Shown: in pieces, positions 1 through 64,000 of the stretch | Position numbering within the stretch: the first letter of the stretch is position 1 | How the letters are laid out: the number at the start of each line of letters is the position of its first letter | Origin: Modestobacter sp. VKM Ac-2982 | GTDB taxonomy: Bacteria; Actinomycetota; Actinomycetes; Mycobacteriales; Geodermatophilaceae | NCBI RefSeq assembly: GCF_026967935.1 | Contig: NZ_JAPVBL010000007.1 | Location: 124,001 to 188,000 of the forward strand | Direction: 5' to 3' | DNA: 64,000 bases | The notes under the pieces: generated by a model | The model's database searches: none | What the model saw: the letters and a program-made list of their open reading frames with translations, nothing else | What the model was told of the DNA's origin: nothing | Made by a program: the position numbers and the translations under genes

Positions 1-122
1 CGGTGCCCGGCTTCGGTGGCCCGTCCTTCGGCCCGTCGCAGGGCAGCCCGAACGGCGCTCCCCAAGGTGCGCCGCAGGGCGGCGGTCGTCCGGACGGCGG
101 CTTCGGCCCGCAGTCGGTGTGA
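1..122 (+). CDS. C-terminal tail of an upstream protein, probably a MoxR-type AAA ATPase (partial)
   Basis: The reading frame is open from the left edge to TGA at 120-122 and encodes a Gly/Pro/Gln-rich low-complexity tail ending GGFGPQSV. No domain is visible. The stop overlaps the GTG start of the following DUF58 gene (GTGA, 119-122), so the two are translationally coupled. In actinobacteria the DUF58 and BatA-like genes usually follow a MoxR AAA+ ATPase whose C-terminus is often disordered and Gly/Pro-rich. The MoxR identity is inferred only from this context. Confidence 0.55.
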   Translation, partial: VPGFGGPSFGPSQGSPNGAPQGAPQGGGRPDGGFGPQSV

Positions 123-1093
123 CCGGCCCGGACGACACCGGCCGGGGGCCGGGCGGCGGTGCCCCGCCGCACTTCGGGCCCGGCAGCAACTCGGCGGTGC
201 TGCTGCGCCGCCTGGAGCTCACCGTCCGCCGCCGGCTGGACGGGCTGTTGCAGGGCGACCACCTGGGCCTGGTGCCGGGCTCGGGCAGCGAGGCCGGTGA
301 CTCCCGCGCCTACCACCCCGGGGACGACGTCCGCCGGATGGACTGGCCGGTGACCGCGCGCACCCAGGTGCCACACGTCCGCGAGACGATCGCCGACCGG
401 GAGCTGGAGACCTGGGTGGTCCTGGACCTCTCCGCCAGCCTGGACTTCGGCACCGCCGAGTGCGAGAAGCGGGACCTGGCGATCGCCGGCCTCGCGGCGG
501 TCAGTCACCTCACCGTGCACGGCGGCAACCGGCTGGGCGCCGTCGTCACCACCGGCGAGCGGGTCGACCGGTACCCGGCCACCCCCGGGCGGCTCGCCGC
601 GGACCGGCTGCTGCGGTCCGTCGTCGCCACCCCGCGGGCCGGGGCGGGCCGGCGCGGCGACCTCGCCGCCGCACTGGAGTCGCTGCGCCGCCCGCCGCGG
701 CGGCGCGGGCTGGTCGTCGTCATCTCGGACTTCCTGGGCTCTGATGCGCAGGGCACCGCCGACTGGGAGCGCCCGCTGCGGGGGCTGTCGGCCCGGCACG
801 ACCTGCTGGCCATCGAGGTCGTCGACCCGCGGGAACTCGAGCTGGCCGACGTGGGCCTGCTGACCGTCGTCGACCCCGAGACCGGGCAGACGCTGGAGGT
901 GCCCACCGGGAACGCGGAGGTCCGCCGCCGGTTCGCCGAGGGCGCCGCCGCGCAGCGCCGCGAGATCGCCGCCGCCCTGCGCCGGGCCGGTGCCGGGCAC
1001 CTGAGACTGCAGACCGACCGCGACTGGCTGGCCGACGTCGTCCGCTACGTCGCCGACCGCCGGCGCGCCGGCAGTGGAGGGGCCTCCCGATGA
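119..1093 (+). CDS. DUF58 domain protein (MoxR-associated, vWA-like)
   Basis: A 324-residue protein with the DUF58 signature YHPGDDVRRMDW at about residues 65-76, followed by a vWA-like strand with D-x-S-x-S (D103, S105, S107). Members are cytosolic partners of MoxR ATPases and are thought to act as chaperone or metal-insertion modules for periplasmic or membrane complexes. The start is the GTG overlapping the previous stop. The 3' end overlaps the next gene by ATGA (1090-1093), giving a tight three-gene operon. The first ~25 residues are Gly/Pro-rich. The family call is secure; the client complex cannot be deduced. Confidence 0.9.
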   Translation: MTGPDDTGRGPGGGAPPHFGPGSNSAVLLRRLELTVRRRLDGLLQGDHLGLVPGSGSEAGDSRAYHPGDDVRRMDWPVTARTQVPHVRETIADRELETWVVLDLSASLDFGTAECEKRDLAIAGLAAVSHLTVHGGNRLGAVVTTGERVDRYPATPGRLAADRLLRSVVATPRAGAGRRGDLAAALESLRRPPRRRGLVVVISDFLGSDAQGTADWERPLRGLSARHDLLAIEVVDPRELELADVGLLTVVDPETGQTLEVPTGNAEVRRRFAEGAAAQRREIAAALRRAGAGHLRLQTDRDWLADVVRYVADRRRAGSGGASR

Positions 1094-2046
1094 CCTTCCA
1101 GTCCCCGTGGTGGCTGGCCGGGCTGCTGGCGGTGGTGGCCCTGGTCGGCCTCTACGTGCTGCTGCAGCGGCGCCGCGCCAAGTACGCCGCCCGGTTCACC
1201 AACGTGGCCATGCTCGGTTCGCTGGTGCCCAAGCGGGCCGGGTGGCGCCGGCACGTGGCGTTCGGGCTCGTCGCCCTGGGGCTCGCGGTGCTGGTCGCCT
1301 CGCTGGCGCAGCCGAGCACCGAGGTCCGGGTGCCGCGGGAACGCGCGACGGTGATCATGGCCGTCGACGTCTCGCTGTCGATGCGCGCGACCGACGTCGA
1401 GCCGGACCGTTTCCAGGCCATGCAGCTGGCGGCCGAGGAGTTCGTGGAGGTGCTGCCGGAGCGGATCAACCTGGGGCTGGTCGCCTTCGCCGGGACGGCG
1501 GCCACCCTGGTCACCCCGACCACGGACCGGGAGGAGGTGCGCACCGCGATCGAGAACCTCGAACTCGCCGAGGCGACGGCGATCGGGGACGCGATCTTCA
1601 CCTCGCTCACCGCCATCACCAACTACCAGGCGACGCTGGCCTCGGAGGGGATGGAGGCGCCGCCGGCCCGGATCGTGCTGCTGTCCGACGGGTACAGCAC
1701 CGTGGGCCGGGAGGCGACCCAGGCGATCGACGCCGCCAACGCCGCCTCGGTGCCGGTCTCCACGATCGCGTTCGGCACCGACTACGGGACGCTGGACATC
1801 AACGGCGAGCGGGTGCCGGTGCCGGTCGACCGGGCAACGCTGGAGCAGATCGCCGAGGAGACCGACGGCAGCTACAGCGAGGCGGCCAGCGCCGCGGAGC
1901 TGTCGGAGGTCTTCGAGGACCTGGGCAGCCAGATCGGGTACACCACCGAGCCGCAGGACATCAGCCCGTGGTTCGTCCGCGGCGGCGTGCTGTTCGCGTT
2001 CCTCGGCGTCGTCGCGTCCCTCCTCTGGACCAACCGCCTGCTCTAG
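1090..2046 (+). CDS. VWA domain protein, BatA/YfbK-like, membrane anchored
   Basis: 318 residues. Two N-terminal membrane segments (about 8-25 and 55-73) precede a von Willebrand A domain that starts at the MIDAS motif DVSLS (D93, S95, S97). A C-terminal membrane segment (about 290-315) closes the protein. This is the BatA layout, with the VWA domain held at the membrane between helices. It is the last gene of the MoxR/DUF58/VWA operon and overlaps the DUF58 gene by 4 bases. It faces the quinone oxidoreductase gene convergently, with an inverted repeat between them. Confidence 0.9.
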   Translation: MTFQSPWWLAGLLAVVALVGLYVLLQRRRAKYAARFTNVAMLGSLVPKRAGWRRHVAFGLVALGLAVLVASLAQPSTEVRVPRERATVIMAVDVSLSMRATDVEPDRFQAMQLAAEEFVEVLPERINLGLVAFAGTAATLVTPTTDREEVRTAIENLELAEATAIGDAIFTSLTAITNYQATLASEGMEAPPARIVLLSDGYSTVGREATQAIDAANAASVPVSTIAFGTDYGTLDINGERVPVPVDRATLEQIAEETDGSYSEAASAAELSEVFEDLGSQIGYTTEPQDISPWFVRGGVLFAFLGVVASLLWTNRLL

Positions 2047-2058
2047 CCGGCTCCCCGC

Positions 2059-2124
2059 CCAGGCATAGGAAGCTCTTCGCCCACTTCTGGCTCGAGAACT
2101 GGGTGGAAAGCCTCCTGTGCCTGG
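2059..2124. terminator. Inverted repeat between convergent genes, possible bidirectional terminator
   Basis: Arms CCAGGCATAGGA (2059-2070) and TCCTGTGCCTGG (2113-2124) pair over 12 positions with one G-T pair and enclose about 42 bases. The site lies exactly between the stops of the plus-strand VWA gene (2046) and the minus-strand quinone oxidoreductase gene (2129). There is no T-run, as is common in high-GC actinobacteria. Confidence 0.45.
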
Positions 2125-2128
2125 CGCC

Positions 2129-3100
2129 TCAGCGGGTCGGGTCGAGGACGAGCTTGCCGGTGGTGCGCCGGGCGAGCAGGTCCTGGTGGGCCTCGCGGAC
2201 GGCGGTCAGCGGGTAGCGGCCACCGGAGACCGGCTTCAGGGTCCCGTCGGCGACCATCGCCAGCAGGTCGGTCATCGCGGCGTCCATCATCTCGGGCCGG
2301 GTCATGCAGTGCGCCAGCCAGAAGCCGATGACCGCCCGGCTGGTGCCCATCAGCGCGGGTACGGCGACCGTGGCGGGGGCCTCCCGACCGGCCATGCCGT
2401 AGGCGACCAGCCGGCCGAAGGGTGCCAACGCCGACAGCGACCCGTCGAACACGTTGCCGCCGGTCATCTCCAGCACGATGTCGACGCGCTTGCCGCCGTT
2501 GGCCTCCCGGAGCGCGGCGGTGAAGGCCTTCGGGTCGTCGGTGGCCAGCGCCGGGTCGACGGTGGCGTCGGCGCCGAGGGACGCGGCCAGCTCCCGCTTC
2601 TCCGGGCTGGAGGCGGTGGCGATGACCCGGCCGGCGCCCCAGCGCTTCGCCAGCTGGATCGCCAGGGTGCCCACCCCGCCGGCGCCGGCGATGACGACGA
2701 CGGACTCGCCCTCGGCCAGGTGGGCGGAGGTGCGCAGCAGGTGCCAGGCGGTGGCGCCCTGCAGGACGACGGCCAGCGCCTGCTCGTCGGTGACGCCGTC
2801 GGGCACCGGCCAGGTCAGTCGCGGATGAGCGGCGACCTTCTCCGCGTAGCCGCCGCCGGGCAGCAGGCCCACCACGCGCTGGCCGCCACCGGCCGGGGTG
2901 CCGACGAACTCGGCCCCCGGGATCAGCGGGAGCTGCTGCTTGGCGAGGTAGCTGTCCTCGGTCTGGTGTGTATCCGCAAAATTGACCCCGCAGCTCGAGA
3001 TGTCGAACAGCTGCTCGCCGTCCCCGGGGACGGGGTCGGGCAGGTCGACGACGTCCATGACCTCGGGGCCGCCGAAGCGGGTGATCTGCACAGCACGCAT
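2129..3100 (-). CDS. NADPH:quinone oxidoreductase, zinc-independent MDR family (intact parent of the dispersed repeat)
   Basis: 323 residues. The N-terminal GroES-like domain (about 1-115) starts MRAVQITRFGG and carries GVNFADTH (38-45). The nucleotide-binding domain has the glycine motif AGAGGVG (138-144). No structural zinc-binding cysteines are visible, as in QOR-type reductases, which reduce quinones or enones with NADPH. A -10 box TAGCCT (minus strand, 3107-3112) ends 6 bases before ATG, so the transcript is probably leaderless. The first ~45 codons recur as truncated copies further right. The codons for VNFADT here end in A or T (about 2960-2990), unlike the rest of the gene and unlike the copies. 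Confidence 0.9.
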   Translation of the reverse strand: MRAVQITRFGGPEVMDVVDLPDPVPGDGEQLFDISSCGVNFADTHQTEDSYLAKQQLPLIPGAEFVGTPAGGGQRVVGLLPGGGYAEKVAAHPRLTWPVPDGVTDEQALAVVLQGATAWHLLRTSAHLAEGESVVVIAGAGGVGTLAIQLAKRWGAGRVIATASSPEKRELAASLGADATVDPALATDDPKAFTAALREANGGKRVDIVLEMTGGNVFDGSLSALAPFGRLVAYGMAGREAPATVAVPALMGTSRAVIGFWLAHCMTRPEMMDAAMTDLLAMVADGTLKPVSGGRYPLTAVREAHQDLLARRTTGKLVLDPTR

Positions 3101-3112
3101 GCGGTGAGGCTA

Positions 3113-3834
3113 TGGCCTTCCCCACGCTGAACGTGACGGGCGGTGTGCTTGCCGCCGCAGTACTGAGTGGGGGCTGCACTCTGGTGGCTGCCTCTCAGCT
3201 GGCGCGATACGGCGTCTTATCGCCAGTGGCCAGGCTGATCACATCGTGGTTTGTCGCGTCGGTCCCGAGGCCGGTGAGCGTTCGAAGCACCGGTGGTGCG
3301 CCCCGAGGCCAGGAATGCGCGTTGAGCGCTGTGCGCATACGGTGACCGGCACCGTCGGTCTCCTCGGGCAGGTCACCGCGCGCTGTCGGCGACACGGCGG
3401 CCCTGGACGGCCCGACATCCAGTTGCCCTCGCGCGCCAGGTCGTCGCACGAGCACTGGGCGGGTCTCCGGACAGGTAGCTGACGACTTGTGGGACGTCCC
3501 TCCCGAACGCACGGTGACTGCCCTCCTGCGTTCATCGCCGCACTGCGCCGTGCGCTGGAGCCGGACCGACGTCCGCGCGGATGGCGCACCCCTGAGATTC
3601 GATGTCGCCTGTGGTCGTGAGGACGACTCTCGCCGGAGACGAGCAATCGCTGCGGCCGACTTGCCCGCGGTGCGATGCGTGGATCCTCCAGCTGGCAAGA
3701 GCGTGCTGATGCTGTCGGCCACAGGTCCCACTGCGCTGGGTCGATGCGGTCACTGGCGCGTCCGGTGAGGGAGGGGGCTTGCCCTGAGCGCCCAGGCGGG
3801 TCGCGCCTGGGTGGCGCATCGCGCCAGCTATTTG
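3113..3834. other. Gene-free stretch between the quinone oxidoreductase and TetR genes
   Basis: About 720 bases without a credible gene: frames are open only through high GC, lack family motifs, and contradict one another. A short hairpin (CTGGCG-C-GATA at 3199-3209 against TATCGCCAG at 3218-3226) is visible. The stretch is somewhat less GC-rich than its surroundings. A segment near 3160-3190 vaguely resembles the sequence to the right of the repeat copy near 31350. Confidence 0.5.
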
Positions 3835-3852
3835 TGTACCGGAGCGTAAAAT
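3835..3852 (+). promoter_or_regulatory. Leaderless -10 box and candidate autoregulatory site of the TetR gene
   Basis: TAAAAT (3847-3852) ends 6 bases before the ATG at 3859, the usual geometry of an actinobacterial leaderless promoter. The word TGTACCGG with a GCG-AA flank (3835-3849) overlaps it. A similar word, TGTACCGGGCGGAA, occurs at 4594-4607 upstream of the aldo/keto reductase. A shared TetR-type operator is plausible but the dyad is weak. Confidence 0.4.
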
Positions 3853-3858
3853 GAGGGC

Positions 3859-4461
3859 ATGGGTGGTTCCCCGCGTCCCGTCGGTCGCCCCAGGCAGTTC
3901 GACATCGATGACGCGCTCGATGTTGCAGTCCGGCTGTTCTGGGAGCGGGGCTACGAGGGGGCCAGCCTCGCCGACCTGACCGGCGCCATGGGCATCACCA
4001 AGCCGAGCTTCTACGCGGCCTTCGGCAGCAAGGAGCAGCTCTTTCGTCGAGCCTTGGACCGCTACACGGAGGGGCCGGCTTCCTATGGTCTGCGGGCGTT
4101 GGAGGAGCCGACGGCGCGGCAGGTCGTGGCGGCGTTCTTCGATGGAGCGGTCCGGGCTACAACCCCTCCGGAGGGACCGGCCGGATGTCTGGGTGTCCAG
4201 GGCGCACTTGCGTCGAGCAGTGGGGGCCAGGCCGCGCACGACGTGCTCGCCGGCTGGCGCAACGATGCCGGCGACCGCTTGGCGGAGCGCTTTCGGCGAG
4301 CTGCCAAGGAGGGGGACCTCCCGTCGGATGCCGACCCGCAGAGCCTGGCGCGTTACGTCATGACGGTGGGTTTCGGCATCGCCGTCCAGGCCGCCAGTGG
4401 CGTCAGCCGCAAGGACCTCCAGCTGATCGCCGACGTCGCGCTGCAGAACTGGCGGCCTTGA
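3859..4461 (+). CDS. TetR/AcrR-family transcriptional regulator
   Basis: 200 residues. The N-terminal helix-turn-helix (about 15-60) is typical of the family: [20 protein letters not shown], then [32 protein letters not shown]. The C-terminal ligand domain contains [12 protein letters not shown], as seen in TetR regulators of aldo/keto reductases and other redox genes. The ATG at 3859 follows a TANNNT box by 6 bases, so the mRNA is probably leaderless. The next plus-strand gene is an aldo/keto reductase, its likely target together with its own promoter. Confidence 0.9.
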
Positions 4462-4593
4462 GGACGGTCGGCTCACCCGGCTGAGAGGCACCAGCTCGAC
4501 GACGGCGTTGTGCGTGACGTCGCCGTCGAGGTAGCCGGCCAGCGTTGAACCCCCACGAGGTGACTGCGCCCGGGTGCCTCGCCGTCCAAGTTA

Positions 4594-4607
4594 TGTACCG
4601 GGCGGAA
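4594..4607 (+). promoter_or_regulatory. Candidate TetR operator upstream of the aldo/keto reductase
   Basis: TGTACCGGGCGGAA contains the imperfect dyad TACCG-GG-CGGAA and repeats the word seen over the tetR -10 region at 3835-3849. It lies about 150 bases before the reductase start. The functional link is inferred from the word sharing and gene order only. Confidence 0.3.
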
Positions 4608-4755
4608 TAGAACCCCATGGGTCGAGGTTCACAGCACGGATGGCCGATCGCAACGCCGCGAGGCGCCTCATCCGTCACTGACCGCTCCACTCACTCCCTC
4701 ACCGGCATCGGTAGAGGCGATCCACCACTCACTCGCGCAGGAAGAGGACCAAGAC

Positions 4756-5727
<972 letters not shown>

Positions 5728-6188
5728 CGGACCCACGAGACGGCGAGGCCGCGCAGTTGCGTCGAGGACGCACGACAGGCGACTGGGCCGGCCTCATCCG
5801 TGACGGGAAACCTCTGGCGACCTCGGCAGCCTGAACCGATCGGGCCTGACCAGTGCGACAGTCACGACCCGGTGCGGGTGTGCGCAGCGCAGGAGTGTCC
5901 GTGCGGTCGACCGTAGGCATGCGTGGCCGGGTCGTGCCGGTGCACCGATCGACGTTGACGCCATCGCATGGTCCACGACGGTGGCCACTTCGTAGCCCGG
6001 CTCGCCTGTACGGCCATGCCCCGTACAGGCGTGGCGCGATGTCACGCAATCGGCACCTCGGGCTGTGACCTGGGAGTGCGTCGGGCAATCAGTCTCATCG
6101 CCCAGTTCGACACCCAGGCGTCCCCGTTGTGACGCCGACGTCCCCGAGCGCCAGCTCGACATCCAATCCGATCGAGAAGGAGCAGGTC
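5728..6188. other. Intergenic region with a palindrome
   Basis: No credible gene in 460 bases. The one clear structure is the palindrome at 6004-6030 listed separately. The Gfo/Idh/MocA gene starts at its right edge. Confidence 0.5.
6004..6030. promoter_or_regulatory. Perfect 10-bp inverted repeat, probable operator
   Basis: GCCTGTACGG (6004-6013) and its exact reverse complement CCGTACAGGC (6021-6030) flank 7 bases. It lies about 160 bases before the Gfo/Idh/MocA gene. The TGTACGG half-site is close to the TGTACCGG words near the TetR and aldo/keto reductase genes, which suggests, without proving, a common regulator. Confidence 0.4.
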
Positions 6189-7340
6189 ATGACGACCGGG
6201 GACGTACTCGGACGAGCCACCAGGCCCAACGACCTGTCAATGTCCAGCGACGCAACTCGCCGGCCTCTCATCGGCGTGGGCGTCGTAGGACTGAGCGCGA
6301 CGGGAGGCTGGGGTGCCGGAGCACACCTGCCGGCTCTGTCGACGGTCGGCGGGTTCGAGCTGCGTGGGCTGGTGGGGAGCTCGCCCGCGTCGGCTCGTGC
6401 GGCGAGCGCGGTGCACGGGGTGCCCGCATACGCATCGGCCGGAGCACTGGCGGAAGCCGACGACATCGATCTGGTCGTGGTGACGGTGAAGACACCGCAG
6501 CACCGCGATCTCGTGCTGCCCGCCCTCGGTGCCGGCAAGGCGGTGTTCTGCGAGTGGCCCTTCGCCGTCGACCTCCGCGAAGCAGAGGACATGGCCGCAG
6601 CAGCGCAGGGCATTCCCACTTTCGTGGGCTTGCAGGGACGCTCCTCGCCCACCTTCCGCTGGCTGGCCGACCTCGTGTCGAACGGCTTCGTAGGCGAGGT
6701 GCTCTCCGTGACGATCTCCACGGCGGCCACAGAGTGGGGCACACCCGTCTCAGAACGCATGCTCTACACACTCGATCGGCAACTCGGCGCCACGATGATG
6801 GCCATCGCCTTCGGCCACGCCATCGACTCCGTGTCGATGGTGGTCGGAGAGCTCCAGGACGTGGTGGCAACGACGGCGATCCGGCACCCGCACGTCCCGC
6901 TCATCCACGGTGGACGGGATGTTCCGATGACGGCCGAGGACCAGATCGCGATCTCCGGTACCTTGCCCGGCGGCGCGGTCCTCTCTGCTCATCAGCGGGG
7001 CGGGATCGCCTCGGGAGCCGGCTTCTCGATGACCGTCGACGGCTCGGACGGCACTCTCCAGGCCACCGCACCGAACCACCCGCACGTCACGCCGGTCACC
7101 GTGCGTGGCGCACGAGGTCATGGTCGCCCAACCGAGATGCCCCTCCCCGACGGCTACGACCAGTACCCCCGGCTGGCCCGGTCGCCGATCCACACTCTGG
7201 CGCACGCGTACGGCGGGATCCGCGACCAGCTCCTCGGCGGCGCCGCCGTGGTTCCCGACTTCGACGACGCCGTCATTCGGCACCAGCTCCTGGACGCCAT
7301 CACACGCTCCGCCGCCAGCGGCCGACGCGTGCACCGCTGA
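6189..7340 (+). CDS. Gfo/Idh/MocA-family oxidoreductase, Gal80-like
   Basis: 383 residues from the ATG at 6189, preceded at about 8 bases by GAAGGAG. The N-terminal Rossmann domain reads GVGVVGLSATGGWGAGAHLPAL (residues 29-50). The dinucleotide-binding EKP motif is replaced by EWPFA (122-126), the variant found in Gal80-like members. The rest is the alpha/beta dimerisation domain, with a substrate-site-like stretch GHAIDSV. Such proteins use NAD(P) on sugars or imines, or act as NADP sensors. It follows the aldo/keto reductase but is separated by 460 bases, so it may have its own promoter. Confidence 0.88.
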   Translation: MTTGDVLGRATRPNDLSMSSDATRRPLIGVGVVGLSATGGWGAGAHLPALSTVGGFELRGLVGSSPASARAASAVHGVPAYASAGALAEADDIDLVVVTVKTPQHRDLVLPALGAGKAVFCEWPFAVDLREAEDMAAAAQGIPTFVGLQGRSSPTFRWLADLVSNGFVGEVLSVTISTAATEWGTPVSERMLYTLDRQLGATMMAIAFGHAIDSVSMVVGELQDVVATTAIRHPHVPLIHGGRDVPMTAEDQIAISGTLPGGAVLSAHQRGGIASGAGFSMTVDGSDGTLQATAPNHPHVTPVTVRGARGHGRPTEMPLPDGYDQYPRLARSPIHTLAHAYGGIRDQLLGGAAVVPDFDDAVIRHQLLDAITRSAASGRRVHR

Positions 7341-8289
7341 GGTGAGCATCCGCTGACGTGTGCCTGGAGGAGCCGGTCGTTTGGCCAACTCGCACAGTGA
7401 GAGCACCGGGCGGTCCCGTCGCACCCTACGGATGGAATCGGTGACCACCGCACCACCGCCTACGGGCACGTCGACCGCCTCTGTGCCTGCTTCCTGAGCC
7501 GGCGGCATCTCCTCGAGCCACGCATCCTCGCTTCGGTGATGGCTGAGTTCCGCCGGCCAGTTCCCTCCCGCTCGTCGCCGAGGACCTCGGCGTGACGCTG
7601 GGTTCCATTGGTTGGACAGTCACGGTGATCGCGGTCGCGCCAGCCGACCCAGCAGGGGGAACGCGTTGTAGCTCAGCCCCGGCGTTCTGCGCGCTGCAGG
7701 TTGCGGATGAGCTTTGCTCGCCTCGGCGACCATGCCGGCGGCCGGCGCGGACCGCGAACCACACCGGTCCAGCACGCACCAGGCGGTTCCGCGTCCGATC
7801 AGAACGACGTCGGACAGCCTGGACCATCGTTACGCGAGCCGCATCAGGGACGTCGTCCACCCTGACGACCACCCGCTCCCGGTCCCGACGCCGGACACCG
7901 ACTGACCAGCCGGTCGCGGGCTTCGCACCGGACCGGCGGGGCGGGAGAGGCGCCGCCGCCTGGCGTCGTTGCTGGAGCCGTTGAACTGACGGAACGGCCG
8001 TGGCGTCGGGGCCGGCCCTGGGCTGATGGCGCGACCAGACGACCGCCGACGACGCAGTGGCACCTGCCGTGGGCAACGCCTGCCGAGCTGTGGTCGTCGA
8101 GCGCGACCAGGCTGTCGGGCGTGGCCGGCAGCTTCGTCACTGGGATCGCGACGGTATGACCACGAGGCGGTCCAGGTCGGGGTTCGCCAGCGTAGCGACG
8201 CCCCAACCTCCCGAAGTGGAAGGGAGTTGCCGCCGAAGCGGGCGGCCCGGCTCAGGCAAGCGTCGGTGTCGACCCCCGAGCACCTGACT
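7341..8289. other. Gene-free stretch left of repeat copy B
   Basis: About 950 bases with no recognisable gene. Frames such as 7592-7984 (+) give arginine- and proline-rich translations with no domain. It could be a decayed remnant, but no similarity to another part of the window is visible by eye. Confidence 0.5.
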
Positions 8290-8445
8290 TCAGTTGGACG
8301 CAACGCGGTGGTGGGTGTCGGCGAAGTTGACGCCGCAGCTGGAGATGTCGAACAGCTGCTCGCCGTCGCCGGAAGTGGGGTCGGGGAGGTCGACGACGTC
8401 CATGACCTCGGGGCCGCCGAAGCGGGTGATCTGCACAGCACGCAT
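8290..8445 (-). repeat. Dispersed QOR-5' repeat, copy B (51-codon truncated quinone oxidoreductase)
   Basis: ATG at 8445 to TGA at 8290: the first 45 codons match the intact gene at 3100 (MRAVQITRFGGPEV to GVNFADTH), then the frame switches to a different tail HRVASN and stops. A -10 box TACGGT (minus strand, 8452-8457) ends 6 bases before the ATG, so the promoter was copied with it. The copy lacks the entire nucleotide-binding domain and cannot be an oxidoreductase. The same breakpoint and a related tail occur in copies C, D, F and H. Confidence 0.93.
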
Positions 8446-8515
8446 GTCCCGACCGTAGGTCCTCGGCTGCCGGCCGGCCTCGGTGGTGCGGTCGCGCTCC
8501 TGGTCGGCGGCGTCG

Positions 8516-9373
8516 TCAGGTGTGCTGCGCGACGTCGTGCTCGGTGTCCGAGGTGGGCAGGGCGGCGGAGGCCAGGAGCGCCAGCTTGTCCGCGGCATCC
8601 GAACCGGCGTCCGGGTGGTAGACGACCAGCATCAGGTCGTCGGTGCCGTTGACGGCCAGGCGCTCCCGGTTGAGCGTCATCTCCCCGACCTGGGGGTGGT
8701 CGAGCCGGATCGGCGCCCCCCACTGCCGGCGTACCTCGTGCCGGGCCCAGAGCTGCCGGAACCGCGGGCTCCCCAGCGTCAGCTCGCCGGTGAGCTCGAT
8801 GAACCGGGGATCGTCGCCGTCCGTGCCGACGGCCTGCCGGAGGTTCGCGATGAAGCACTCCGTGACCTGCTCCCACTCCCGGTGCAGCGCCTGCTGGGCG
8901 GGATCGAGGAAGAGGTCACGCAGCTGGTTGCCCCCGACGGCGAGGCCGGGGGAGAGCGCGGTCGCCATGCGGTTCGCGGCCAGGATGTCGAAGTAGCGGT
9001 CCTCGATGAAGGCCGGCTGCACAAGGGAGTCCAGGAGCTTGAGCACCCCCGCCGGCGGGGTCTGCTTGCGCGGCCGACGCTTCCGCTGCCGGGGGACCTC
9101 CGCGGCCAGCGTCTGCAGGTGGGCGAAGTGGTCGTCGTCGAGCTGCAGCACGCGGGCGATGGACTCCAGCACCTGCAGTGACGGATGACGGTCGCGGCCC
9201 CGTTCCAGCCGGAGGTAGTAGTCGGCGCTGATGCCGGCGAGCATCGCGACCTCCTCCCGCCGCAGCCCCGGCACCCGCCGCACCCCGCCGTCGGGGATGC
9301 CCGCCTGCTGGGGCGTCACCAGCTCGCGCCGGGCCCGCAGGAAGGCTCCGAGCGGATTCGCCGACTCGTCCAC
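8516..9373 (-). CDS. XRE-family regulator with MmyB-like C-terminal domain
   Basis: 285 residues from a GTG at 9373. The HTH (about 25-75) reads VRRVPGLRREEVAMLAGISADYYLRLERGR, followed by a MmyB-type ligand-binding domain with YFDILAANRMATAL and MTLNRERLAVNGTDD. The family commonly controls a divergent SDR gene, and here an SDR starts at 9512 on the other strand. A -10 box TAGGGT (minus, 9381-9386) ends 7 bases before GTG, so the mRNA is probably leaderless. A remnant of this 5' end plus the intergenic region is duplicated near 13250-13420. Confidence 0.9.
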   Translation of the reverse strand: MDESANPLGAFLRARRELVTPQQAGIPDGGVRRVPGLRREEVAMLAGISADYYLRLERGRDRHPSLQVLESIARVLQLDDDHFAHLQTLAAEVPRQRKRRPRKQTPPAGVLKLLDSLVQPAFIEDRYFDILAANRMATALSPGLAVGGNQLRDLFLDPAQQALHREWEQVTECFIANLRQAVGTDGDDPRFIELTGELTLGSPRFRQLWARHEVRRQWGAPIRLDHPQVGEMTLNRERLAVNGTDDLMLVVYHPDAGSDAADKLALLASAALPTSDTEHDVAQHT

Positions 9374-9511
9374 GCCAGCGACCCTAGGCCGCTGGCAGCG
9401 ATCAGTGGGGGTCCTGTCAGACCCCAGGCTGCAGAGGGCCCTGGGTGACCCCGTTCCCGGTCCATAGCGTCCACAGCGGCCCCTTCGGGCGGAGCACTTC
9501 GAGAGGACGCC

Positions 9512-10195
9512 ATGACCGTCACCCTGATCACCGGCGCCAACAAGGGCATCGGCTTCCAGACCGCCAGACAGCTCATGGAGCTGGGGCACACCGTCTACAT
9601 CGGCGCCCGGGACGTCGAGCGCGGTGGGAAGGCCGCCGCGGAGATCGGGGCGCGATCCGTCCAGCTGGACGTCACCGACGACGCCTCCGTGGGGAGCGCA
9701 CTCGCGGCGATCGACGAGGCTGAAGGCCGCCTCGACGTCCTGGTCCACAACGCGGGCGTCCTGGAGACCGGGCTCGACGGCCCGGCGGCGCTGCGTTCCT
9801 TCGACGTCAACGCGGTGGGCATCGTGCGCGTCACGGAGGCGGCGCTGCCCCTGCTCCGCCGGTCGTCGAACCCGAACGTCGTCGTCATCTCCAGCAGCGC
9901 CGGGTCGTTCTGGGCGGTGACCAACCCGGAGCGGCCGGAGTTCGGTCTGCCGCTCGCGCTGTACTCGGCGTCCAAGGCCGCAGCCACCATGCTCACGGTG
10001 CAGTACGCCAAGGCGCACCCGGGCATCAGGTTCAACGCCCTCGAGCCAGGCACCACCGCGACCGACATGACCGCCGCCTTCGGGATCGGGCGACCGGTCG
10101 AGGAGAGTGCCCGGGTCGTCGTGCGGCTGGCCACGCTCGACTCGACCGGTCCGACCGGGACCCTCCAGGACGAGGCAGGGGAACTGCCCTGGTGA
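9512..10195 (+). CDS. SDR-family NAD(P)-dependent oxidoreductase
   Basis: 227 residues. It has the cofactor motif TGANKGIG (7-14), the structural HNAG motif and catalytic YSASK with an upstream Ser in ISSSAGS. It is a classical short-chain dehydrogenase of unknown substrate. ATG follows GAGAGGACGCC. The stop overlaps the start of the MMPL transporter gene by four bases (10192-10195), so pump and enzyme are co-translated. The divergent XRE regulator is the likely controller. A deleted second copy lies at 13419-13592. Confidence 0.92.
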   Translation: MTVTLITGANKGIGFQTARQLMELGHTVYIGARDVERGGKAAAEIGARSVQLDVTDDASVGSALAAIDEAEGRLDVLVHNAGVLETGLDGPAALRSFDVNAVGIVRVTEAALPLLRRSSNPNVVVISSSAGSFWAVTNPERPEFGLPLALYSASKAAATMLTVQYAKAHPGIRFNALEPGTTATDMTAAFGIGRPVEESARVVVRLATLDSTGPTGTLQDEAGELPW

Positions 10196-12411
10196 GCGCC
10201 GGCGAAGATCGGGTGCCCGCGCCTGCCTCGCCGGGCGGCGCGGCGAGCCGCGGGCCGCTGTTCGCCAGGTCGGGCGCCTGGGTCGTCCGCCGCGCCCGCG
10301 TGGTGCTCGCCCTCGCGGTCGTGGGCCTGCTGATCTCGGCGGCCCTGGCGGTGGGGGCCTTCGGGGCCCTGAAGGACGGCGGGCGGGACGACCCCGCATC
10401 GGACTCCAGCCGTGCTCAAGCCCTGCTGGACCAGAACTTCCCCGGCGAGCCGAACATGGTCTTCCTGGTGCGCGCACGGGACGGGGACGTGGACGCTCCC
10501 GCCGTGGCGGCCAGCGGCAGCGCTCTCGCCGCGCGGCTCGCTGGTGAGTCCGGCGTCGCCGGTGTCATGTCCTACTGGGACACCGGTGCCCCGAGCCTGC
10601 GGTCCACCGACGGCGCCGACGCCCTGATCCTGGTCACGGTGGCGGCCGGGGAGGAGCAGGGCGATCGTGCCGGCGATCTGCTGGAGGAGTACGCGGAGGT
10701 CGACGACGAGGTCGCCACCGTCGCCATCGGCGGGTCGTTGGGCACTGACATCGGCAGTCAGGTCGGCAAGGACATCGCTCGGGCCGAGGCGATCGCGGTG
10801 CCGGTGACCCTGCTGCTCCTGCTCCTCGCGTTCGGCACCGCGGTGGCGGCTGTCCTGCCGATGGCGATCGGCACCCTGGGCATCGCCGGTGCCTTCGCCG
10901 TGCTGTTCGTGTTCACCCGCTTCACCGACGTCAGCGTCTTCGCCATCAACATCACCACCGCCCTGGGGCTGGGGCTGGGCATCGACTACGCCCTGCTCGT
11001 GGTCAGCCGCTACCGCGAGGAGCTGGCTCGCGGCGCAAGCGTCTCCGAGGCCGTCGTGCGGACCGTGGCGACCGCCGGGCGCACCATCGCCTTCTCCGCG
11101 TTGGCGGTCGCGACGGCGCTGGCAGCCCTGTTGGTGTTCCCGGTCTACTTCCTCCGATCCTTCGCCTACGCGGGGATCGCGGTCACGCTGATCTCGGCCC
11201 TGGCGGCCATCGTCGTGCTGCCCGCTCTGCTGGTCGTCCTGGGCCACCGCGTCAACGCCGGCAGGCTCCCGCTCCTCCGGGAGCGCGGTAGCGAGTCACT
11301 GGTGTGGGGTCGCATCGCCCGGGCCGTCATGCAACGTCCCCTGGTGACCGGTCTGCCCGTTGTCGCCGTCCTGCTGTTCGCCGCCAGCCCTCTGCTCGGC
11401 GTCACCTTCAGCTCGCCGGACGATCGGGTGCTGGCCGCCGACCACCCGGCCCACCAGGTGGGGGATGCGCTGCGGTCCGGCTACGTGTCGAACGCTGCCG
11501 GCACGACCGACCTCGTCCTCACCCCGGCTCCCGCACGCGCCGAGCTGGCTGACTTCACCCGGGCCCTCAGCGTCCTGCCCGGCGTGGTCGGCGCCGACAG
11601 CAGCGTCGGGAGCTTCGCTGACGGGGAGCCGGCGGAGCCGACCTCGGACCCCGGTGCCCTGGACGGCGGCGGACACGCCTGGATCACCCTCTCCTCCGAC
11701 CTGGACCCGGCCTCGGCAGACGCGCAGGACCTCGTCCGCCAGGTGCGGGCCCAACCGGCTCCGCCCGGCAGCGAGGTCCTGGTCGGCGGCCGCACGGCCG
11801 AGCTGATCGACGCGAAGTCGGCGATCGCGGGGAGCCTGCCGCTGGCGGGCGCGATCATCGCGGTCAGCACGTTCGTGCTGCTGTTCCTGTTCACCGGCAG
11901 CATCGTGCAGCCGGTGCGGGCGCTGGTCGGCAACCTGCTGACCCTCGGCGCCACGCTCGGCGTGGCCGTGTGGATCTTCCAGGAAGGGCACCTGTCCGGG
12001 CTGCTCGGGTTCACTCCCACGCCGACCGACACGGCCATGCCCGTGCTGGTGTTCTGCATCGCCTTCGGGCTCTCGATGGACTACGAGGTCTTCCTGATGA
12101 GCCGGATCAAGGAACTGCACGACGCGGGGGCGAGCACCGCTGAATCGGTCACGGTCGGGCTGGCCCGCAGCGGCCGGCTCGTGTCCACCGCGGCGGGGCT
12201 CATCGCCGTCAGCTTCTTCGCCTTCGCCGTCAGCGAGGTCAGCTTCATCCAGCTGTTCGGCATCGCGGCCGGGCTGGCGATCTTGCTGGACGCCACCCTC
12301 GTGCGGGGCGTGCTCGTTCCTGCCTCCTTCCGCCTGCTGGGGCGATCCGCCTGGTACGCCCCGGCTTTGCTGCGCCGCTTCCACCACCGGTTCGGCCTCA
12401 GCGACGCCTGA
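10192..12411 (+). CDS. MMPL-family RND transporter
   Basis: 739 residues. It shows the MmpL/RND pseudo-duplicate design: a membrane helix at about 30-55, a soluble loop, then a block of about five helices (about 200-355). A helix near 380 is followed by a second loop and a second helix block (about 540-710). GLGLGIDYALLVVSRYREEL and FGLSMDYEVFLMSRIKEL are the two conserved Asp-Tyr motifs of the family, used in proton coupling. These pumps export lipids or hydrophobic drugs. Its GTG start overlaps the SDR stop. Two mutually exclusive hairpins follow at its 3' end. Confidence 0.93.
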   Translation: MSAGEDRVPAPASPGGAASRGPLFARSGAWVVRRARVVLALAVVGLLISAALAVGAFGALKDGGRDDPASDSSRAQALLDQNFPGEPNMVFLVRARDGDVDAPAVAASGSALAARLAGESGVAGVMSYWDTGAPSLRSTDGADALILVTVAAGEEQGDRAGDLLEEYAEVDDEVATVAIGGSLGTDIGSQVGKDIARAEAIAVPVTLLLLLLAFGTAVAAVLPMAIGTLGIAGAFAVLFVFTRFTDVSVFAINITTALGLGLGIDYALLVVSRYREELARGASVSEAVVRTVATAGRTIAFSALAVATALAALLVFPVYFLRSFAYAGIAVTLISALAAIVVLPALLVVLGHRVNAGRLPLLRERGSESLVWGRIARAVMQRPLVTGLPVVAVLLFAASPLLGVTFSSPDDRVLAADHPAHQVGDALRSGYVSNAAGTTDLVLTPAPARAELADFTRALSVLPGVVGADSSVGSFADGEPAEPTSDPGALDGGGHAWITLSSDLDPASADAQDLVRQVRAQPAPPGSEVLVGGRTAELIDAKSAIAGSLPLAGAIIAVSTFVLLFLFTGSIVQPVRALVGNLLTLGATLGVAVWIFQEGHLSGLLGFTPTPTDTAMPVLVFCIAFGLSMDYEVFLMSRIKELHDAGASTAESVTVGLARSGRLVSTAAGLIAVSFFAFAVSEVSFIQLFGIAAGLAILLDATLVRGVLVPASFRLLGRSAWYAPALLRRFHHRFGLSDA

Positions 12412-12443
12412 GGCCGCGAAGCTCCTCGGCGTCGCTGAGGAGC
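12393..12443 (+). terminator. Overlapping inverted repeats after the MMPL gene, terminator or attenuator-like
   Basis: CGGCCTCAG (12393-12401) pairs with CTGAGGCCG (12408-12416), and GCTCCTC (12421-12427) pairs with GAGGAGC (12437-12443). A longer alternative pairing joins CCTCAGCGACGCC (12396-12408) to GGCGTCGCTGAGG (12428-12440), 13 bp perfect. The three folds cannot all coexist. The site spans the MMPL stop and lies 30 bases before the next gene. Confidence 0.5.
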
Positions 12444-12474
12444 GCACTCTGCCACGACGCAAGGAGCTCCGACC

Positions 12475-13167
12475 ATGACGACCATCGGCATCCTCGGCGC
12501 TGGGCAGGCGGGGAGCACCCTCGCCCGAGCGTCGATCGCGGCCGGCTACGACATCGTGATCGCGAACTCGCGAGGACCGGAGTCGCTGGCAGGTCTGATC
12601 AGCGAGCTGGGCCCACGGGCTCGCGCTGCGCACGCAGCGGAGGCCGCGGCGGTGGCCGACTTGGCGGTCGTTGCGTTCCCGTACACGCCCACCGCCCGGC
12701 TACCGGTCGAGGAGCTCCGGGGCAAGGTCGTGATCGACAACAACAACTACATGGTCTGGCGCGACGGGCACATCCCCGAGGTCGACCTCGGCCGGAAGAC
12801 GATCCATGAGCTGCGTCAGGAGCAGCTGCCCGCGTCGAAGCTCGTGAAGGCCTTCTCACACGTCCACTTCCACGAACGCCACCCGATCCGCGTCCCGGGC
12901 GACAGGATGCCTGCCCTGCTCCGGCTGGCCAGGCCGCCCGGCGCACCCGACCGGAAGGCGTTGGTCGTCTCGAGCGACTTGCCGGACGCCGTCGAGCTCG
13001 TCACCCGCCTGTACGACGACCTCGGATTCGACGCGGTCGACAACAGCCCACTCAGCGACTCATGGCGCAGCGCCCCGGGAACGCCGATGTGGCGCCATCA
13101 CGTCGACGGACAGAGCCGCGAGGAGCTCGTCCACAACCTGCGGCGCGCAGACCGGATCACAGGCTGA
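12475..13167 (+). CDS. NADPH-dependent F420 reductase-like NAD(P)-binding protein
   Basis: 230 residues. The N-terminal Rossmann motif GILGAGQAGSTLAR (4-17) and the FPYTP and IDNNNY loops match the family of F420:NADP oxidoreductase-like proteins (NADP_Rdtase/F420 oxidoreductase group). ATG follows AGGAGCTCCGACC. The C-terminal half (from about residue 120) is duplicated almost unchanged at 37862-38200 as an isolated fragment. The substrate is unknown; many members of this group are not true F420 reductases. Confidence 0.85.
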   Translation: MTTIGILGAGQAGSTLARASIAAGYDIVIANSRGPESLAGLISELGPRARAAHAAEAAAVADLAVVAFPYTPTARLPVEELRGKVVIDNNNYMVWRDGHIPEVDLGRKTIHELRQEQLPASKLVKAFSHVHFHERHPIRVPGDRMPALLRLARPPGAPDRKALVVSSDLPDAVELVTRLYDDLGFDAVDNSPLSDSWRSAPGTPMWRHHVDGQSREELVHNLRRADRITG

Positions 13168-13249
13168 TGTCGAGTCCTGTTCCGAGGGTCGATGGCGGTC
13201 GGCCGGTCGTCCTACAGCGGCACTGTCGCCACGCATCGCCGGTGCGTTG

Positions 13250-13418
13250 AGCCGGGCCGACCCCGTCGACTCGAGCACGTCAGCGACCCGGGGCCGCAGT
13301 CGGCGATCAGCGGGGCCCCGTCGCACCCCAGGCCGACCAGGGCTCTGGGTGGGTCGGTCCCCGGTTCACAGCCTCCAGAACGGCCCCCTTCGGGGCCGAG
13401 CACCTCGAGAGGGACAAC
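13250..13418 (+). repeat. Duplicated XRE/SDR intergenic region (second copy)
   Basis: This stretch matches the XRE-SDR intergenic region at about 9360-9511. Matching blocks include CGACTCG..CACG.CAGCGACC (the start of the XRE gene), GCGATCAG.GGGG.CC, ACCCCAGGC, GGGCCCTGGGTG-like words and the CGGCCCC.TTCGGG run just before ATG. It thus carries the SDR promoter and a few codons of the divergent regulator, but no regulator gene. Confidence 0.75.
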
Positions 13419-13592
13419 ATGACCGTCACCCTGATCACCGGGGCCCGCACCACCGCGACCGACATCACCGCGGCGTTCGGCATCGGACGCCCGGCCGAAA
13501 TGAGTGCCCGGGTCGTCGTGCGGCTGGCCACCCTCGACGCGACCGGCCCCACCGGAACGCTCCAGGACGAGGCCGGGGAACTGCCGTGGTGA
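13419..13592 (+). pseudogene. SDR scar: internally deleted copy of the 9512 SDR
   Basis: A 57-codon frame joins the first nine codons of the SDR (MTVTLITGA) to its last ~48 (TTATDITAAFGIGRP to DEAGELPW). About 510 bases in between are lost without breaking the frame. It lacks the NNAG and YxxxK motifs, so it cannot be an enzyme. The stop still overlaps the next start (GTGA), exactly as the intact SDR does with the MMPL pump, but the pump here is of the MFS class. It may serve only as a translated leader for the MFS gene. Confidence 0.85.
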
Positions 13593-14806
13593 GCACCTGT
13601 GAACACCAGGAGCGTCCCGCAGCCGGCCCGCGCGCAGCGACGGGCGGGACCGGCGCGACGGCGGAGCGCTCGTCCTGGGCCGGCGTCGTCTCGCTGAGCC
13701 TCGGGATCCTCGCGATCGTCATGTCGGAGTTCCTGCCGGCGAGTCTGCTGCCGCGCATGGCCGAGGACCTTCACGTGTCGGCCGGTGCGGCGGGACAGGC
13801 CGTCAGCGTCACCGCGTTCGCCGCCGCACTGTCGGCGCTTTTCATCTCGGTGGTCCTGCCGCGTGCCGACCGGCGCCGCGTCATGATCGGGCTGACGCTT
13901 CTCGCCGCGATCTCGAACCTGGTCGTTGCCTTCGCGCCGAACCTCGTCGTGCTGCTGTCCGCGCGGCTCCTGCTGGGCGTCGCCCTCGGCGGGTTCTGGG
14001 CGCTGGCCACCTCGATGGCCGCGCACCTCGTGCACCCCGATCACGTCGGGCGCGCCCTGACCGTCATCAACTCCGGCGTGGCGGCCGCAACCGTCGCAGC
14101 CGTCCCGCTCGGCGCCTGGCTGGGTGGGGTCTGGGGCTGGCGGGGCGTGTTCGTGCTCGGCGCCGGTGTAGCCGTGGTCGCGCTGGCCGTGCAGGCGGCG
14201 ACGCTGCCGAGCGTCGCCCCCACCTCGGCGAGCGGACTCCGGGCGCTCGGCTCGGTCCTGCGCTCCGGCGTGGTCCTGTTCGGCCTGCTCGCGGTCCTGC
14301 TGGTCTTCGGCGGTCACTTCAGCGGGTTCACCTACATCCGGCCCGCCGTGGAGAGCATGTCCGGGATCGACGCCGGCGGCCTGGCGCTGTTGCTCCTCGT
14401 GTTCGGGCTCGCCGCCTTCCTCGGCACGGCGCTGAGCGGCCCCGTGGCCGACCGTGCGCCGCAGGTCGGCCTGCTCCTGTTCCCCGCTGTGCTCGGAGTC
14501 GGGATGCTCGTGATGCTCGGAACCGGCGGTTCGATCGTCGGCCTGTTCACCGCCGCCATGCTGTGGGGCTTCGGGTTCGGGGGTGTGCCGACAACGGTGC
14601 TGAGCTGGGGCGCCAGGACCGAGCCGACGCGGCTGGAGCAGATCGGTGGGCTCATCGTGACGGTCTGCAACGTCGCCATTGCGATCGGCGCGGTCGTCGG
14701 CGGGGTGCTCGTCGACGGCATCTCGGCAGGCACCCCGCTGTTGGTCGGCGGGGCCGCGTCGATCGCGGGTGCCGCAGTGCTGGTGACCCTGCGCCGCCAA
14801 GGCTGA
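13589..14806 (+). CDS. MFS transporter, DHA1/AraJ-like drug efflux type
   Basis: 405 residues from a GTG that overlaps the SDR scar's stop. It is a hydrophobic protein with about 12 membrane helices starting near residue 30 (SLSLGILAIVMSEFLPASLL). The DRRRV loop between helices 2 and 3 is typical of MFS proteins, and the second half contains FTYIRPAVESMSG. It resembles sugar- or drug-efflux MFS proteins (AraJ/YdhP group). The promoter is presumably the duplicated SDR promoter at 13250-13418, whose usual XRE controller lies 4 kb to the left. Confidence 0.9.
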   Translation: MSTCEHQERPAAGPRAATGGTGATAERSSWAGVVSLSLGILAIVMSEFLPASLLPRMAEDLHVSAGAAGQAVSVTAFAAALSALFISVVLPRADRRRVMIGLTLLAAISNLVVAFAPNLVVLLSARLLLGVALGGFWALATSMAAHLVHPDHVGRALTVINSGVAAATVAAVPLGAWLGGVWGWRGVFVLGAGVAVVALAVQAATLPSVAPTSASGLRALGSVLRSGVVLFGLLAVLLVFGGHFSGFTYIRPAVESMSGIDAGGLALLLLVFGLAAFLGTALSGPVADRAPQVGLLLFPAVLGVGMLVMLGTGGSIVGLFTAAMLWGFGFGGVPTTVLSWGARTEPTRLEQIGGLIVTVCNVAIAIGAVVGGVLVDGISAGTPLLVGGAASIAGAAVLVTLRRQG

Positions 14807-14834
14807 CGTCCCGCTCGATCTCCTGGACCTCGGG

Positions 14835-14960
14835 TCAGTTGGCTGCCAGCCGGTGGTGGGTGTCGGCGAAGTTGATGCCGGCTGCGGAGACGTCGTGCAG
14901 GGTCTGGCCCGCACCCGCACCCGCCTTCGTCTCGGGGACGTCGACGACGTCGAACAGCAT
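14835..14960 (-). repeat. Dispersed QOR-5' repeat, copy C (diverged)
   Basis: A 41-codon frame, ATG 14960 to TGA 14835, reads FDVVDVPE, then a divergent middle, then DVSAAGINFADTHHRLAAN and stop. It aligns with codons 13-51 of copies B and D, including the shared tail HHRLxxN. Its first 13 codons and promoter are missing or replaced. Divergence is much greater than for the other copies, so it may derive from a different quinone oxidoreductase paralogue. It lies 28 bases after the MFS stop. Confidence 0.8.
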
Positions 14961-15226
14961 TCCGGCCAGTCCCGCCGGTCGCCGGCGACGCCGGCCGCCG
15001 GGTGCTCGGCCGCGGCGTGGTGGTGAGCCGCCGGACCCAGAGGTGGACGTGGTCGTGCCACGGCGTGTCTCCGGACCGCTCGAGCCAGGGGGTGACCGCG
15101 CGCAGGACTGCTGCGGCCCGGTGGACGACGGCGAGCTCGTCGTCGCGGGCGGACAGGGGGCGCCCGCAGCCCCACCGCTGGTGGCGGGCTTCCCATCGCT
15201 CGCGCGGGCGGCTGCGGGGCCGCCGG

Positions 15227-16963
15227 TCAGCCGCCCGCGAGCCGCTGCAGCCGGGTGGTCAGCGCGGTCCGCCGGTCGGCGTTCCCGTGCAGTTCCACGT
15301 ACCGCTGCCCGAAGCCGGCCAGCAGCATGTCGTCCAGCCGACGCACGGCACCCGGGGGATAGCGGTAGTCCATCCGGGCCGGGATGCCGCTGTCGTCGGC
15401 GCCGCGCAGCACCTCGCCCAGCTCCACCAGGCTGGTCACGCCCAGTTCCAGCAGCAGGCCTGAGATCCAGGTGTAGTGGTCCGGGCGCGACCAGCCGGCG
15501 TCGGCGTACTGCCCGGCCAGGAACGCAGCCAACTCGCGGGGCGCGATTCGAGGGTCGTCGGGGTCGGTGTCGTCGGCCTCGTCGACGGGAACGGGTGCCC
15601 GAAGGCGCTCGCGGATCGCGGTGAACTCCTGGTCGGCCAGCTCCAGCAACCCGGCGGCCAGGGTGAACCGGCGGTCGAACTCGGAGGCGTGCTCGGCCGG
15701 CACCGTGCCCTTGTAGCGGATGTCGTGCTCAAACTCAGCCCAAGCGTGCTGCAGCACCGTGCGCACCTGCACCTGCACCACGCGCCCGACCAGCTCCGGC
15801 AGCTCGGGCGCCCGGCCCGGGTCCACGCCGATCAGCAGGTGCCGGCTGGAGTAACCGAACCGGCCCTGCTGCGCGGTCCGCCGACCCATGTCGCGGTCGT
15901 CGATCACCCGCACCTGCGCAGCCAGCAGCTCGGCCACCGCCTCCACGTCGCTCTGCACGTAGGTGATCACCCGCACGCCGATCTGGTCGGTGATCTCCCG
16001 CGCCGGGTCCGGGTAGGCAGGCACGCCGTCGACCGTGCGGGCCGCCTTCTCCGCGAACGAGGCGACGGTCTTCGTCCGCCCGGTCACCGACAGGTAGTTG
16101 ATCCCGGCGTCGTCGAGCACCCCGGTGATGAGCGCGAGCGCCTGCGCCCCGGCGACCAGGGTCTCGGGCCGGCCGTCGGCGTACGCCTGGATGGCCTGCT
16201 GCACCGGGTCGGCCGCGGGTGCGGCGACCCGGGGGCCGGGTCGCAGGTCCGGCGGCAGGGTCGGGGTCACGATGGCGCCGCCGGCCGCGTCGCCGTAGGT
16301 GGTCACCTCGTCCGGGCGCCGGACGGCGATCCATCCCACGTAGGCACACACCACGGCGTCGACCTGGTCCTCCGCCACCCGCAGCTCGCTCTTGCGGGTG
16401 GCGGCCTGCACCTGCTGGCGCAGCCCGGCGAACGGTGCACCGAGGTCGAGCTCGACCACCGCGCCCAGCAGGTCGATGAGCAGCAGCAGCTCCGCACGCA
16501 TCTGCTCGAGCACCCGGCCCGGCTTGTTCTTGTACTTCAGCGTGCGGCCCAGCCGGAACAGCGCCACCGTCGCCGCGTGCGGGTAGACCTCGATCGCCCG
16601 GCGGTTGCGGCCCGAGCGGGGGTCGAGGTCCAGCCGCAGGCGCCGGCCGATCCGCCCGCCGCGGGTGTCACCATCGGTGAACTCGGGTTTGCCGGTGTTC
16701 GTCGGGTGCGCCCCGGCCTGGAACCTCGCGAAGTCGGCGTTGAGCGCCCGCTCGGCGGCCCGGTTGCCGGTGGCGTTGGTGACCACCAGCGGGGCGTCGA
16801 TCGCCACGATGCACGGGCCGGCGGTGAACGGGGCCAGCGCGGTCTCGATCTGCTCGTCGGTGCGCACCGCGCTGACGTGCACCAGCCGGCCGGCGTCGTC
16901 CAGCACGGCGAGGCCGGTGGGTTGCTTGAGGCCCCAGGCGAGGTCGATCCCGATGTGCTGCAC
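15227..16963 (-). CDS. DUF429-RelA/SpoT synthetase domain fusion
   Basis: 578 residues from a GTG at 16963. Residues 1 to about 235 are a DUF429 RNase H-like domain with acidic motifs GIDLAW (D7), AIDAPL (D56) and EDQVDAVVCAY (D202). Residues about 255-430 form a small-alarmone-synthetase fold: SVTGRTKT, then DQIGVRV (D327, R331), FGYSSRH (Y371, H375), QVQVRT and HAWAEFEHDIRYK. The last ~150 residues are unassigned. No HD hydrolase domain is present, so it should only synthesise (p)ppGpp-like products or pyrophosphorylate another target. No antitoxin-like gene adjoins it. Function is unknown; nucleic-acid sensing coupled to alarmone output is inference. Confidence 0.85.
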   Translation of the reverse strand: MQHIGIDLAWGLKQPTGLAVLDDAGRLVHVSAVRTDEQIETALAPFTAGPCIVAIDAPLVVTNATGNRAAERALNADFARFQAGAHPTNTGKPEFTDGDTRGGRIGRRLRLDLDPRSGRNRRAIEVYPHAATVALFRLGRTLKYKNKPGRVLEQMRAELLLLIDLLGAVVELDLGAPFAGLRQQVQAATRKSELRVAEDQVDAVVCAYVGWIAVRRPDEVTTYGDAAGGAIVTPTLPPDLRPGPRVAAPAADPVQQAIQAYADGRPETLVAGAQALALITGVLDDAGINYLSVTGRTKTVASFAEKAARTVDGVPAYPDPAREITDQIGVRVITYVQSDVEAVAELLAAQVRVIDDRDMGRRTAQQGRFGYSSRHLLIGVDPGRAPELPELVGRVVQVQVRTVLQHAWAEFEHDIRYKGTVPAEHASEFDRRFTLAAGLLELADQEFTAIRERLRAPVPVDEADDTDPDDPRIAPRELAAFLAGQYADAGWSRPDHYTWISGLLLELGVTSLVELGEVLRGADDSGIPARMDYRYPPGAVRRLDDMLLAGFGQRYVELHGNADRRTALTTRLQRLAGG

Positions 16964-17703
16964 GAGGTCAGCCTGCCCTGCCCCACAACTCGTCGGGGCT
17001 TGTCCCGCGGGATGTGCCAGGCGAGTGCGTGTGATGGTCCGCCCGAGGTCGCTCGGATGGGCGCCGTTCCACTGGCCGGCCCGTTCTTCGGTGGCCGAAG
17101 GCGAGGACACGAACGAGCTGCGCGAAACCGTCACGACACCGACTCCCCGCAGGCGTTGGTCTCCCAGACGCCCGTCCGTGGGCCGTCACCTGCGTACGCA
17201 TCCGCGGCGGGCACCTGTCTCGGCTCCCACCGACGGCATCGGCGCGGCGCGAAGTCCGCCAACCGTGGGCGCATTCCACGAGGTTTCGGGCAAGGGCGTC
17301 CCCCGCAGTGCGGGTCGGGGTCCCACAAGCGGACGTCATCGCCGTGGCGATGACGTCCGCGCCGGCGCCCGTGGCTGGCTGGACGGCCCAGCCGCCGACC
17401 GCCGTGGCCGCCCGTTGACCACCACGCGCTGCCCGGTGGTCAGCCGGTCGTGGTCGACGAGCTCCTGCCGGGCGTGGTCAGGCCGAGGATCGCGAGGGCG
17501 CCGATGACCGCATCGCCGACCTGCACGTCGTTGCAGCGACGCGGATGCGCACCTGCCCCGTGCCGCCCTGGGTGCTCGGAACAGCCGGCCATGCGGTCGC
17601 CGCCCGCTGCCCCCGTGGCGCCGGATCATGTCTCCGGAAGCGACAGGGGCCGCGCCCGCCGGTGGCGGATGCGCGCGGGCTGCTTCGCGCATGCGGGGTG
17701 GCT
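16964..17703. other. Gene-free stretch with a strong palindrome
   Basis: About 740 bases upstream of the DUF429 fusion with no credible gene. The only clear structure is the 32-base palindrome at 17329-17360. Confidence 0.5.
17329..17360. repeat. Perfect 15-bp inverted repeat with a 2-base centre
   Basis: GCGGACGTCATCGCC (17329-17343) is followed by GT and the exact reverse complement GGCGATGACGTCCGC (17346-17360). A 32-base palindrome of this quality is unlikely by chance. No T-run follows, so it could be a protein-binding site, a cruciform, or a terminator for either strand. Confidence 0.6.
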
Positions 17704-17707
17704 CAGG

Positions 17708-17863
17708 TCAGTTGCGAGACAGCCGGTGGTGGGCGTCGGCGAAGTTGACGCCGCTGGAGCTGATGTCGAAGAGCTGCTCGCCGTCCCCAGGGGTGGGGTC
17801 GGGCAGGTCGACGACGTCCATGACCTCGGGGCCGCCGAAGCGGGTGATCTGCACAGCACGCAT
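17708..17863 (-). repeat. Dispersed QOR-5' repeat, copy D
   Basis: ATG 17863 to TGA 17708, 51 codons: MRAVQITRFGGPEV through GVNFADAH, then tail HRLSRN and stop. It has a -10 box TAGGTT (minus, 17871-17876) 7 bases before the ATG, with GAGGAG between. It is nearly identical to copy B in the first 40 codons and shares the breakpoint. It could be transcribed and translated, but the product lacks the whole catalytic domain. Confidence 0.93.
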
Positions 17864-17876
17864 GCTCCTCAACCTA

Positions 17877-18188
17877 CGGGCGGCGAGTTGTCGCCCGTAC
17901 GGGCTCCGGTCCAGGCCGGCGTCGGCCTGCATGTGGGGGTGCGCCATGACGGCGATCAGTCGGTTCGAACGTGGCGTCAGCGCGGCCGGGTGGAACAGTT
18001 CGCGATTGCGCGTCAGCTCCGGTGAGAAGTGTTGGGGCGGGCGCGGGAGGGGGCTGAGGCCGAGAACCACCGAAACCAAGCACCCCGGTTCCCCGCCGGA
18101 TTGGCGAGCGGCACCAATCGCGGGCTTCTGCGGTCCCTGAGCAGGGCGTTTCGATCCACGACTGCGTGACACCGCTGCCACCTACCGA
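17877..18188. other. Intergenic stretch right of repeat copy D
   Basis: About 310 bases between the repeat and the GNAT gene. I see no gene and no clear structure. Confidence 0.4.
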
Positions 18189-18914
18189 GTGCGGCAGGCA
18201 ACAGCTGCGGATCTGCCGGCGGTCCTGAACGTGCTCGCGCAGAATCAGGCCGAGGCGCCGGAACAACTCCCTCTGGTGCGTGAGCCGAGTCACCGCCCGC
18301 GTGCGACCTTGGCCCGTATGACGGGGACGCCCCACGTCACCGTCCAGCTGGTGCACTTCGAGCACGACGACGATCCCGGGGGCCACGAGGACCCAGTGGG
18401 CACGGCAGCCACGGTGCTCATGCCCCATCTCACGTACGGCAGCCGGCCCTCGGCGTTCATCGAGGCTGTTGTCGTCGCCTACGCTCACCGCCGGCGAGGC
18501 GTGGCTCGGCTGCTCGTCCAGCGCGCCTTGGATGACGCACGCAAGGCTTCCTGCCGGAAGGTCCAACTGCTCTCTCACGAGCGCCGTGTTGACGACGGTG
18601 CGCATCAGCTCGACCGATCTTGGGGCTTCGCCGCAGAGTCAGGAGGCTTCCGCCTCCACCTCGCCCGCTGCCTGGTTCGAGCGGCGCGGTCAGCGCGGTC
18701 TGGGTCTGCAGCTGACATCGCGTGGGCCCAACCGCTGGATCCACGGCGTGACGACCCGGCGGCCACTGCCGCCCGGCGAGCGCTGGCCTGCCCGGCGATG
18801 GCCGCAGGGACCGTTCAGCAGGCGGCAGGACAGCGGCCAACGTCGATACCGGCTGATCATCACGGCTGCCGTCCGCGAGACGTGGCCGGGCGGCCATCGC
18901 CTCTGGCCTGGTGA
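18189..18914 (+). CDS. GNAT-family N-acetyltransferase with an over-long C-terminus
   Basis: The GNAT fold spans about residues 1-158: MRQATAADLPAVLNVLAQ, then the acetyl-CoA loop AYAHRRRGVARLL (about 98-110) and the final GFAAESGGFRLHL strand. A normal member would stop there. The frame instead continues about 80 Arg/Ala/Pro-rich residues to 18914, suggesting loss of the native stop. GTG at 18189 has no strong ribosome-binding site. The acceptor substrate is unknown. Confidence 0.7.
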   Translation: MRQATAADLPAVLNVLAQNQAEAPEQLPLVREPSHRPRATLARMTGTPHVTVQLVHFEHDDDPGGHEDPVGTAATVLMPHLTYGSRPSAFIEAVVVAYAHRRRGVARLLVQRALDDARKASCRKVQLLSHERRVDDGAHQLDRSWGFAAESGGFRLHLARCLVRAARSARSGSAADIAWAQPLDPRRDDPAATAARRALACPAMAAGTVQQAAGQRPTSIPADHHGCRPRDVAGRPSPLAW

Positions 18915-18967
18915 TCGGCCTGTCTGGTCTCCGCTGATCTGCCGGCGGTCGCCTATGGTTCCCCGTT

Positions 18968-20131
18968 GTGACTGTGCCCCCGGTGAGTGTCGCGGAGGCT
19001 TCGCTGCGTGCCTCGGAGATCGCGGAGGCGGTCGCGCGGCCACTGGTCGACCGCACCGATTCCGGCGTCTGGCCGATCGAGCCGCTGCGCGCCCTGCAGA
19101 GAGCCGGATTGGGTGGGCTGGCGGCCCCGCGGTCCCTCGGCGGAGCGGGGCTCGGCCTCAGCGGCGTCGCGGCGGTGGGCGAGGCGCTCGGCCGGGTGTG
19201 CGCCTCCACCGCGTTGTGCTTCGGCATGCACTCCGTGGGCACCGCGGTGATCGCAGCCAAGCCGACCGACCGGCAGCGCACGGACTTCCTGGACGCCATC
19301 GTGGCGGGGGAGCACTTCACGACCCTGGCGCTGTCCGAGCCCGGAACCGGTGCGGCCTTCTGGCTGCCGCAGACCCGGATGACGCAGACCGGATCGGGGA
19401 TGCGGATCGACGGAGAGAAGTCGTTCGTCACCAACGGCTCACAGGCCGACTCCTACGTCGTCAGCACCGTCGCCGCCGACCCGGATGCGCCCGTGGGCGA
19501 GTTCTCCTGCGTCCTCGTCCCCGGCGACTCCGACGGTCTGACCTGGATCGACGCGTGGAACGGCGTCGGCATGCGCGGCAACTCGTCGCGGCGGGCCCGG
19601 CTGGACGGGGTCCGTGTCGGTGCCGACCACCTGCTGGGGGCCGAGGGCGACCAGATCTGGTACGTGTTCGAGGTCGTCGCCCCGTACTTCCTCATGGCGA
19701 TGGCGGGGAGCTACCTCGGGGTCGCGCAGGCCTCCCTGGACGAGGCGACGGCGCACCTGGGCCGTCGGGCTCACGCGCACACAGGCCGCAGGCTGTCGAC
19801 CGAGCCGATCCTCCAGCACCGCCTGGGCGAGCTGTGGGCGCAGGTCGAGCGGACGCGCCGGCTCGTCTACTGGGCCGCCGAGGAGGGCGACGCCGGCGGA
19901 CCGAAGGCGCTGCTCGGCCTCACCGCCGCGAAGGCAGAGGTGGCCAGGTGCGCCGTGGACGTCACCAACGAGGCCATGACGCTGGTCGGCGGTGTCGGTT
20001 ACCGGGACCGCTCACCCCTGGAGCGGCACCTGCGTGATGCCCGGGCCGCCGACGTGATGAGCCCGACGACCGACATCCTGCGCACCTGGACGGGGCGAGC
20101 GGCGCTGGGGCTACCGCTGCTGGGCGATTGA
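18968..20131 (+). CDS. Acyl-CoA dehydrogenase-family protein
   Basis: 387 residues with the helical-sheet-helical ACAD layout. The FAD-binding LSEPGTGAAFW (about 120-130) and TNGSQAD segments are in the middle. The C-terminal helices end EAMTLVGGVGYRDRSPLERHLRDARAADVMSPTTDILRTW. No catalytic Glu is evident at the usual position after the final Gly-rich loop (SPTTDIL instead of YEGTSxIQ), so it may be an atypical member. TATGGT (18954-18959) ends 8 bases before GTG, a possible leaderless promoter. The stop overlaps the next start as TTGA, heading a three-gene operon. Confidence 0.88.
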   Translation: MTVPPVSVAEASLRASEIAEAVARPLVDRTDSGVWPIEPLRALQRAGLGGLAAPRSLGGAGLGLSGVAAVGEALGRVCASTALCFGMHSVGTAVIAAKPTDRQRTDFLDAIVAGEHFTTLALSEPGTGAAFWLPQTRMTQTGSGMRIDGEKSFVTNGSQADSYVVSTVAADPDAPVGEFSCVLVPGDSDGLTWIDAWNGVGMRGNSSRRARLDGVRVGADHLLGAEGDQIWYVFEVVAPYFLMAMAGSYLGVAQASLDEATAHLGRRAHAHTGRRLSTEPILQHRLGELWAQVERTRRLVYWAAEEGDAGGPKALLGLTAAKAEVARCAVDVTNEAMTLVGGVGYRDRSPLERHLRDARAADVMSPTTDILRTWTGRAALGLPLLGD

Positions 20132-22236
20132 CCGGGGCAGGTGGTCCGGGCCGCTGCCTCCTCATCGACGTCGCGGTCGCCGAGGTCTCCCTCGTGGAGG
20201 ACCTCCCCGGAACGGAGCGCATCTCCTCGTCGGACCTCGCCGGCCGGCCGATCTCGGCGGGCGGGCCGGTGGACCTCGTGGTCATCGGGTCGCTGGCCCC
20301 CTCGGCCTTGTCGACGGTGCAGCGGGCTCATCGGTTGTGGCCGGACGCGAGCGTCGCCGTCCTCGCCGGCACCCCCGACGCCGTCCGGCGAGAGGCATCA
20401 TTCGCCCCGGGTGTGCCGCTGGACCTGCTCGTCGCGGGGGTCGATGACGACGGCCTGCTGTCCCGATTGCAGGAGCTGCGCTCCGCCAGCATCGCGCGGC
20501 GTCGGCACAGCGCCGTCCTCGCTGCGGTGATGCTCGACGCGAGCGCAGCCGACACCGGGTCGCCGTCACGGATCACCTCGGTGGGGGCCCTGTTGGAGCA
20601 CGCGCCTCTGGCGGTGCTCGTCGCCAGCGGCGAGGGAGAGGTGCTCGGGTGGAACCGCCGCGCGGAGAGACTCTTCCTGCTGCAGCCGGCCATGTACGGC
20701 CGGCCGGTGGACGAGGTCGTCCCCGGGGCACTGTCGATGGTGACCGCCGCCCCGCCGCCACCCGGTCACGGCGGTGCTCCCGATGTCGTCCGGCCGCCGC
20801 TGCAGCTGCGGCTCGCCGACCGGGTGGAGGTCGAGCTCAGCGCGGTCAGCAGCCAGACCGACCTCGGCCGTCCGGTGGTCCTGCTGCTGGCCGTGGACGT
20901 CACCGAACAGCGGCGAGCGGAACGGGAACGCGACCGGCTCGCCGCCCAGGTCGATCTGCTCGGCCGCGTCTCTCAGTCGCTCCTGGCGTCGCTCGACGTC
21001 GCCGAGTCCCGGTCCCGGCTGGCCGCGACCCTGGTGCCGGCTCTCGCGGACTGGCTCAGCATCCATCTCCTGGACGACCACGACCACCCGTCTGACGTCC
21101 TGGTCCGGCATCGAGCTCCCGCGCTGGCCGCGGTGGTGGGCGAAGTGGAGCGACTGGAGTCCCGCGGCGGCGTGGTCACCGAACCCAGTCGGCGGGCAGC
21201 CGGAGGGGAGGAGGTGCTGCTCCGGGACCTGGATGCCGACGGCCTCGTCGCTCAGGTGCCCGATGCCGCCCTGCGCTCGCTCGTGCGACAGCTCGGCGCG
21301 GACAGCCTGATCGCCGTTCCCATCCCGGGTCGGAACGGCGTCCTCGGCTCACTGCTCGTGGGAAGGGGCTCAGCTCGCGCCCGCTTCGGGGAGGCCGATC
21401 TGACGGTGGCCATCGAGATCGGCCGACGAGCAGGCATGGCGCTGGACAATGCGCGGCTCTACTCCGGGCAGCGTCATCTCGCGACGGAACTGCAGCAGAG
21501 CCTGCTCACAGCCCCGCCGGTCGTCGCCTTCGCCGACATCGCCGTCCGCTATGTCGCCGCCGCGCAGCAGGCGCAGGTCGGAGGTGACTGGTACGACGCC
21601 TTCCGGCAGCGCAGCGGGGACCTCGTTCTCGTCATCGGAGACGTGGTCGGGCACGACACACGCGCCGCGGCCGCGATGGGACAGGTCCGCGGGCTGCTGC
21701 GCGGGATCTGCTTCAACTCCGCCGACGTGCCGAGCCGGTTGCTGTCGTCGGTGGACGAGGCGATCGTTGGGCTGGAGCTGACCACGATGGCCACCGCCGT
21801 CCTGGCCCAGCTGTCCCCGCCCACGGGGTGCGACCGACGGAACGGCGTCCGGATGCAGTGGTCCAACGCCGGGCACCCCCCGCCGCTGTTGCTGGACGCG
21901 TCCGGCCGTGCCCGGCTGCTGGAGCCCGGCACCGGCAAGGCAGATCTTCTGCTCGGCGTCGACTCACTGGCCCGGCGGAGCACCGAGGCGACGACGCTAC
22001 CTGCCGGCTCGACCCTGCTCTTCTACACCGACGGACTGGTCGAACGTCGTGGGCAGGATCTCGACCAGGGTCTCCAGCGGCTGCTGGACGTCGTCGAGCG
22101 GCACGCGGACGAGGACATCGAGAAGCTCTGCGACGCCGTTCTCGGCGTCATGGTCCCGCGGGCGGGGGAGGACGACGTCGCCATGGTCGCCGTCCGGCCG
22201 CGATCGTCCGAGGACGACGAGGTGCTCGGGTCGTGA
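20128..22236 (+). CDS. PP2C/SpoIIE-type serine phosphatase with receiver-like, PAS and GAF domains
   Basis: 702 residues if TTG at 20128 (overlapping the previous TGA) is the start. Residues about 1-130 resemble a degenerate receiver (VDLVVIGSLAP, VAVLAGTPDAV). A PAS domain (about 145-265) contains LEHAPLAVLVASGEGEVLGWN. A GAF domain spans about 275-445. The SpoIIE phosphatase (about 465-690) has VGGDWYDAF, VIGDVVGHD, WSNAGHPPPLLL and FYTDGLVERR, supplying the metal-binding aspartates. Such enzymes dephosphorylate anti-anti-sigma factors. It overlaps the next gene (RsbW-like kinase) by GTGA, a natural partner. Confidence 0.92.
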   Translation: MTGAGGPGRCLLIDVAVAEVSLVEDLPGTERISSSDLAGRPISAGGPVDLVVIGSLAPSALSTVQRAHRLWPDASVAVLAGTPDAVRREASFAPGVPLDLLVAGVDDDGLLSRLQELRSASIARRRHSAVLAAVMLDASAADTGSPSRITSVGALLEHAPLAVLVASGEGEVLGWNRRAERLFLLQPAMYGRPVDEVVPGALSMVTAAPPPPGHGGAPDVVRPPLQLRLADRVEVELSAVSSQTDLGRPVVLLLAVDVTEQRRAERERDRLAAQVDLLGRVSQSLLASLDVAESRSRLAATLVPALADWLSIHLLDDHDHPSDVLVRHRAPALAAVVGEVERLESRGGVVTEPSRRAAGGEEVLLRDLDADGLVAQVPDAALRSLVRQLGADSLIAVPIPGRNGVLGSLLVGRGSARARFGEADLTVAIEIGRRAGMALDNARLYSGQRHLATELQQSLLTAPPVVAFADIAVRYVAAAQQAQVGGDWYDAFRQRSGDLVLVIGDVVGHDTRAAAAMGQVRGLLRGICFNSADVPSRLLSSVDEAIVGLELTTMATAVLAQLSPPTGCDRRNGVRMQWSNAGHPPPLLLDASGRARLLEPGTGKADLLLGVDSLARRSTEATTLPAGSTLLFYTDGLVERRGQDLDQGLQRLLDVVERHADEDIEKLCDAVLGVMVPRAGEDDVAMVAVRPRSSEDDEVLGS

Positions 22237-22757
22237 ACCAGGAGACCCCGGGGACCGGACTCCCGGGCGGCCCGGCCGCTGCGACGATCGAGGCCGTCCG
22301 GAACTCCTGGCGACGCGTGAGCCCGGTTCCCGACGTGCCGCCCGCTGACGTCGTGGAGCTGACCTCGCTGCGGCAGCTCGGGGCTGTCCGTCGTCACGTC
22401 CGGGCTCTCCTGACCGCGTCGCTGCAGGCCGACGGCATCCGGACCGATGACGACGTCGAAGAGATCGTGGACCGGGCCATCCTCGTGATCGACGAGCTGG
22501 CCTCGAACGCCCTGCGCCACGGCACTCTTCCGGCCCGCCTCGATCTGAGGGAGGCCGGCGATCACTGGGTCGTCGTCGCCACCGACTCGGCCCGGGACGA
22601 GCTCCCGCTGCCCGCGGTCGATCGCCCGGCCGGCCAGGGGGGATACGGGCTCTACGTCATCGCAGACCTGACGTCGGCGCACGGTGTCGACGTCGATGGC
22701 GTCACGAAGCGCGTGTGGGCGCTGCTGCCCAAGCACGGGTCGCCCCGTCCCGAGTAG
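22233..22757 (+). CDS. RsbW-like anti-sigma factor / GHKL serine kinase
   Basis: 174 residues from the GTG overlapping the phosphatase stop. The GHKL ATP-binding N box DELASNALRHG (about 88-98) and the G box GQGGYGLYVI are clear. It is probably a switch-protein kinase that phosphorylates anti-anti-sigma factors or binds a sigma factor, opposed by the upstream SpoIIE phosphatase. No STAS anti-anti-sigma or sigma gene lies alongside, so the third partner must be elsewhere. Confidence 0.9.
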   Translation: MNQETPGTGLPGGPAAATIEAVRNSWRRVSPVPDVPPADVVELTSLRQLGAVRRHVRALLTASLQADGIRTDDDVEEIVDRAILVIDELASNALRHGTLPARLDLREAGDHWVVVATDSARDELPLPAVDRPAGQGGYGLYVIADLTSAHGVDVDGVTKRVWALLPKHGSPRPE

Positions 22758-22818
22758 CGGCCTGATCGCCGCCGTGGCAGCCACGACAGGACGACGACCT
22801 GCCGGTCCGGTGACCGCA

Positions 22819-22919
22819 CCTCGAACAGCTGCTCACCGTCCCCCGGGGTGCGGTCTGGCAGGTCGACGACGTTGAGGACCTCGGGTCCACCGAATTCGGT
22901 GATCTGGACGGCACAGGTG
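22819..22919 (-). repeat. Dispersed QOR-5' repeat, copy E (degraded)
   Basis: The minus strand reads CAVQITEFGGPEVL, then VVDLPDRTPGDGEQLFEV, matching codons 2-34 of the quinone oxidoreductase. The ATG is destroyed and the breakpoint/tail part is missing. Many third positions and several amino acids differ from copies B, D and F, so it is older. It lies about 60 bases after the RsbW-like gene stop. Confidence 0.88.
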
Positions 22920-23171
22920 TACGCCAGGCTGGGGCCAGGCCCCCGTCGGGCTCACCGGTTCCACCTCGACGCACCAGACGGCTCGTGGGCACCGGGCCTG
23001 CCCCGCAAGTCGGCGTCGTTCGGGGCGCCCGTTCGATGCCCGTCTGTCGGGGCTCAGGCGGCCGAGGTCGTCGCACGTCGAGCCCGCGGTCGGCGACGTC
23101 GGCCACCTCGTCGCGCGACTGGTCGGTGCAGCTCGGCTCCAGCCGCTGACGGAGCAGGTCCGCTCCTCCGG

Positions 23172-23335
23172 GGCCGGCGCGCGTAGAGGACGAGGGCCGG
23201 TGGGAGGTTGCAGCAGACCGTCCGGCCGAGCAGCATTTCTTCGAGCCGGACGTCCAGCTGCCGGCGGAGGTGCCGGGCAGCCGGGTTCCATCGGCTGTGC
23301 AGGTAGGCGAACGTGCTGAAGGCACCCTGCGGGGA
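23172..23335 (-). pseudogene. Methyltransferase C-terminal fragment
   Basis: The minus strand encodes GLSPQGAFSTFAYLHSRW, then RRQLDVRLEEMLLGRTV, then NLPPALVLYARRP. This matches the last ~60 residues of the methyltransferase at 38131-38832 (GLSPDGVFTTFAYVHSRW and so on). The rest of that gene is absent. It is joined directly to the truncated aldo/keto reductase on its right. Confidence 0.85.
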
Positions 23336-23825
23336 GAGGCCGGGACGTTCGAGACGCCGATCGCCCGGAACTCCCCTCTCGGACGAGGTCGTCGAGGGTC
23401 GTGAAGGTCTCCTCCACGGGCGTGTGCGCGTCCCACTGGTGCATCCAGTAGCGGTCGATCTGGTCCGTCTCGAGCCGCCTCAGCGACTCGTGCAACTGCG
23501 TGTGGAGGGCCTTCCGGCCGGCACCGCCTGCGTTGGGGTCGTCCGGGTGCAGGGTGCCGCCGAACTTCGTGGCCAGCACGACCCGGTCCCGGCGGGAGGG
23601 GTTGCGGACGAACCAGGCGCCGAGGGTCTCCTCCGACAGGCCACCGGTGTACTGGTTGGCCGTGTCGAGGAAGTTCCCGCCGGCGTCGAGGTAGCGGTCG
23701 AAGATCTGGTGCGACAGCTCGGGCACCGACCCCCAGGTCCCGTCGTCGAAGGTCATCGTCCCGAGCGCCAGCGGGCTCACACGCAGCCCCGAGGTGCCCA
23801 GCGTGCGACAGGAGTCGTTGCTCAC
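23336..23825 (-). pseudogene. Truncated aldo/keto reductase, frameshifted and fused to a methyltransferase fragment
   Basis: From a GTG at 23825 the frame reads CRTLGTSGLRVSPLALGTMTF, with the AKR tetrad residues in FLDTANQY, ATKFG and MHQWD. After LVREG (about 23390) a one-base shift is needed to continue as EFRAIGVSNVPA, and the sequence then changes abruptly to the methyltransferase fragment at about 23335. The C-terminal half of the barrel, including cofactor residues, is missing, so the product cannot be functional. An alternative ATG at 23900 extends the N-terminus. Confidence 0.85.
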
Positions 23826-23920
23826 GAGATTGCTGACGTCCAGCTCGCCGATGAAGGGCGCGCCTCCCTGGGAGCGGTGCACCCTGTCTGGCCTCTCCAC
23901 CTGCGGGCAGCATCGGGTCC

Positions 23921-24322
23921 ATGACGCCAGCCCCCGCAGACGTGGGCCCTCCGGACACCCCGGGCCCGACGACCGCCTCGATCACGCGGTGGGTCGAGGA
24001 CTACGTGACGGCCTGGAAGAGCAACGCCCGCGCCGACATCGAGGCCCTCTTCACCGACGACGCCGAGTACCACGAATCGCCCTTCGACACCCGGTGGATC
24101 GGTCGGGACGCGATCGTCGAGGGCTGGCGAAGCCGGTGGGACTGGCAGGGTGGCGGATGGGAGTTCGAGTGGTCCCTCAACGCGATCAACGGGTGGGACG
24201 TCGTCATCACCGGGATCGGGAGGTACACGAAGCTCGGCGACTTCGACAACCTCTGGACCGTGACCTTCGACCGATCCGGCCGCTGCAGGCGGTTCGTGAT
24301 GGTGAACACCGAACGGAGCTGA
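23921..24322 (+). CDS. SnoaL-like / NTF2-fold protein
   Basis: 133 residues. ITRWVEDYVTAWKSNARADIEALFTDDAEYHESPF and the WIGRDAIVEGW stretch are typical of SnoaL-like polyketide-cyclase or NTF2-fold proteins, small cone-shaped dimers that bind or isomerise hydrophobic ligands. The substrate is unknown. It starts at ATG 23921, just right of the broken reductase. It is followed after 2 bases by the XRE regulator gene, so they are probably co-transcribed. Confidence 0.85.
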   Translation: MTPAPADVGPPDTPGPTTASITRWVEDYVTAWKSNARADIEALFTDDAEYHESPFDTRWIGRDAIVEGWRSRWDWQGGGWEFEWSLNAINGWDVVITGIGRYTKLGDFDNLWTVTFDRSGRCRRFVMVNTERS

Positions 24323-24324
24323 CC

Positions 24325-25224
24325 ATGCCGGGATCGCAGCCCTGCGGGAGAGGCAACGAGCTCGGGGACTTCCTCCGAGCCCAACGCGCCCGGCTCACCC
24401 CCGAGTCAGCGGGCCTGCGCAGCATCGGCAGCCGACGCGTGACCGGCCTGCGGCGCGAGGAGGTCGCCGTGCTGGCCGGCGTGAGCTCCGACTACTACGC
24501 CCGCCTCGAGCAGGGGCGCGAGCGCACCCCCTCCCCGCAGCTCATGGAGGCGGTCGCCCGCGCGCTGCAACTCGGCGCGGATGCCCGCGACCACGCCTTC
24601 CGCCTGGCGCGGCTCGCCCCGACGACCCGGGTCACCGACGAGCAGGCGAGCCCACACCTGCGGCAGCTGATCAACTCGTTCCCCACGGCCGCGGCCTACG
24701 TGGTGAACCCCGCCTTCCGGGTGCTCGCGGCCAACGACATCGCAACCGGGTTGATCGCTCCCGCCCACCACGACGGCCACGTGATGCAGTACATGTTCCT
24801 CGACCCGACCGCGCCGACGTACTTCGTGCACTGGGACGACGCCGCGCACGCCGCGGTGAGTGGCATCCGCCTCGCCGCGGGCTTCTCGCCGCCCCACCCC
24901 GAGGTCGCTGCCCTCGTGCGCCGCCTCTACGTGCGCAGCCCGGCGTTCGCCGCCATGTGGGACGACCACGAGGTTGCCGGACTCACGACCGTGCACATGC
25001 ACATCCGGCATCCCGCCGTCGGCGAGCTCGAGCTGGCCTACCAGACGTTCGACGTGCGCGAGTCCCCGGGACTGCAGTTGACCGTGGCCAGCGCTGCACC
25101 AGGCAGTCCCAGCGAGGACGCCCTTGCCCTCCTCGGCACGATCGAGGCGACGCAGCGCGAGGGCGCGCCAGGTCTTCGACAGCCCGGTGCCCCCCGCACG
25201 TCACAGACACAGGAGCTCCCGTGA
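24325..25224 (+). CDS. XRE-family regulator with MmyB-like domain
   Basis: 299 residues from ATG 24325. The HTH (about 15-70) contains VTGLRREEVAVLAGVSSDYYARLEQGR, and the ligand domain includes VVNPAFRVLAANDIATGL and YQTFDVRESPGLQL. Same family as the regulator at 8516-9373, but not a recent duplicate. It starts 2 bases after the SnoaL-like gene, and its stop overlaps the MazG-like gene (GTGA), so the three form a unit. Confidence 0.9.
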   Translation: MPGSQPCGRGNELGDFLRAQRARLTPESAGLRSIGSRRVTGLRREEVAVLAGVSSDYYARLEQGRERTPSPQLMEAVARALQLGADARDHAFRLARLAPTTRVTDEQASPHLRQLINSFPTAAAYVVNPAFRVLAANDIATGLIAPAHHDGHVMQYMFLDPTAPTYFVHWDDAAHAAVSGIRLAAGFSPPHPEVAALVRRLYVRSPAFAAMWDDHEVAGLTTVHMHIRHPAVGELELAYQTFDVRESPGLQLTVASAAPGSPSEDALALLGTIEATQREGAPGLRQPGAPRTSQTQELP

Positions 25225-25583
25225 ACCACCCAGAACAGGTCGACCTGGAGTCAGCCCGCCGGCGGGCGATGGAGGTCCGGGCCCTGTACGAGGCCATCGA
25301 GCGTCGATTGAACGGCCAGGTGTGGACGCTCCAGGAGCTCATGCTGGGCTTCAGCAACGACGTCGGCACAGTCGGTCGCCTGGTCCTGGCGCATGACGGG
25401 ACCTGGGAGATCGCCGGCGACGTCGATGCGCAACTGGCGCACAAGCTGTCCGAGTCGCTGTGGTGGGTGATCGTCATCGCCGAGCGCCTCGGCATCGACA
25501 TCTCCGCCGCCTTCGCCGACACGATGGACCGGATCGAGCAGGGCCTCGCCCCCTCGGCCGGCGGATCCACCGCGCATTCCTGA
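25221..25583 (+). CDS. MazG-like nucleotide pyrophosphohydrolase-fold protein
   Basis: 120 residues from a GTG overlapping the XRE stop. The all-alpha pattern LQELMLGFSNDVGTVGRLVLAHDG and HKLSESLWWVIVIAERLGIDISAAF resembles the MazG/NTP-PPase superfamily, with acidic residues at the expected helix positions. Members hydrolyse (d)NTPs or act in nucleotide housekeeping. The family match is by eye; enzymatic activity is not assured because a full EExxE metal motif is not obvious. Confidence 0.7.
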   Translation: MNHPEQVDLESARRRAMEVRALYEAIERRLNGQVWTLQELMLGFSNDVGTVGRLVLAHDGTWEIAGDVDAQLAHKLSESLWWVIVIAERLGIDISAAFADTMDRIEQGLAPSAGGSTAHS

Positions 25584-25791
25584 TCTGCTGCCTGCGCCCT
25601 GACCAACAGGACCCTGGTGGTCGCGGGTGGGCGCTGACGGGCATCGGTCCGGGACCGAGGCCACGAGGCGGTGGTGCTGGCCGGCCGAGGGGGCGGGCGA
25701 AGGCCCGCACGTCAGGTGGACCGTGCGGACCGGTTGCGGACGGGGCGGGCGCTGGGACGGTCGACCCCGGCGCCCGCCCGCCATCGTGCAC

Positions 25792-26373
25792 CTAGGCCAC
25801 GGGGTCGCGGAGGATCGTGCGGAGGGAGTGCTGGGGGGTCTCCCGGGTGAAGCCGTCCAGGTGGAGTTCGTGGTGGGGCCCGTTGCGGTGCAGCCCCAGC
25901 CCCTGGGCGAACTCGCCGAGTCGGGCGAGCGTCCCGAACTCCTCCGCAAAGGGCCCGTGGTGCATCACCTGCACGACGTCCCGCTCGGGCAGCGTGAACA
26001 GCTCGATCTCGTCCATGGCGATGGGGCTCGCCGCCCGGGCACGTGCGGCGGCGAGGTCGTCCGCCGTCGTGGTCGCAGGGACGAGCGCCAGCACCCGGTA
26101 ACGGAGTGAGGGGATGGGGTTGACGCTGTAGAAGTCGGCGATCTCGACGGGCGTCGACCCCGTCGGGTACCAGTACTGGATCTCCACGACCGGGCCCGAG
26201 CCGCCCTCGTCCAGGACCCGGGCGATCTCGGCGACGGCGGCCTTCTTGCGGTAGAACGCGTCGGTCCCCGGGGCGCCGGAGCCGCTGATGGAGACGTAGT
26301 GGACGGCCGGAGTGCGCACGGCCTCAGGCTCGTCGGCGGCATGGAGGTGTGGCGTGGAGCGGTTGTCTGACAT
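25792..26373 (-). CDS. GyrI-like small-molecule-binding domain protein
   Basis: 193 residues from ATG 26373, preceded by GAGGAACAC. The sequence VHYVSISGSGAPGTDAFYRKKAAVAEIARVL, then VVEIQYWYPTG and VVQVMHHGPFAEEFGTLARLGEFA, matches stand-alone GyrI/SOUL-type binding domains (SBM superfamily). It is on the same strand as the SDR to its right. The SDR frame runs about 400 bases into this gene in another frame. Confidence 0.8.
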   Translation of the reverse strand: MSDNRSTPHLHAADEPEAVRTPAVHYVSISGSGAPGTDAFYRKKAAVAEIARVLDEGGSGPVVEIQYWYPTGSTPVEIADFYSVNPIPSLRYRVLALVPATTTADDLAAARARAASPIAMDEIELFTLPERDVVQVMHHGPFAEEFGTLARLGEFAQGLGLHRNGPHHELHLDGFTRETPQHSLRTILRDPVA

Positions 26374-27362
26374 GGCGTGTTCCTCGTTCCTCGTGTGCTG
26401 GGTCGGGACCGGTGCTGGGGGGCGACGCTGCCCGATGTGTCGGGGCTGGTGATCGGGAGCGGGGGAGACGGTCCGCACGGCGGCCAGGGTGTGCCCCACG
26501 CTGCGGGGCGACGCAGTCGCGACGGCGGCAGGGGAGCGGGCGGTGGGTGTGCCGATGCCGGTCGGGCGCTGTAGCCACCGTCGACGTCCAAGGAGGCGCC
26601 GTTGAGGTAGGCAGCCTCGTCGCTGGCGACGTACGCCACGAAGGAGGCCACTTCGGCGACGGTCCCGAACCGTCCGATCGGGATGAGCGACCGGAGGGTG
26701 TCCCCGGCCGGGCCGTCGGCCGGGTTGGCGTCGGTGTCGATGGGGCCGGGCTGCACGTTGTTGACCGTGATCCCCCGGGGGCCGAGTTCGCGCGCCAGGC
26801 CCCGGACGAGGCTCGCGACGGCACCCTTGGTCATCCCGTAGGCCGCGGATGCAGCATGGGGAAGGTGGTGGGCTCTGACGCTGCCGATCGTGATGATCCG
26901 GCCGCCCGAGGCCATCGCCGGGGCGCTGAACCGCAGCAGGTCGACGGTCCCCCGGATGTTGACGTCGATCATCCGGTCGATCTCGTCGTCGCTCAGGTCG
27001 GGGACGGGCTTGATGGTGCCGCCGCCGGCGTTGCTCACGACGATGTCCAGGCGACCGCTGCGCTCCAGGACCGTGTCGACGAGCTGTCGCACCTGTGCCC
27101 GGTCGCCGCTGTCCGCGGCGATCGCGCTCGCACGGCCACCCGAGGACCCGACGTCGGCGACGAGAGCGTCAGCGTCGGCTGCGGCTGACGCGTAGGTGAA
27201 GAAGACGTCGGCACCCTCGGCGGCGAGGCGTGTGACGATGCCGGCACCGATGCCCCGTGCGCCTCCGGTGACGAGGGCGGTCTTCCCGGCCTGACGGCCG
27301 GGCTGCGTCCCTGCACGGCTGAAGCTCTGGGTCGATGCGGTGTCGAGCTGGACAGGACTCAT
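25965..27362 (-). CDS. SDR-family oxidoreductase whose native stop is lost
   Basis: The SDR proper covers about residues 1-266 (27362 to about 26565). It has TGGARGIG cofactor motif, SNAGGG, a catalytic Ser near IGSVRAHH, YGMTK and the usual end NGASLDVDGGYSA. A normal gene would stop here. Instead the frame remains open to 25965, adding about 200 Pro/Ser/Arg-rich residues and overlapping the GyrI-like gene by 409 bases on the same strand in another frame. Either an indel removed the stop or the assembly has an error. The start is ATG 27362. Confidence 0.75.
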   Translation of the reverse strand: MSPVQLDTASTQSFSRAGTQPGRQAGKTALVTGGARGIGAGIVTRLAAEGADVFFTYASAAADADALVADVGSSGGRASAIAADSGDRAQVRQLVDTVLERSGRLDIVVSNAGGGTIKPVPDLSDDEIDRMIDVNIRGTVDLLRFSAPAMASGGRIITIGSVRAHHLPHAASAAYGMTKGAVASLVRGLARELGPRGITVNNVQPGPIDTDANPADGPAGDTLRSLIPIGRFGTVAEVASFVAYVASDEAAYLNGASLDVDGGYSARPASAHPPPAPLPPSRLRRPAAWGTPWPPCGPSPPLPITSPDTSGSVAPQHRSRPSTRGTRNTPCQTTAPRHTSMPPTSLRPCALRPSTTSPSAAPAPRGPTRSTARRPPSPRSPGSWTRAARARSWRSSTGTRRGRRPSRSPTSTASTPSPHSVTGCWRSSLRPRRRTTSPPHVPGRRAPSPWTRSSCSRCPSGTSCR

Positions 27363-27578
27363 GGCTGACGGCCTTCGCTCGGATGGTCGGTCGGATGATG
27401 GGGCGGTTCCGCAGTCGTCGCCTGCGGTTGGGTCCAGACCCTCGACACGGTGCCGCTGCGGGCCTGCCCGACGTCGATGCCGAGCTCGGCACTCGGCGCA
27501 CGCGCGAGGCCACGGAGTCGCCGCCGCAGGGCGGGCGGCCGATGGACCACCGGCTGCTCGCCCTGCGGCGACATCGAC

Positions 27579-28541
27579 TCAGGCGTGGCCCGTCGCGGTG
27601 GCGGCCTCCTCGATCACCTTCGCGACCGCGGCGGGGTGGCGGGTCATCGCGAGGTGTCCGGCCTTCACGGTGGTGAGCTCCGCGCCGGCGCGGGTCGCCA
27701 TGCGCTCCTGCAGCTCCAGCGGGATGGAGCCGTCCTCGGTCCCCGCGACGTACCACGAGGGGAGCGACGTCCACGCGGGCTCGTTGGCCGCCGCCTCGTT
27801 CACCGCACTGAACGTGATCGGTCGCTGCCGGGCGTAGAGGTCGGCCCGCTCCTTGCGCGGGAGCCCGTTGGCGAACGTGGCGTGGAAGGCGGCCTCCTTC
27901 AGGTACAGGTCCACGTCGCCCTCCGGCGCTCCGGGGTAGGGCACCATGTCGAACAGGGCCGACGGGTCGACGGGGCCCGCACTGGAGAGCAGGGCCAGCA
28001 GGCTCTCGCCCTTCTCCGGTACGAAGGCGTCGACGTAGACGAGGGCGCGCACGTCAGGGTCGCTGGTCGCGGCCTCGGTGATCACTGCGCCGCCGTAGGA
28101 GTGGCCGACGAGGACCACCGGGCCGCTCGTCCGGTGTTGCAGGAACGACGCCAGCGCTGCGCTGTCGCCGCTGAGTGACCGCAGCGGGTTGGCGAAGTCG
28201 AGGACGGTGTAGCCGCGCTTCTGCAGCCGCTGCTGGACGTCGCTGAAGGACCCCGCGTCCGTCCAGGCGCCATGGACGATGACGACCGTCGGCTTGTCGT
28301 GGCCGCCCCCAGCGCTGGCGGGGCCGGCGAGCCCCAGGATTGCCAGGAGTGAGGTGATGACGCCCGTCACCACTGCGGTGAGCCCGCGACGACGGCCACG
28401 AGTGGCGGTGCGCAGGAGGTCTCCCACCGTCAGGCGGTGGTGGCCTCGATCGGGGCGGGGACGTCGCCGCGGGGGCTCGGCGGCGTCGCTGGTGGTGGCG
28501 GTCCGTCCGTTGACGGCGGTGCTCTGCTCGGTGCCCGACAT
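27579..28541 (-). CDS. Alpha/beta hydrolase, exported
   Basis: 320 residues from ATG 28541 (GAGGAGACCGAC just upstream). A long Arg-rich N-region precedes a hydrophobic segment (about 54-77) ending GLAGPASAGGG, which reads as a signal sequence. The hydrolase domain has VVIVHGAWTDAGSF (oxyanion loop) and nucleophile elbow GHSYGG, with a late His in KAGHLAMTRHP. It belongs to the same EstC/salicylate-esterase-like group as the hydrolases at 36919 and 47302, all sharing NPLRSL. The substrate is probably an ester of unknown type. Confidence 0.88.
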   Translation of the reverse strand: MSGTEQSTAVNGRTATTSDAAEPPRRRPRPDRGHHRLTVGDLLRTATRGRRRGLTAVVTGVITSLLAILGLAGPASAGGGHDKPTVVIVHGAWTDAGSFSDVQQRLQKRGYTVLDFANPLRSLSGDSAALASFLQHRTSGPVVLVGHSYGGAVITEAATSDPDVRALVYVDAFVPEKGESLLALLSSAGPVDPSALFDMVPYPGAPEGDVDLYLKEAAFHATFANGLPRKERADLYARQRPITFSAVNEAAANEPAWTSLPSWYVAGTEDGSIPLELQERMATRAGAELTTVKAGHLAMTRHPAAVAKVIEEAATATGHA

Positions 28542-28705
28542 GTCGGTCTCCTCGTGGTGGCCCGCCTCGCCGGAGCGGATCAGCAGGCTCGGTGTGCCGG
28601 ATGGCACGGCCGACTCTGGGCGCTGTCTCCCGTCCGGCCCAGGGTGCAGTGCTCCTAGGGCAGCGCGCCCGGCCGCGCGTCCGCCGGGGCGCTGATCATG
28701 GAGCC

Positions 28706-29827
28706 ATGCCCTTCGCTGAGGAGCTCATCGGCCCCCAGGTCGCCACCATGCTGTTCCACTCGATCCATGCCGCGGCCCCCGGCAGATCGCTGCGCGTGCT
28801 CCCGCACGCCGCCGGCGCGCTCGACGGCTTGTCCCTGCGGGAACGGGCCGACCTGCTGCGCGACGCGCTCCTCGCCGACGTCCCCGGTGACCATCGCGCC
28901 CTCGCGGACGTCATCCGTGCGGCGCGGGATGCTTCTCCCGATTTCGGCGGATGGCTGATCTGGCCGGTCACGAGCGCGGTCGCCAGTCGCGCCGTGCAAC
29001 GGGGGAGTGACGAGGACTTCACGGACGCGATGGCGCTCCTCGCCGAGCTCACGGGCCGGCTGACCTCGGAGTTCGCGGTCCGCACGCTCCTCCGCCACGA
29101 CCTCGACCTGGCACTCGAGAGCGTCCCGAGGTGGACGGGCTCCCCGGACGACCACGTGCGGCGACTGGCCAGCGAGGGCACCCGCCCCTACCTGCCCTGG
29201 GCCACGCGTGTCCCGCAGCTCTTCGAGCGCCCCGGTGTCACCGTGCCGATCCTCGACGCGTTGTACCGGGACGGGAGCGAGTACGTGCGCCGATCCGTCG
29301 CCAACCACCTGAACGACCTCAGCCGCGACGAGCCGGGGCTGGTCGTCGACACGGCACGCCGGTGGCTCGGCGCCCCGGCGCCCACGACGCCCGCGCTCGT
29401 ACGACGGGGCCTGCGGACCCTCGTGAAACGCGGGCACCCCGGGGCGCTCGGACTCCTGGGCTTCGCGCCGGCTGCGGTGGCCGTCGACGGCCCGCACATC
29501 ATCGATGAGGGGGTCCCGTGGGGCGGCAGCGTCCGTTTCCGCGCCGCGCTCCGCAACGTCGGTGTCGCGAGCGCCCGGCTCGCCATCGACTACGTCGTCC
29601 ACCACCGCAAGGCAAATGGTGCGTCGAGCGAGAAGACGTTCAAGCTCGCCAGCCGGACCCTGGCCGCGGGGGAGGATCTGCAGATCGACAGGGCGCACTC
29701 CTTCCGGCAGATCACCACCCGCCGCTACCACCCGGGCGCCCATGCGATCGCGTTGCAGGTGAACGGGGTCCTGGCGGGGCCGGCGCCGTTCGAGCTGCTG
29801 GCGCCGACGGCGACGGATCCGCCCTGA
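28706..29827 (+). CDS. DNA alkylation repair protein-like (AlkD-type HEAT repeats)
   Basis: 373 residues. Alpha-helical repeats include DGLSLRERADLLRDALLADVP, EFAVRTLLRHDLDLALESVPRW and the diagnostic WATRVPQLFERPGVTVPILDALYRDGSEYVRRSVANHLNDLSRDEP. This matches AlkD/AlkC-like DNA glycosylase-family proteins. The last ~120 residues (VDGPHIIDEG onward) are beta-rich, as in family members annotated as DNA alkylation repair proteins. It should bind or excise alkylated bases. The gene stands alone, diverging from the exported hydrolase. Confidence 0.85.
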   Translation: MPFAEELIGPQVATMLFHSIHAAAPGRSLRVLPHAAGALDGLSLRERADLLRDALLADVPGDHRALADVIRAARDASPDFGGWLIWPVTSAVASRAVQRGSDEDFTDAMALLAELTGRLTSEFAVRTLLRHDLDLALESVPRWTGSPDDHVRRLASEGTRPYLPWATRVPQLFERPGVTVPILDALYRDGSEYVRRSVANHLNDLSRDEPGLVVDTARRWLGAPAPTTPALVRRGLRTLVKRGHPGALGLLGFAPAAVAVDGPHIIDEGVPWGGSVRFRAALRNVGVASARLAIDYVVHHRKANGASSEKTFKLASRTLAAGEDLQIDRAHSFRQITTRRYHPGAHAIALQVNGVLAGPAPFELLAPTATDPP

Positions 29828-29890
29828 CGTTCCCTGCCTGCTCGTCTGCACGAGCCCTCGCGGCACGGGAGCGGGAGTGGCCCGGTCAGA

Positions 29891-30049
29891 TCAGTCGGAC
29901 GACAGCCACTGGTGGGTGTCGGCGAAGTTGACTCCGCAGCTGGAGGAGATGTCGAAGAGCTGCTCGCCGTCCCCGGGGACCGGGTCGGGCAGGTCGACGA
30001 TGTCCATGACCTCGGGGCCGCCGAAGCGGGTGATCTGCACAGCACGCAT
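29891..30049 (-). repeat. Dispersed QOR-5' repeat, copy F
   Basis: ATG 30049 to TGA 29891, 52 codons: MRAVQITRFGGPEVMDIV through GVNFADTH, then tail QWLSSD and stop, with one extra Ser codon. A -10 box TAGCGT (minus, 30057-30062) is 7 bases before ATG. Homology to copy G continues about 85 bases upstream of the ATG (to about 30135), further than between other copies. It lies about 60 bases after the AlkD-like gene stop. Confidence 0.93.
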
Positions 30050-30135
30050 GCAGGGGACGCTAGGTGACAGCGACGGCGCAGCGGTACGCGGCCCGACCCG
30101 CATTCTCCTGCAGAGGCTCAGGTCGCCCTGGGGCG

Positions 30136-30418
30136 TCACGCCCGGCACGGCGCCTGGTTCGGCGCCGTGTCCGGCGTTGCCGGTGGACCTGAGCTGCGCG
30201 TACGGCGGTGGCCAGCCTCGACCGATGCCTGCGGGCTGTCGATGCCCATTCGCGCTCGAAGCGGGGCGGGATGACGAGGTCGTCGCGAGGAAGGTCCTCG
30301 ATCGACTCGCGCGGGAGCTGGGTCGCAGCACCGGGGCCGCGGTACCCGAGAGTCGCTGAGCTGGCGCGCCACGACGGGTGCGGGGCTGCCCGGACCGGTC
30401 GCTACAGCTAGCAGACGG
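30136..30418. other. Intergenic stretch between repeat F and the broken XRE gene
   Basis: No gene or clear structure recognised in about 280 bases. Confidence 0.4.
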
Positions 30419-31306
30419 TCAGCGGGGAGTCTGTTGAGGGGTACCGGTGCCGGGGATCGAGAGCTGAGTGAGACGGTGCGCGTCCCGCGTCCCGGGTGCC
30501 GGTGAATAGACCACCAGTCGCACGTCGGAGCCAGGCGCCTGGAGGACGTCGCCGTCCAGGACGAGCAGTCCGACGTCGGGGTGCTGCACGTGCTTGCGCA
30601 TGCCCCGGAAGCGGGCGGGACGTGCGGCATCCCAGCGCTCGACGAACTCGGGACTGGTCTGGCGCAGAGCGGCGACGAGGTCCACCAGCTCTGGGTCCCG
30701 GGGATGCTCGACCAGGGCCACCCGCAGGTCGCCCACGATGGCGTCGCGGTAGTTCTCGTCCTCGCTGGGATCGATCCACACGCCTGGGTTCGGCTGGGTC
30801 ATCTCGAACCAGACGACGTTGCGCTCACGGGCCCCGACGGGCGCAGGATCACCGAGCAACGCCGACCAGGCGGCGTTCCACCGGAGCAGCCACCAGTCGG
30901 CCGAGTACACGGCGACCGGCCACTGCTGCAGGCGAGCGACCATGCGCTCGACGCCTTCGGGGACGACTCGGACCACGGGCCCGACGACGGGGGCCAGGCC
31001 AGCGGCGCGGTGCAGGAGCGCGGACTCCTCCGCGTCGAGGCGCAGCGCGCGGGACAGTGCCGCGACCACGGACGCCGACGGTCGGGACGCCCGTCCCTGT
31101 TCCAGCTGCACCACGTAGTCCACGGAGACGCCTGCGAGCAGGGCCGAGTTCCTCGCGGCGGAGACCCGGGGCGCGGCGCGCGGCGACCGCATCGTCGGGA
31201 GCGAACGTGCAGCGGTCCCGGAACCGGCGCAACAGGGTCCCGAGACCTGGTCGACGATGTCCATGACCTCAAGGCCGGCGAAGCGGGTGATCTGAACAGC
31301 GCGCAT
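30419..31306 (-). pseudogene. XRE-family regulator broken by a frameshift, 5' end replaced by QOR-5' repeat (copy G)
   Basis: An open frame runs from ATG 31306 to 30419. Its first 19 codons are quinone oxidoreductase (MRAVQITRFAGLEVMDIVD; repeat copy G, 31249-31306). It then enters the XRE gene in the wrong frame. The correct N-terminal XRE reading, LGTLLRRFRDRC to APGLRREEL, lies one frame away up to about 31151, where a single-base loss returns the frame to ALLAGVSVDYVVQLEQGR. The C-terminal MmyB-like ligand domain (VYSADWWLLRWN, PDVGLLVLDGDVL) is intact. The first DNA-binding helices are garbled, so the fused product is unlikely to bind DNA. Confidence 0.85.
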
Positions 31307-31390
31307 GCAGGGCGCGCTAGGTGACGACGTCGACGCAGTGGTAGGGGGCCGACTGCACTCTTGTGCGAGACCCCAGGTCGCCCTGGGGAG
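31249..31390 (-). repeat. Dispersed QOR-5' repeat, copy G with extended upstream homology
   Basis: Codons 1-19 of the quinone oxidoreductase (31249-31306), a mutated -10 box TAGCGC (minus, 31314-31319) and about 70 further bases match copy F, including CGCTAGGTGAC near 31314-31324 and CAGGTCGCCCTGGGG near 31374-31388. The left junction is at GTCGACC, where the XRE gene begins. Copies F and G are direct repeats flanking the XRE pseudogene. Confidence 0.85.
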
Positions 31391-31629
31391 TCGGTCACCT
31401 GGCCGGGTTGTCGGTCGCCTCAGGGGGGTCGAGCACTGTCGCTCAGCGGAGGGGTGGGTCTCCTGCCGGTACGCCACCGTCTCGGTGTTCGCGGACTCCA
31501 GCGAGAAGCGCGGGCTTCTCTGGACTCGAGCTGCTGGCATACGGTCGTGGTCGGAGGAGGGCCGAGGGTCGAGTCCGTGACAGGCAGACCCTGTCGCTGC
31601 CGTCTCATGCCCCTGTGAGGAGTGCCCTG
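31391..31629. other. Intergenic stretch before the SRPBCC gene
   Basis: About 240 bases with no recognised gene. A GAGGAG ribosome-binding site (31616-31621) for the next gene is at its right end. Confidence 0.4.
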
Positions 31630-32067
31630 GTGCTTTCCTATGACGCGGGAGCGGTGTCGGCGGCTCCGCGCCCTGATGTGTGGACGCTGTTGCTCGACTC
31701 GGCCAGCTGGCCCACATGGTCGACCGTCGATGAGCTGGTCCTCGACGAGTCCGAGGGGCTGGCACCCGATGGCCGTGACGGCGTCGGCGCCACTCGAGCA
31801 TTCCGCACCGGCAAGGTGGTCACGATCGAGCGCATCACCGCTCTCGACCCTCCCCGGCTCTTCGCCTACGAGGGAGTGCGCAGTGCTCTCATCTCCGATT
31901 ACGCCGCGGTGATCGAACTGGACGAGACGTCCTCTGGGGGAACGGCCATCCGGTGGTCGGGCAGCTACAACGCTCGCTTGGGTACCCGGTGGTTCATGCG
32001 TCGCGTCATGCGCGGGGTGATGCAGAGAATGGCGGACGGTCTGGCGTCATACGCGTCGGTGCCGTGA
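31630..32067 (+). CDS. SRPBCC-family (START-like) protein
   Basis: 145 residues from the GTG at 31630, chosen because GAGGAG lies 8 bases upstream (an in-frame GTG at 31615 is the alternative). The pattern APRPDVWTLLLDSASWPTWST, then VGATRAFRTGKVVTIERITALDPPRLFAYE and GTAIRWSGSYN, is that of polyketide-cyclase/SRPBCC proteins, which bind hydrophobic ligands in a helix-grip cavity. The ligand is unknown. Confidence 0.85.
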   Translation: MLSYDAGAVSAAPRPDVWTLLLDSASWPTWSTVDELVLDESEGLAPDGRDGVGATRAFRTGKVVTIERITALDPPRLFAYEGVRSALISDYAAVIELDETSSGGTAIRWSGSYNARLGTRWFMRRVMRGVMQRMADGLASYASVP

Positions 32068-32358
32068 ACCGCGGTGGGAACCGGGGTCGGTCGAGCCCAT
32101 GCTTCCGTCGCTCGCTCAGTTGGCCGCGTGCCAGGAGCCGACACGACCAGCCCATCGGCCCCCAGCGCCGTGAACCTGGTCCACCTCTCGATGTCGCCGT
32201 CCATCTCAGGCTGCGCGATGGCGCTGTCGATCTCCCATGCCGCCGTCCTCAGGCTGCCCCGTACCCCGGCAGCGCGGTGAGGGAGCGGTCCTCGAGGTGC
32301 GGACCGCCGACCGGAGCGTCACGCTCAGCGGCTGCGAGTGGTGCATCGGGTGGCGTGG
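32068..32358. other. Intergenic stretch before the SDR remnant
   Basis: About 290 bases with no recognisable gene or structure. Confidence 0.4.
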
Positions 32359-32640
32359 TCAGCCAACGGTCTGGCCGCCGTCGACGACGAGTGTGGCCGA
32401 CCGTGAAGGCGGACTGGTTCGAGGCCAGCCACAACACCGCCGACGCGATCTCCTCGGGCCGGCCCCTCCGCCCGACCGGCCCCTGACCGACCACCCGCTA
32501 GCGGCCCTCGGACGTCCCGCCGGTGACCCGGTCCGTCATCGGGGTCTCGATGACCCCGGGAGCCACGACGTTGACCCGGATCCCGTCGCCGACGTACTCC
32601 AGGGCGGCCGACTTGCTCAGCCCTGGTCGCCACGAGGGCC
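32359..32640 (-). pseudogene. SDR C-terminal remnant with internal stop and frameshift
   Basis: The minus strand reads SAALEYVGDGIRVNVVAPGVIETPMTDRV, then hits TAG after GGTSEGR. It continues as GRRGRPEEIASAVLWLASNQSAFTVGHT and needs one more base shift to end LVVDGGQTVG and stop at 32359. These are the last ~90 residues of a classical SDR. The N-terminal cofactor domain is absent. It lies head to tail with the MerR gene on its right. Confidence 0.82.
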
Positions 32641-32655
32641 GGAGGGGCTGACCGC

Positions 32656-33453
32656 TCATCGGGGGGTCATGCGGAAGACGGGCCAGCCGATCTCGGTGCG
32701 CCAGGCAGCCGGGTCGGCGGTGTCTCGTGGGCCGACGAGGTACGTCTCCCGTACCGGCCCGGCAACGGCCAGCGCGTTGCTCACCACCCAGGTGCCGAGC
32801 TCGCCGTAGGTGACGTCGATGTCATCGTGCTCGCCGACGTGGGTGGTGACGGCGAGCTCGACGGCCGGCAGGGCGGCCGCGTGCACCCGGCCGCTGCGCG
32901 GCGGTTCCGCCGTCGGCCGGTACACGAGGAGGTGCCCGCGGCCGTCCTCGAACAGCGCGTTGTCGTAGAGCCCGCCCGGAGCCCCGGTCGGCTGGCGGAC
33001 CACGGCGTCCAGCTCGGCCATGGCGCCGGCGTACCAGCCGAGCACCTCCTCGTGCGCCACGTCGTCCTCGACTGCGGCCACCGTCGTCGCCGGGACCGCG
33101 CGGAGCTCGACGTCCAACGGGGCCGGCTCCGGCTGGAGCAGCCGGCGCAGCGACGCCACCGCGGCGCGGGTCCGGTCCAGCTCCGACTCGAGCCGGTGCA
33201 GGTGGTGGGCGACGAGGGCGGCCCGGGTGCTCGGGTCGGGGGAGCGCAGGATGCGCTGGACGTCGGACAGCGGGACGTCGAGCTCCCGCAGGCGGTGGAT
33301 GACCTGGGCGATCGGGATCTGATCCGCGCTGTAGTAGCGGTACCCGGTCGTGGCGTCCACTGCCGCAGGCTCGAGCAGGCCGGCGTCGTGGTAGCGGCGC
33401 AGCGTGCGCACGCTGAGGTGGGTCAGCCGGGAGAACTCGCCGATCGCCAGCAT
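32656..33453 (-). CDS. MerR-family regulator with GyrI-like effector domain
   Basis: 265 residues from ATG 33453. The winged HTH (1-70) reads MLAIGEFSRLTHLSVRTLRRYHDAGLLEP and TTGYRYYSADQI, followed by a coiled-coil dimerisation helix (about 75-115) and a GyrI-like drug-binding domain (about 125-265). This is the BmrR/TipA-like architecture that activates genes upon binding lipophilic ligands. It diverges from the SnoaL-like gene at 33532, whose promoter carries a textbook MerR operator. Confidence 0.92.
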   Translation of the reverse strand: MLAIGEFSRLTHLSVRTLRRYHDAGLLEPAAVDATTGYRYYSADQIPIAQVIHRLRELDVPLSDVQRILRSPDPSTRAALVAHHLHRLESELDRTRAAVASLRRLLQPEPAPLDVELRAVPATTVAAVEDDVAHEEVLGWYAGAMAELDAVVRQPTGAPGGLYDNALFEDGRGHLLVYRPTAEPPRSGRVHAAALPAVELAVTTHVGEHDDIDVTYGELGTWVVSNALAVAGPVRETYLVGPRDTADPAAWRTEIGWPVFRMTPR

Positions 33454-33494
33454 GCCTGCACTGTGCACCCTCGCCCTGGGGGAGAGTCCAGCGC

Positions 33495-33525
33495 TTGACC
33501 CTCCCGGTCCGGGAGCCCGCACCGT
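33495..33525 (+). promoter_or_regulatory. MerR-type promoter/operator with long spacer
   Basis: -35 TTGACC (33495-33500) and a weak -10 CACCGT (33520-33525) are separated by 19 bases. The spacer contains the perfect palindrome CTCCCGG-T-CCGGGAG (33501-33515). A 19-bp spacer with a dyad is the hallmark of MerR-activated promoters. The -10 ends 6 bases before the ATG at 33532, so the transcript is probably leaderless. Confidence 0.75.
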
Positions 33526-33531
33526 CGGGTC

Positions 33532-33885
33532 ATGACCACACCGAACGACATCCAGCCCGACCAGCTCCCCGCGACGATCCGCGGCTACCTCGCCGCGCAC
33601 GACGCCGGCGACGCGAACACCGCGCTGCACGCCTTCACACCCACCGCCGTGGTGGTCGACGACGGCGTCACCTACCGCGGGACCGAGGAGGTCCGGCGCT
33701 TCCTGGCCAAGGCCGGAGCCGAGTTCACCTACACCAGCACCCTCGTCGCCGCGGAGCGCTCCGACGACGCGCACTGGATCGCCACCAAGCACCTGGAGGG
33801 CGACTTCCCCGGTGGCGTCGTCGACCTGCGTTACCGCTTCGCGATGGACGGCGACTCCATCGCGGAGCTCGTCATCGCACCGTGA
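33532..33885 (+). CDS. SnoaL-like / NTF2-fold protein under MerR control
   Basis: 117 residues: ATIRGYLAAHDAGDANTALHAFTPTAVVVDDGVTYRGTEEVRRFL followed by TYTSTLVAAE and DLRYRFAMDG. This is a typical NTF2-like/SnoaL-like small protein. It is the only gene downstream of the MerR-type promoter and so is the most likely member of that regulon. It may sequester or modify the regulator's ligand; the ligand is unknown. Confidence 0.88.
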   Translation: MTTPNDIQPDQLPATIRGYLAAHDAGDANTALHAFTPTAVVVDDGVTYRGTEEVRRFLAKAGAEFTYTSTLVAAERSDDAHWIATKHLEGDFPGGVVDLRYRFAMDGDSIAELVIAP

Positions 33886-34074
33886 CGACCGTGCACTCAT
33901 CGCCGACGTGGGCTGAGACGGACCCCGCCTCGAGTGCCGGATACAGGAGGTCGGCCTGCCGTGTCCGAGCCAGAGGCCTCGCACCGGACTTTTGCCGGAT
34001 CCCCCCGCCGCACTAGTTTGCCGTCGTCGCGGGGCGGCGCGGATCGCGCGGCAGTCGAACGGTGGTGAGCGTTG

Positions 34075-36785
34075 ATGGGCCTGAACATGACGACAGACGG
34101 CCTGGTGGGCCGGGATGCGGAGATCGACGCGCTCGATCGACTGCTCCTCGATGTGCGGCACCGCGGCGCCGCCGTCCTCGTCCGCGGCGAGGCCGGGATC
34201 GGCAAGTCCGCCTTGTTGCACCACGTGTGCGACGCCGCGGCCGGACGCGGGCTGCAGGTGCTGGCAACGGCGGGCGTGGAGTCCGAGATGACCCTGCCGT
34301 TCGCCGGCCTCCACCAGCTGGTCCGGCCGCTGCTCGGCCGCCTCCCCGCGCTGCCCGCCCCGCAGCGGCGCGCGCTGAAGGTTGCGTTCGGGATGACCGA
34401 CGACGCTGCACCGGAGCTCTTCCTGATCGGTCTGGCGGCCCTGACGTTGATCAGCGACAGCGCCGCGGACCAGCCCCTCGTGCTGGTGATCGACGACGCG
34501 CACTGGCTCGACCGGCCCGGCGCCGAGGTCCTCGGCTTCGTCGCGCGGCGGCTGGAGTCCGAGGCGGTGGTGATGGTGGCGGCCCAGCGCGACGGCTTCC
34601 CCCCTGTCCTCGCCGGCCCGGCGCTGGACGACCACCACCTGGAGCGCCTGGACCGTCGCTCCGCCGAGGACGTGCTGGCGCGCCGGGCGCCGCAGCTCGA
34701 GCCGGCCGACCGCCGGCGCCTGCTGGCCGAGGCGGCGGGGAACCCGCTCGCGCTGGTGGAGCTGCCCCTGGAGCGTGCGCGGGACGACTGGGCACCCCTG
34801 ACACTGACCGCGCGGCTGGAGCAGGCGTTCGCAGCTCGGCTCCCTGGGCTGCCCGACGTGACCCAGGACCTGCTGCTCGTCGCAGCGCTGGAGGACGAGG
34901 GCGACGTGGGGGAGGCCTTGGTCGCGGCGTCCGCACTCCGCGGCGCCGAGGTCACCGCGGACGCGCTGACCTCGGCCGTCGAGGTCGGGCTGGTCGCCGT
35001 CGACGGCGGGGAGTTGACCTTCCGTCATCCGCTGGTCCGCCACGCGATTCGCCAGCGGGCCACCCTGGCCGAGCGGCAGCGCGCGCACATCGCGCTGGCC
35101 GGGACGCTGCGTGGCACCGACCGGCGGATCTGGCACCGGGCGGTGGCCGCTGATGCGCCGGACGACGCGGTCGCCGCCGAACTGGAGGACGCCGCGACCC
35201 GCGCTCAGCGCCGAGGTGGCGTGGCAGCGGCACAGGCGGCGCTCGAGCGCGCCGCCCGACTGACCGCTGACCCGGCGGAACGGATGCGGCGCTACCTGCG
35301 GGCGGCCGAGTTGGCCTTTGAGTGGGGGCGCCCAGACGTCGTCGACCGCCTCCTGCGCGAGACCGCGGCCCTCGACGTCCCGGCTCGGGAGCGGGCCCGC
35401 ATGACGGTGATCCGGGAGGGGTTCGAGGAGGGCATTCACGACGTCCGCGCAGGCACCCGGATGCTGACCGAGGTCGCCGCCGCGGCCGCCGCCGACGGCC
35501 GGGCGGACCAGGCGCTCAGGTTCCTCCAGGCCGCGGCGCTGCGGTGCTGGTGGGCCGACCCCGGCGCGGAGGCGCGCGCCCGCCTTCTCGAGGTCGTCGA
35601 GCAGGCACTCGATCCGGACGACGTGCTCGAGTGGAGGTGCTCTGCTACGTGGCGCCGTTCGACCGCGGGGCGGTGCCCCTCGAGCGGTTGCGCGCCCTGT
35701 CCGACGGTCCGCTCGACCCGGCGCGGGCCCAGGCCGCTGGCTTCGCGGCGAGCGTCGTGGGTGACTTCCCGCTGGCCGTGGAGTTCCTGACGTCGGCGCT
35801 GGCGGGCCTCCGGGCCGACGGCCGGCTCGGGCTCCTGGGCCGGGGCCTGACGGTGCAAGCATGGAGCGCGCTCAATGCCGGGCGGTTCGACCTGGCCGCC
35901 ACGGCTGCCGACGAGGCCGCCCGGCTCGCGGCCGACTCCGCGCAGCCGCTGATGAGGGCGGTCGCCCTGGTGGTCCAGTCGGTCGTCTCCGCAGTCCGCG
36001 GCGCCGAGGACGTGGAGGAGCGCCTCGCCGAGGCGGCCCGGCTGGGGATGCAGGTGGACTCGAACGCCGTCCTGGCGGTTGTGCAGTTCGCTCGCGGCGT
36101 GGTCGCGCTCAACTCGGGGCGGCACGAGACGGCCTGGGACCAGCTCGTCCGCCTCTCCGACCCCGCCGACCCTGCCCACCACCCCGTGGTGCGCAGCTTC
36201 GCCGTCGCCGACCTGGTGGAGGCCGCCGTCCACAGCGGGCACCGGGCCGAGGTCGAGCCGATCCTGGCCGACCTCGAGGCGATCGCGGCGCGGACCCCGT
36301 CGCCGGTGCTGCACATCGGGCTGCGGTACGGCCGAGCGCTCCTGGCTCCCGAGGACGAGGCCGAAGAGCTCTTCGCGGTCGCCCTTGCGGCCGGCCTGGG
36401 CTCCTGGCCCTTCGCCCGTGCCCGCCTGCAGCTGGCCCACGGGGCCTGGCTGCGGCGGTGCCGGCGGGCGGCGGAGTCCCGTGCCCCGCTGCGGGCTGCG
36501 CGGGACACCTTCGACGCCCTGGGAGCCGCTGCCTGGGGCGACCGGGCGCGGCAGGAGCTGCGGGCCTCGGGGGAGCAGAGCAGGCCGCGCACCCCGGAGG
36601 CACGCGAGCAGCTGAGCCCGCAGGAACTGCTGATCGCGCAGCTGGCCGCCGACGGCCTGACCAACCGGGAGATCGGCGCGCGGCTGTACCTCTCGCACCG
36701 GACGGTCGGCACGCACCTGCACCGCATCTTCCCGAAGCTGGGGATCACCTCTCGGGTGGCCCTGCGTGCCGCGATCGGCCCGTGA
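34075..36785 (+). pseudogene. LuxR-family large ATP-binding regulator (LAL-type) interrupted by a frameshift
   Basis: The first part (34075 to about 35635) has an AAA/STAND ATPase: LVGRDAEIDAL, Walker A GEAGIGKSALL, Walker B LVLVIDDAHW, and a helical repeat region. At about 35628-35640 the frame must shift to continue as VEVLCYVAPFDRGAVPLERL. The second frame then runs through the TPR-like region to the LuxR HTH LSPQELLIAQLAADGLTNREIGARLYLSHRTVGTHLHRI and the stop at 36785. The full protein would be about 900 residues. Left as is, the ATPase (frame open to 35790) and the HTH would be separate, so the regulator is inactive unless the shift is an assembly error. Confidence 0.85.
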
Positions 36786-36918
36786 CCGGCCGATCCACCG
36801 TCGTCGCGACGGTCATCTGACGTACGCGAGACGGGGGCACCGCTTCCTACGGTCGGTCCATCAGCGCTGACGCGACCGATCCGGTCGTCCCGGTCGCTGC
36901 AGATCGAGAGGAACGGCT

Positions 36919-37668
36919 ATGACCATCGACACCAACACGGGCAGGACGGCTCAGGAGAAGCCCACCGTGGTGCTCGTGCACGGCGCCTTCGCCGAGTCCG
37001 CGAGCTGGAACGGGGTGATCGAGCAGCTCAGGAGCGATGGCCACCCGGTCATCGCCGCGGCCAACCCGCTCCGGAGCCTGCGCCACGACGCCCTGCAGTT
37101 GCGCAGCGTCCTGGACCAGGTGAGCGGCCCGATCGTGCTGGCCGGCCACTCCTACGGCGGCTCGGTGATGAGCGTGGCGGCCGACGGGCACCCCGGCGTC
37201 CGGGCACTCGTCTACGTGGGCAGCTTCCTGCTGGAGGAAGGGGAGAGCACCGGTGAGCTGGCCGGGAAGTTCCCCGGCAACGAACTCGGGTCTGCGCTGG
37301 ACCCGGTTCCCGTCCCCGACGGGAACGGCGGCACGATGACCGACCTGTACATCCAGCCGGACAAGTTTCGGCAGGTGTTCGCCGCCGACGTCTCGCCGGA
37401 GGTCGCCGAGCTGATGGTCGCGACTCAGAGGCCCATCACCAGCGAGGCGCTGGAGGAGAAGGCGACGGCGGCGGCCTGGCGGACGATCCCGTCCTGGACG
37501 CTCGTCACGCGGCAGGACCTCGCGGTCCCGGCCGAGGCTCAGGTCTTCATGGCCCAGCGCGCGCAGTCCACGGCCGTCGAGGTCGATGCCTCCCACGCCG
37601 TCGCCGTGTCCCGGCCCGGCGCGGTCGCCGACCTGATCGCCGAGGCCGCCCGGGCGACAGCCGGCTGA
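36919..37668 (+). CDS. Alpha/beta hydrolase, EstC-like
   Basis: 249 residues from ATG 36919 with GAGAGGA 7 bases upstream. VVLVHGAFAESASWNGVI (oxyanion region), the nucleophile elbow GHSYGG, and the late His in DASHAVAVSRP give the serine-hydrolase triad outline. It is cytosolic, with no signal sequence. It is closely similar to the hydrolase at 47302-48012 and, like it, sits next to a LuxR-type large regulator, probably its activator. Confidence 0.9.
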   Translation: MTIDTNTGRTAQEKPTVVLVHGAFAESASWNGVIEQLRSDGHPVIAAANPLRSLRHDALQLRSVLDQVSGPIVLAGHSYGGSVMSVAADGHPGVRALVYVGSFLLEEGESTGELAGKFPGNELGSALDPVPVPDGNGGTMTDLYIQPDKFRQVFAADVSPEVAELMVATQRPITSEALEEKATAAAWRTIPSWTLVTRQDLAVPAEAQVFMAQRAQSTAVEVDASHAVAVSRPGAVADLIAEAARATAG

Positions 37669-37861
37669 GCCGCCGCACCACGACCGTCCCGCCGCGCTCC
37701 GGGACCCAGCTGACGGAGCGGGGCGGTCGGGGCGGCGCCGCCACCCAGCCGACAGGAGTCGGTGACGACATGGAGTCCACGCCCTTGCTGCACCGTGGCG
37801 ACGACGTGCGAGTGGACCTCGCGCGAGCATCGTGGAGGGTCCCCGATGACGTGAGCGACAC

Positions 37862-38200
37862 GTGACCCCGGCCCTCGTGAGGGCCTTCTCGCGCGTCCAG
37901 TTCCACGAACGCCACCCGCTCCGCATCCCGGGCGACAGGCTGCCCGCCCTGTTGCGGCTGGCCAGGCCGACCGGTGCACCCGACCGGAAGGCGTTGGTCG
38001 TCTCGAGCGACTCCCCGGACGCCGTCGAGCTCGTCACCCGCCTGTACGACGACCTCGGGTTCGACGCGGTCGACAACAGCCCACTCGGCGAGTCATGGCG
38101 CAGTGCCGCGGGAACGCCTATGTGGCGCCATCACGTCGACGGACAGAGCCGCGAGGAGCTGGTCCAGGACCTGCGGCGCGCCGACCGGATCCTCAGCTGA
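37862..38200 (+). pseudogene. C-terminal fragment of an F420-reductase-like gene (duplicate of 12475-13167)
   Basis: The 112-codon frame encodes AFSRVQFHERHPLRIPGDRLPALLRLARP through WRHHVDGQSREELVQDLRRADRILS. It is nearly the same as residues ~125-230 of the protein at 12475-13167. The Rossmann N-terminus is missing, so it cannot bind NADP. Sequence left of about 37865 is unrelated. Its 3' end overlaps, antisense, the end of the methyltransferase frame. The GTG at 37862 is an accidental start. Confidence 0.88.
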
Positions 38201-38832
38201 TCGCGGACCGTGCCTCGCCCGGCTGTCGTGGGCCGGCGCGCGTAGTACACGAGGGCGGGCGGGAGGTTCCGCCACACGGTTCGGCCGATGAGCACCTCCT
38301 CGAACCGGGCCTCCAGTTCCCGGCGGAACCGTCGGGCGGCGGGCGTCCACCGGCTGTGGACGTACGCGAAGGTGGTGAACACGCCATCCGGCGAGAGACC
38401 GGTGACCATCGCGTCGAGCAGCTGCGCTTGCTGCTGCGGCCGGAATGCGGCCCACGGCAGGCCGCTGACGACGACGTCGGCGTGCGCGATGCCGCGGTCG
38501 GTGAGCACCGTGCCGAGCTCGGCGGCGTCCGCCTGGACCACCGCGACGGCTGGGTGCCGGGTGGACAGGGCCCTGGCCAGCCGTGCGTTGACCTCGATCG
38601 CGAGCTGTCGGCCCCGCCCAGCGAGCCGCTGCTCGATGGCTGTCGTCATCGCCCCGGTGCCAGGACCCAGCTCGACGACGACGACAGCAGCGCCCGTGGG
38701 GACCGGTGCGATGGCGGCGCGGGTCAGCGCTCTCCCGCTGGCCGCGACAGCACCGATCGTCATGGGCGCTCGGAGGAACTCGCGCGGCATCGAGAGGTCG
38801 AGGCACCTCGTCGACGAGGGGTGCTCAGACAC
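38131..38832 (-). CDS. SAM-dependent methyltransferase, phospholipid N-methyltransferase/KsgA-like
   Basis: 233 residues. The SAM-binding motif I is VVELGPGTGAMTTAI (about 52-66). Later motifs include VQADAAEL and VVSGLPWAAF, typical of PmtA-like phospholipid methyltransferases. The family end is near residue 200 (NLPPALVYYARRP). The last ~30 residues are read antisense through the neighbouring F420-reductase fragment, so the native stop was probably lost when that fragment arrived. A C-terminal piece of a homologue lies at 23172-23335. Confidence 0.85.
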   Translation of the reverse strand: MSEHPSSTRCLDLSMPREFLRAPMTIGAVAASGRALTRAAIAPVPTGAAVVVVELGPGTGAMTTAIEQRLAGRGRQLAIEVNARLARALSTRHPAVAVVQADAAELGTVLTDRGIAHADVVVSGLPWAAFRPQQQAQLLDAMVTGLSPDGVFTTFAYVHSRWTPAARRFRRELEARFEEVLIGRTVWRNLPPALVYYARRPTTAGRGTVRDQLRIRSARRRSWTSSSRLCPST

Positions 38833-39727
38833 CGAACTTCACGCCCGTGAGGTCCTCGGAGACGGCCCACAGCCGCTGCTGGACCGCGAGGTCGTAGGAC
38901 TCCGGGCTGGACGTGACGAGCCGGGGGTGCCCGCGGACCTCGCCGCGGCCGCTGGGACCGTAGTACTGCCCGCCGAGGACGGCCGGGTCGGTCGCGGCCC
39001 GCAGCGTCGGCAGGGCGCCCATCGCGGCCGGCTGGGTGAGGAAGGGAGCCAGCCGGTCCATCGGCGCCCGGACCGCGGTCGGGGAGTTGCGCACCAGTTC
39101 GGTGTTCGACACCCCGGGGTGTGCGGCCGCAGCGACGGTGGTCGTGCCGTGCGCCGCGAGCCGGCGCTGCAGTTCGTAGGTGAACATGAGGTTGGCGAGC
39201 TTCGACTGCCCGTAGGCGCCCGCTCGGGAGTACGAGCGTTGCCACTGCAGGTCGTCGAAGTGGATCGCCGCACGGATGCGGTGGCCGACGCTGCTGACCG
39301 TCACGACCCGCGAACCGGGAACGGGCAGCAGCAGGTCGAGCAGCAGCCCGGTGAGGGCGAAGTGACCCAAGTGGTTGGTGCCGAACTGCCGTTCGAAGCC
39401 GTCCTGGGTCGTCTGCTTCGGGGTGTACATCACCCCGGCGTTGTTGATGAGCAGGTCGATCTGCGGACGCGCGGCGCGCAGCTCGGCCGCGGCCGCGTGG
39501 ACCGATTCGAGCGACGTCAGGTCGAGCCGCTGCACGGTGACGTCGCCGGCCATCCGGGCCGCTGCCTGCCGGCCCTTGTCGATGTCCCGCACGGCGAGCA
39601 CCACCGCAGCGCCCCGTTCGGCGAGGGCCTTGGCGGTCTCGAAGCCCAGGCCGGTGTTGGCGCCGGTCACGACCGCCACCCGGCCCTGCTGGTCGGGGAT
39701 GTCGCGCGTCGTCCAGTCTGTGCTCAC
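38825..39727 (-). CDS. SDR-family oxidoreductase, retinol-dehydrogenase/protochlorophyllide-reductase-like
   Basis: 300 residues from the GTG at 39727, chosen because AGGAGG lies 6 bases upstream. The cofactor motif TGANTGLG (residues ~21-28), NNAGVMYTP, a Ser in VSSVGH and catalytic YGQSK are all present. LGHFALTGLL is typical of the large retinol-dehydrogenase-like SDR group. It is divergent from a TetR gene across three operator copies, so repressed until a ligand appears. The substrate is unknown. Confidence 0.92.
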   Translation of the reverse strand: MSTDWTTRDIPDQQGRVAVVTGANTGLGFETAKALAERGAAVVLAVRDIDKGRQAAARMAGDVTVQRLDLTSLESVHAAAAELRAARPQIDLLINNAGVMYTPKQTTQDGFERQFGTNHLGHFALTGLLLDLLLPVPGSRVVTVSSVGHRIRAAIHFDDLQWQRSYSRAGAYGQSKLANLMFTYELQRRLAAHGTTTVAAAAHPGVSNTELVRNSPTAVRAPMDRLAPFLTQPAAMGALPTLRAATDPAVLGGQYYGPSGRGEVRGHPRLVTSSPESYDLAVQQRLWAVSEDLTGVKFGV

Positions 39728-39742
39728 AGCGTCCTCCTGAAG

Positions 39743-39810
39743 AGACCATCGGTCTGTTGTGTCGAGGACGCTAAAAGACCACCGGTCTGCTGTCAAGAGA
39801 CCGGCGGTCT
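39743..39810. promoter_or_regulatory. Three TetR operators AGACC-N3-GGTCT
   Basis: Perfect 13-bp dyads lie at 39743-39755 (spacer ATC), 39776-39788 (ACC) and 39798-39810 (GGC). The middle one fills the spacer of the SDR promoter and the right one lies at the -35 position of the tetR promoter, so one regulator can repress both directions. Centres are 33 and 22 bases apart. Confidence 0.85.
39768..39796 (-). promoter_or_regulatory. Promoter of the SDR gene (TTGACA-N17-TAGCGT)
   Basis: On the minus strand TTGACA (39791-39796) and TAGCGT (39768-39773) are separated by exactly 17 bases, the consensus for the primary sigma factor. Operator 2 (39776-39788) lies inside the spacer. Operator 1 is about 20 bases downstream. 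Confidence 0.75.
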
Positions 39811-39819
39811 GCAAGGTGC

Positions 39820-39825
39820 TAGGGT
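39820..39825 (+). promoter_or_regulatory. -10 box of the TetR gene, leaderless
   Basis: TAGGGT ends 6 bases before the GTG start at 39832, with no ribosome-binding site between. Operator 3 (39798-39810) is just upstream, so the gene is probably autoregulated. Confidence 0.6.
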
Positions 39826-39831
39826 TGCGCG

Positions 39832-40497
39832 GTGACCTTCCATCGGGCCCGCAGTGAGGAGCAGCGCGAGATCCGGCGCCGGGCGATCCTGGACACGGCG
39901 GCCGCGATGCTCGACGAGATGCCGGTGGCCGACGTCAGCCTCAACGAGCTCAGCCGCCGCGTGGGCCTGGCGAAGTCCAACGTGCTGCGCTACTTCGACT
40001 CCCGCGAGGGCGTGCTCCTCGAGCTGATGGACGCCGTCCTACGGGACTGGCTCGCCGAGCTGACCGACGACCTGGCCACCGGGATCGACACGGGCCTGCC
40101 GCTGGAGCCGCGGGCCGAACAGCTGGCTGCGGTGCTCGCCCGGTCACTGGCGGGGAACAGGGTGCTGTGCGACCTGGTGGGGGCGCAGGGCGGCGTCCTG
40201 GAGCGGAACGTCACCGTCGAGGTCGTCACCCGCCACAAGCGCACGGCCCTGACCCGGCTCGCTGCCGCGGCCGATCTCCTGCGCCGGTACGTGCCAGAGC
40301 TCGGCGCCGCGGCCGAGACGTTCTGCTTCCAGGCGATGGTGCTGGCCGGCGCCCTGGCGCCCTACAGCTCGCCGCCGCCCGGCGTGCGGGCCGCCTACGA
40401 GGCCGAGCCGGCGCTCGCCGTCCTGCACCTGGAACTGCAGGACTCCCTGCAGCTGGCGATCCGGACCATGCTGTTGGGGGCCGTGCCCCGCGGCTGA
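39832..40497 (+). CDS. TetR-family transcriptional regulator
   Basis: 221 residues. The HTH (about 10-60) reads REIRRRAILDTAAAMLDE, VSLNELSRRVGLAKSNVLRYFDSREGVLLEL. The C-terminal ligand domain is TetR_C-like (VLCDLVGAQGGVLERNVTVEVVTRHKRTAL). GTG at 39832 is at the 5' end of the expected transcript. Operators to the left control both this gene and the divergent SDR. It ends convergently with MsrA across a hairpin. Confidence 0.92.
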   Translation: MTFHRARSEEQREIRRRAILDTAAAMLDEMPVADVSLNELSRRVGLAKSNVLRYFDSREGVLLELMDAVLRDWLAELTDDLATGIDTGLPLEPRAEQLAAVLARSLAGNRVLCDLVGAQGGVLERNVTVEVVTRHKRTALTRLAAAADLLRRYVPELGAAAETFCFQAMVLAGALAPYSSPPPGVRAAYEAEPALAVLHLELQDSLQLAIRTMLLGAVPRG

Positions 40498-40524
40498 CGC
40501 TGCGGCTCTGACGGCACCGACCGA

Positions 40525-40551
40525 CCTGGTCGCTCCTACCGAGCGACCAGG
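40525..40551. terminator. Stem-loop between convergent TetR and MsrA genes
   Basis: CCTGGTCGCTC (40525-40535) pairs perfectly with GAGCGACCAGG (40541-40551) around loop CTACC: an 11-bp stem in the 120 bases between two convergent stops. No T-run follows, so it is an I-shaped terminator serving both directions. Confidence 0.7.
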
Positions 40552-40617
40552 GGGGTGGGCGTCGACCAGCGTCCCGTCGTCCACCCACCCCCTGGTCGCC
40601 CGATCGGGGACCTCAGG

Positions 40618-41133
40618 TCATCGGGTGGTCTGCGCCTCGCGACGCGGGAGCACCCAGTCGGGACGCACGTAGTGGCACGTGTACCCGAAGGGGATCTTCT
40701 GCAGGTAGTCCTGGTGCTCGTCCTCGGCCTCCCAGAACGGGCCGGCCGCCTCGACCTCGGTGACGACCTCGCCGGGCCAGATGCCCGAGGCGTCGACGTC
40801 GGCGATGGTGTCGAGCGCGACGCGCTGCTGCTCGTCACTGGTGTAGAAGATCGCCGAGCGGTAGCTGCGACCGACGTCGTTGCCCTGACGGTCCTTCGTC
40901 GACGGGTCGTGGATCTGGAAGAAGAACTCCAGCAGCTCCCGGAACGAGATCACATCGGGGTCGAAGACGATCTCGACCGCCTCGGCGTGGTCGCCGTGGT
41001 CGCGGTACGTGGCGTTCGGGGTGTCGCCTCCCGAGTAGCCGACGCGGGTGGAGAGCACCCCCGGGCGCTTGCGCAGGAGGTCCTGCGCGCCCCAGAAGCA
41101 GCCGCCGGCGAGGATCGCGGTCTCAGTGGTCAT
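40618..41133 (-). CDS. msrA: Peptide-methionine (S)-S-oxide reductase
   Basis: 171 residues from ATG 41133. The signature GCFWGAQD carries the catalytic Cys (C12). [16 protein letters not shown] and [21 protein letters not shown] are the usual MsrA blocks. It reduces methionine-S-sulfoxide in oxidised proteins in the cytosol, with electrons from thioredoxin. It is a single gene, convergent with the TetR gene. The recycling Cys near the C-terminus is not obvious in RREAQTTR, though a Cys occurs in GYTCHYV. Confidence 0.96.
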
Positions 41134-41249
41134 GGGTGCCTGCCTCTCTGTCGAGTACGGCCGGACAACACCGCGACCGGTGTCAGTCCTTCCCGCCGGG
41201 CCCCGCGGCTGCCGGCCGGAGGCGATGCCGACCCGACGGCGACAGGGAG

Positions 41250-41459
41250 TCAGGGCGCCTGGAGGCGGTGGGTGCCGGGTCCGTCGTCCAACGCCTCGTC
41301 GAGGGCCTGCGCGAGCACGACCTGCTGGCCGCTCTCCAGGCACGTCAGTCCCTGCAGGTAGCCGTCGAGGTCGATGAGGTCGCCCGTGCCCGTCAGGGCC
41401 ACGTACCGGAACCAGAGCGCTTGCGTCGTGAGGTCGGCGCGGACGCGGGCCGCGTCCAT
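41250..41459 (-). CDS. Small hypothetical protein
   Basis: 69 residues from ATG 41459: [24 protein letters not shown], then [30 protein letters not shown]. It is predicted helical and acidic, with no domain I recognise. An upstream in-frame start at 41555 gives an Arg-rich extension of doubtful value. The compositional contrast between helix-forming C-terminal part and the extension suggests the short version. Function is unknown. Confidence 0.5.
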
Positions 41460-41921
41460 CTGCCGACGTCGTTCGTCAGGGGGCGTGGGTGCGACCCGGG
41501 GTCGGTCGATCGCATGGACGGACCCGCTGCTGCGGCGGAAGGACCTTCGTGGCACGTCTCAACTCCGGTGGTGTGACACCGGGGTGACCCCCGCGGCAGG
41601 AACCCCGAGCTGAGGTCCCGCGAACACACGCCGTCTGTTCCACGTGCTGTAGCTGCGCCGACCGTACGCTGATCTGGGCCTGACTCCCGTTCGTGCGGCT
41701 CGACTTCTCCGAGGAGTGTGGGCGGAGGCCCCCTGCCGGGTCAGCAACGCCGTCTCCGCCGACCACGGAGCCAGAGCCCGCGGCCGCTCGCCCCAGCCGA
41801 TGGTGACGACAGCGTGACGGGGCCGTGACGGCAGTTCGGTCACCCTCACGTGGCCTGCGATCCGCCCACGGGATCGCGTGCAAGGGAGCTGTCTTCCCCG
41901 TCTCCCGCTGGTGAGGGCCGG
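41460..41921. other. Intergenic stretch
   Basis: About 460 bases. No gene with family motifs is visible, and no repeat or strong hairpin was noticed. Confidence 0.4.
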
Positions 41922-42683
41922 ATGGCGACTGGACAGGGACGGTCTGCTGGACCGGCGACGAGAACACGCTGGCTGACCCCGGAGAAGGTCGCCGCCTGGG
42001 TGGTCGCCCCGGTGCTCGTCACCGCGTTGGGCGTGGCGATCACGTCGTGGGTCAACCGCCCTCGGACTGACCTCGAGGTCGTCGGCGTCACGGTCCTGGA
42101 CGGCTCGGTCGTGACCGGCCAGCGCGAGGGTGAGTTCGAGATCGTGTCACCGAAGGTCCAGGTCGCCGTGCGCAATGTCGGCGATCAGGTCTCTGTGGTG
42201 ACCGGCGCGCAGCTCGAGATCCTCGACCACGCCTTCTTCGAGGTGTGCGAGGCGGGCGGCGCACTGATGGTCAGTCAGACGTACGACGTGACCCTGCCGC
42301 TCGATCCGGAGCCTGGTCAGGTCCTCGATGTGGACGTCGCCCAGGAGATCGAGCCCGCTCGAGCCGATCGGTTCGAGTTCTCCCTGCAGGTCCCCGAACC
42401 CCAGGACGTCGTGGGCACCCACATGTACCGGGTGCGGGTGTCGCTGACCCGCGACGGCGACTCCGAGACCCTCGACGCGGGAACCGTCGTCTTCGGCGCC
42501 CCGCACCTCCTGGTCGACAACCTCTGGGTGACCGACGACGACCTCGAGATCCCGGGACCCGTCGGAGCGTGCTACCGCCGTCTGCACCAGGAGTACCTAC
42601 GAGTGCAGGGATGGGAAGGCGAGACGTCGGAACAGCTCCGGGCTGCGCCTGAGGACGTCCTGCGGGAGGGACCGCTCGACTGA
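41922..42683 (+). CDS. Membrane-anchored hypothetical protein
   Basis: 253 residues from ATG 41922 (an upstream in-frame ATG at 41850 adds 24 disordered residues). One membrane segment near the N-terminus (WVVAPVLVTALGVAITSWV, about 25-43) precedes an exposed beta-rich region: EIVSPKVQVAVRNVGDQVSVVTGAQLEIL and VVGTHMYRVRVSLTRDGD. This looks like an immunoglobulin-like fold displayed outside the membrane. I do not recognise a family. Isolated gene. Confidence 0.6.
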   Translation: MATGQGRSAGPATRTRWLTPEKVAAWVVAPVLVTALGVAITSWVNRPRTDLEVVGVTVLDGSVVTGQREGEFEIVSPKVQVAVRNVGDQVSVVTGAQLEILDHAFFEVCEAGGALMVSQTYDVTLPLDPEPGQVLDVDVAQEIEPARADRFEFSLQVPEPQDVVGTHMYRVRVSLTRDGDSETLDAGTVVFGAPHLLVDNLWVTDDDLEIPGPVGACYRRLHQEYLRVQGWEGETSEQLRAAPEDVLREGPLD

Positions 42684-42789
42684 GGACGCCGTCGACGCGC
42701 GTGACTGCAGCGGCGTTGGACGGGATCCCGCCGGCCCGCTCCGCTACCTTGGCCTCCCGTTCGACGGGTCACCGGAGGCGAGGCCGCAC

Positions 42790-43488
42790 GTGCAGGTCAA
42801 CGACTACGACAGCTTCGGCGCGGCGTACTCGGCAGAGAACGACGTCAACCTCATCAACGCCCACTACGAGCGACCCGCGATGCTGGACCTCGTCGGTGAC
42901 GTACGCGGTCGCCGCGTCCTCGACGTCGGCTGCGGCTCCGGACCGCTCGCTGCGGCGCTGCGCGCCCGGGGTGCGGTCGTGACGGGCTTCGACTCGAGCG
43001 CGGTCATGGTCGAGCTGGCGCGGGACCGGCTCGGCGAGGACGCCGACGTCCAGGTCGCCGACCTGTCGGCCCCGCTGCCCTTCGCCGACGGCGGCTTCGA
43101 CGACGTGACCGCCTCGCTCGTCCTGCACTACCTGCGCGACTGGTCGGCACCGCTGGCCGAGCTGCGTCGCGTGCTCCGGCCGGGTGGACGGCTCGTGCTG
43201 TCGGTCAACCACCCGAGCCTCTACAAGATGCTGCACCCCGAGACCGACTACTTCGCCCTCACCCAGTGGACGGACGAGTACACCTTCGGGGACCAGCAGG
43301 CTGAGCTGACGTACTGGCACCGGCCGCTGCACGCCATGACGGACGCCTTCGCCGACGCGGGCTTCCAGCTCGCCCGCATCAGTGAACCGCCGTGGTCACC
43401 GGACACCCCACCGGAGCTCCTGCCGCCCCAGTTCGCCGGCCGCACGTCGTTCCTGAGCTTCGTCTTCTTCGTGCTCGTCGCGAGCTGA
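42790..43488 (+). CDS. Class I SAM-dependent methyltransferase
   Basis: 232 residues from GTG 42790. SAM motif I is VLDVGCGSGPLAAAL (about 41-55), the acidic loop is TGFDSS, and VADLSAPLPF and LVLHYLRDW follow, a Methyltransf_11/25 pattern. YDSFGAAYSAEND at the start is typical of small-molecule methyltransferases. The acceptor is unknown. A weak remnant of the dispersed repeat tail lies about 40 bases after its stop. Confidence 0.9.
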   Translation: MQVNDYDSFGAAYSAENDVNLINAHYERPAMLDLVGDVRGRRVLDVGCGSGPLAAALRARGAVVTGFDSSAVMVELARDRLGEDADVQVADLSAPLPFADGGFDDVTASLVLHYLRDWSAPLAELRRVLRPGGRLVLSVNHPSLYKMLHPETDYFALTQWTDEYTFGDQQAELTYWHRPLHAMTDAFADAGFQLARISEPPWSPDTPPELLPPQFAGRTSFLSFVFFVLVAS

Positions 43489-43528
43489 GCCGCCCGACCG
43501 TCCCGACGCCGACCAGGGCGGGATGGCT

Positions 43529-43553
43529 GTCACGACAGCCGGTGGGGGTGTCG
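43529..43553 (-). repeat. Possible remnant of QOR-5' repeat tail (copy I)
   Basis: The minus strand reads CGACACCC-CCACCGGCTGTCGTGAC, close to the repeat end CGACACCCACCACCGGCTGT plus the terminal codons found in copies C, D and H, with small gaps. It is the same orientation and, like other copies, lies about 40 bases after a plus-strand stop. The match is short, so it could be chance. Confidence 0.35.
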
Positions 43554-43631
43554 TCACCCGCCGTCGGGGGTCGGCGGTGAGAGGCTCCCGAGCGGTCGCC
43601 TGCGACGGTGACCCGTCATGACGGGAGCTCG

Positions 43632-44963
43632 ATGGCAGTGACGTCCTTGTCCGGAACGGGAGACCTGGCCCAGATGGACCCCCTCGTCGGCGCCGACCTG
43701 CGCATCTCCGTCGGCGGCGAGCAGCGTCGGTACGTCGACCTCGACGCCGCGGCCACGACGTCGGCCTCGGCGGGCGTCGTCCGTGCCGTGCAGGAGTTCC
43801 TGCCGTGGTACTCCAGCGTCCACCGGGGAGCCGGCGCGAAGTCGCAGTTCACCAGCGCCAGGTACGAGCAGGCGCGCGAGACCCTCCTCCGGTTCGTGGG
43901 AGCCGATCCGGCGACGCACGTGGCCCTGTTCCCCCGGAACACCACGGAGGCCCTCAACCTGACCGCCTTCCGGTTGGGCCTGACCCGCGACGACGTCGTC
44001 GTCACCACCGCGGTCGAGCACCACGCCAACCTGCTGCCCTGGCAGCGCCACGCGCAGGTCCGGGTCGTCGACGTCGACGGGGCCGGGACCTTCGACGTCG
44101 CCGCCGTGGTCGCCGCCCTCGACGAGCGGCCCACGCCACGCGTGCTGGCGGTCTCCGGGGCGTCCAACGTCACCGGCTGGATGCCCGACCTCGCCGCGAT
44201 CGCGGCGGCGGCCCGGGACCGGGGTGTGCTGGTGGTGGTCGACGGCGCGCAACTGGTGCCGCACCGCCCGGTGGACATGGCCGCCCTCGGGATCGACGTG
44301 CTCGCGTGGTCCGGCCACAAGATGTTCGCGCCCTTCGGCGCGGGCGGCCTGGTCGTCGACCGCCGGCTGCTCGCCGACGGCGAGCCCTTCCTCGTCGGGG
44401 GTGGGGCGGTGAAGGCGGTCTCGCACGAGGAGGTCATCTGGGCCGACACCCCCGACCGGGACGACGCGGGGACGCCCAACGTCGTCGGCGTCGTGGCCCT
44501 CGCCGCCGCCGCGGAGGAACTGCTCGCCGCGGCAGGGCGGAACCGGGTCCACGAGGACCTGCTCGTCCGGGCGTTGGACGACGAGCTCGCCACCGTCCCC
44601 GGGCTGCACCGCCTGGGGCCGGTGTCCGGCGACCGTCTCCCCGTGGCCGCCTTCGTCATCGACGGGATGTCCCACGGGGAGGTCGCAGAGCGGCTGGCCC
44701 GGGAGCACGGCATCGGCGTCCGCAGCGGGTGCTTCTGCGCCCACCCCTACCTCAGCCGGCTGTTCGGGCTCACCCCGGGCGAGGTGCAGCAGTTCCACGA
44801 CGACGCGCGGGCGGACCGGACCGACCGGCTGCCGGGCGCCGTCCGGGTGAGCTGCAGCTCGGCCACGCCGCTGGCCGACGTCGCCACGCTGGGAGAGGCC
44901 CTGCGCGCCCTCACCGCGCACGCCGGGGACCAGGTCCTGACCCGGCGGCTCGTCCGCGGCTGA
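43632..44963 (+). CDS. Aminotransferase class V, cysteine desulfurase/NifS-like
   Basis: 443 residues from ATG 43632 (GGGAG upstream). PLP-dependent fold: LDAAATTSASAGVV, FPRNTTEALNLTAF, VEHHANLLPWQRH (His stacking on PLP), VDGAQLVPHRP and Schiff-base Lys in WSGHKMFAPFG. GVRSGCFCAHPYL supplies a Cys at the desulfurase loop. It could be a SufS/Csd-like desulfurase or a related lyase. No iron-sulfur assembly genes are nearby, so a dedicated role in Fe-S biogenesis is not supported. Confidence 0.88.
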   Translation: MAVTSLSGTGDLAQMDPLVGADLRISVGGEQRRYVDLDAAATTSASAGVVRAVQEFLPWYSSVHRGAGAKSQFTSARYEQARETLLRFVGADPATHVALFPRNTTEALNLTAFRLGLTRDDVVVTTAVEHHANLLPWQRHAQVRVVDVDGAGTFDVAAVVAALDERPTPRVLAVSGASNVTGWMPDLAAIAAAARDRGVLVVVDGAQLVPHRPVDMAALGIDVLAWSGHKMFAPFGAGGLVVDRRLLADGEPFLVGGGAVKAVSHEEVIWADTPDRDDAGTPNVVGVVALAAAAEELLAAAGRNRVHEDLLVRALDDELATVPGLHRLGPVSGDRLPVAAFVIDGMSHGEVAERLAREHGIGVRSGCFCAHPYLSRLFGLTPGEVQQFHDDARADRTDRLPGAVRVSCSSATPLADVATLGEALRALTAHAGDQVLTRRLVRG

Positions 44964-45052
44964 GGGCCGGTCAGCTCAGCGGGAGGGCGCCCGGACCGGG
45001 GCGGGGGACGACCACCGCACCGGCGCCCGGGCCGTCGCCGGAGCGGCTCCGG

Positions 45053-45085
45053 TCAGTCGCGGGACAGCCGGTGGTGGGCGTCGGC
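45053..45085 (-). repeat. QOR-5' repeat tail, copy H (fused in-frame to a hydrolase)
   Basis: 33 bases encoding ADAHHRLSRD and TGA, identical in layout to the terminal codons of copy D (ADAHHRLSRN). Only the tail remains. It forms the last ten codons and stop of the hydrolase to its right. It lies about 90 bases after the NifS-like gene stop. Confidence 0.8.
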
Positions 45086-46024
45086 CGGGTGCAGGGCGGC
45101 CCGCAGGTAGGCCCCGGCCTGGGCGATCGCGGCCTCGGCCGCATGGGTGCTCCGCAGGGCGTTGAGCATCACGAAGTCGTGGACGATGCCCTGGTAGCGG
45201 ACCGCGACGACGGGCACGCCGGCCGCGCGGAGGGCAGCCGCGTACGCCTCGCCCTCGTCGCGGAGGACGTCGGCCTCGGCGGTGATGACCAGTGCCGGAG
45301 GGAGCCCGGTGAGCTGCTCGGTCGTGGCGCGCAGCGGCGAGGCGGTGATCTGCGCCCGCTCCTGCTCGTCGGTCGTGTACTGGTCCCAGAACCACTGCAT
45401 GCCCTCCCGCGACAGGAACCAGCCCTCCCTGAACTGCTCGTAGGAGGCGGTGTCGAAGGCGGCGTCCGTGACGGGGTAGAAGAGGACCTGCGCGGTGAGG
45501 GCGGGCCCGCCGCGTTCCTTGGCCAGCAGCGTGAGCGCCGCGGTCATGTTGCCACCGACCGAGTCGCCGGCGACCGCGAGGCGGGAGCCGTCCAGGCCGT
45601 GCTGGTCGCCCTTGGCCATGACCCAGGAGGCGGCCGTGTGGACCTCCTCGAGGGCGACCGGGTACCGCGCCTCGGGGGAGCGGCTGTAGTTGACGAAGAC
45701 GACCGCCGCCTGCGCCCCCAGGGCCAGCTCCCGCGCCAGGCGCCCGTGGGTGTGGGCGTTGCCGAACACCCAGCCGGCGCCGTGGGTGTAGAGCACGACG
45801 GGCAGCGGGCCCTGCGCGTCGACCGGCCGGAAGACGTCGACTGCGAGCTGGTCGTCCACCTGGACGGTCTCGACGGAGGTCCCCGGGACCTCGATCTCGG
45901 GGCTTTGCACGGCGTCGACGGTGGCGCGCCCCTGCGCGGGCGGGAGCTCGTACAGGAACGGGGGCGTGGACGTCGCCTCGACGAACGCCTGGGCGGCGGG
46001 CTCGAGGACCGGGTGGATGGTCAT
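45053..46024 (-). CDS. Alpha/beta hydrolase of the HSL family, C-terminus borrowed from the dispersed repeat
   Basis: 323 residues from ATG 46024. HGAGWVFGN (HGGGW oxyanion motif), nucleophile GDSVGGN, catalytic Asp in EADVLRDEGEAYA and His in GIVHDFVML identify a hormone-sensitive-lipase-like carboxylesterase. The final residues after AYLRAALHP are ADAHHRLSRD from repeat copy H. The start overlaps the stop of the upstream antiporter (ATGA), so both form an operon. Confidence 0.92.
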   Translation of the reverse strand: MTIHPVLEPAAQAFVEATSTPPFLYELPPAQGRATVDAVQSPEIEVPGTSVETVQVDDQLAVDVFRPVDAQGPLPVVLYTHGAGWVFGNAHTHGRLARELALGAQAAVVFVNYSRSPEARYPVALEEVHTAASWVMAKGDQHGLDGSRLAVAGDSVGGNMTAALTLLAKERGGPALTAQVLFYPVTDAAFDTASYEQFREGWFLSREGMQWFWDQYTTDEQERAQITASPLRATTEQLTGLPPALVITAEADVLRDEGEAYAAALRAAGVPVVAVRYQGIVHDFVMLNALRSTHAAEAAIAQAGAYLRAALHPADAHHRLSRD

Positions 46025-47262
46025 GTCGGTGCTCCTTCTGTGTCGGGTCGTCCGGAGAGGACGGTGGGGCCGGGATCGGGGTGAGGCCCGGGTGGCGCCG
46101 GCCGGAGGAGCGCGAAGGCGGCGGTGGGGAAGATCGCGACCGACAGCACGCCGGCGGTGACCAGGGCGGCCGCCGGGACGGCACCGATCGCTCCGGTCTC
46201 GAGGCCCACCTGGGTCGCGGTCACGATGAAGGGCAGCGAGGTGGCCTGCAGCAGTCCCGCGGCCGCGGTGGTCCTGGGCCCGGCCGTCCGCAGGTAGAGC
46301 AGTGCGGGCACTCCCCGGACCAGGAGAAGCAGCAGCAGGAAGACCGGGACCTGGAGCAGCGCCTCCTCGTTGCCGAACAGGCCGCGGACGTCGAGCGTGA
46401 GCCCCGTGGCCACGTAGAAGACCGGCACCAGGAACCCGAAGCCGACCGCCCCGAGCTCGCCGCGGAGCTGTTCGGGCCCGCGGGGCCGTCGGTCGAGGGC
46501 GCCGAGGACGACGCCGGCGAGGAACGCGCCGAGGATCGTCTCGAGGCCGAACTGGCCGGCCAGTGCCGTCAGGCCCACCAGGAGCAGGAGGGCGAGCCGG
46601 ACCCGGACGTGGGCGGTGGACGGTTGCAGCCGGACGAGGGCGGCCTGGATGCGGCCGGAGCGACGCACGCCCATGACCGAGAGGGTCACCACCAGGACGG
46701 CCGCGGCGAACAGGGCCAGCAGCACGGAACGGACCGCCGCCCCGCCGTGGCTCCCGAAGAAGACGGACAGCGCAGCGATGGAGGCCAGGTCGGCGACCGT
46801 GCAGGCGACGACCAGGGTCTGACCGATGGGTGTCCGGATCTGCTGGGCGTCGGCGAGGATCGGGACGACGAGCCCCAGCGAGGTCGCCGACAGTGCGACG
46901 ACGAGCAGCGCGGGGGAGGAGACCCAGCCGAGCGCGGCGAGCGGGACGGCGGCGAGGACGGCCAGTGCGATCGTCAGCGCGTAGCCCGCCGACGCCGTCC
47001 ACAGCCTCGGCCCGGCCAGACCCGCCACGTCGATCTCGAGCCCCGCGAGGAACAGCAGGAAGGCGAGCCCGAGCCAGGAGAGGACGGCGACCGCGCCGTC
47101 GACCTCGACCAGGCCGAGGACCGCCGGCCCGAGCACCACCCCGGCGCCGATCTCCAGGACGACGGAGGGCACCCGGAGCCGGGGGAGCGCCCCCAGCATC
47201 AGGGGCACCAGCGCCGCGACCAGGCAGACCAGGAACAGGTTCTCGAAGGACATCTCGCCCAC
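46021..47262 (-). CDS. CPA2-type monovalent cation/proton antiporter
   Basis: 413 residues and about 12 hydrophobic helices, typical of the KefB/GerN-like CPA2 family. Conserved features are LEIGAGVVLGP, LAFLLFLAGLEIDV, VALSATSLGLVVPIL and FGLETILGAFLAGVVLG. It would exchange K+ or Na+ for protons. GTG 47262 or ATG 47253 may be the start. The following gene on this strand is the hydrolase that overlaps its stop. Confidence 0.92.
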   Translation of the reverse strand: MGEMSFENLFLVCLVAALVPLMLGALPRLRVPSVVLEIGAGVVLGPAVLGLVEVDGAVAVLSWLGLAFLLFLAGLEIDVAGLAGPRLWTASAGYALTIALAVLAAVPLAALGWVSSPALLVVALSATSLGLVVPILADAQQIRTPIGQTLVVACTVADLASIAALSVFFGSHGGAAVRSVLLALFAAAVLVVTLSVMGVRRSGRIQAALVRLQPSTAHVRVRLALLLLVGLTALAGQFGLETILGAFLAGVVLGALDRRPRGPEQLRGELGAVGFGFLVPVFYVATGLTLDVRGLFGNEEALLQVPVFLLLLLLVRGVPALLYLRTAGPRTTAAAGLLQATSLPFIVTATQVGLETGAIGAVPAAALVTAGVLSVAIFPTAAFALLRPAPPGPHPDPGPTVLSGRPDTEGAPT

Positions 47263-47301
47263 CTGCTGTACCGCCGGATCAGCGAGTGGCCGCGGCGCCG
47301 G

Positions 47302-48012
47302 TCACGCCGTTGCCTTGACCGCACGCAGGACGGCGTCCGCGACGTCGTCGGGCCGCGACGCGGGCACCGCGTGCGAGGCACCCGGCAGCTCGACGACCTC
47401 GTGCGCGCCGGCCCGGTCGGCCATGAACCGCTGGGCCTGCGGCGGGATGTTGCGGTCGAGCTCGGGGATCAGGAACCAGGAGGGGATGCGCTGCCAGGCC
47501 GGCGACGCCGCGGCGCCCTCGTTCAGGGCCACGTCCCGAAGCGGCCGCTGCGTGGCGGCGCCGAGAGCCGCCTCGCCCGCCGACAGGTCGGCGGCGAACT
47601 GCTGGTGGTAGAGGTCCTGGCGGATGTACAGGTCGGTGCTGCCGTCGGCGAGCGGGACGGTCTCGATCGTCTCGCCGAGCGTGCTGCCGGGGAAGCGGCC
47701 GGACAGCTCCCCGATGCTCTCGCCCTCCAGCGGGGCGAACGCGGCTACGAACACGAGCGCCTGCACCGCACGGCTGCCCCGGACGGCGCCGGACATGACG
47801 GCACCGCCGTAGGAGTGACCGACCAGCACGACCGGGCCCTCGACGGAGTCGAGGACGGCCTTCACCGCCGCGGCGTCGCCGGACAGGCTCCGCAGGGGGT
47901 TGGACACGGCGATGGTGCGGTGCCCGGCTGCCTGCAGGCGGGCGATCACGCCGGTCCAGCTCGCGGACTCGGCGAAGGCACCGTGGACGAGGACGACGGT
48001 GGGTTGGGACAT
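47302..48012 (-). CDS. Alpha/beta hydrolase, EstC-like
   Basis: 236 residues: VVLVHGAFAESASWTGVI, GHSYGG nucleophile elbow, SNPLRSLSGDAAAV and late His in GASHAVPASRP. It is a close paralogue of the protein at 36919-37668 and lacks a signal sequence. It diverges from the LuxR giant at 48232 across about 220 bases, repeating the hydrolase plus LAL-regulator association seen at 34-37 kb. Confidence 0.9.
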   Translation of the reverse strand: MSQPTVVLVHGAFAESASWTGVIARLQAAGHRTIAVSNPLRSLSGDAAAVKAVLDSVEGPVVLVGHSYGGAVMSGAVRGSRAVQALVFVAAFAPLEGESIGELSGRFPGSTLGETIETVPLADGSTDLYIRQDLYHQQFAADLSAGEAALGAATQRPLRDVALNEGAAASPAWQRIPSWFLIPELDRNIPPQAQRFMADRAGAHEVVELPGASHAVPASRPDDVADAVLRAVKATA

Positions 48013-48231
48013 CTGCGGTCTCCCTGGATCTGGTTGGATGCGGCGCGTCGTGCACCCCAGCGCCGGGGTGCACGGTCGGCGGTGCGACGGGACTCAGGGT
48101 CGACAGCCCCGGCCCGGGCCACATCGCACGTTCGTGCCAGATCCGCCGATGCCGGGCCCGCCGATGCCGTCCGCCCCGGCCCGCACGTCCCGTCGGTCCT
48201 CGCGGCCCAGGTCACGACCAGGAGGTGGTCC

Positions 48232-51033
48232 ATGGCGACCGACCGCACCCCGCTGCGCGGCCGGGACACCCAGCTGGCCCTGCTGCGCGCCCGGGTGACC
48301 GCCGCTCAGCGGGACGGTCGCGGACGGGTCGTCGTGATCTCCGGCGCGGCCGGCACCGGCAAGTCACGGCTGCTGCAGGAGGCCCGTGCGCTGGCCCGGG
48401 ATGCCGGAGCGCGGATCGTCGCCGTGTCGGGGGACCCGGACGAGCACGTGATCCCGCACGGCCCGCTGCTGGACGCGGTGCAGGCCGGGCCACATCCGGT
48501 GCTCCCTCGTGCCCTGCTCGACGCACTGCCGAGCGGCGCCCAGCAGGGCTGGTGGCTGCGCAACGAGCTCGAGGCGCGGTTGCAGGAGGTCGCCGTCGAG
48601 CAGCCCGTGCTGGTCTGCGTCGACGACCTCCAGTGGTGCGACCACGCCACGCTCCGGGTCATCCGCACGCTGCCGCCGCGGCTGGCCGCCGACGCCGTCG
48701 TCTGGGTGGTGGCCGTCCGCCAGGGCGAGTCCGATCCCGCTGTCTCGGCCACCGTGCGCGCGCTGACCGAGATCGGCGCGGACCGGGTCGACCTGCAGCC
48801 CCTCGACGGCGACGCGGTGGCCTTCCTCGCCGGTGACCTGCTCGGAGCGCCCCCGGACGAGAGCGTCCTCACCTCGGCCGCGCGCGCCGGCGGCCATCCG
48901 CTGCTGCTGGTCGAGCTGCTGCGTGGCTGGCGGGAGGAGCGCCTGGTCCAGGTGGAGGAGGGCAGGGCGCGGCTGGTCGGCGACGTGCTCCCGGCCCGCC
49001 TGCGGGACGCGGTCGCGTGCCGCACCGAGCGGCTCTCCGCACCCGCCCGCGAGCTCCTGCAGATCGGGGCCGTGCTGGGTCGGCAGTTCCCGGCCGACCT
49101 CCTCGCGGCGATGCTCGACCGGTCACCCCCGGCGCTGCTCGCTCCGTTGCAGGAGGTCGTGGCGGCGGGCCTGCTCGAGGACGCCGGCGACCAGCTCGGC
49201 TTCCGGCACGACCTCATCCGCGAGTCGGTGGCCGCCGGAATCCCCGCCGACTTCGCCCGCGCGCTGCGCCGGCACGCCGTCGACGTCCTGCTCGATCGCG
49301 GCGCGCCCACCCTGCAGGTCGCGACGATGTTGGCCGGGTCAGCCGCCCCCGGCGACCTGGCTGCGGTGTCCAGGTTGCGTGCAGCGGCCGCGGCGCTGGC
49401 GCCCACCTCGTCGTCGTCGGCTGCGGAGTTCAGCGTCCGCGCCCTGGAGCTGCTGCCGGCCGACTCCCCCCTGCGGCCCGAGGTCGTCGTCGAGTCGGTG
49501 ATGCTGCTGTGGCAGTGCGGCCGGGCCGCCGACGCCCAGCAGCTGGCGGCCACCATGCTGGCGGGCAGCCCGGGCGGTGACCCGGTGGCCGAGGCACGGA
49601 TCCGGCTCGGCCTGGCGCGGTTCATCATCCGGTACTCCGGCGGCGAGGCCGTGCGGCAGTGCGAGACCGCGCTGGCGCTGCCCGGGCTCCCGGACGCCGT
49701 GCGGGTCGAGGTGCAGCTGGTCCTCGCGGTGAACCACGGGATGGCCGGCGACGCCGACGCAGCAGATGCGGTCCTCACCGAGGTCCGCGGGGTCGACCGT
49801 CCGGCGCTCACGCCGGTGTTCGGCTCGACGCTGGCGAGGGTCGAGAGCTACGTGGCCTTCCACCGGCAGGAGTGGGACGTCGCCTTCCGGCGGAACGCGG
49901 ACGTGGGTCGGCTGACCCCGTCGGACGACCCCTCCAACCCGCCCGGCGTGTGGGAGGCGGCCTTGTGGATCTCGATCGGCCATCCCGTGCGGGCGCTGGC
50001 GTTGATCGACCCCGAGCTGACCGCGGCGCGGCAGCAGGGCCAGGTGGGCATGCTGTTTCTGTGGAGCACCATGCGGTGCCGCGCCCTGCTCGACGCGGGC
50101 CGGCTGGAGGAGGCGCGGGCCGAGGCCGAGGGCGTGCTCGACATGGAGGAGATCGACTCCGTCGGTGGCCTCCTGGACCACCTGGTGTTCTACACACTCG
50201 TGCGCTGGGCGCTGTGCGTCGGCCGGCCCGACGTCCTGCGTGCCCACCGGGCCCGGGTGCAGCAGATGACCGCCGCCGAGACCGGGCACGTCCGGCGCAA
50301 CGGCCTGTGGCTGACGGCGCTGATGGCCGACAGTGCCGGGGACGTCGCGGCGGCGATGGTGGCGACCGCCGAGGCCGTCGCGACCCTGGAGCGTCCCGGC
50401 CCCTCCATGGCCGGCGTCCCGGACGTCGCCGACGAGGTGGTCCTCACCCGGATCGCGCTGCGGGCAGGGGAGCGTGAGGTCGCGCTGCGGGCCGTGGCCG
50501 CCGCCGAGCGCAGGGCCGCGGCGAACCCGACGCGCCCGATGGCCGCGGCCGCAGCGCGGCACGCCCGCGGGCTGCTCGACGCCGACGAGGCCTGCCTGCG
50601 GGAGGCCCTGGACCTGATGGTCGGCACCGAGCGGCCACTGGTGCGGGCCTCGGCGCTGGAGGACCTCGCCCGGCTGGTCGCCGATCGCCCGCGCGAGGCG
50701 GTGGCGCTGCTCGACGAGGCGCTGGAGACGTACACCTCGGCCGGTGCCGAGAACCATGCCGCGCGGGTCAGGCGACGGCTGCGCGACCTCGGCGTCCGGC
50801 GCCAGCGCATCCCCCTGCAGCGCGGCTCGGAGCAGGGGCTGGCGCTGCTGACGCCGGCGGAGCGGGACGTGGTGCGCCTGGTCGCCGACGGCGGCACCAA
50901 CCGGGAGGTGGCCGCCCGGTTGTTCCTGTCCCCGCACACGGTCAACACGCACCTGCGGAACGCCTTCACCAAGCTCGGCGTGCGGTCTCGCGTCGAGCTG
51001 GCGCGGCTCGTGACGGCAACGGTCGTCCCCTAA
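48232..51033 (+). CDS. LuxR-family large ATP-binding regulator (LAL)
   Basis: 933 residues from ATG 48232, with AGGAGG 7 bases upstream. The N-terminal AAA/STAND ATPase has LRGRDTQLALL, Walker A GAAGTGKSRLL and Walker B LVCVDDLQW. A long alpha-helical TPR-like region is in the middle (about 350-860). The LuxR HTH LTPAERDVVRLVADGGTNREVAARLFLSPHTVNTHLRNAF (about 868-907) is at the end. It probably activates the divergent hydrolase in response to a ligand or partner. Its stop overlaps that of the convergent DUF1275 gene by 3 bases. Confidence 0.94.
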   Translation: MATDRTPLRGRDTQLALLRARVTAAQRDGRGRVVVISGAAGTGKSRLLQEARALARDAGARIVAVSGDPDEHVIPHGPLLDAVQAGPHPVLPRALLDALPSGAQQGWWLRNELEARLQEVAVEQPVLVCVDDLQWCDHATLRVIRTLPPRLAADAVVWVVAVRQGESDPAVSATVRALTEIGADRVDLQPLDGDAVAFLAGDLLGAPPDESVLTSAARAGGHPLLLVELLRGWREERLVQVEEGRARLVGDVLPARLRDAVACRTERLSAPARELLQIGAVLGRQFPADLLAAMLDRSPPALLAPLQEVVAAGLLEDAGDQLGFRHDLIRESVAAGIPADFARALRRHAVDVLLDRGAPTLQVATMLAGSAAPGDLAAVSRLRAAAAALAPTSSSSAAEFSVRALELLPADSPLRPEVVVESVMLLWQCGRAADAQQLAATMLAGSPGGDPVAEARIRLGLARFIIRYSGGEAVRQCETALALPGLPDAVRVEVQLVLAVNHGMAGDADAADAVLTEVRGVDRPALTPVFGSTLARVESYVAFHRQEWDVAFRRNADVGRLTPSDDPSNPPGVWEAALWISIGHPVRALALIDPELTAARQQGQVGMLFLWSTMRCRALLDAGRLEEARAEAEGVLDMEEIDSVGGLLDHLVFYTLVRWALCVGRPDVLRAHRARVQQMTAAETGHVRRNGLWLTALMADSAGDVAAAMVATAEAVATLERPGPSMAGVPDVADEVVLTRIALRAGEREVALRAVAAAERRAAANPTRPMAAAAARHARGLLDADEACLREALDLMVGTERPLVRASALEDLARLVADRPREAVALLDEALETYTSAGAENHAARVRRRLRDLGVRRQRIPLQRGSEQGLALLTPAERDVVRLVADGGTNREVAARLFLSPHTVNTHLRNAFTKLGVRSRVELARLVTATVVP

Positions 51034-51785
51034 CGCCCGGTCGGCTGCCGGTCCGGGACCGGTGTCGCTGCCGGGCCGGTGACCGCTGCCCGACGTGACA
51101 CCAGGTGGCTCCGGGTCATGAGCGCGAGGGCGGTGAGCACCACCGCGGCGGCCGCGGCGAGGGCGACCGCGTCCCCCAGGAGCAGGAGGCCACCGCCGGC
51201 GGCCGCCCCGGCCGCCATGAGCACGACGGCGCCCCCACGGCGGAACGAGTGCGCACCGGTGCCGCCGCCGAGGCGGGACTCGCTCATCCAGCTGGTCAGG
51301 GTCATGGTCAGCACGACGGTGGACACGTCGGGCACGCCGAAGCGCTTGGCCACGACCGCCTGCATGCCCATGCCGGCGCTCAACGCCGCGGTGATGCCGA
51401 CCAGCAGCTCGCGCGGCACCTCCGGCACGACGAGGAAGGCGACCGCCGAGCCGGCGGTCAGCACGGCGAGCACCCCGATGAGCACCAGCGAACGGAGCGG
51501 TACCTGCAGGCCGGTCGGTTGGCGGCGCAGGAAGCGTGCGGCGGCCAGCGCCCCGACGGCGAACCCGGCGAGCGCGACCGCCGCCAGGCGCACCGGGATG
51601 TCCTGGTCGGTGGTCAGCCCCATGCCCAGCAGGACGATGTTGCCGGTCATGTTGGCGGTGAACACCCGGTCCAGGCCGAGGTAGCTGATCGCGTCGAACA
51701 TGCCGGTGCCGAAGGTCAGCAGGAAGGCCGCGGTCTGCAGGGGGTGACGGGGGGCCCGGCGTCCCTGGCGCACCCGGCGGCTCAC
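51030..51785 (-). CDS. DUF1275 (YoaK family) membrane protein
   Basis: 251 residues from the GTG overlapping the gamma-glutamyltransferase stop. About six membrane helices: LLTFGTGMFDAISYLGL, FTANMTGNIVLLG (the conserved family motif with Asn-Met-Thr-Gly-Asn), AALAGFAVGALAAARF and so on. Function is unknown, although members sit beside transporters and metabolic genes. It is the last gene of the five-gene operon started by the solute-binding protein. Confidence 0.9.
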   Translation of the reverse strand: MSRRVRQGRRAPRHPLQTAAFLLTFGTGMFDAISYLGLDRVFTANMTGNIVLLGMGLTTDQDIPVRLAAVALAGFAVGALAAARFLRRQPTGLQVPLRSLVLIGVLAVLTAGSAVAFLVVPEVPRELLVGITAALSAGMGMQAVVAKRFGVPDVSTVVLTMTLTSWMSESRLGGGTGAHSFRRGGAVVLMAAGAAAGGGLLLLGDAVALAAAAAVVLTALALMTRSHLVSRRAAVTGPAATPVPDRQPTGR

Positions 51786-53380
51786 CGTGCGGGGACCGGG
51801 ACGACCATCGCCCGTCCGTCGGACCGGGGGTCGCTGGCCGCGGTGAAACCGTCGCCGTCGACCCGGATGACCTGGGCGTGGCCGAGCATCTCGCTGTGCG
51901 GCGCGTACTCCTGCAGCGTGTAGCCGCGACCGGCGATGGCGCCCTGGACGACGGCCGGCACGTCGGACTCGATCAGCACGAGGTCCTCCGGCTCCCCGGC
52001 ACCCAGGCCGCCCACGACCCAGCGCGGGGTGCCCACGGCCTGCTCGGGAGACGCGCCGGAGAACAGGGCGCGGAGCACCTGCGCCTGGATCTGCGGCTGG
52101 GCCTTGCCGCCCATCGTGCCGACCACCCAGGCGAGCTCGTCGCCCCGGGTGATCATCACCGGCATGAGCGTGTGACCGGGTCGCTTGCCCGGGGCGAGGC
52201 AGTTGGCGCTGGCCGGGTCGAGGGAGAAGTAGGCCCCGCGGTTGTGCAGGACGACGCCCGTGGTCGGCTCCAGCAACCCGGAGCCGAAGGGGTGGAACAC
52301 GCTGAGGATCAGGCAGGCCGCGTAGCCGTCGCTGTCGGTGGACACCACGGCCACCGTGTCCCCGCGGGGCTGGACGAAGGCGGTCGGGCCGTCGGTGGCA
52401 CCGGCGGTCACGGCCTCCTTCGCCGCCCTGGCGAGCGCATCGCCGGCGAGGAGCTCGTCCACGTCCACGTCCGCGTACCGGGGGTCGGCCAGCAGGCGCG
52501 CGCGGTCGCGGTTGGCCCGTGACCACAGTGCGGCCAGCGCACCGGCACCGGCGCCGTCCACGTCGACGTCCTCGGGCAGGTGCGCCAGCGCGCCGAGGAC
52601 CTGGAGGAGCTGGTAGCCCTGGGTGTTGAGCGGGCTGGTCCAGATGGTGTGGTCGCCGTGGTCCCGGTGCAGCGGCGGCACCGTCTCGGGCGCGAAGGCG
52701 CCGAGGTCGGCGGCGCTGAGCCGGCTGCCCAATCGGGTCAACCCCGCGAGCAGCTCCGCCGCGACGGGGCCGGAGTAGAAGGCAGCCGCACCGCCCGCCG
52801 CCACCTGGCCGAGCGTCCGGGCGAGAGCCGGCTGCCGCAGCAGCGCCCCGGGCGTCAACGGTGCGCCGTCGGGTGCGAAGACCCCACGCAGCCCCGGGTC
52901 GGCCAGCACCTCGTCCCGGTAGTTGACCAGGGCCCGGCCGAGGCTGGCGGACACCTCGGCCCCGCTGTCGGCGAGGTCGACGGCGGCGGCCCAGACCTCG
53001 GCCCACGGCAGCCGGCCGCCGAGGGCGTGCGCGGCGGACAGCCCGCCGACGACACCCGGCACGGTGACGGTGTCGATGCCGACGGTGGGCATGGTGCCCC
53101 CGTGCCGGCGGGCCACGTCGTCCACGGAGGTCGCGGCCGCCGCCGGCCCGCTGGCGTTGATGCAGGAGATCTGCCCGTCCGGCGTCCGGACGAGGCCGAT
53201 GAGGTCACCCCCGACACCCGTCTGATGGGGGTACAACACGGTGAGCGCGGCGGCGGCGGCGATCGCGGCGTCGACCGCGGTGCCGCCGCGGGCCGCCACG
53301 TCGCTGCCGGCCGCGGTGGCCTGCGCGTGGGGCGTCGCGACGGCGCAGCGGCGGGCCGGCGCAGGGTCGGCAGAGGTCAT
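51782..53380 (-). CDS. Gamma-glutamyltransferase family protein
   Basis: 532 residues with the GGT fold: AVATPHAQATAAGSDVAARGGTAVDAAIAAA, a small-subunit start at GDTVAVVSTDSDGYA where the Thr is the autoprocessing nucleophile, and GSGLLEPTTGVVLHN. No signal peptide is present, so it probably acts in the cytosol on gamma-glutamyl substrates brought in by the ABC importer. It starts 30 bases after the ATPase gene and overlaps the DUF1275 gene by GTGA. Confidence 0.92.
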   Translation of the reverse strand: MTSADPAPARRCAVATPHAQATAAGSDVAARGGTAVDAAIAAAAALTVLYPHQTGVGGDLIGLVRTPDGQISCINASGPAAAATSVDDVARRHGGTMPTVGIDTVTVPGVVGGLSAAHALGGRLPWAEVWAAAVDLADSGAEVSASLGRALVNYRDEVLADPGLRGVFAPDGAPLTPGALLRQPALARTLGQVAAGGAAAFYSGPVAAELLAGLTRLGSRLSAADLGAFAPETVPPLHRDHGDHTIWTSPLNTQGYQLLQVLGALAHLPEDVDVDGAGAGALAALWSRANRDRARLLADPRYADVDVDELLAGDALARAAKEAVTAGATDGPTAFVQPRGDTVAVVSTDSDGYAACLILSVFHPFGSGLLEPTTGVVLHNRGAYFSLDPASANCLAPGKRPGHTLMPVMITRGDELAWVVGTMGGKAQPQIQAQVLRALFSGASPEQAVGTPRWVVGGLGAGEPEDLVLIESDVPAVVQGAIAGRGYTLQEYAPHSEMLGHAQVIRVDGDGFTAASDPRSDGRAMVVPVPAR

Positions 53381-53410
53381 GGTGGGGCTCCTGTGCGGGA
53401 AGAGGGACGG

Positions 53411-54226
53411 TCAGAGCACGCGGCGCAGGAAGGCGCGGGTGCGTTCGTGACTCGGGGCGTTGAGGACCTGCGCGGGGTCGCCGGACTCCACGACGACACC
53501 GCCGTCCATGAAGAAGACGGTGTCGGCGACGTCCCGGGCGAAGGCGATCTCGTGGGTGACCACGAGCATCGTGAGGCCCTCCCGGGCGAGGTCCGTCATG
53601 ACCGCGAGCACCTCGTCCACCAGTTCCGGGTCCAGCGCCGAGGTGGGCTCGTCGAACAGCAGCACCCGCGGCCGGACGGCGAGCGCCCGGGCGATGGCGA
53701 CGCGTTGCTGCTGACCACCCGACAGCTGGGCGGGGTAGTGGTCGGCGTACGGGCCCAGCCCCACCCGGTCGAGCAGCGCCAGGCCCTCCTCGCGGGCCCG
53801 GTCCCGGGGGACGCCGTGGACGTGCACCGGCGCCTCCATCACGTTGGCGAGCGCGCTCTGGTGGGCCAGCAGGTTGAACCGTTGGAAGACCATCGCGGTG
53901 GAGCGGCGCTGGCGGGCGATCTGCCGTGGTGACAGGGGGTGCCGGCGGCCACCCTGCACGCGGTAGCCGACCAGTTCGCCGTCGATGTGGATGGCGCCGT
54001 CGGTGGCGGTCTCCAGCTGGTTGACGCACCGCAGCAGCGTCGACTTGCCCGAGCCGGAGGGCCCCAGGATGCAGGCGACCTGCCCGGGGGCGACCGTGAG
54101 GTCGATGCCCCGGAGGACCCGGTGCTCACCGAAGGTCTTGCAGAGCCCGGCGATCTCCACCATGGGGCGGTCCGGACCGTGGGCGGTGTGCTGGTCGGTC
54201 GCCGTGGCGACGGGGGTCTCAGGCAT
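53411..54226 (-). CDS. Amino-acid ABC transporter ATP-binding protein (PAAT family)
   Basis: 271 residues. Walker [10 protein letters not shown] (about 53-61), Q loop VFQRFNLL, signature LSGGQQQR, Walker [14 protein letters not shown] and switch His in [10 protein letters not shown] are all present. Polar amino-acid importers of the GlnQ/GltL type have this form. The first ~20 residues are an extension. ATG overlaps the permease stop by 8 bases (ATGCCTGA). Confidence 0.96.
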
Positions 54227-55145
54227 CGGTCTTCTCCTCCAGCTCCTTCATCCGCTGGCGGGCCGCCTTGGGCAGGCCCGTGGACAACCGCTTCTCGAGC
54301 TGGCTCTGCACGACGGTCAGCACGACCACCACGAGGCCGTACCAGAACGTCGCCACCAGCAGCAGCGGGATCTGCTGGAAGTTGCGCGAGTAGATGGCCT
54401 GCACCGAGTACATGAGGTCGGCCAGGCCGATGAGGATCACGACGGAGGAGTACTTCAGGACCGAGATGACCTGGTTCATCGTCGGCGGGATGGAGATCCG
54501 GGCTGCCTGCGGGAAGACCACCCGGCGGAAGACCGACAGCGGCGTCATGCCCATCGCCGTCGCCGCCTCCACCTGGCCCCGGTCCACCGACATCACGCCG
54601 GAACGCATGATCTCCGCCATGTAGCCGGCCACGAAGAGGCTCAGCGCGATGATCGCCGCACCCAGCTGGTTGATCACCTCGTTCGTCTCGAAGGACACGA
54701 ACTCCGGGCCGAACGGGATGCCGAAGCTGATCCGCGGCAGCACGGAGGCGAGGAAGAACCAGAAGAGCAGCTGGACCAGCAACGGGATGGTGCGCGACAC
54801 GTAGATGGCGGTGAAGGACACCGCCCGCAGCGTCGGGCTGGACGACAACCGCATGGCCGTGAGCGCCAGGCCGAGCACGGTTCCCCCCACCATGCCCGCG
54901 ACCGTCAGGATCACCGTGATCCGCAGGCCGTCGAGGACCAGCGGGTGGAAGAGGTACTCCCAGAAGACGGGGAGGTTGAGTCGCTCGTTCGTGAGGACGA
55001 AGTTCGCCAGCATCGCCAGCAGCACGAGCACGATGGCGAGGTAGAGGAACTCCTGCCACCGGACCCGCGGCGCCATCGGCTCCAGGCCGGACGGCCGCGA
55101 GTCGGTGCCCGCCGGCGTTCCCGTCCGGCTCGCCGCGGCGCTCAC
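54219..55145 (-). CDS. Amino-acid ABC transporter permease (PAAT family)
   Basis: 308 residues from the GTG overlapping the binding-protein stop. About six membrane helices. The conserved EAA loop is [30 protein letters not shown], which docks on the ATPase. The second gene of the operon. A single permease suggests a homodimer. Confidence 0.95.
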
Positions 55146-56038
55146 TCCTGGGTCGCCGCGTTGATGGGGGCACCTTCCAGGAGGCTCTCCGTGACGCCGA
55201 ACTCCTCGCCGAGCTCGGAGAACGTCCCGTCCTCCTGGAGCTGCAGCAGCGCGGCGACGAAGGCGTCCCGCAGCTCGGTCTCGTCCTTGCGGAACAGGGC
55301 GCCGCCGGGCACCTCGTTGAAGAAGTCGCCGGCCTGCTCGAACTGGCCACCCGAGGTGCTCACCGCGTAGCCGATCACGGGGCTCACGTTGAGCGCGGCG
55401 GGTGCGCGGCCGGAGCTGATCGCGGTCTGCACGTCGGTGGGGTCCTGGACGACGAGCTTGTCGACCGGCTCCTGCCCGGCCGCCACGCACTCCTCGCTCA
55501 ACGCGTCGGCCGTCCGCTCGCCCTGGCTCGCGGCGCCCACGACGGTGGTCACCCCGCAGAGGTCCATCGGCTCCTCGATGCCCTCGGGGTTGCCCTGGGG
55601 GACGAGGATCCCGGCGCCGACCTCCATGTAGTCCACGAAGTCCACCGACTGCTCCCGCTCCGCGGTGTCCACCACGAAGGACATCACGGTGTCGTAGCGA
55701 TCGGCCTCCAGGCCGGCGATCAGACCGGTGAAGTCACCGGGGCTGAACTCGGCCTCCAGGCCCATCAGCCCGGCCGCCGCCCGGGCGAGCTCGACCTCGA
55801 ACCCGGTGAGCGTCCCGTCATCGGAGGAGATGACCATCGGCGCCACCCCGGCGTCCACGCCGATGGTGAGGACGCCGGACTCCCGGACGTCGTCGGGCAC
55901 CAGCGCGGCGATCTCGTCGTCCTGCTCGACCGACGGGGCCGCAGCCTCGGCCTCCTCGTCGGACGACCCGCCGCAGGCCGCCAGGGTCACGGTCGTCCCC
56001 AGCGCGATGGTCATGGAAAGAGCACGGAGCGGACGCAC
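55142..56038 (-). CDS. Amino-acid ABC transporter substrate-binding lipoprotein
   Basis: 298 residues from GTG 56038. The lipobox LAACGG (Cys at about residue 22) ends the signal peptide. The family-3 solute-binding fold shows GVLTIGVDAGVAPMVISSDDGTLTGFEVELARAAA and DRYDTVMSFVVDTAEREQSVDFVDYM. It binds an amino acid or small amine outside the membrane. It heads the operon whose later members are permease, ATPase, gamma-glutamyltransferase and DUF1275 protein. Operators for a GntR regulator lie in its promoter region. Confidence 0.94.
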   Translation of the reverse strand: MRPLRALSMTIALGTTVTLAACGGSSDEEAEAAAPSVEQDDEIAALVPDDVRESGVLTIGVDAGVAPMVISSDDGTLTGFEVELARAAAGLMGLEAEFSPGDFTGLIAGLEADRYDTVMSFVVDTAEREQSVDFVDYMEVGAGILVPQGNPEGIEEPMDLCGVTTVVGAASQGERTADALSEECVAAGQEPVDKLVVQDPTDVQTAISSGRAPAALNVSPVIGYAVSTSGGQFEQAGDFFNEVPGGALFRKDETELRDAFVAALLQLQEDGTFSELGEEFGVTESLLEGAPINAATQE

Positions 56039-56063
56039 AGTCGGCCTCCAGTGGTCGGGTGTC

Positions 56064-56076
56064 CTGGTAGGACCAA
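56064..56076 (-). promoter_or_regulatory. GntR/FadR-type operator 1
   Basis: The minus strand reads TTGGTCCTACCAG, matching operator 2 (TTGGTCCGACCAA) at 11 of 13 positions and fitting TGGTNNNACCA. It lies in the 5' region of the ABC operon. Confidence 0.65.
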
Positions 56077-56228
56077 GTCACCCGGTTGAGGGATGGTGTC
56101 GGTGAGTCTGGAGTCACACTGAACGGGCTGTAAAGACTTCTGCCGCAAGTTTCGCAATTGAGACGCGGGCGTAACCTCCGCCGTGGCCACTGAGGGTGTT
56201 CTGCCTGTGGCCGAGGGCAGTCGTCCTG

Positions 56229-56241
56229 TTGGTCCGACCAA
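56229..56241 (+). promoter_or_regulatory. GntR/FadR-type operator 2
   Basis: TTGGTCCGACCAA is a perfect 13-bp palindrome (TTGGTC-C-GACCAA) ending 9 bases before the GntR start codon. With operator 1 it brackets the divergent intergenic region, the expected layout for a regulator controlling itself and the ABC operon. Confidence 0.75.
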
Positions 56242-56250
56242 GGAGATCGT

Positions 56251-56943
56251 GTGGAGACTGGCGCCACGTCGTCCGGGCAGGCCTCGCGGGCGGATGCCGT
56301 CTCCTCCCGGCTGGAGCGGCTGATCCTGGACGGGACGCTCGGTCCGGGGGACCGGCTGCCCCCGGAGCGGGAGCTCGCCGGGTCGCTGGGGGTCTCCCGC
56401 GGCTCGGTCCGGGAGGCGTTGCGCGACCTGGAGGTCCGCGGGCTCATCGACCGCACCCGGGGTCGCGGCACGACCGTGCTGCGACCGGGCGGGACGCTCA
56501 CCGGCCTGGCGCTGGCCGGTGGGCTCGACGCCAACCAGATCGAGCTGGCGCAGGTGATGGACGTGCGGGCGTGCATCGAACCGTCGGTCGCCGGCCGCGC
56601 CGCACGGAACGCCACCGCGCAGGGGGTCGCCCAGCTGGAGGCGCTGCTCGTGGAGATGGAGGCGGAGAGCCGGCCGGCGCACTTCGCCCGGCTGGACCGG
56701 ACCTTCCACCGGGCGATCGCCCAGTACAGCAACAACCCGCTGCTGGTGCGCCTGCACGACCGGGTGCAGGAGCTCACCGAGCCCAGCCGCCGCGAGCACC
56801 TGCTCACCGCCGACCGGATGCGCTCCTCCCGTCGCGAGCACGAGCGGATCGCGGCCGCCATCCGGGCGGGGGACGAGGCCGGCGCCGTCGCGGCGGCCGC
56901 GGCCCACGTCGCCAGCGTGCAGCGCCGGGTCTCGGGCCCCTGA
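56251..56943 (+). CDS. GntR-family regulator, FadR subfamily
   Basis: 230 residues from GTG 56251. The winged HTH (about 15-75) reads LILDGTLGPGDRLPPERELAGSLGVSRGSVREALRDLEVRGLI. The C-terminal FCD domain (about 95-225) has the metal- or ligand-site pattern FARLDRTFHRAIAQYSNNPLLV and HERIAAAIRAGD. Likely a repressor of the divergent ABC/GGT operon, released by an amino-acid-like ligand, via the TGGTNNNACCA operators. Confidence 0.92.
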   Translation: METGATSSGQASRADAVSSRLERLILDGTLGPGDRLPPERELAGSLGVSRGSVREALRDLEVRGLIDRTRGRGTTVLRPGGTLTGLALAGGLDANQIELAQVMDVRACIEPSVAGRAARNATAQGVAQLEALLVEMEAESRPAHFARLDRTFHRAIAQYSNNPLLVRLHDRVQELTEPSRREHLLTADRMRSSRREHERIAAAIRAGDEAGAVAAAAAHVASVQRRVSGP

Positions 56944-57103
56944 CCCGTGTCGCAGGGCCGCCCGTGACCCTTGCCGCCAAGCCCCGGTGCCGACTCGCGA
57001 CGGACGACGGTGGCCGTGGTCGGGCGGAACTCTGTACGCTGCGTTCAGATTCCGAGGCCATCGGTGCATGGCGCGGAACCCGTTCGCTGAGGAAGAAGGC
57101 GTC

Positions 57104-58405
57104 ATGTCGACCGACAGCCCGTCCGTGGCCGAGGCGCTCCGTGCGCGACGGTCGGAGGTCATCGGCCGGCACTCGCCGCTGTTCTACGACGAGCCGCTGC
57201 ACGTCGTCGCCGGGCACGGCGTGTGGTTGACGGATGCCGACGGCGTGGATCACCTCGACGCCTACAACAACGTCCCGCACGTGGGGCACTGCAACCCCGT
57301 GGTCGTCCGCGCCATCGCCGAGCAGGCGGCGCGGCTGAACGTGCACACCCGGTACCTGCACGAGCCCGTCGTCGAGTACGGCGAGATGCTGCTCGCGACC
57401 TTCGCGCCACACCTGGACAAGGTCTTCTTCACCAACAGCGGCTCCGAGGCCAACGAGCTCGCCCTCCGCATCGCCCGCCAGCACACCCGGTCGACCGGCG
57501 TCCTGGTCACGGACTTCAGCTACCACGGCAACACGATGTCGCTGGCGGAGATGACCACGGGGCTGACGGTCGCGGAGCCGCTGGGCGCCCACGTCCGTGC
57601 ACTGCGGATCCCGGACGTGCTCTCCGACCCCCGGAGCCACGGCCTCGTCCTCGCGGAGGCGCTCGAGGAGGCGGCCGCCGCCATCGCCTCGCTGCAGGCG
57701 GCCGGCCACGGCCTCGCCGCGCTGCTGTTCGACCCGCTCTTCACCACCGAGGGCCTGTTGCACCCGCCGGCCGGGTACGTCGAGGGCCTGGCCGCCCTGG
57801 TCCACGGGGCCGGTGGGCTGGTCATCGCCGACGAGGTGCAGTCGGGGCTGGGCCGGTCCGGCTCGGCGTTCTGGGGACACGAGCTGCACGGCGTCCGACC
57901 CGACCTGGTCACGATGGGGAAGCCGCTGGGCAACGGGCACCCCCTCGGCGGCGTGGTCACCACCACCCGGCTGCTGGACGAGTTCGGCAGCGCCAACATG
58001 TACTTCAACACCTTCGCCGGGAACCCGGTCTCCGCCGCGGCGGGTGCCGCCGTGCTCCGGGAGACGGCGGACCGGGAGCTGCAGGCCAGCGCCGCCGAGC
58101 TCGGCCGGCACGCCCGCAAGACGCTGGAGGAGCTGGCAGCCGACCGGCCGGGCGTCAGCGCGGTCCGCGGGACCGGCCTGTTCTTCGGCCTCGAGCTCGT
58201 CGACGACGACGGCAGTGCGAGCGCGGGCCGTGCCAAGCACGTCGTGGAGGACATGGTCCGGCGGGGTGTGCTGATCAGCCGGATCGGGCCGCGGGACAAC
58301 GTGCTGAAGATCCGGCCGCCCATGGTGTTCGAGCACCAGCACCTGGAGCTCCTGGTCGACCGGCTCGCCGCGAGCCTCGACGAGATGGACGCCGCCGTCC
58401 GGTGA
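57104..58405 (+). CDS. Class III aminotransferase family enzyme, possibly a phospholyase
   Basis: 433 residues from ATG 57104, with GAGGAAGAAGG upstream (ATG 57068 is an in-frame alternative). PLP fold: TNSGSEANELALRIAR, LVTDFSYHGNT, VIADEVQSGLGRSG and the Schiff-base Lys in TMGKPLGNGHP. It resembles class III enzymes of the AGXT2/ethanolamine-phosphate phospholyase group. The companion kinase at 59298 would supply a phosphorylated amine or hydroxylysine, so it may be a phospholyase rather than a transaminase. That is inferred from pairing. Confidence 0.9.
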   Translation: MSTDSPSVAEALRARRSEVIGRHSPLFYDEPLHVVAGHGVWLTDADGVDHLDAYNNVPHVGHCNPVVVRAIAEQAARLNVHTRYLHEPVVEYGEMLLATFAPHLDKVFFTNSGSEANELALRIARQHTRSTGVLVTDFSYHGNTMSLAEMTTGLTVAEPLGAHVRALRIPDVLSDPRSHGLVLAEALEEAAAAIASLQAAGHGLAALLFDPLFTTEGLLHPPAGYVEGLAALVHGAGGLVIADEVQSGLGRSGSAFWGHELHGVRPDLVTMGKPLGNGHPLGGVVTTTRLLDEFGSANMYFNTFAGNPVSAAAGAAVLRETADRELQASAAELGRHARKTLEELAADRPGVSAVRGTGLFFGLELVDDDGSASAGRAKHVVEDMVRRGVLISRIGPRDNVLKIRPPMVFEHQHLELLVDRLAASLDEMDAAVR

Positions 58406-58489
58406 CACCCGCCGGCCGGCTCTCCGGTCGACGGCGCCCGGTTGCCCGTCCGTAGGGTGTCGCTCACAGCTGACGGGAGGGGTGGCCGG

Positions 58490-59128
58490 ATGACGTCGTC
58501 GCAGGATGCGCCCCGGGAGGGGACCGGGCGGCTCTCCCTCCGCGAGCAGAACCGGCTCCGCACCCGGCGCGTGCTGCTCGACGCCGCCCTCCAGGTCTTC
58601 GCCGAGCGAGGGTTCGGCGGGGCCACGGTCGAGGCGATCGCGGCCGAGGCGGGGGCCTCCAAGGTGACGCTCTACGCGTACTTCCCGGCCGGCCGCGACG
58701 ACCTCTTCCGCACGCTGTACGAGGAGGTCAACGAAGAGCTGCTCGACCGGGTGGCGGCCTCGCACGGCCAGGCGTCCGGTTTCGTGGACAAGGTGGCTGC
58801 CCTCGCCCGACCCCTTCTGGAGATCGGCGCGCGGCCGCTCGTCGGGCGGTTCTACTCCAACAGCGACCCGAGCGTGGAGCCGGCGCTGGCGCCCGTGCGG
58901 GGGCACGCCTCCCGGGTCGTCGCCAAGCTCATCGCCGAGGACGTCGCAGAGGCGCGCGCGGCCGGCGTCATGGCCGCCGGGGTGGAGCCCGCGACGCTCG
59001 CCGCCCTCCTGGTGGGCGCATCGCGGGCCGCGCTGGTGGAGGTGGCCGAGGACCCCGGCAGGTCCGAGGAGCTCCTGGCCGGCATCGTCGCGCTCGCGAC
59101 GGGTCTGGTCCGCCCGGACCGCTCCTGA
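58490..59128 (+). CDS. TetR-family transcriptional regulator
   Basis: 212 residues from ATG 58490 (GGGAGGGG upstream). The HTH reads RRVLLDAALQVFAERGFGGATVEAIAAEAGASKVTLYAYF (about 25-63). The C-terminal TetR_C domain contains LVGRFYSNSDPSVEPALAPVRGH. It lies between the aminotransferase and the kinase on the same strand and probably controls one or both. Confidence 0.92.
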   Translation: MTSSQDAPREGTGRLSLREQNRLRTRRVLLDAALQVFAERGFGGATVEAIAAEAGASKVTLYAYFPAGRDDLFRTLYEEVNEELLDRVAASHGQASGFVDKVAALARPLLEIGARPLVGRFYSNSDPSVEPALAPVRGHASRVVAKLIAEDVAEARAAGVMAAGVEPATLAALLVGASRAALVEVAEDPGRSEELLAGIVALATGLVRPDRS

Positions 59129-59297
59129 GCTGACTGCGGCTCGAGCGCGCCGAAGTACGTGAACGCGTCGTAAAGGCTCTTGACCGGGCGTTCATGTAGC
59201 TGTCAGTCTTCCGCTGCAACAGCGCAGTCGGGTGCGTGCAGCCGAGCCCGGCGCATCGACGACCCGCCGGTCCGCCGGCAGGCAGAGGAGCAGTCAC

Positions 59298-60320
59298 GTG
59301 GCGCTCATCGACGAGACCGCGGCGCGGCGCGTCATCGCCGAGGCCCTCGACTCCTACGGGCTGGCCCGCGCCACCCTGCACTTCGTCAAGTACCGGGAGA
59401 ACCACGTGTTCCGGGCCGAGCGGGCGGGGGAGTCCTTCGCCGTCCGCCTGCACCGTCCCGGGCTGCACGCCACCTCCGCGGTGACCTGCGAGCTGGAGTA
59501 CCTGCTGGCTCTCCGTCAGCGGGGCTTCCCGGTGCCCGAGCCGATCCGCACCACCTCCGGCGAGCTGGTCCACCTCGTCGGCGACGGCACGGGTGAGCAG
59601 TACCAGGTCGACGTGCAGCGCTGGATCGAGGGAGCCGCCCCCCTCGGGGACTGCGGCGAGGCGTTCGACGGCAGCAGCTCGCTGGACCCGGGCGTCTTCC
59701 ACCGGCTCGGCCAGCTGGCGGGGGAGCTGCACGACCACCTGCAGGACGTCGGCCGGCTCCCCGGGTTCAGTCGCGCGGCGTGGGACCTGGACGGCCTGGT
59801 GGGGGCGAAGGCGCTCTGGGGCGACCCGCTCGGGCTCGACGTCCTGTCCGCCGAGGAGCGGGACGTGCTGGGTGCGGCCGTTGCCCGCCTGACGTCGTCA
59901 CTGGCCGCCCTGGGCACCGGACCGGACGTGTACGGCGTCATCCACGCCGACTTCACGCCGGAGAACATCCTCCTGGCCGACGGCGAACTCGTGCTCATCG
60001 ACTTCGACGACTTCGGGGAGGGCTGGCACCTGTTCGAGCTCGCCACGATCCTCTTCTTCTACCGCCCGCACCCCCGCTTCGCCGAGTACACCGACGCCGT
60101 CATCGCGGGGTACCGGACCCGCCGGGCCCTCGGTGACGAGCAGCTGCGCCACTGGACCGGGATGCTGCTGGCCCGCGGGCTCACCTACCTGGGCTGGGCG
60201 GCCGAACGGCGCGGTGACGAGACCGCCGAGTGGCTCGCCGAGCACGTGCGGCCGGTCGTCGTCGCCCTCGCCCGCGACCACCTCACCGAACTCCGGGAGC
60301 CGGCGCGACGCCTGAGTTGA
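59298..60320 (+). CDS. APH-family small-molecule kinase
   Basis: 340 residues from GTG 59298, chosen for GAGGAG 7 bases upstream. A phosphotransferase fold: nucleotide loop with VKYRENHVFRAE and FAVRLHRPG, the catalytic loop HADFTPENILL (Asp and Asn), and the metal motif IDFDDFGEG. The group includes hydroxylysine, homoserine and ethanolamine-type kinases. With the class III aminotransferase it could run a phosphorylation-plus-elimination pathway for a hydroxyamine imported by the ABC system. Confidence 0.9.
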   Translation: MALIDETAARRVIAEALDSYGLARATLHFVKYRENHVFRAERAGESFAVRLHRPGLHATSAVTCELEYLLALRQRGFPVPEPIRTTSGELVHLVGDGTGEQYQVDVQRWIEGAAPLGDCGEAFDGSSSLDPGVFHRLGQLAGELHDHLQDVGRLPGFSRAAWDLDGLVGAKALWGDPLGLDVLSAEERDVLGAAVARLTSSLAALGTGPDVYGVIHADFTPENILLADGELVLIDFDDFGEGWHLFELATILFFYRPHPRFAEYTDAVIAGYRTRRALGDEQLRHWTGMLLARGLTYLGWAAERRGDETAEWLAEHVRPVVVALARDHLTELREPARRLS

Positions 60321-60438
60321 CCCCCCGGATCCCCCGACGGGCGGTGGTGGACCGAGCGGATCCCGCGGGCCGACCTGGCAGGGTGGTCCCGCCCGCCGGC
60401 CCGCGGCGTGGGCGCCGAGTGGGCTCAGGGAGGGGCAC

Positions 60439-61266
60439 ATGACAGACCGTGCAGCCGAGGTGCGCTTCAAGCCGCAGGACCTCCTGCTGGCACTGGGGGG
60501 CGCACTGATCCTCGACAGCCACGAGGAGCCTCTTCCGACGAAGGTCTTCCTCGACGTGCTCGGGTCCCTGGGCGTGAGCGACGACGCCACCAGGTCGGTG
60601 CTGACCCGGCTCACCGAGCGCGGGCTGCTGACTCGTGACCAGGACGGGAGAGTGGCCCGCTACGGCCTGACCGAGACCTCTCGGAGGGTCCTGCGGGAGG
60701 GGCGGGAGCGGGTGCTGGCGACCGAACCGTTCCACCAGGGGAGCAGCGAGTGGACGCTGCTGAGCTTCTCCCTGCCGGAGACGCAGCGGGACGTCCGGAA
60801 TCGGCTGCGGTCCCGGCTGACCTGGGCGGGCTTCGGCTGCCTGCGCGACGGGCTGTGGATCGCGCCGGGCCGGGTCGACCTCGACTCGATCATCACCGTC
60901 GGCGATGAGGTGGGAGGCCTGCAGATCGACGGGTTCGTGGCCTCTCCCGCCGCCGGCACGGATGTCGCCCGGTTCGTCCGTCGGGCCTGGGACCTCGATG
61001 TTCTGCGCGCGGAGCACGAAGAGTTCCTCCGCCGGTGGGACCGGCCCCTCCCTCGTGACGAGGACCCGCTGGCCCTGTTCACCCTCCTCGGCGCCCACTG
61101 GATCCGCCTGCTGCGACTCGACCCGGTGCTGCCCGATCGCCACCTGGGTGCGGACTGGCCCGCCCGCCGGTCGACGGCCGTGTACCGCACCGTCTTCGCA
61201 GCCCTGGAGGCGCGCGCCCAGGCGGCCTTCGCCGACCTCGTGCGGGACGCACGCGCGAGGCGGTAG
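60439..61266 (+). CDS. PaaX-family transcriptional regulator
   Basis: 275 residues. It has an N-terminal winged helix (KPQDLLLALGGALILDSHEEPLPTKVFLDVLGSLGVSDDATRSVLTRLTERGLL) followed by the PaaX core with FHQGSSEWTLLSFSLPETQRDVRNRLRSRLTWAGFGCLRDGLWIAPGR. PaaX proteins repress phenylacetate and other aromatic genes, but no such genes adjoin it here. Plausible target is the divergence-free downstream secreted hydrolase, whose promoter starts 44 bases after its stop. Confidence 0.9.
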   Translation: MTDRAAEVRFKPQDLLLALGGALILDSHEEPLPTKVFLDVLGSLGVSDDATRSVLTRLTERGLLTRDQDGRVARYGLTETSRRVLREGRERVLATEPFHQGSSEWTLLSFSLPETQRDVRNRLRSRLTWAGFGCLRDGLWIAPGRVDLDSIITVGDEVGGLQIDGFVASPAAGTDVARFVRRAWDLDVLRAEHEEFLRRWDRPLPRDEDPLALFTLLGAHWIRLLRLDPVLPDRHLGADWPARRSTAVYRTVFAALEARAQAAFADLVRDARARR

Positions 61267-61309
61267 CTCCGCCTGAGTGGGCTGGCTCACAGAAAAGCTC
61301 GGCATTTCG

Positions 61310-61338
61310 TTGACGCTCGTTTCACTCGGGCCTAGCGT
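61310..61338 (+). promoter_or_regulatory. Promoter of the secreted hydrolase (TTGACG-N17-TAGCGT)
   Basis: TTGACG (61310-61315) and TAGCGT (61333-61338) are separated by 17 bases, about 35 bases before the ATG at 61374. The same -10 hexamer is used by the SDR promoter at 39768. Confidence 0.65.
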
Positions 61339-61373
61339 CTCCGGCATCCCGACCCCCTCCCGTGAGGATGCTG

Positions 61374-62771
61374 ATGTCCCCTCGATCGCTCGTCCCCGGC
61401 CTGGCCTGCGCGCTGGCCATCTCGCTCGCCGCCGCCACACCCGCCGCAGCCGGAGAGCCCGCGGCCCCGAGGCACGTCGAGGGGACGGTCGACGACGGGG
61501 CCACCGCCTGGGTCGCCGACGTCCCCGCCGACTGGAACGGCACGGTGCTGCTGTACAGCCACGGCTACCGGCCCAGCTTCTTCCCCATCCCGCACACCGC
61601 CGAGAACGCGCCGGACGACGTGACCCGGCAGGCCCTGTTGGACCGGGGCTACGCCCTGGTCGGCTCCTCCTATGAGCGCAGCGGCTGGACGCTGGACACC
61701 GCTGCCGAGGACCAGCTGCAGACCCTGGATGCCTTCCGGGCCGCCGTCGGTGAGCCATCGCGGGTGCTCGCCGTCGGGACCTCCATGGGCGGCCTGGTGA
61801 CCGGCCAGCTGGCCGAGCTCCCCGGTACCCCCGTCGACGGGGCGCTGCCGACCTGCGGGCTCATGCACGGCGGCGTCGACCTGCTCAACTACCAGCTCGA
61901 CGGTGCCCATGCGATCGCCCAGCTGCTCGTCCCACCGGGCACCGAGGTACAGCTGGCCGACTACGAGGGCGACCTGGCCGCCGTCAACGCCGCGGCGAGC
62001 ACTCTCACCGACGCCGTCGTGGCCGCGCAGGACGATCCCGCGGGCCGGGCACGGATCGCGCTCGCCGCCGCGCTGTACCACCTGCCCCGCTGGGCCGAGG
62101 GCCAGCCCGAGCCCGGTCCACGGGACCACCAGGCGCAGGTCGACGCCCAGGTCGCCCAGTTCACCTCCGCACTGGGTTTCACCTACCCGGCCCGGGTCGA
62201 CATCGAGACCACGGTCGGCGGCAACCCGTCCTGGAACGCCGGCGTCGACTACCGGGCGTTGCTGCAGCGCGCCGACGAGCGGGCGCAGGTGACGGCGCTG
62301 TACCGGGAGGCCGGGCTCGACCTGGCCGCGGACCTCGACCGGCTGACCGCGACGGCGTCGGTGACCGCCGACGAGGACGCGCTGCAGACGGCCCACGCCA
62401 CGTCCGAGCTCACCGGGGAGTTGCAGGTCCCGGTCCTGAGCCTGCACACCACGCATGACGTCCTCGCCCCGGTCCAGGTCGAGGAGGAGTACGCGGAGAC
62501 CGTGCGCCAGGCCGGTGCGAACGGACTGCTGCGCCAGGCCTTCGTGCACCGGCTGAGCCACTGCCAGTTCACGCCCGCCGAGCTGGTCGCCTCCGTCGAG
62601 GCCCTGGACGAGCGGGTGGCCACGGGTCACTGGGGCTCCGTCGCCCACCCCCGCACGTTGGATGCCGCGGCCGAGGAGCTCGGCCTGGGTGGGTCGGACA
62701 TCCTGCGCACCTACCGACCGGCCGAGTGGCTGGGCGACCGCGGCGGCGTGTTCGGCGCCCCGCGCTCCTGA
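61374..62771 (+). CDS. Secreted alpha/beta hydrolase
   Basis: 465 residues from ATG 61374 (GTGAGG 7 bases upstream; GTG 61362 is in frame). The signal peptide ends near AAATPAAAGEP (about residue 25). DWNGTVLLYSHGYRPSFF and the nucleophile elbow VGTSMGGLVTG define the hydrolase fold, and DVLAPVQVE and a final His in HRLSHCQF give Asp and His. This resembles secreted tripeptidyl/prolyl-type or DUF6351-like hydrolases. It is followed, 47 bases later, by another secreted hydrolase. Confidence 0.88.
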   Translation: MSPRSLVPGLACALAISLAAATPAAAGEPAAPRHVEGTVDDGATAWVADVPADWNGTVLLYSHGYRPSFFPIPHTAENAPDDVTRQALLDRGYALVGSSYERSGWTLDTAAEDQLQTLDAFRAAVGEPSRVLAVGTSMGGLVTGQLAELPGTPVDGALPTCGLMHGGVDLLNYQLDGAHAIAQLLVPPGTEVQLADYEGDLAAVNAAASTLTDAVVAAQDDPAGRARIALAAALYHLPRWAEGQPEPGPRDHQAQVDAQVAQFTSALGFTYPARVDIETTVGGNPSWNAGVDYRALLQRADERAQVTALYREAGLDLAADLDRLTATASVTADEDALQTAHATSELTGELQVPVLSLHTTHDVLAPVQVEEEYAETVRQAGANGLLRQAFVHRLSHCQFTPAELVASVEALDERVATGHWGSVAHPRTLDAAAEELGLGGSDILRTYRPAEWLGDRGGVFGAPRS

Positions 62772-62818
62772 CCTCGACCGGCGTCCCTCGGCCCCGTCCC
62801 GTTCCCCGTGGAGGAAGC

Positions 62819-64000
62819 GTGTTCAGCAGGCGTACCCGCCGTCTCGGCGTGATCGGCACCATCACCGGCGCGGTCGTGGCGGGGGTGCTGGCTCCGCCGG
62901 CAGCCGCCCACCCGCCCCGCCCCGCCCCGGCCGCAGAGCCCGACTGGTTCGACTACGACCGGCCGGCCGCATACGGCACGCACGTGGAACGGCTCCAGGT
63001 GCCGATGCAGGACGGCTTCGAGCTCGGGTGCACCATCGCCCGACCGGCGCTCGGGGGCGAGCCGGCGGCCGGGGAGTTCCCCGGGCTCCTGCGGAGCTAC
63101 ACGCCGTACGGCAGGGCCGTGGAGGAGGCAGAGGGCGAGTTCGCCACGTACTTCAGCCAGCGCGGCTACAACGTGATGTCGTGCGACATCCGTGGCACCG
63201 GGATCTCCCCGGCACCGGGCTTCGAGGCGCGGTGGCCGATCCAGAGCAAGGACGGCCATGACGCCGTCGAGTGGCTGGCCGAGCAGCCGTGGTCCTCGGG
63301 CAAGGTGGGTGCCTCCGGCACGAGTTACGGCGGCCAGACGACCCTCGAGATCGCGGCAGAGCAACCGCCGCACCTGGTGGCGATCGCGCCCAACGTCTCG
63401 CCGATGGAGAACTACTCCGAGATCTTCTACCCGGGCGGAGCGCGCGCGGATGCCGACTGGCTCTGGGTGGGCGCCCCGGATGTGGCAGATCCCGCCTTCG
63501 ACCAGCGGCAGCTCGACGCCTTCGCGGCCCATCCCACGTACGACGAGTACTGGGACGTCCAGAACGTGGCGAACGAGCACGAGGACATCGAGGTCCCGGT
63601 CCTGCTCACTGGTGGCTGGTTCGACGTCTTCCGGGCCGGGGCGATCGGCAACTACGAGGGCCTGCGCGACGCCGGGAACGACGACGTCCGGCTGGTCATG
63701 GGGCCCTGGACCCACGCGGACCCCTGGGAGCAGGAGACCGAACCGCTGCCGATCGGCGCGACCCTCGCCTGGTTCGACCACTGGCTGCGCGACGACCCCG
63801 ACGCACCACTGCCGGCGGCGCCGGTGACCAGCTACGAGGTCGAGGGCACCGGCGGCCGCTGGGTGGAGCTGGCCGACTGGCCGGCGGACGGGAACGGGCA
63901 GGTCCTGGCTCTCGGCACCGACCGGGAACTGGACCGACGGCCCGGCAAGCCGGGGACCCTGGACCTCGCGATCGACCCGGACGACGGCCCGGCCACCACC
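62819..64000 (+). CDS. CocE/NonD family (X-Pro dipeptidyl-peptidase S15-like) hydrolase, partial at the right edge
   Basis: 394 codons from GTG 62819 (GGAGGA just upstream) to the window edge, still open. The signal region is VIGTITGAVVAGVLAPPAAA. Domain 1 has PMQDGFELGCTIARP, RGTGISPAPG and the nucleophile elbow GASGTSYGGQTTLE; VLLTGGWFDVFRAGA holds the Asp and GPWTHADPWE the His of the triad. The last part (SYEVEGTGGRWVELADWP) enters the jelly-roll domain. Such enzymes cleave X-Pro dipeptides or esters. The C-terminus lies outside the window. Confidence 0.92.
   Translation, partial: MFSRRTRRLGVIGTITGAVVAGVLAPPAAAHPPRPAPAAEPDWFDYDRPAAYGTHVERLQVPMQDGFELGCTIARPALGGEPAAGEFPGLLRSYTPYGRAVEEAEGEFATYFSQRGYNVMSCDIRGTGISPAPGFEARWPIQSKDGHDAVEWLAEQPWSSGKVGASGTSYGGQTTLEIAAEQPPHLVAIAPNVSPMENYSEIFYPGGARADADWLWVGAPDVADPAFDQRQLDAFAAHPTYDEYWDVQNVANEHEDIEVPVLLTGGWFDVFRAGAIGNYEGLRDAGNDDVRLVMGPWTHADPWEQETEPLPIGATLAWFDHWLRDDPDAPLPAAPVTSYEVEGTGGRWVELADWPADGNGQVLALGTDRELDRRPGKPGTLDLAIDPDDGPATT

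Follow-up and report, generated by a model that had tools for sequence, protein, structure and literature searches.

Composite islands of the staphylococcal cassette chromosome (SCC) grow through serine recombinases by repeated insertion at one gene end, some of their elements lacking a recombinase, and cis-mobilizable elements carry att sites and no integrase, are moved by the enzyme of a relative and pile up in tandem. Integrons are cassette arrays that grow at one fixed site. The known systems closest to the locus described here are the ssrA islands of Dehalococcoides and the 5'-end elements of the dusA/SXT type. In the passages of PMC3146451 that concern them, the Dehalococcoides islands stand in tandem beside one gene, the target being the 3' end of tmRNA; they are bounded by direct repeats of the gene end (20 bp) and carry mixed cargo. 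A 15-bp motif beside each repeat has no match to the gene itself, and an integration module was present in 16 of 31 islands, the integrase DsiB being a serine recombinase that is compared with Ccr (PMC3146451). The dusA-specific elements are about 24–37 kb long and have their own integrase according to table rows of PMC8409611, which mentions SXT/prfC alongside; its passages on these elements do not describe stacked, integrase-less cassettes such as those reported below. Our literature search found no description of genomic islands with an integrase in Geodermatophilaceae, of genomic islands in Modestobacter, of mobile elements in Blastococcus or Geodermatophilus, or of a quinone oxidoreductase gene serving as attB of a serine integrase.

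The window analysed is a 64,000-nt stretch of Modestobacter sp. VKM Ac-2982 (Geodermatophilaceae; GCF_026967935.1, NZ_JAPVBL010000007.1:124,001-188,000), numbered from its first letter. It contains an intact quinone oxidoreductase (QOR) gene and, upstream of it, a series of displaced copies of the gene's 5' end, separated by unrelated cargo. We consider it very probable, from the sequences compared here, that this is an insertion array built by site-specific recombination at one point in QOR codon 46. Comparison of the arrays shows that each cassette bears a tail of about 26 bp at one end and a promoter box with the first 46 QOR codons at the other. An insertion thus hands the gene a new start and moves the previous one, to which the newcomer's tail is now attached, to the far side; after several rounds the displaced 5' ends lie stacked in the same direction, the youngest nearest the gene. 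The features of the window are given below in order of position.

2129..3100, minus strand: intact quinone oxidoreductase, zinc-binding dehydrogenase gene (A), the insertion target (Pfam ADH_zinc_N, E=6.7e-29)
3101..8282: cargo of cassette 1, the youngest by position (Pfam; bounds from the copies)
3859-4461, plus strand: TetR regulator of cassette 1 (Pfam)
4756-5727, plus strand: aldo/keto reductase of cassette 1 (Pfam)
6129-7340, plus strand: GFO/IDH oxidoreductase of cassette 1 (Pfam)
8283..8445, minus strand: copy B, displaced 5' end (46 codons) and 26-bp tail, break 8309|8308 (self-BLAST, genome search, profile)
8446..14827: B-C cargo, with SDR at 9512, MMPL transporter at 10192, F420-dependent oxidoreductase at 12475 and MFS transporter at 13247 (Pfam)
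14828..14960, minus strand: copy C, a diverged 5' end that retains core and tail, break near 14854|14853 (profile about 14830-14954)
14961..17700: C-D cargo, with a DUF429-RelA/SpoT protein at 15227-17134, minus strand (Pfam)
17701..17863, minus strand: copy D, displaced 5' end and tail, break 17727|17726 (self-BLAST, profile)
17864..22811: D-E cargo, with GNAT acetyltransferase at 18189, acyl-CoA dehydrogenase at 18968 and SpoIIE phosphatase at 20128 (Pfam)
22812..22929, minus strand: copy E, degraded 5' end without break or tail (self-BLAST, genome search, profile)
22930..29883: E-F cargo, with HTH/MLTR regulator at 23794 and an unknown protein at 28592 (Pfam)
22930..29883, further genes of the same E-F cargo, on the minus strand: GyrI-like at 25792, SDR at 25965 and alpha/beta hydrolase at 27579 (Pfam)
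29884..30049, minus strand: copy F, displaced 5' end (3-bp insertion) and tail, break 29910|29909 (self-BLAST, profile)
31249..31320, minus strand: copy G, first ~20 codons and upstream region (profile and self-match to F)
43529..43553, minus strand: copy I, probable remnant with core and 13 bases of a second-type tail (by eye)
45047..45085, minus strand: copy H, tail preceded by the final ~14 bases of the 5' part, break about 45072|45071 (core profile E=1.2e-4)

Searching the genome for the repeat (40 of 360 first-look candidates scored) gave eight matches, all on one contig and inside the window, namely the intact gene and the seven displaced 5' ends B–H. These copies had been listed by an earlier, sequence-only reading of the window and were recovered by self-BLAST together with the own-genome search. 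Their layout, on the minus strand to the right of the intact gene and hence upstream of it, was also as that reading had it (7/7 copies in this genome); in the family stretches described below, 133/133 copies beside an intact gene likewise lie upstream of it and on its strand. Copies E and G are cut short and neither displays the break. G shares upstream DNA with F (29992-30137 / 31249-31392, 83%). Copy I is probably the remnant of a displaced copy: the core and 13 tail bases are recognizable by eye (CCGGCTGTCGTGA, break 43543|43542), but no profile match was obtained for it in the window at E<0.01.

Such an array resembles the Dehalococcoides islands, as the passages mentioned above portray them, in its tandem units, direct repeats of a gene end, a motif beside the repeat that is foreign to the gene, mixed cargo and, if the candidate described below is the cognate enzyme, partial carriage of a recombinase. 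It differs in its target, the start of an enzyme gene whose promoter box and first 46 codons are exchanged, in reaching up to 13 extra copies (genome G085), and in having a candidate recombinase in just 2 of 81 QOR stretches. SCC elements, with their Ccr proteins, use the 3' end of rlmH, whereas the target here is the QOR gene. Compared with cis-mobilizable elements, the recombinase-less form is the rule in QOR stretches; and, unlike integrons, the arrays have a coding gene as their target and no tyrosine recombinase was found in the 81 stretches.

The site of exchange was delimited in an alignment of 23 intact genes with 47 truncated copies, three of an initial 50 having been set aside for indels. 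The exchangeable 5' part consists of the first 137 bases of the gene (3100-2964), with the break at 2964|2963. All 23 intact genes read CA|GA at this point, while CA|C is found in 43 of the 47 truncated copies (CA|CC in 36 of these) and CA|GC in two. A tail conserved up to about base 162 follows the break in truncated copies and is missing from 23/23 intact genes. The fixed breakpoint that the sequence-only reading had described for this window is seen in relatives as well, but the extent of the repeat had to be revised: instead of about 45 codons, the unit starts with a -10-like box at -15, takes in the codons up to the 46th, inside which the break falls, and ends with some 26 tail bases. The common tail of that reading (HHRLSxN/D-like) was likewise found as a conserved stretch of about 26 bp, though it occurs in at least three sequence types among relatives (HHRLSxN-stop). 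Looking for signs against a fixed unit, we saw no random orientation and no ragged ends on the tail side, though some copies have decayed.

Just left of the break the gene site and the cassette site are identical (CCCACCA). Because this left half-site is common to gene and cassette, the target would be recreated each time and insertion would be repeatable. Large serine recombinase systems have a two-base core at the centre of a dyad; here, symmetry in type-1 sites is best when centred on CA (12/18, shuffle p=0.0125), against p=0.28 for all tails pooled, p=0.87 for type 2 and p=0.73 for the intact site. Exchange may take place on the CA core, with the cassettes as circles.

With copy D as query (at most seven matches scored per genome), matches were found in 108 of 112 family genomes, with clusters of same-strand copies among the matches listed. 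Array stretches were collected from 81 of the family genomes (2.14 Mb in total); 75 of the 81 include a near full-length QOR gene, and cassettes have a median spacing of 3.4 kb, many of them with a single gene or a few. In an accretion array each unit is bounded by repeats of the target's end in one orientation and the incoming end keeps the target intact, and both traits are seen here. Among the matches listed for 298 order-level genomes (two scored per genome), no arrays were seen outside the family. Four plasmid records have partial matches to the site, none has the full site, and phage records gave no match. An apparent second locus in G028 and G066 is better explained by a single array that was split between contigs: in G066 the contig ends hold parts of one repeat gene, and in G028 they bear the same IS-like sequence; the join is inferred. 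The recurrence of this structure in relatives rules out chance; the sequence-only reading had already judged random duplication a poor fit. More distant QOR paralogues do lie in some arrays, such as that of G092, and could suggest that whole QOR genes were once repeated in tandem and decayed, or that parts of the gene were duplicated at random; the common break, the tail that no intact gene has, the single orientation and the unrelated cargo between copies make this hardly credible.

In certain species a cassette comes first and forms the start of the working gene, while in other species the same cassette is displaced. Thirty-three comparisons of shared cassettes reach the neighbourhood of matching breaks; they overlap in cassettes and are thus non-independent. 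Between intact genes and displaced copies, homology ends exactly at the break (0) in 11 of 19 cases, at -80 to -20 in the other eight, and never beyond. Between displaced copies it ends at +1 to +30 in 7 of 14 and at -267 to -31 in 7 of 14, so that none of the 33 passes the break by more than 30 bases or runs through. A count restricted to 45 bases or fewer from the break (11/12 at 0) is superseded by the wider one. Ends that fall on the break in 11/19 comparisons and never beyond it show repeated insertion at one site, with a fixed crossover point and with occupied and empty sites that differ by one unit. This bears out the model of the earlier reading, in which the gene regains an intact 5' end from every arriving unit and the previous one ends up on the far side. 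The pattern is illustrated by a 6-kb cassette that G085 and G087 have in common (96%): its right-hand 5' copy is 0.99 identical, identity collapsing at the break, and the left-hand copy is at 0.84 (0.66 in one variable window), with tail and cargo mostly at 0.9-1.0. Judged by these identities, the cassette travels with its right-hand 5' copy and without the left-hand one.

Linkage between the 5' part and its flanks was examined in 2 + 2 pairs and then in a larger set, assembled afterwards, of 159 copies (83 truncated, 76 intact) that passed cuts on start, length and similarity. All three tail-linked pairs differ close to the break, 12, 8 and 9 bases to its left. Third-position distances in 44 close pairs of intact genes are highest over bases 66-132 (0.29-0.40), fall to 0.05 over 132-165 and stay at 0.04-0.18 from there on; the first 66 bases are without raised divergence (0.10-0.13). 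The 5' part has been exchanged in most of 27 close pairs. Over all 91 same-genus pairs it diverges only slightly more than the 300 bases that follow (0.86 against 0.89). Linkage to the cassette is incomplete: in two of eight pairs examined, bases 60-137 are no more alike than background (0.69, 0.71), and in both pairs of copy G041:15298 upstream DNA is shared and the 5' part reaches only 0.57 and 0.64.

Such exceptions could arise from homologous recombination alone, if circles or fragments with a QOR 5' copy were integrated through one RecA crossover at any point of the ~140 bp shared, with no dedicated recombinase. The eight ends that stop 20-80 bases short and the linked pairs that lose linkage inside the 5' part fit this account, as does the fact that no tested recombinase family tracks the arrays; the duplicated cassette ends F and G suggest that ordinary recombination is also at work. 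We nevertheless regard it as improbable as the sole process. Eleven of the 19 ends lie exactly at the break and none beyond it. Six of the eight short ends come from comparisons with degraded copies (G010 or G088), in which the codon matches break off at 38, and a switch within 12 of 137 bases in all three tail-linked pairs has a uniform chance of about 3e-4. Crossovers spread across the shared 137 bp were not seen in the linked pairs and end comparisons apart from the short-ended and unlinked exceptions, and a conserved 26-bp tail on unrelated cargo would be left without explanation.

The sequence-only reading saw no recombinase, which holds for the 40 ORFs scanned in the window; a candidate was found in the arrays of two relatives. 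The cassettes read here are without a recombinase, like cis-mobilizable elements. The candidate, a predicted serine recombinase of 487 aa with PF00239, PF07508 and a zinc ribbon (PF13408), was detected in the stretches of G028 and G066 with a profile of 15 ORFs that included these two and one (G024b) read in the wrong frame. At its right end the element shows the core GGGCCGACAGCC.CCA and terminates at the break in both genomes; in G066 the element is joined to a tail that follows a QOR 5' copy in G012 (86% over 171 bp), and its left end was not found. Close relatives of the protein (at least 92%) occur in 3 of 112 family genomes, matches at E<=1e-60 in 5 of 112, and matches at E<=1e-80 in 5 of 397 genomes of the wider order, three of them within the family. 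A serine recombinase common to all arrays was not found: PF00239 occurs in 16/24 genomes and PF07508 in 53/112, with no link to arrays (PF07508 in 30 of the 54 genomes whose stretch holds a displaced copy and in 15 of the 27 whose stretch holds none). The core, sought on both strands across 381,550 bases near 15 further serine-recombinase stretches, gave just five matches, each with two mismatches. The serine recombinase of the two arrays appears to be the best candidate catalyst, and we lean towards a large serine recombinase acting in trans from rare helper elements.

The same site-specific array could instead be the work of a tyrosine recombinase, either a lost or distant integrase or the host XerC/XerD. 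The CCCACCA identity is about the size of a tyrosine-recombinase overlap, and PF00589 is present in 24/24 genomes, including G092 and G025, which have just two matches each, presumably XerC and XerD, and still carry copies. Xer sites are AT-rich, and the core is unlike them. A tyrosine profile built from 20 ORFs at PF00589 places, which recovers its 20 members by construction, had no match at E<=10 in the 81 stretches, nor in an earlier subset of 41 (1.37 Mb), and no PF00589 protein lies in an array among the matches listed. A tyrosine integrase resident in the arrays was rejected on these counts. Since, moreover, the serine-recombinase element ends at the same base, we hold a tyrosine catalyst to be the less likely choice.

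Part of the array cargo matches anti-phage gene models in a PADLOC scan of 129 ORFs (the first 130 of 183 listed, minus one very long ORF; 25 of 95 PADLOC and 25 of 136 Pfam families were displayed). In the window, the DUF429-RelA/SpoT protein matches the PADLOC candidate PDC-S44 (E=1.9e-75). A stretch of about 2 kb of this C-D cargo is 94.6% and 93.7% identical to arrays of another genus (G008 and G010) and 94.4% to one of the same genus (G088). Recurring cargo families are few and reach at most 11 of the 25 regions examined. No gene common to the cassettes emerged, the sole widely shared upstream protein cluster in 25 regions being the truncated copies themselves. Stacking at one fixed site with one att copy per cassette recalls the layout of a true integron with IntI and attC hairpins, and in 80 of 117 units the gene adjoining the tail points towards it, the figure being only 24 of 43 among units below 3 kb. 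That identity is very unlikely, since no tyrosine recombinase was found in the array stretches, the repeat is a coding 5' end, and many cassettes hold several genes on both strands.

A broader view, which we put forward tentatively, is that site-specific insertion at codon 46 has given the Geodermatophilaceae an integron-like platform of their own. The 46 codons would be a permanent, self-renewing docking site at which non-autonomous cassettes, predicted phage-defence genes among them, are stored, shuffled and exchanged between genera, the recombinase occasionally coming from outside. Because gene site and cassette site have one half in common, every insertion or excision by a serine recombinase would yield both sites anew, perhaps with no need for a directionality factor. 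If this idea is true, it would be a natural recombinase design in which insertion never consumes its target. On the main reading, each displaced 5' end is the mark of one past insertion, and the order of the stack gives relative age. Mobile cassettes can be found, ordered and delimited to nearly the exact base across a stress-hardy actinobacterial family of desert and soil, which offers a handle for the discovery of cargo, predicted defence genes included, that otherwise looks like scattered accessory genes.

Seven displaced 5' ends of the quinone oxidoreductase (QOR) gene lie to the right of the intact gene in the window, all on the minus strand, in agreement with the one-sided, single-orientation copies claimed by the sequence-only reading. 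When the organism's own genome (4.78 Mb, 14 contigs) was searched for the repeat, with 40 of 360 first-look candidates scored at a threshold of E ≤ 0.001, eight matches were obtained, the intact gene and the seven copies, and no further match was found among the scored candidates at that threshold.

2129-3100, minus strand: intact QOR gene of the window
Copy I: probable further remnant of the QOR 5' end, recognized by eye alone

Displaced copies leave QOR at a fixed break inside codon 46 and continue into a tail. A cassette is a tail, its cargo, a promoter box and 46 QOR codons, and cassettes stacked at QOR form an array. All 23 intact genes examined read CA/GA at the break (slash), while 47 aligned truncated copies read CA/C in 43 cases (CA/CC in 36), CA/GC in two and otherwise in two. 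The tail is conserved up to about base 162. Upstream of the 5' end, conservation covers a CCTAGCCT box at -15 to -8 and little beyond it, so the shared unit spans about -15 to +162.

Other repeats were observed in the window. Copies F and G have about 85 bp of upstream DNA in common (29992-30137 and 31249-31392), which suggests two occurrences of one cassette end. A 318-bp piece of an F420-dependent oxidoreductase gene (12841-13158) recurs with 92% identity 25 kb away, at 37874-38191 in another part of the array. The stretch between copies B and C includes direct repeats of 157-183 bp and 79-87% identity (9359-9538 with 13264-13445, 10050-10206 with 13447-13603) that adjoin SDR/MMPL and MFS genes. 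Segment 36961-37632, inside an alpha/beta hydrolase gene of the array, matches 48003-47335, outside and past the array, in inverse orientation with 68% identity.

With copy D as a DNA query, 108 of 112 Geodermatophilaceae genomes gave matches; the named ones include Modestobacter, Geodermatophilus, Blastococcus, Klenkia, Goekera and Trujillonella, along with some MAGs, one labelled Streptosporangiaceae. Three genomes of the window's genus (G091, G094, G100), whose best E values range from 8.5e-9 to 9.4e-5, matched only weakly and are possibly without a QOR gene. Among 81 stretches, one per genome, 54 carried at least one copy besides the recognized intact gene, with a maximum of 13 (G085). The fixed orientation and side extend to these relatives: in stretches with an intact gene, 133 of 133 copies lie upstream on its strand, a count in which many stretches reach only 2-3 kb downstream of QOR. 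Thirteen more copies occur in five stretches without a recognized intact gene; in one of these five, G033, a copy at a contig end may be the QOR gene itself.

Single cassettes recur in different species. Genomes G085 and G087 have a 6-kb cassette in common (96% identity), whose right-end 5' copy travels along (0.99), with identity collapsing past the break. Its left-end copy has not moved with it (overall 0.84, one window 0.66), as expected if, as had been proposed, an incoming unit brings its own 5' end. One cassette, among those behind the exact ends counted below, is first in G056 and G065 and second in G047 and G064, where a newer one has been inserted. We counted 33 shared-cassette matches with right ends within 300 bases of matching breaks. 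Where the cassette starts the working gene in one genome and is displaced in the other (n=19), 11 matches, representing about six cassettes rather than 11 independent events, stop at exactly 0 and eight at -80 to -20; six of these eight involve copies of G010 or G088, in which codon matching ends at 38. Where both are displaced (n=14), seven stop at +1 to +30 and seven at -267 to -31. None of the 33 ends lies more than 30 bases past the break, and run-through is confined to intact-versus-intact pairs (7), as expected. Three tail-linked pairs diverge 12, 8 and 9 bases left of the break, which places their exchange there, within a short core.

The array is thus very probably built by site-specific insertion, with cassettes stacking at the QOR break. 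Homologous recombination alone, to which the inexact ends lend some weight, is improbable as the source. Identity at 60-137 was at background in two of eight shared-cassette pairs checked, and both pairs with copy G041:15298 have upstream DNA in common and not the 5' part (0.57, 0.64). These exceptions may reflect ordinary recombination, conversion among copies, or breaks misplaced in copies that have decayed.

Insertion at the break also bears on QOR itself. Most of 27 close same-genus pairs show clearly higher divergence in the first 135 bases than in the following 300 (0.84 versus 0.97 in G103/G102; equal, 0.93 and 0.93, in G000/G105), and over all 91 same-genus pairs the means are close (0.86 versus 0.89). 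In 44 close pairs, drawn from 75 intact genes, third-position distance is 0.10-0.13 over the first 66 bases, rises to 0.29-0.40 at 66-132 and falls to 0.05 at 132-165, with 0.04-0.18 after, so that it drops like a cliff where the break lies. The 5' part correlates by rank with late-gene distance at 0.13, against 0.27-0.31 for control parts; since all these values are low, this test is supportive only.

Pfam scans of 40 window ORFs found no recombinase, which upholds the earlier remark that none is visible there. When the 81 stretches (2.14 Mb) were searched in six frames with home-made profiles, no tyrosine recombinase came up, and the two serine recombinases detected belong to G028 and G066. 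These two proteins, from different genera, have 92% identity, and each lies on a contig that also carries array copies; contig joins that we infer from shared end sequence would set them between array and QOR. The DNA common to both stops no more than 6 bases from a core that resembles the break, GGGCCGACAGCC.CCA. In G066 the core leads into a cassette tail that G012 carries behind a normal QOR 5' copy; this match, 86% over 171 bp, begins inside the core. Judged from these alignments, the element is tied to the array's own crossover base, and its recombinase is a candidate maker of the arrays. Counting against that role, near-identical proteins occur in three of 112 family genomes, the third (G016) at the end of a contig whose examined stretch holds no array copy. 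PF07508 is as common without arrays (15/27) as with them (30/54).

By crude gene calls, successive recognized copies are a median of 3.4 kb apart (n=134; 58 below 3 kb), the longest spacing, 110 kb, indicating that decayed copies can be missed. Of the 117 units in which a gene was called, 80 have their tail-adjoining gene aimed at the tail (24/43 below 3 kb, 46/57 at 3-7 kb, 10/17 above). Among 129 cargo ORFs, PADLOC matches (E ≤ 1e-8, names from 25 of 95 families) include at least PDC-S44 (3), RmrA (2), RmrT (2), capP (2), HamA (1) and HamB (1), all predicted; the Pfam matches listed include regulators, oxidoreductases, transporters, GTPases and others. These labels are family names, not functional tests. 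In the window, the DUF429-RelA/SpoT protein matches PDC-S44, and its stretch of about 2 kb has 93.7-94.6% identity with G010, G088 and G008. A DO-GTPase2-type protein and small partner gene adjoin the intact gene in two genera (G042 and G102; L073:4819-5955, L050:13868-15013), in cassettes otherwise unlike. The G028 array (L080, L081, L129; C3:1-45000) holds several very large ORFs in a row (1740, 956, 1321, 893 and 406 aa), the last McrC-like by sight, and this series looks like a defence island.

We found no account of this array in the literature searched on Geodermatophilaceae islands and mobile elements, QOR integration sites or actinobacterial cassettes. The kind of system is itself known; what is new is the combination of features, the family-wide spread and the few recombinases in the arrays, which make it a variant within known systems rather than a separate kind.
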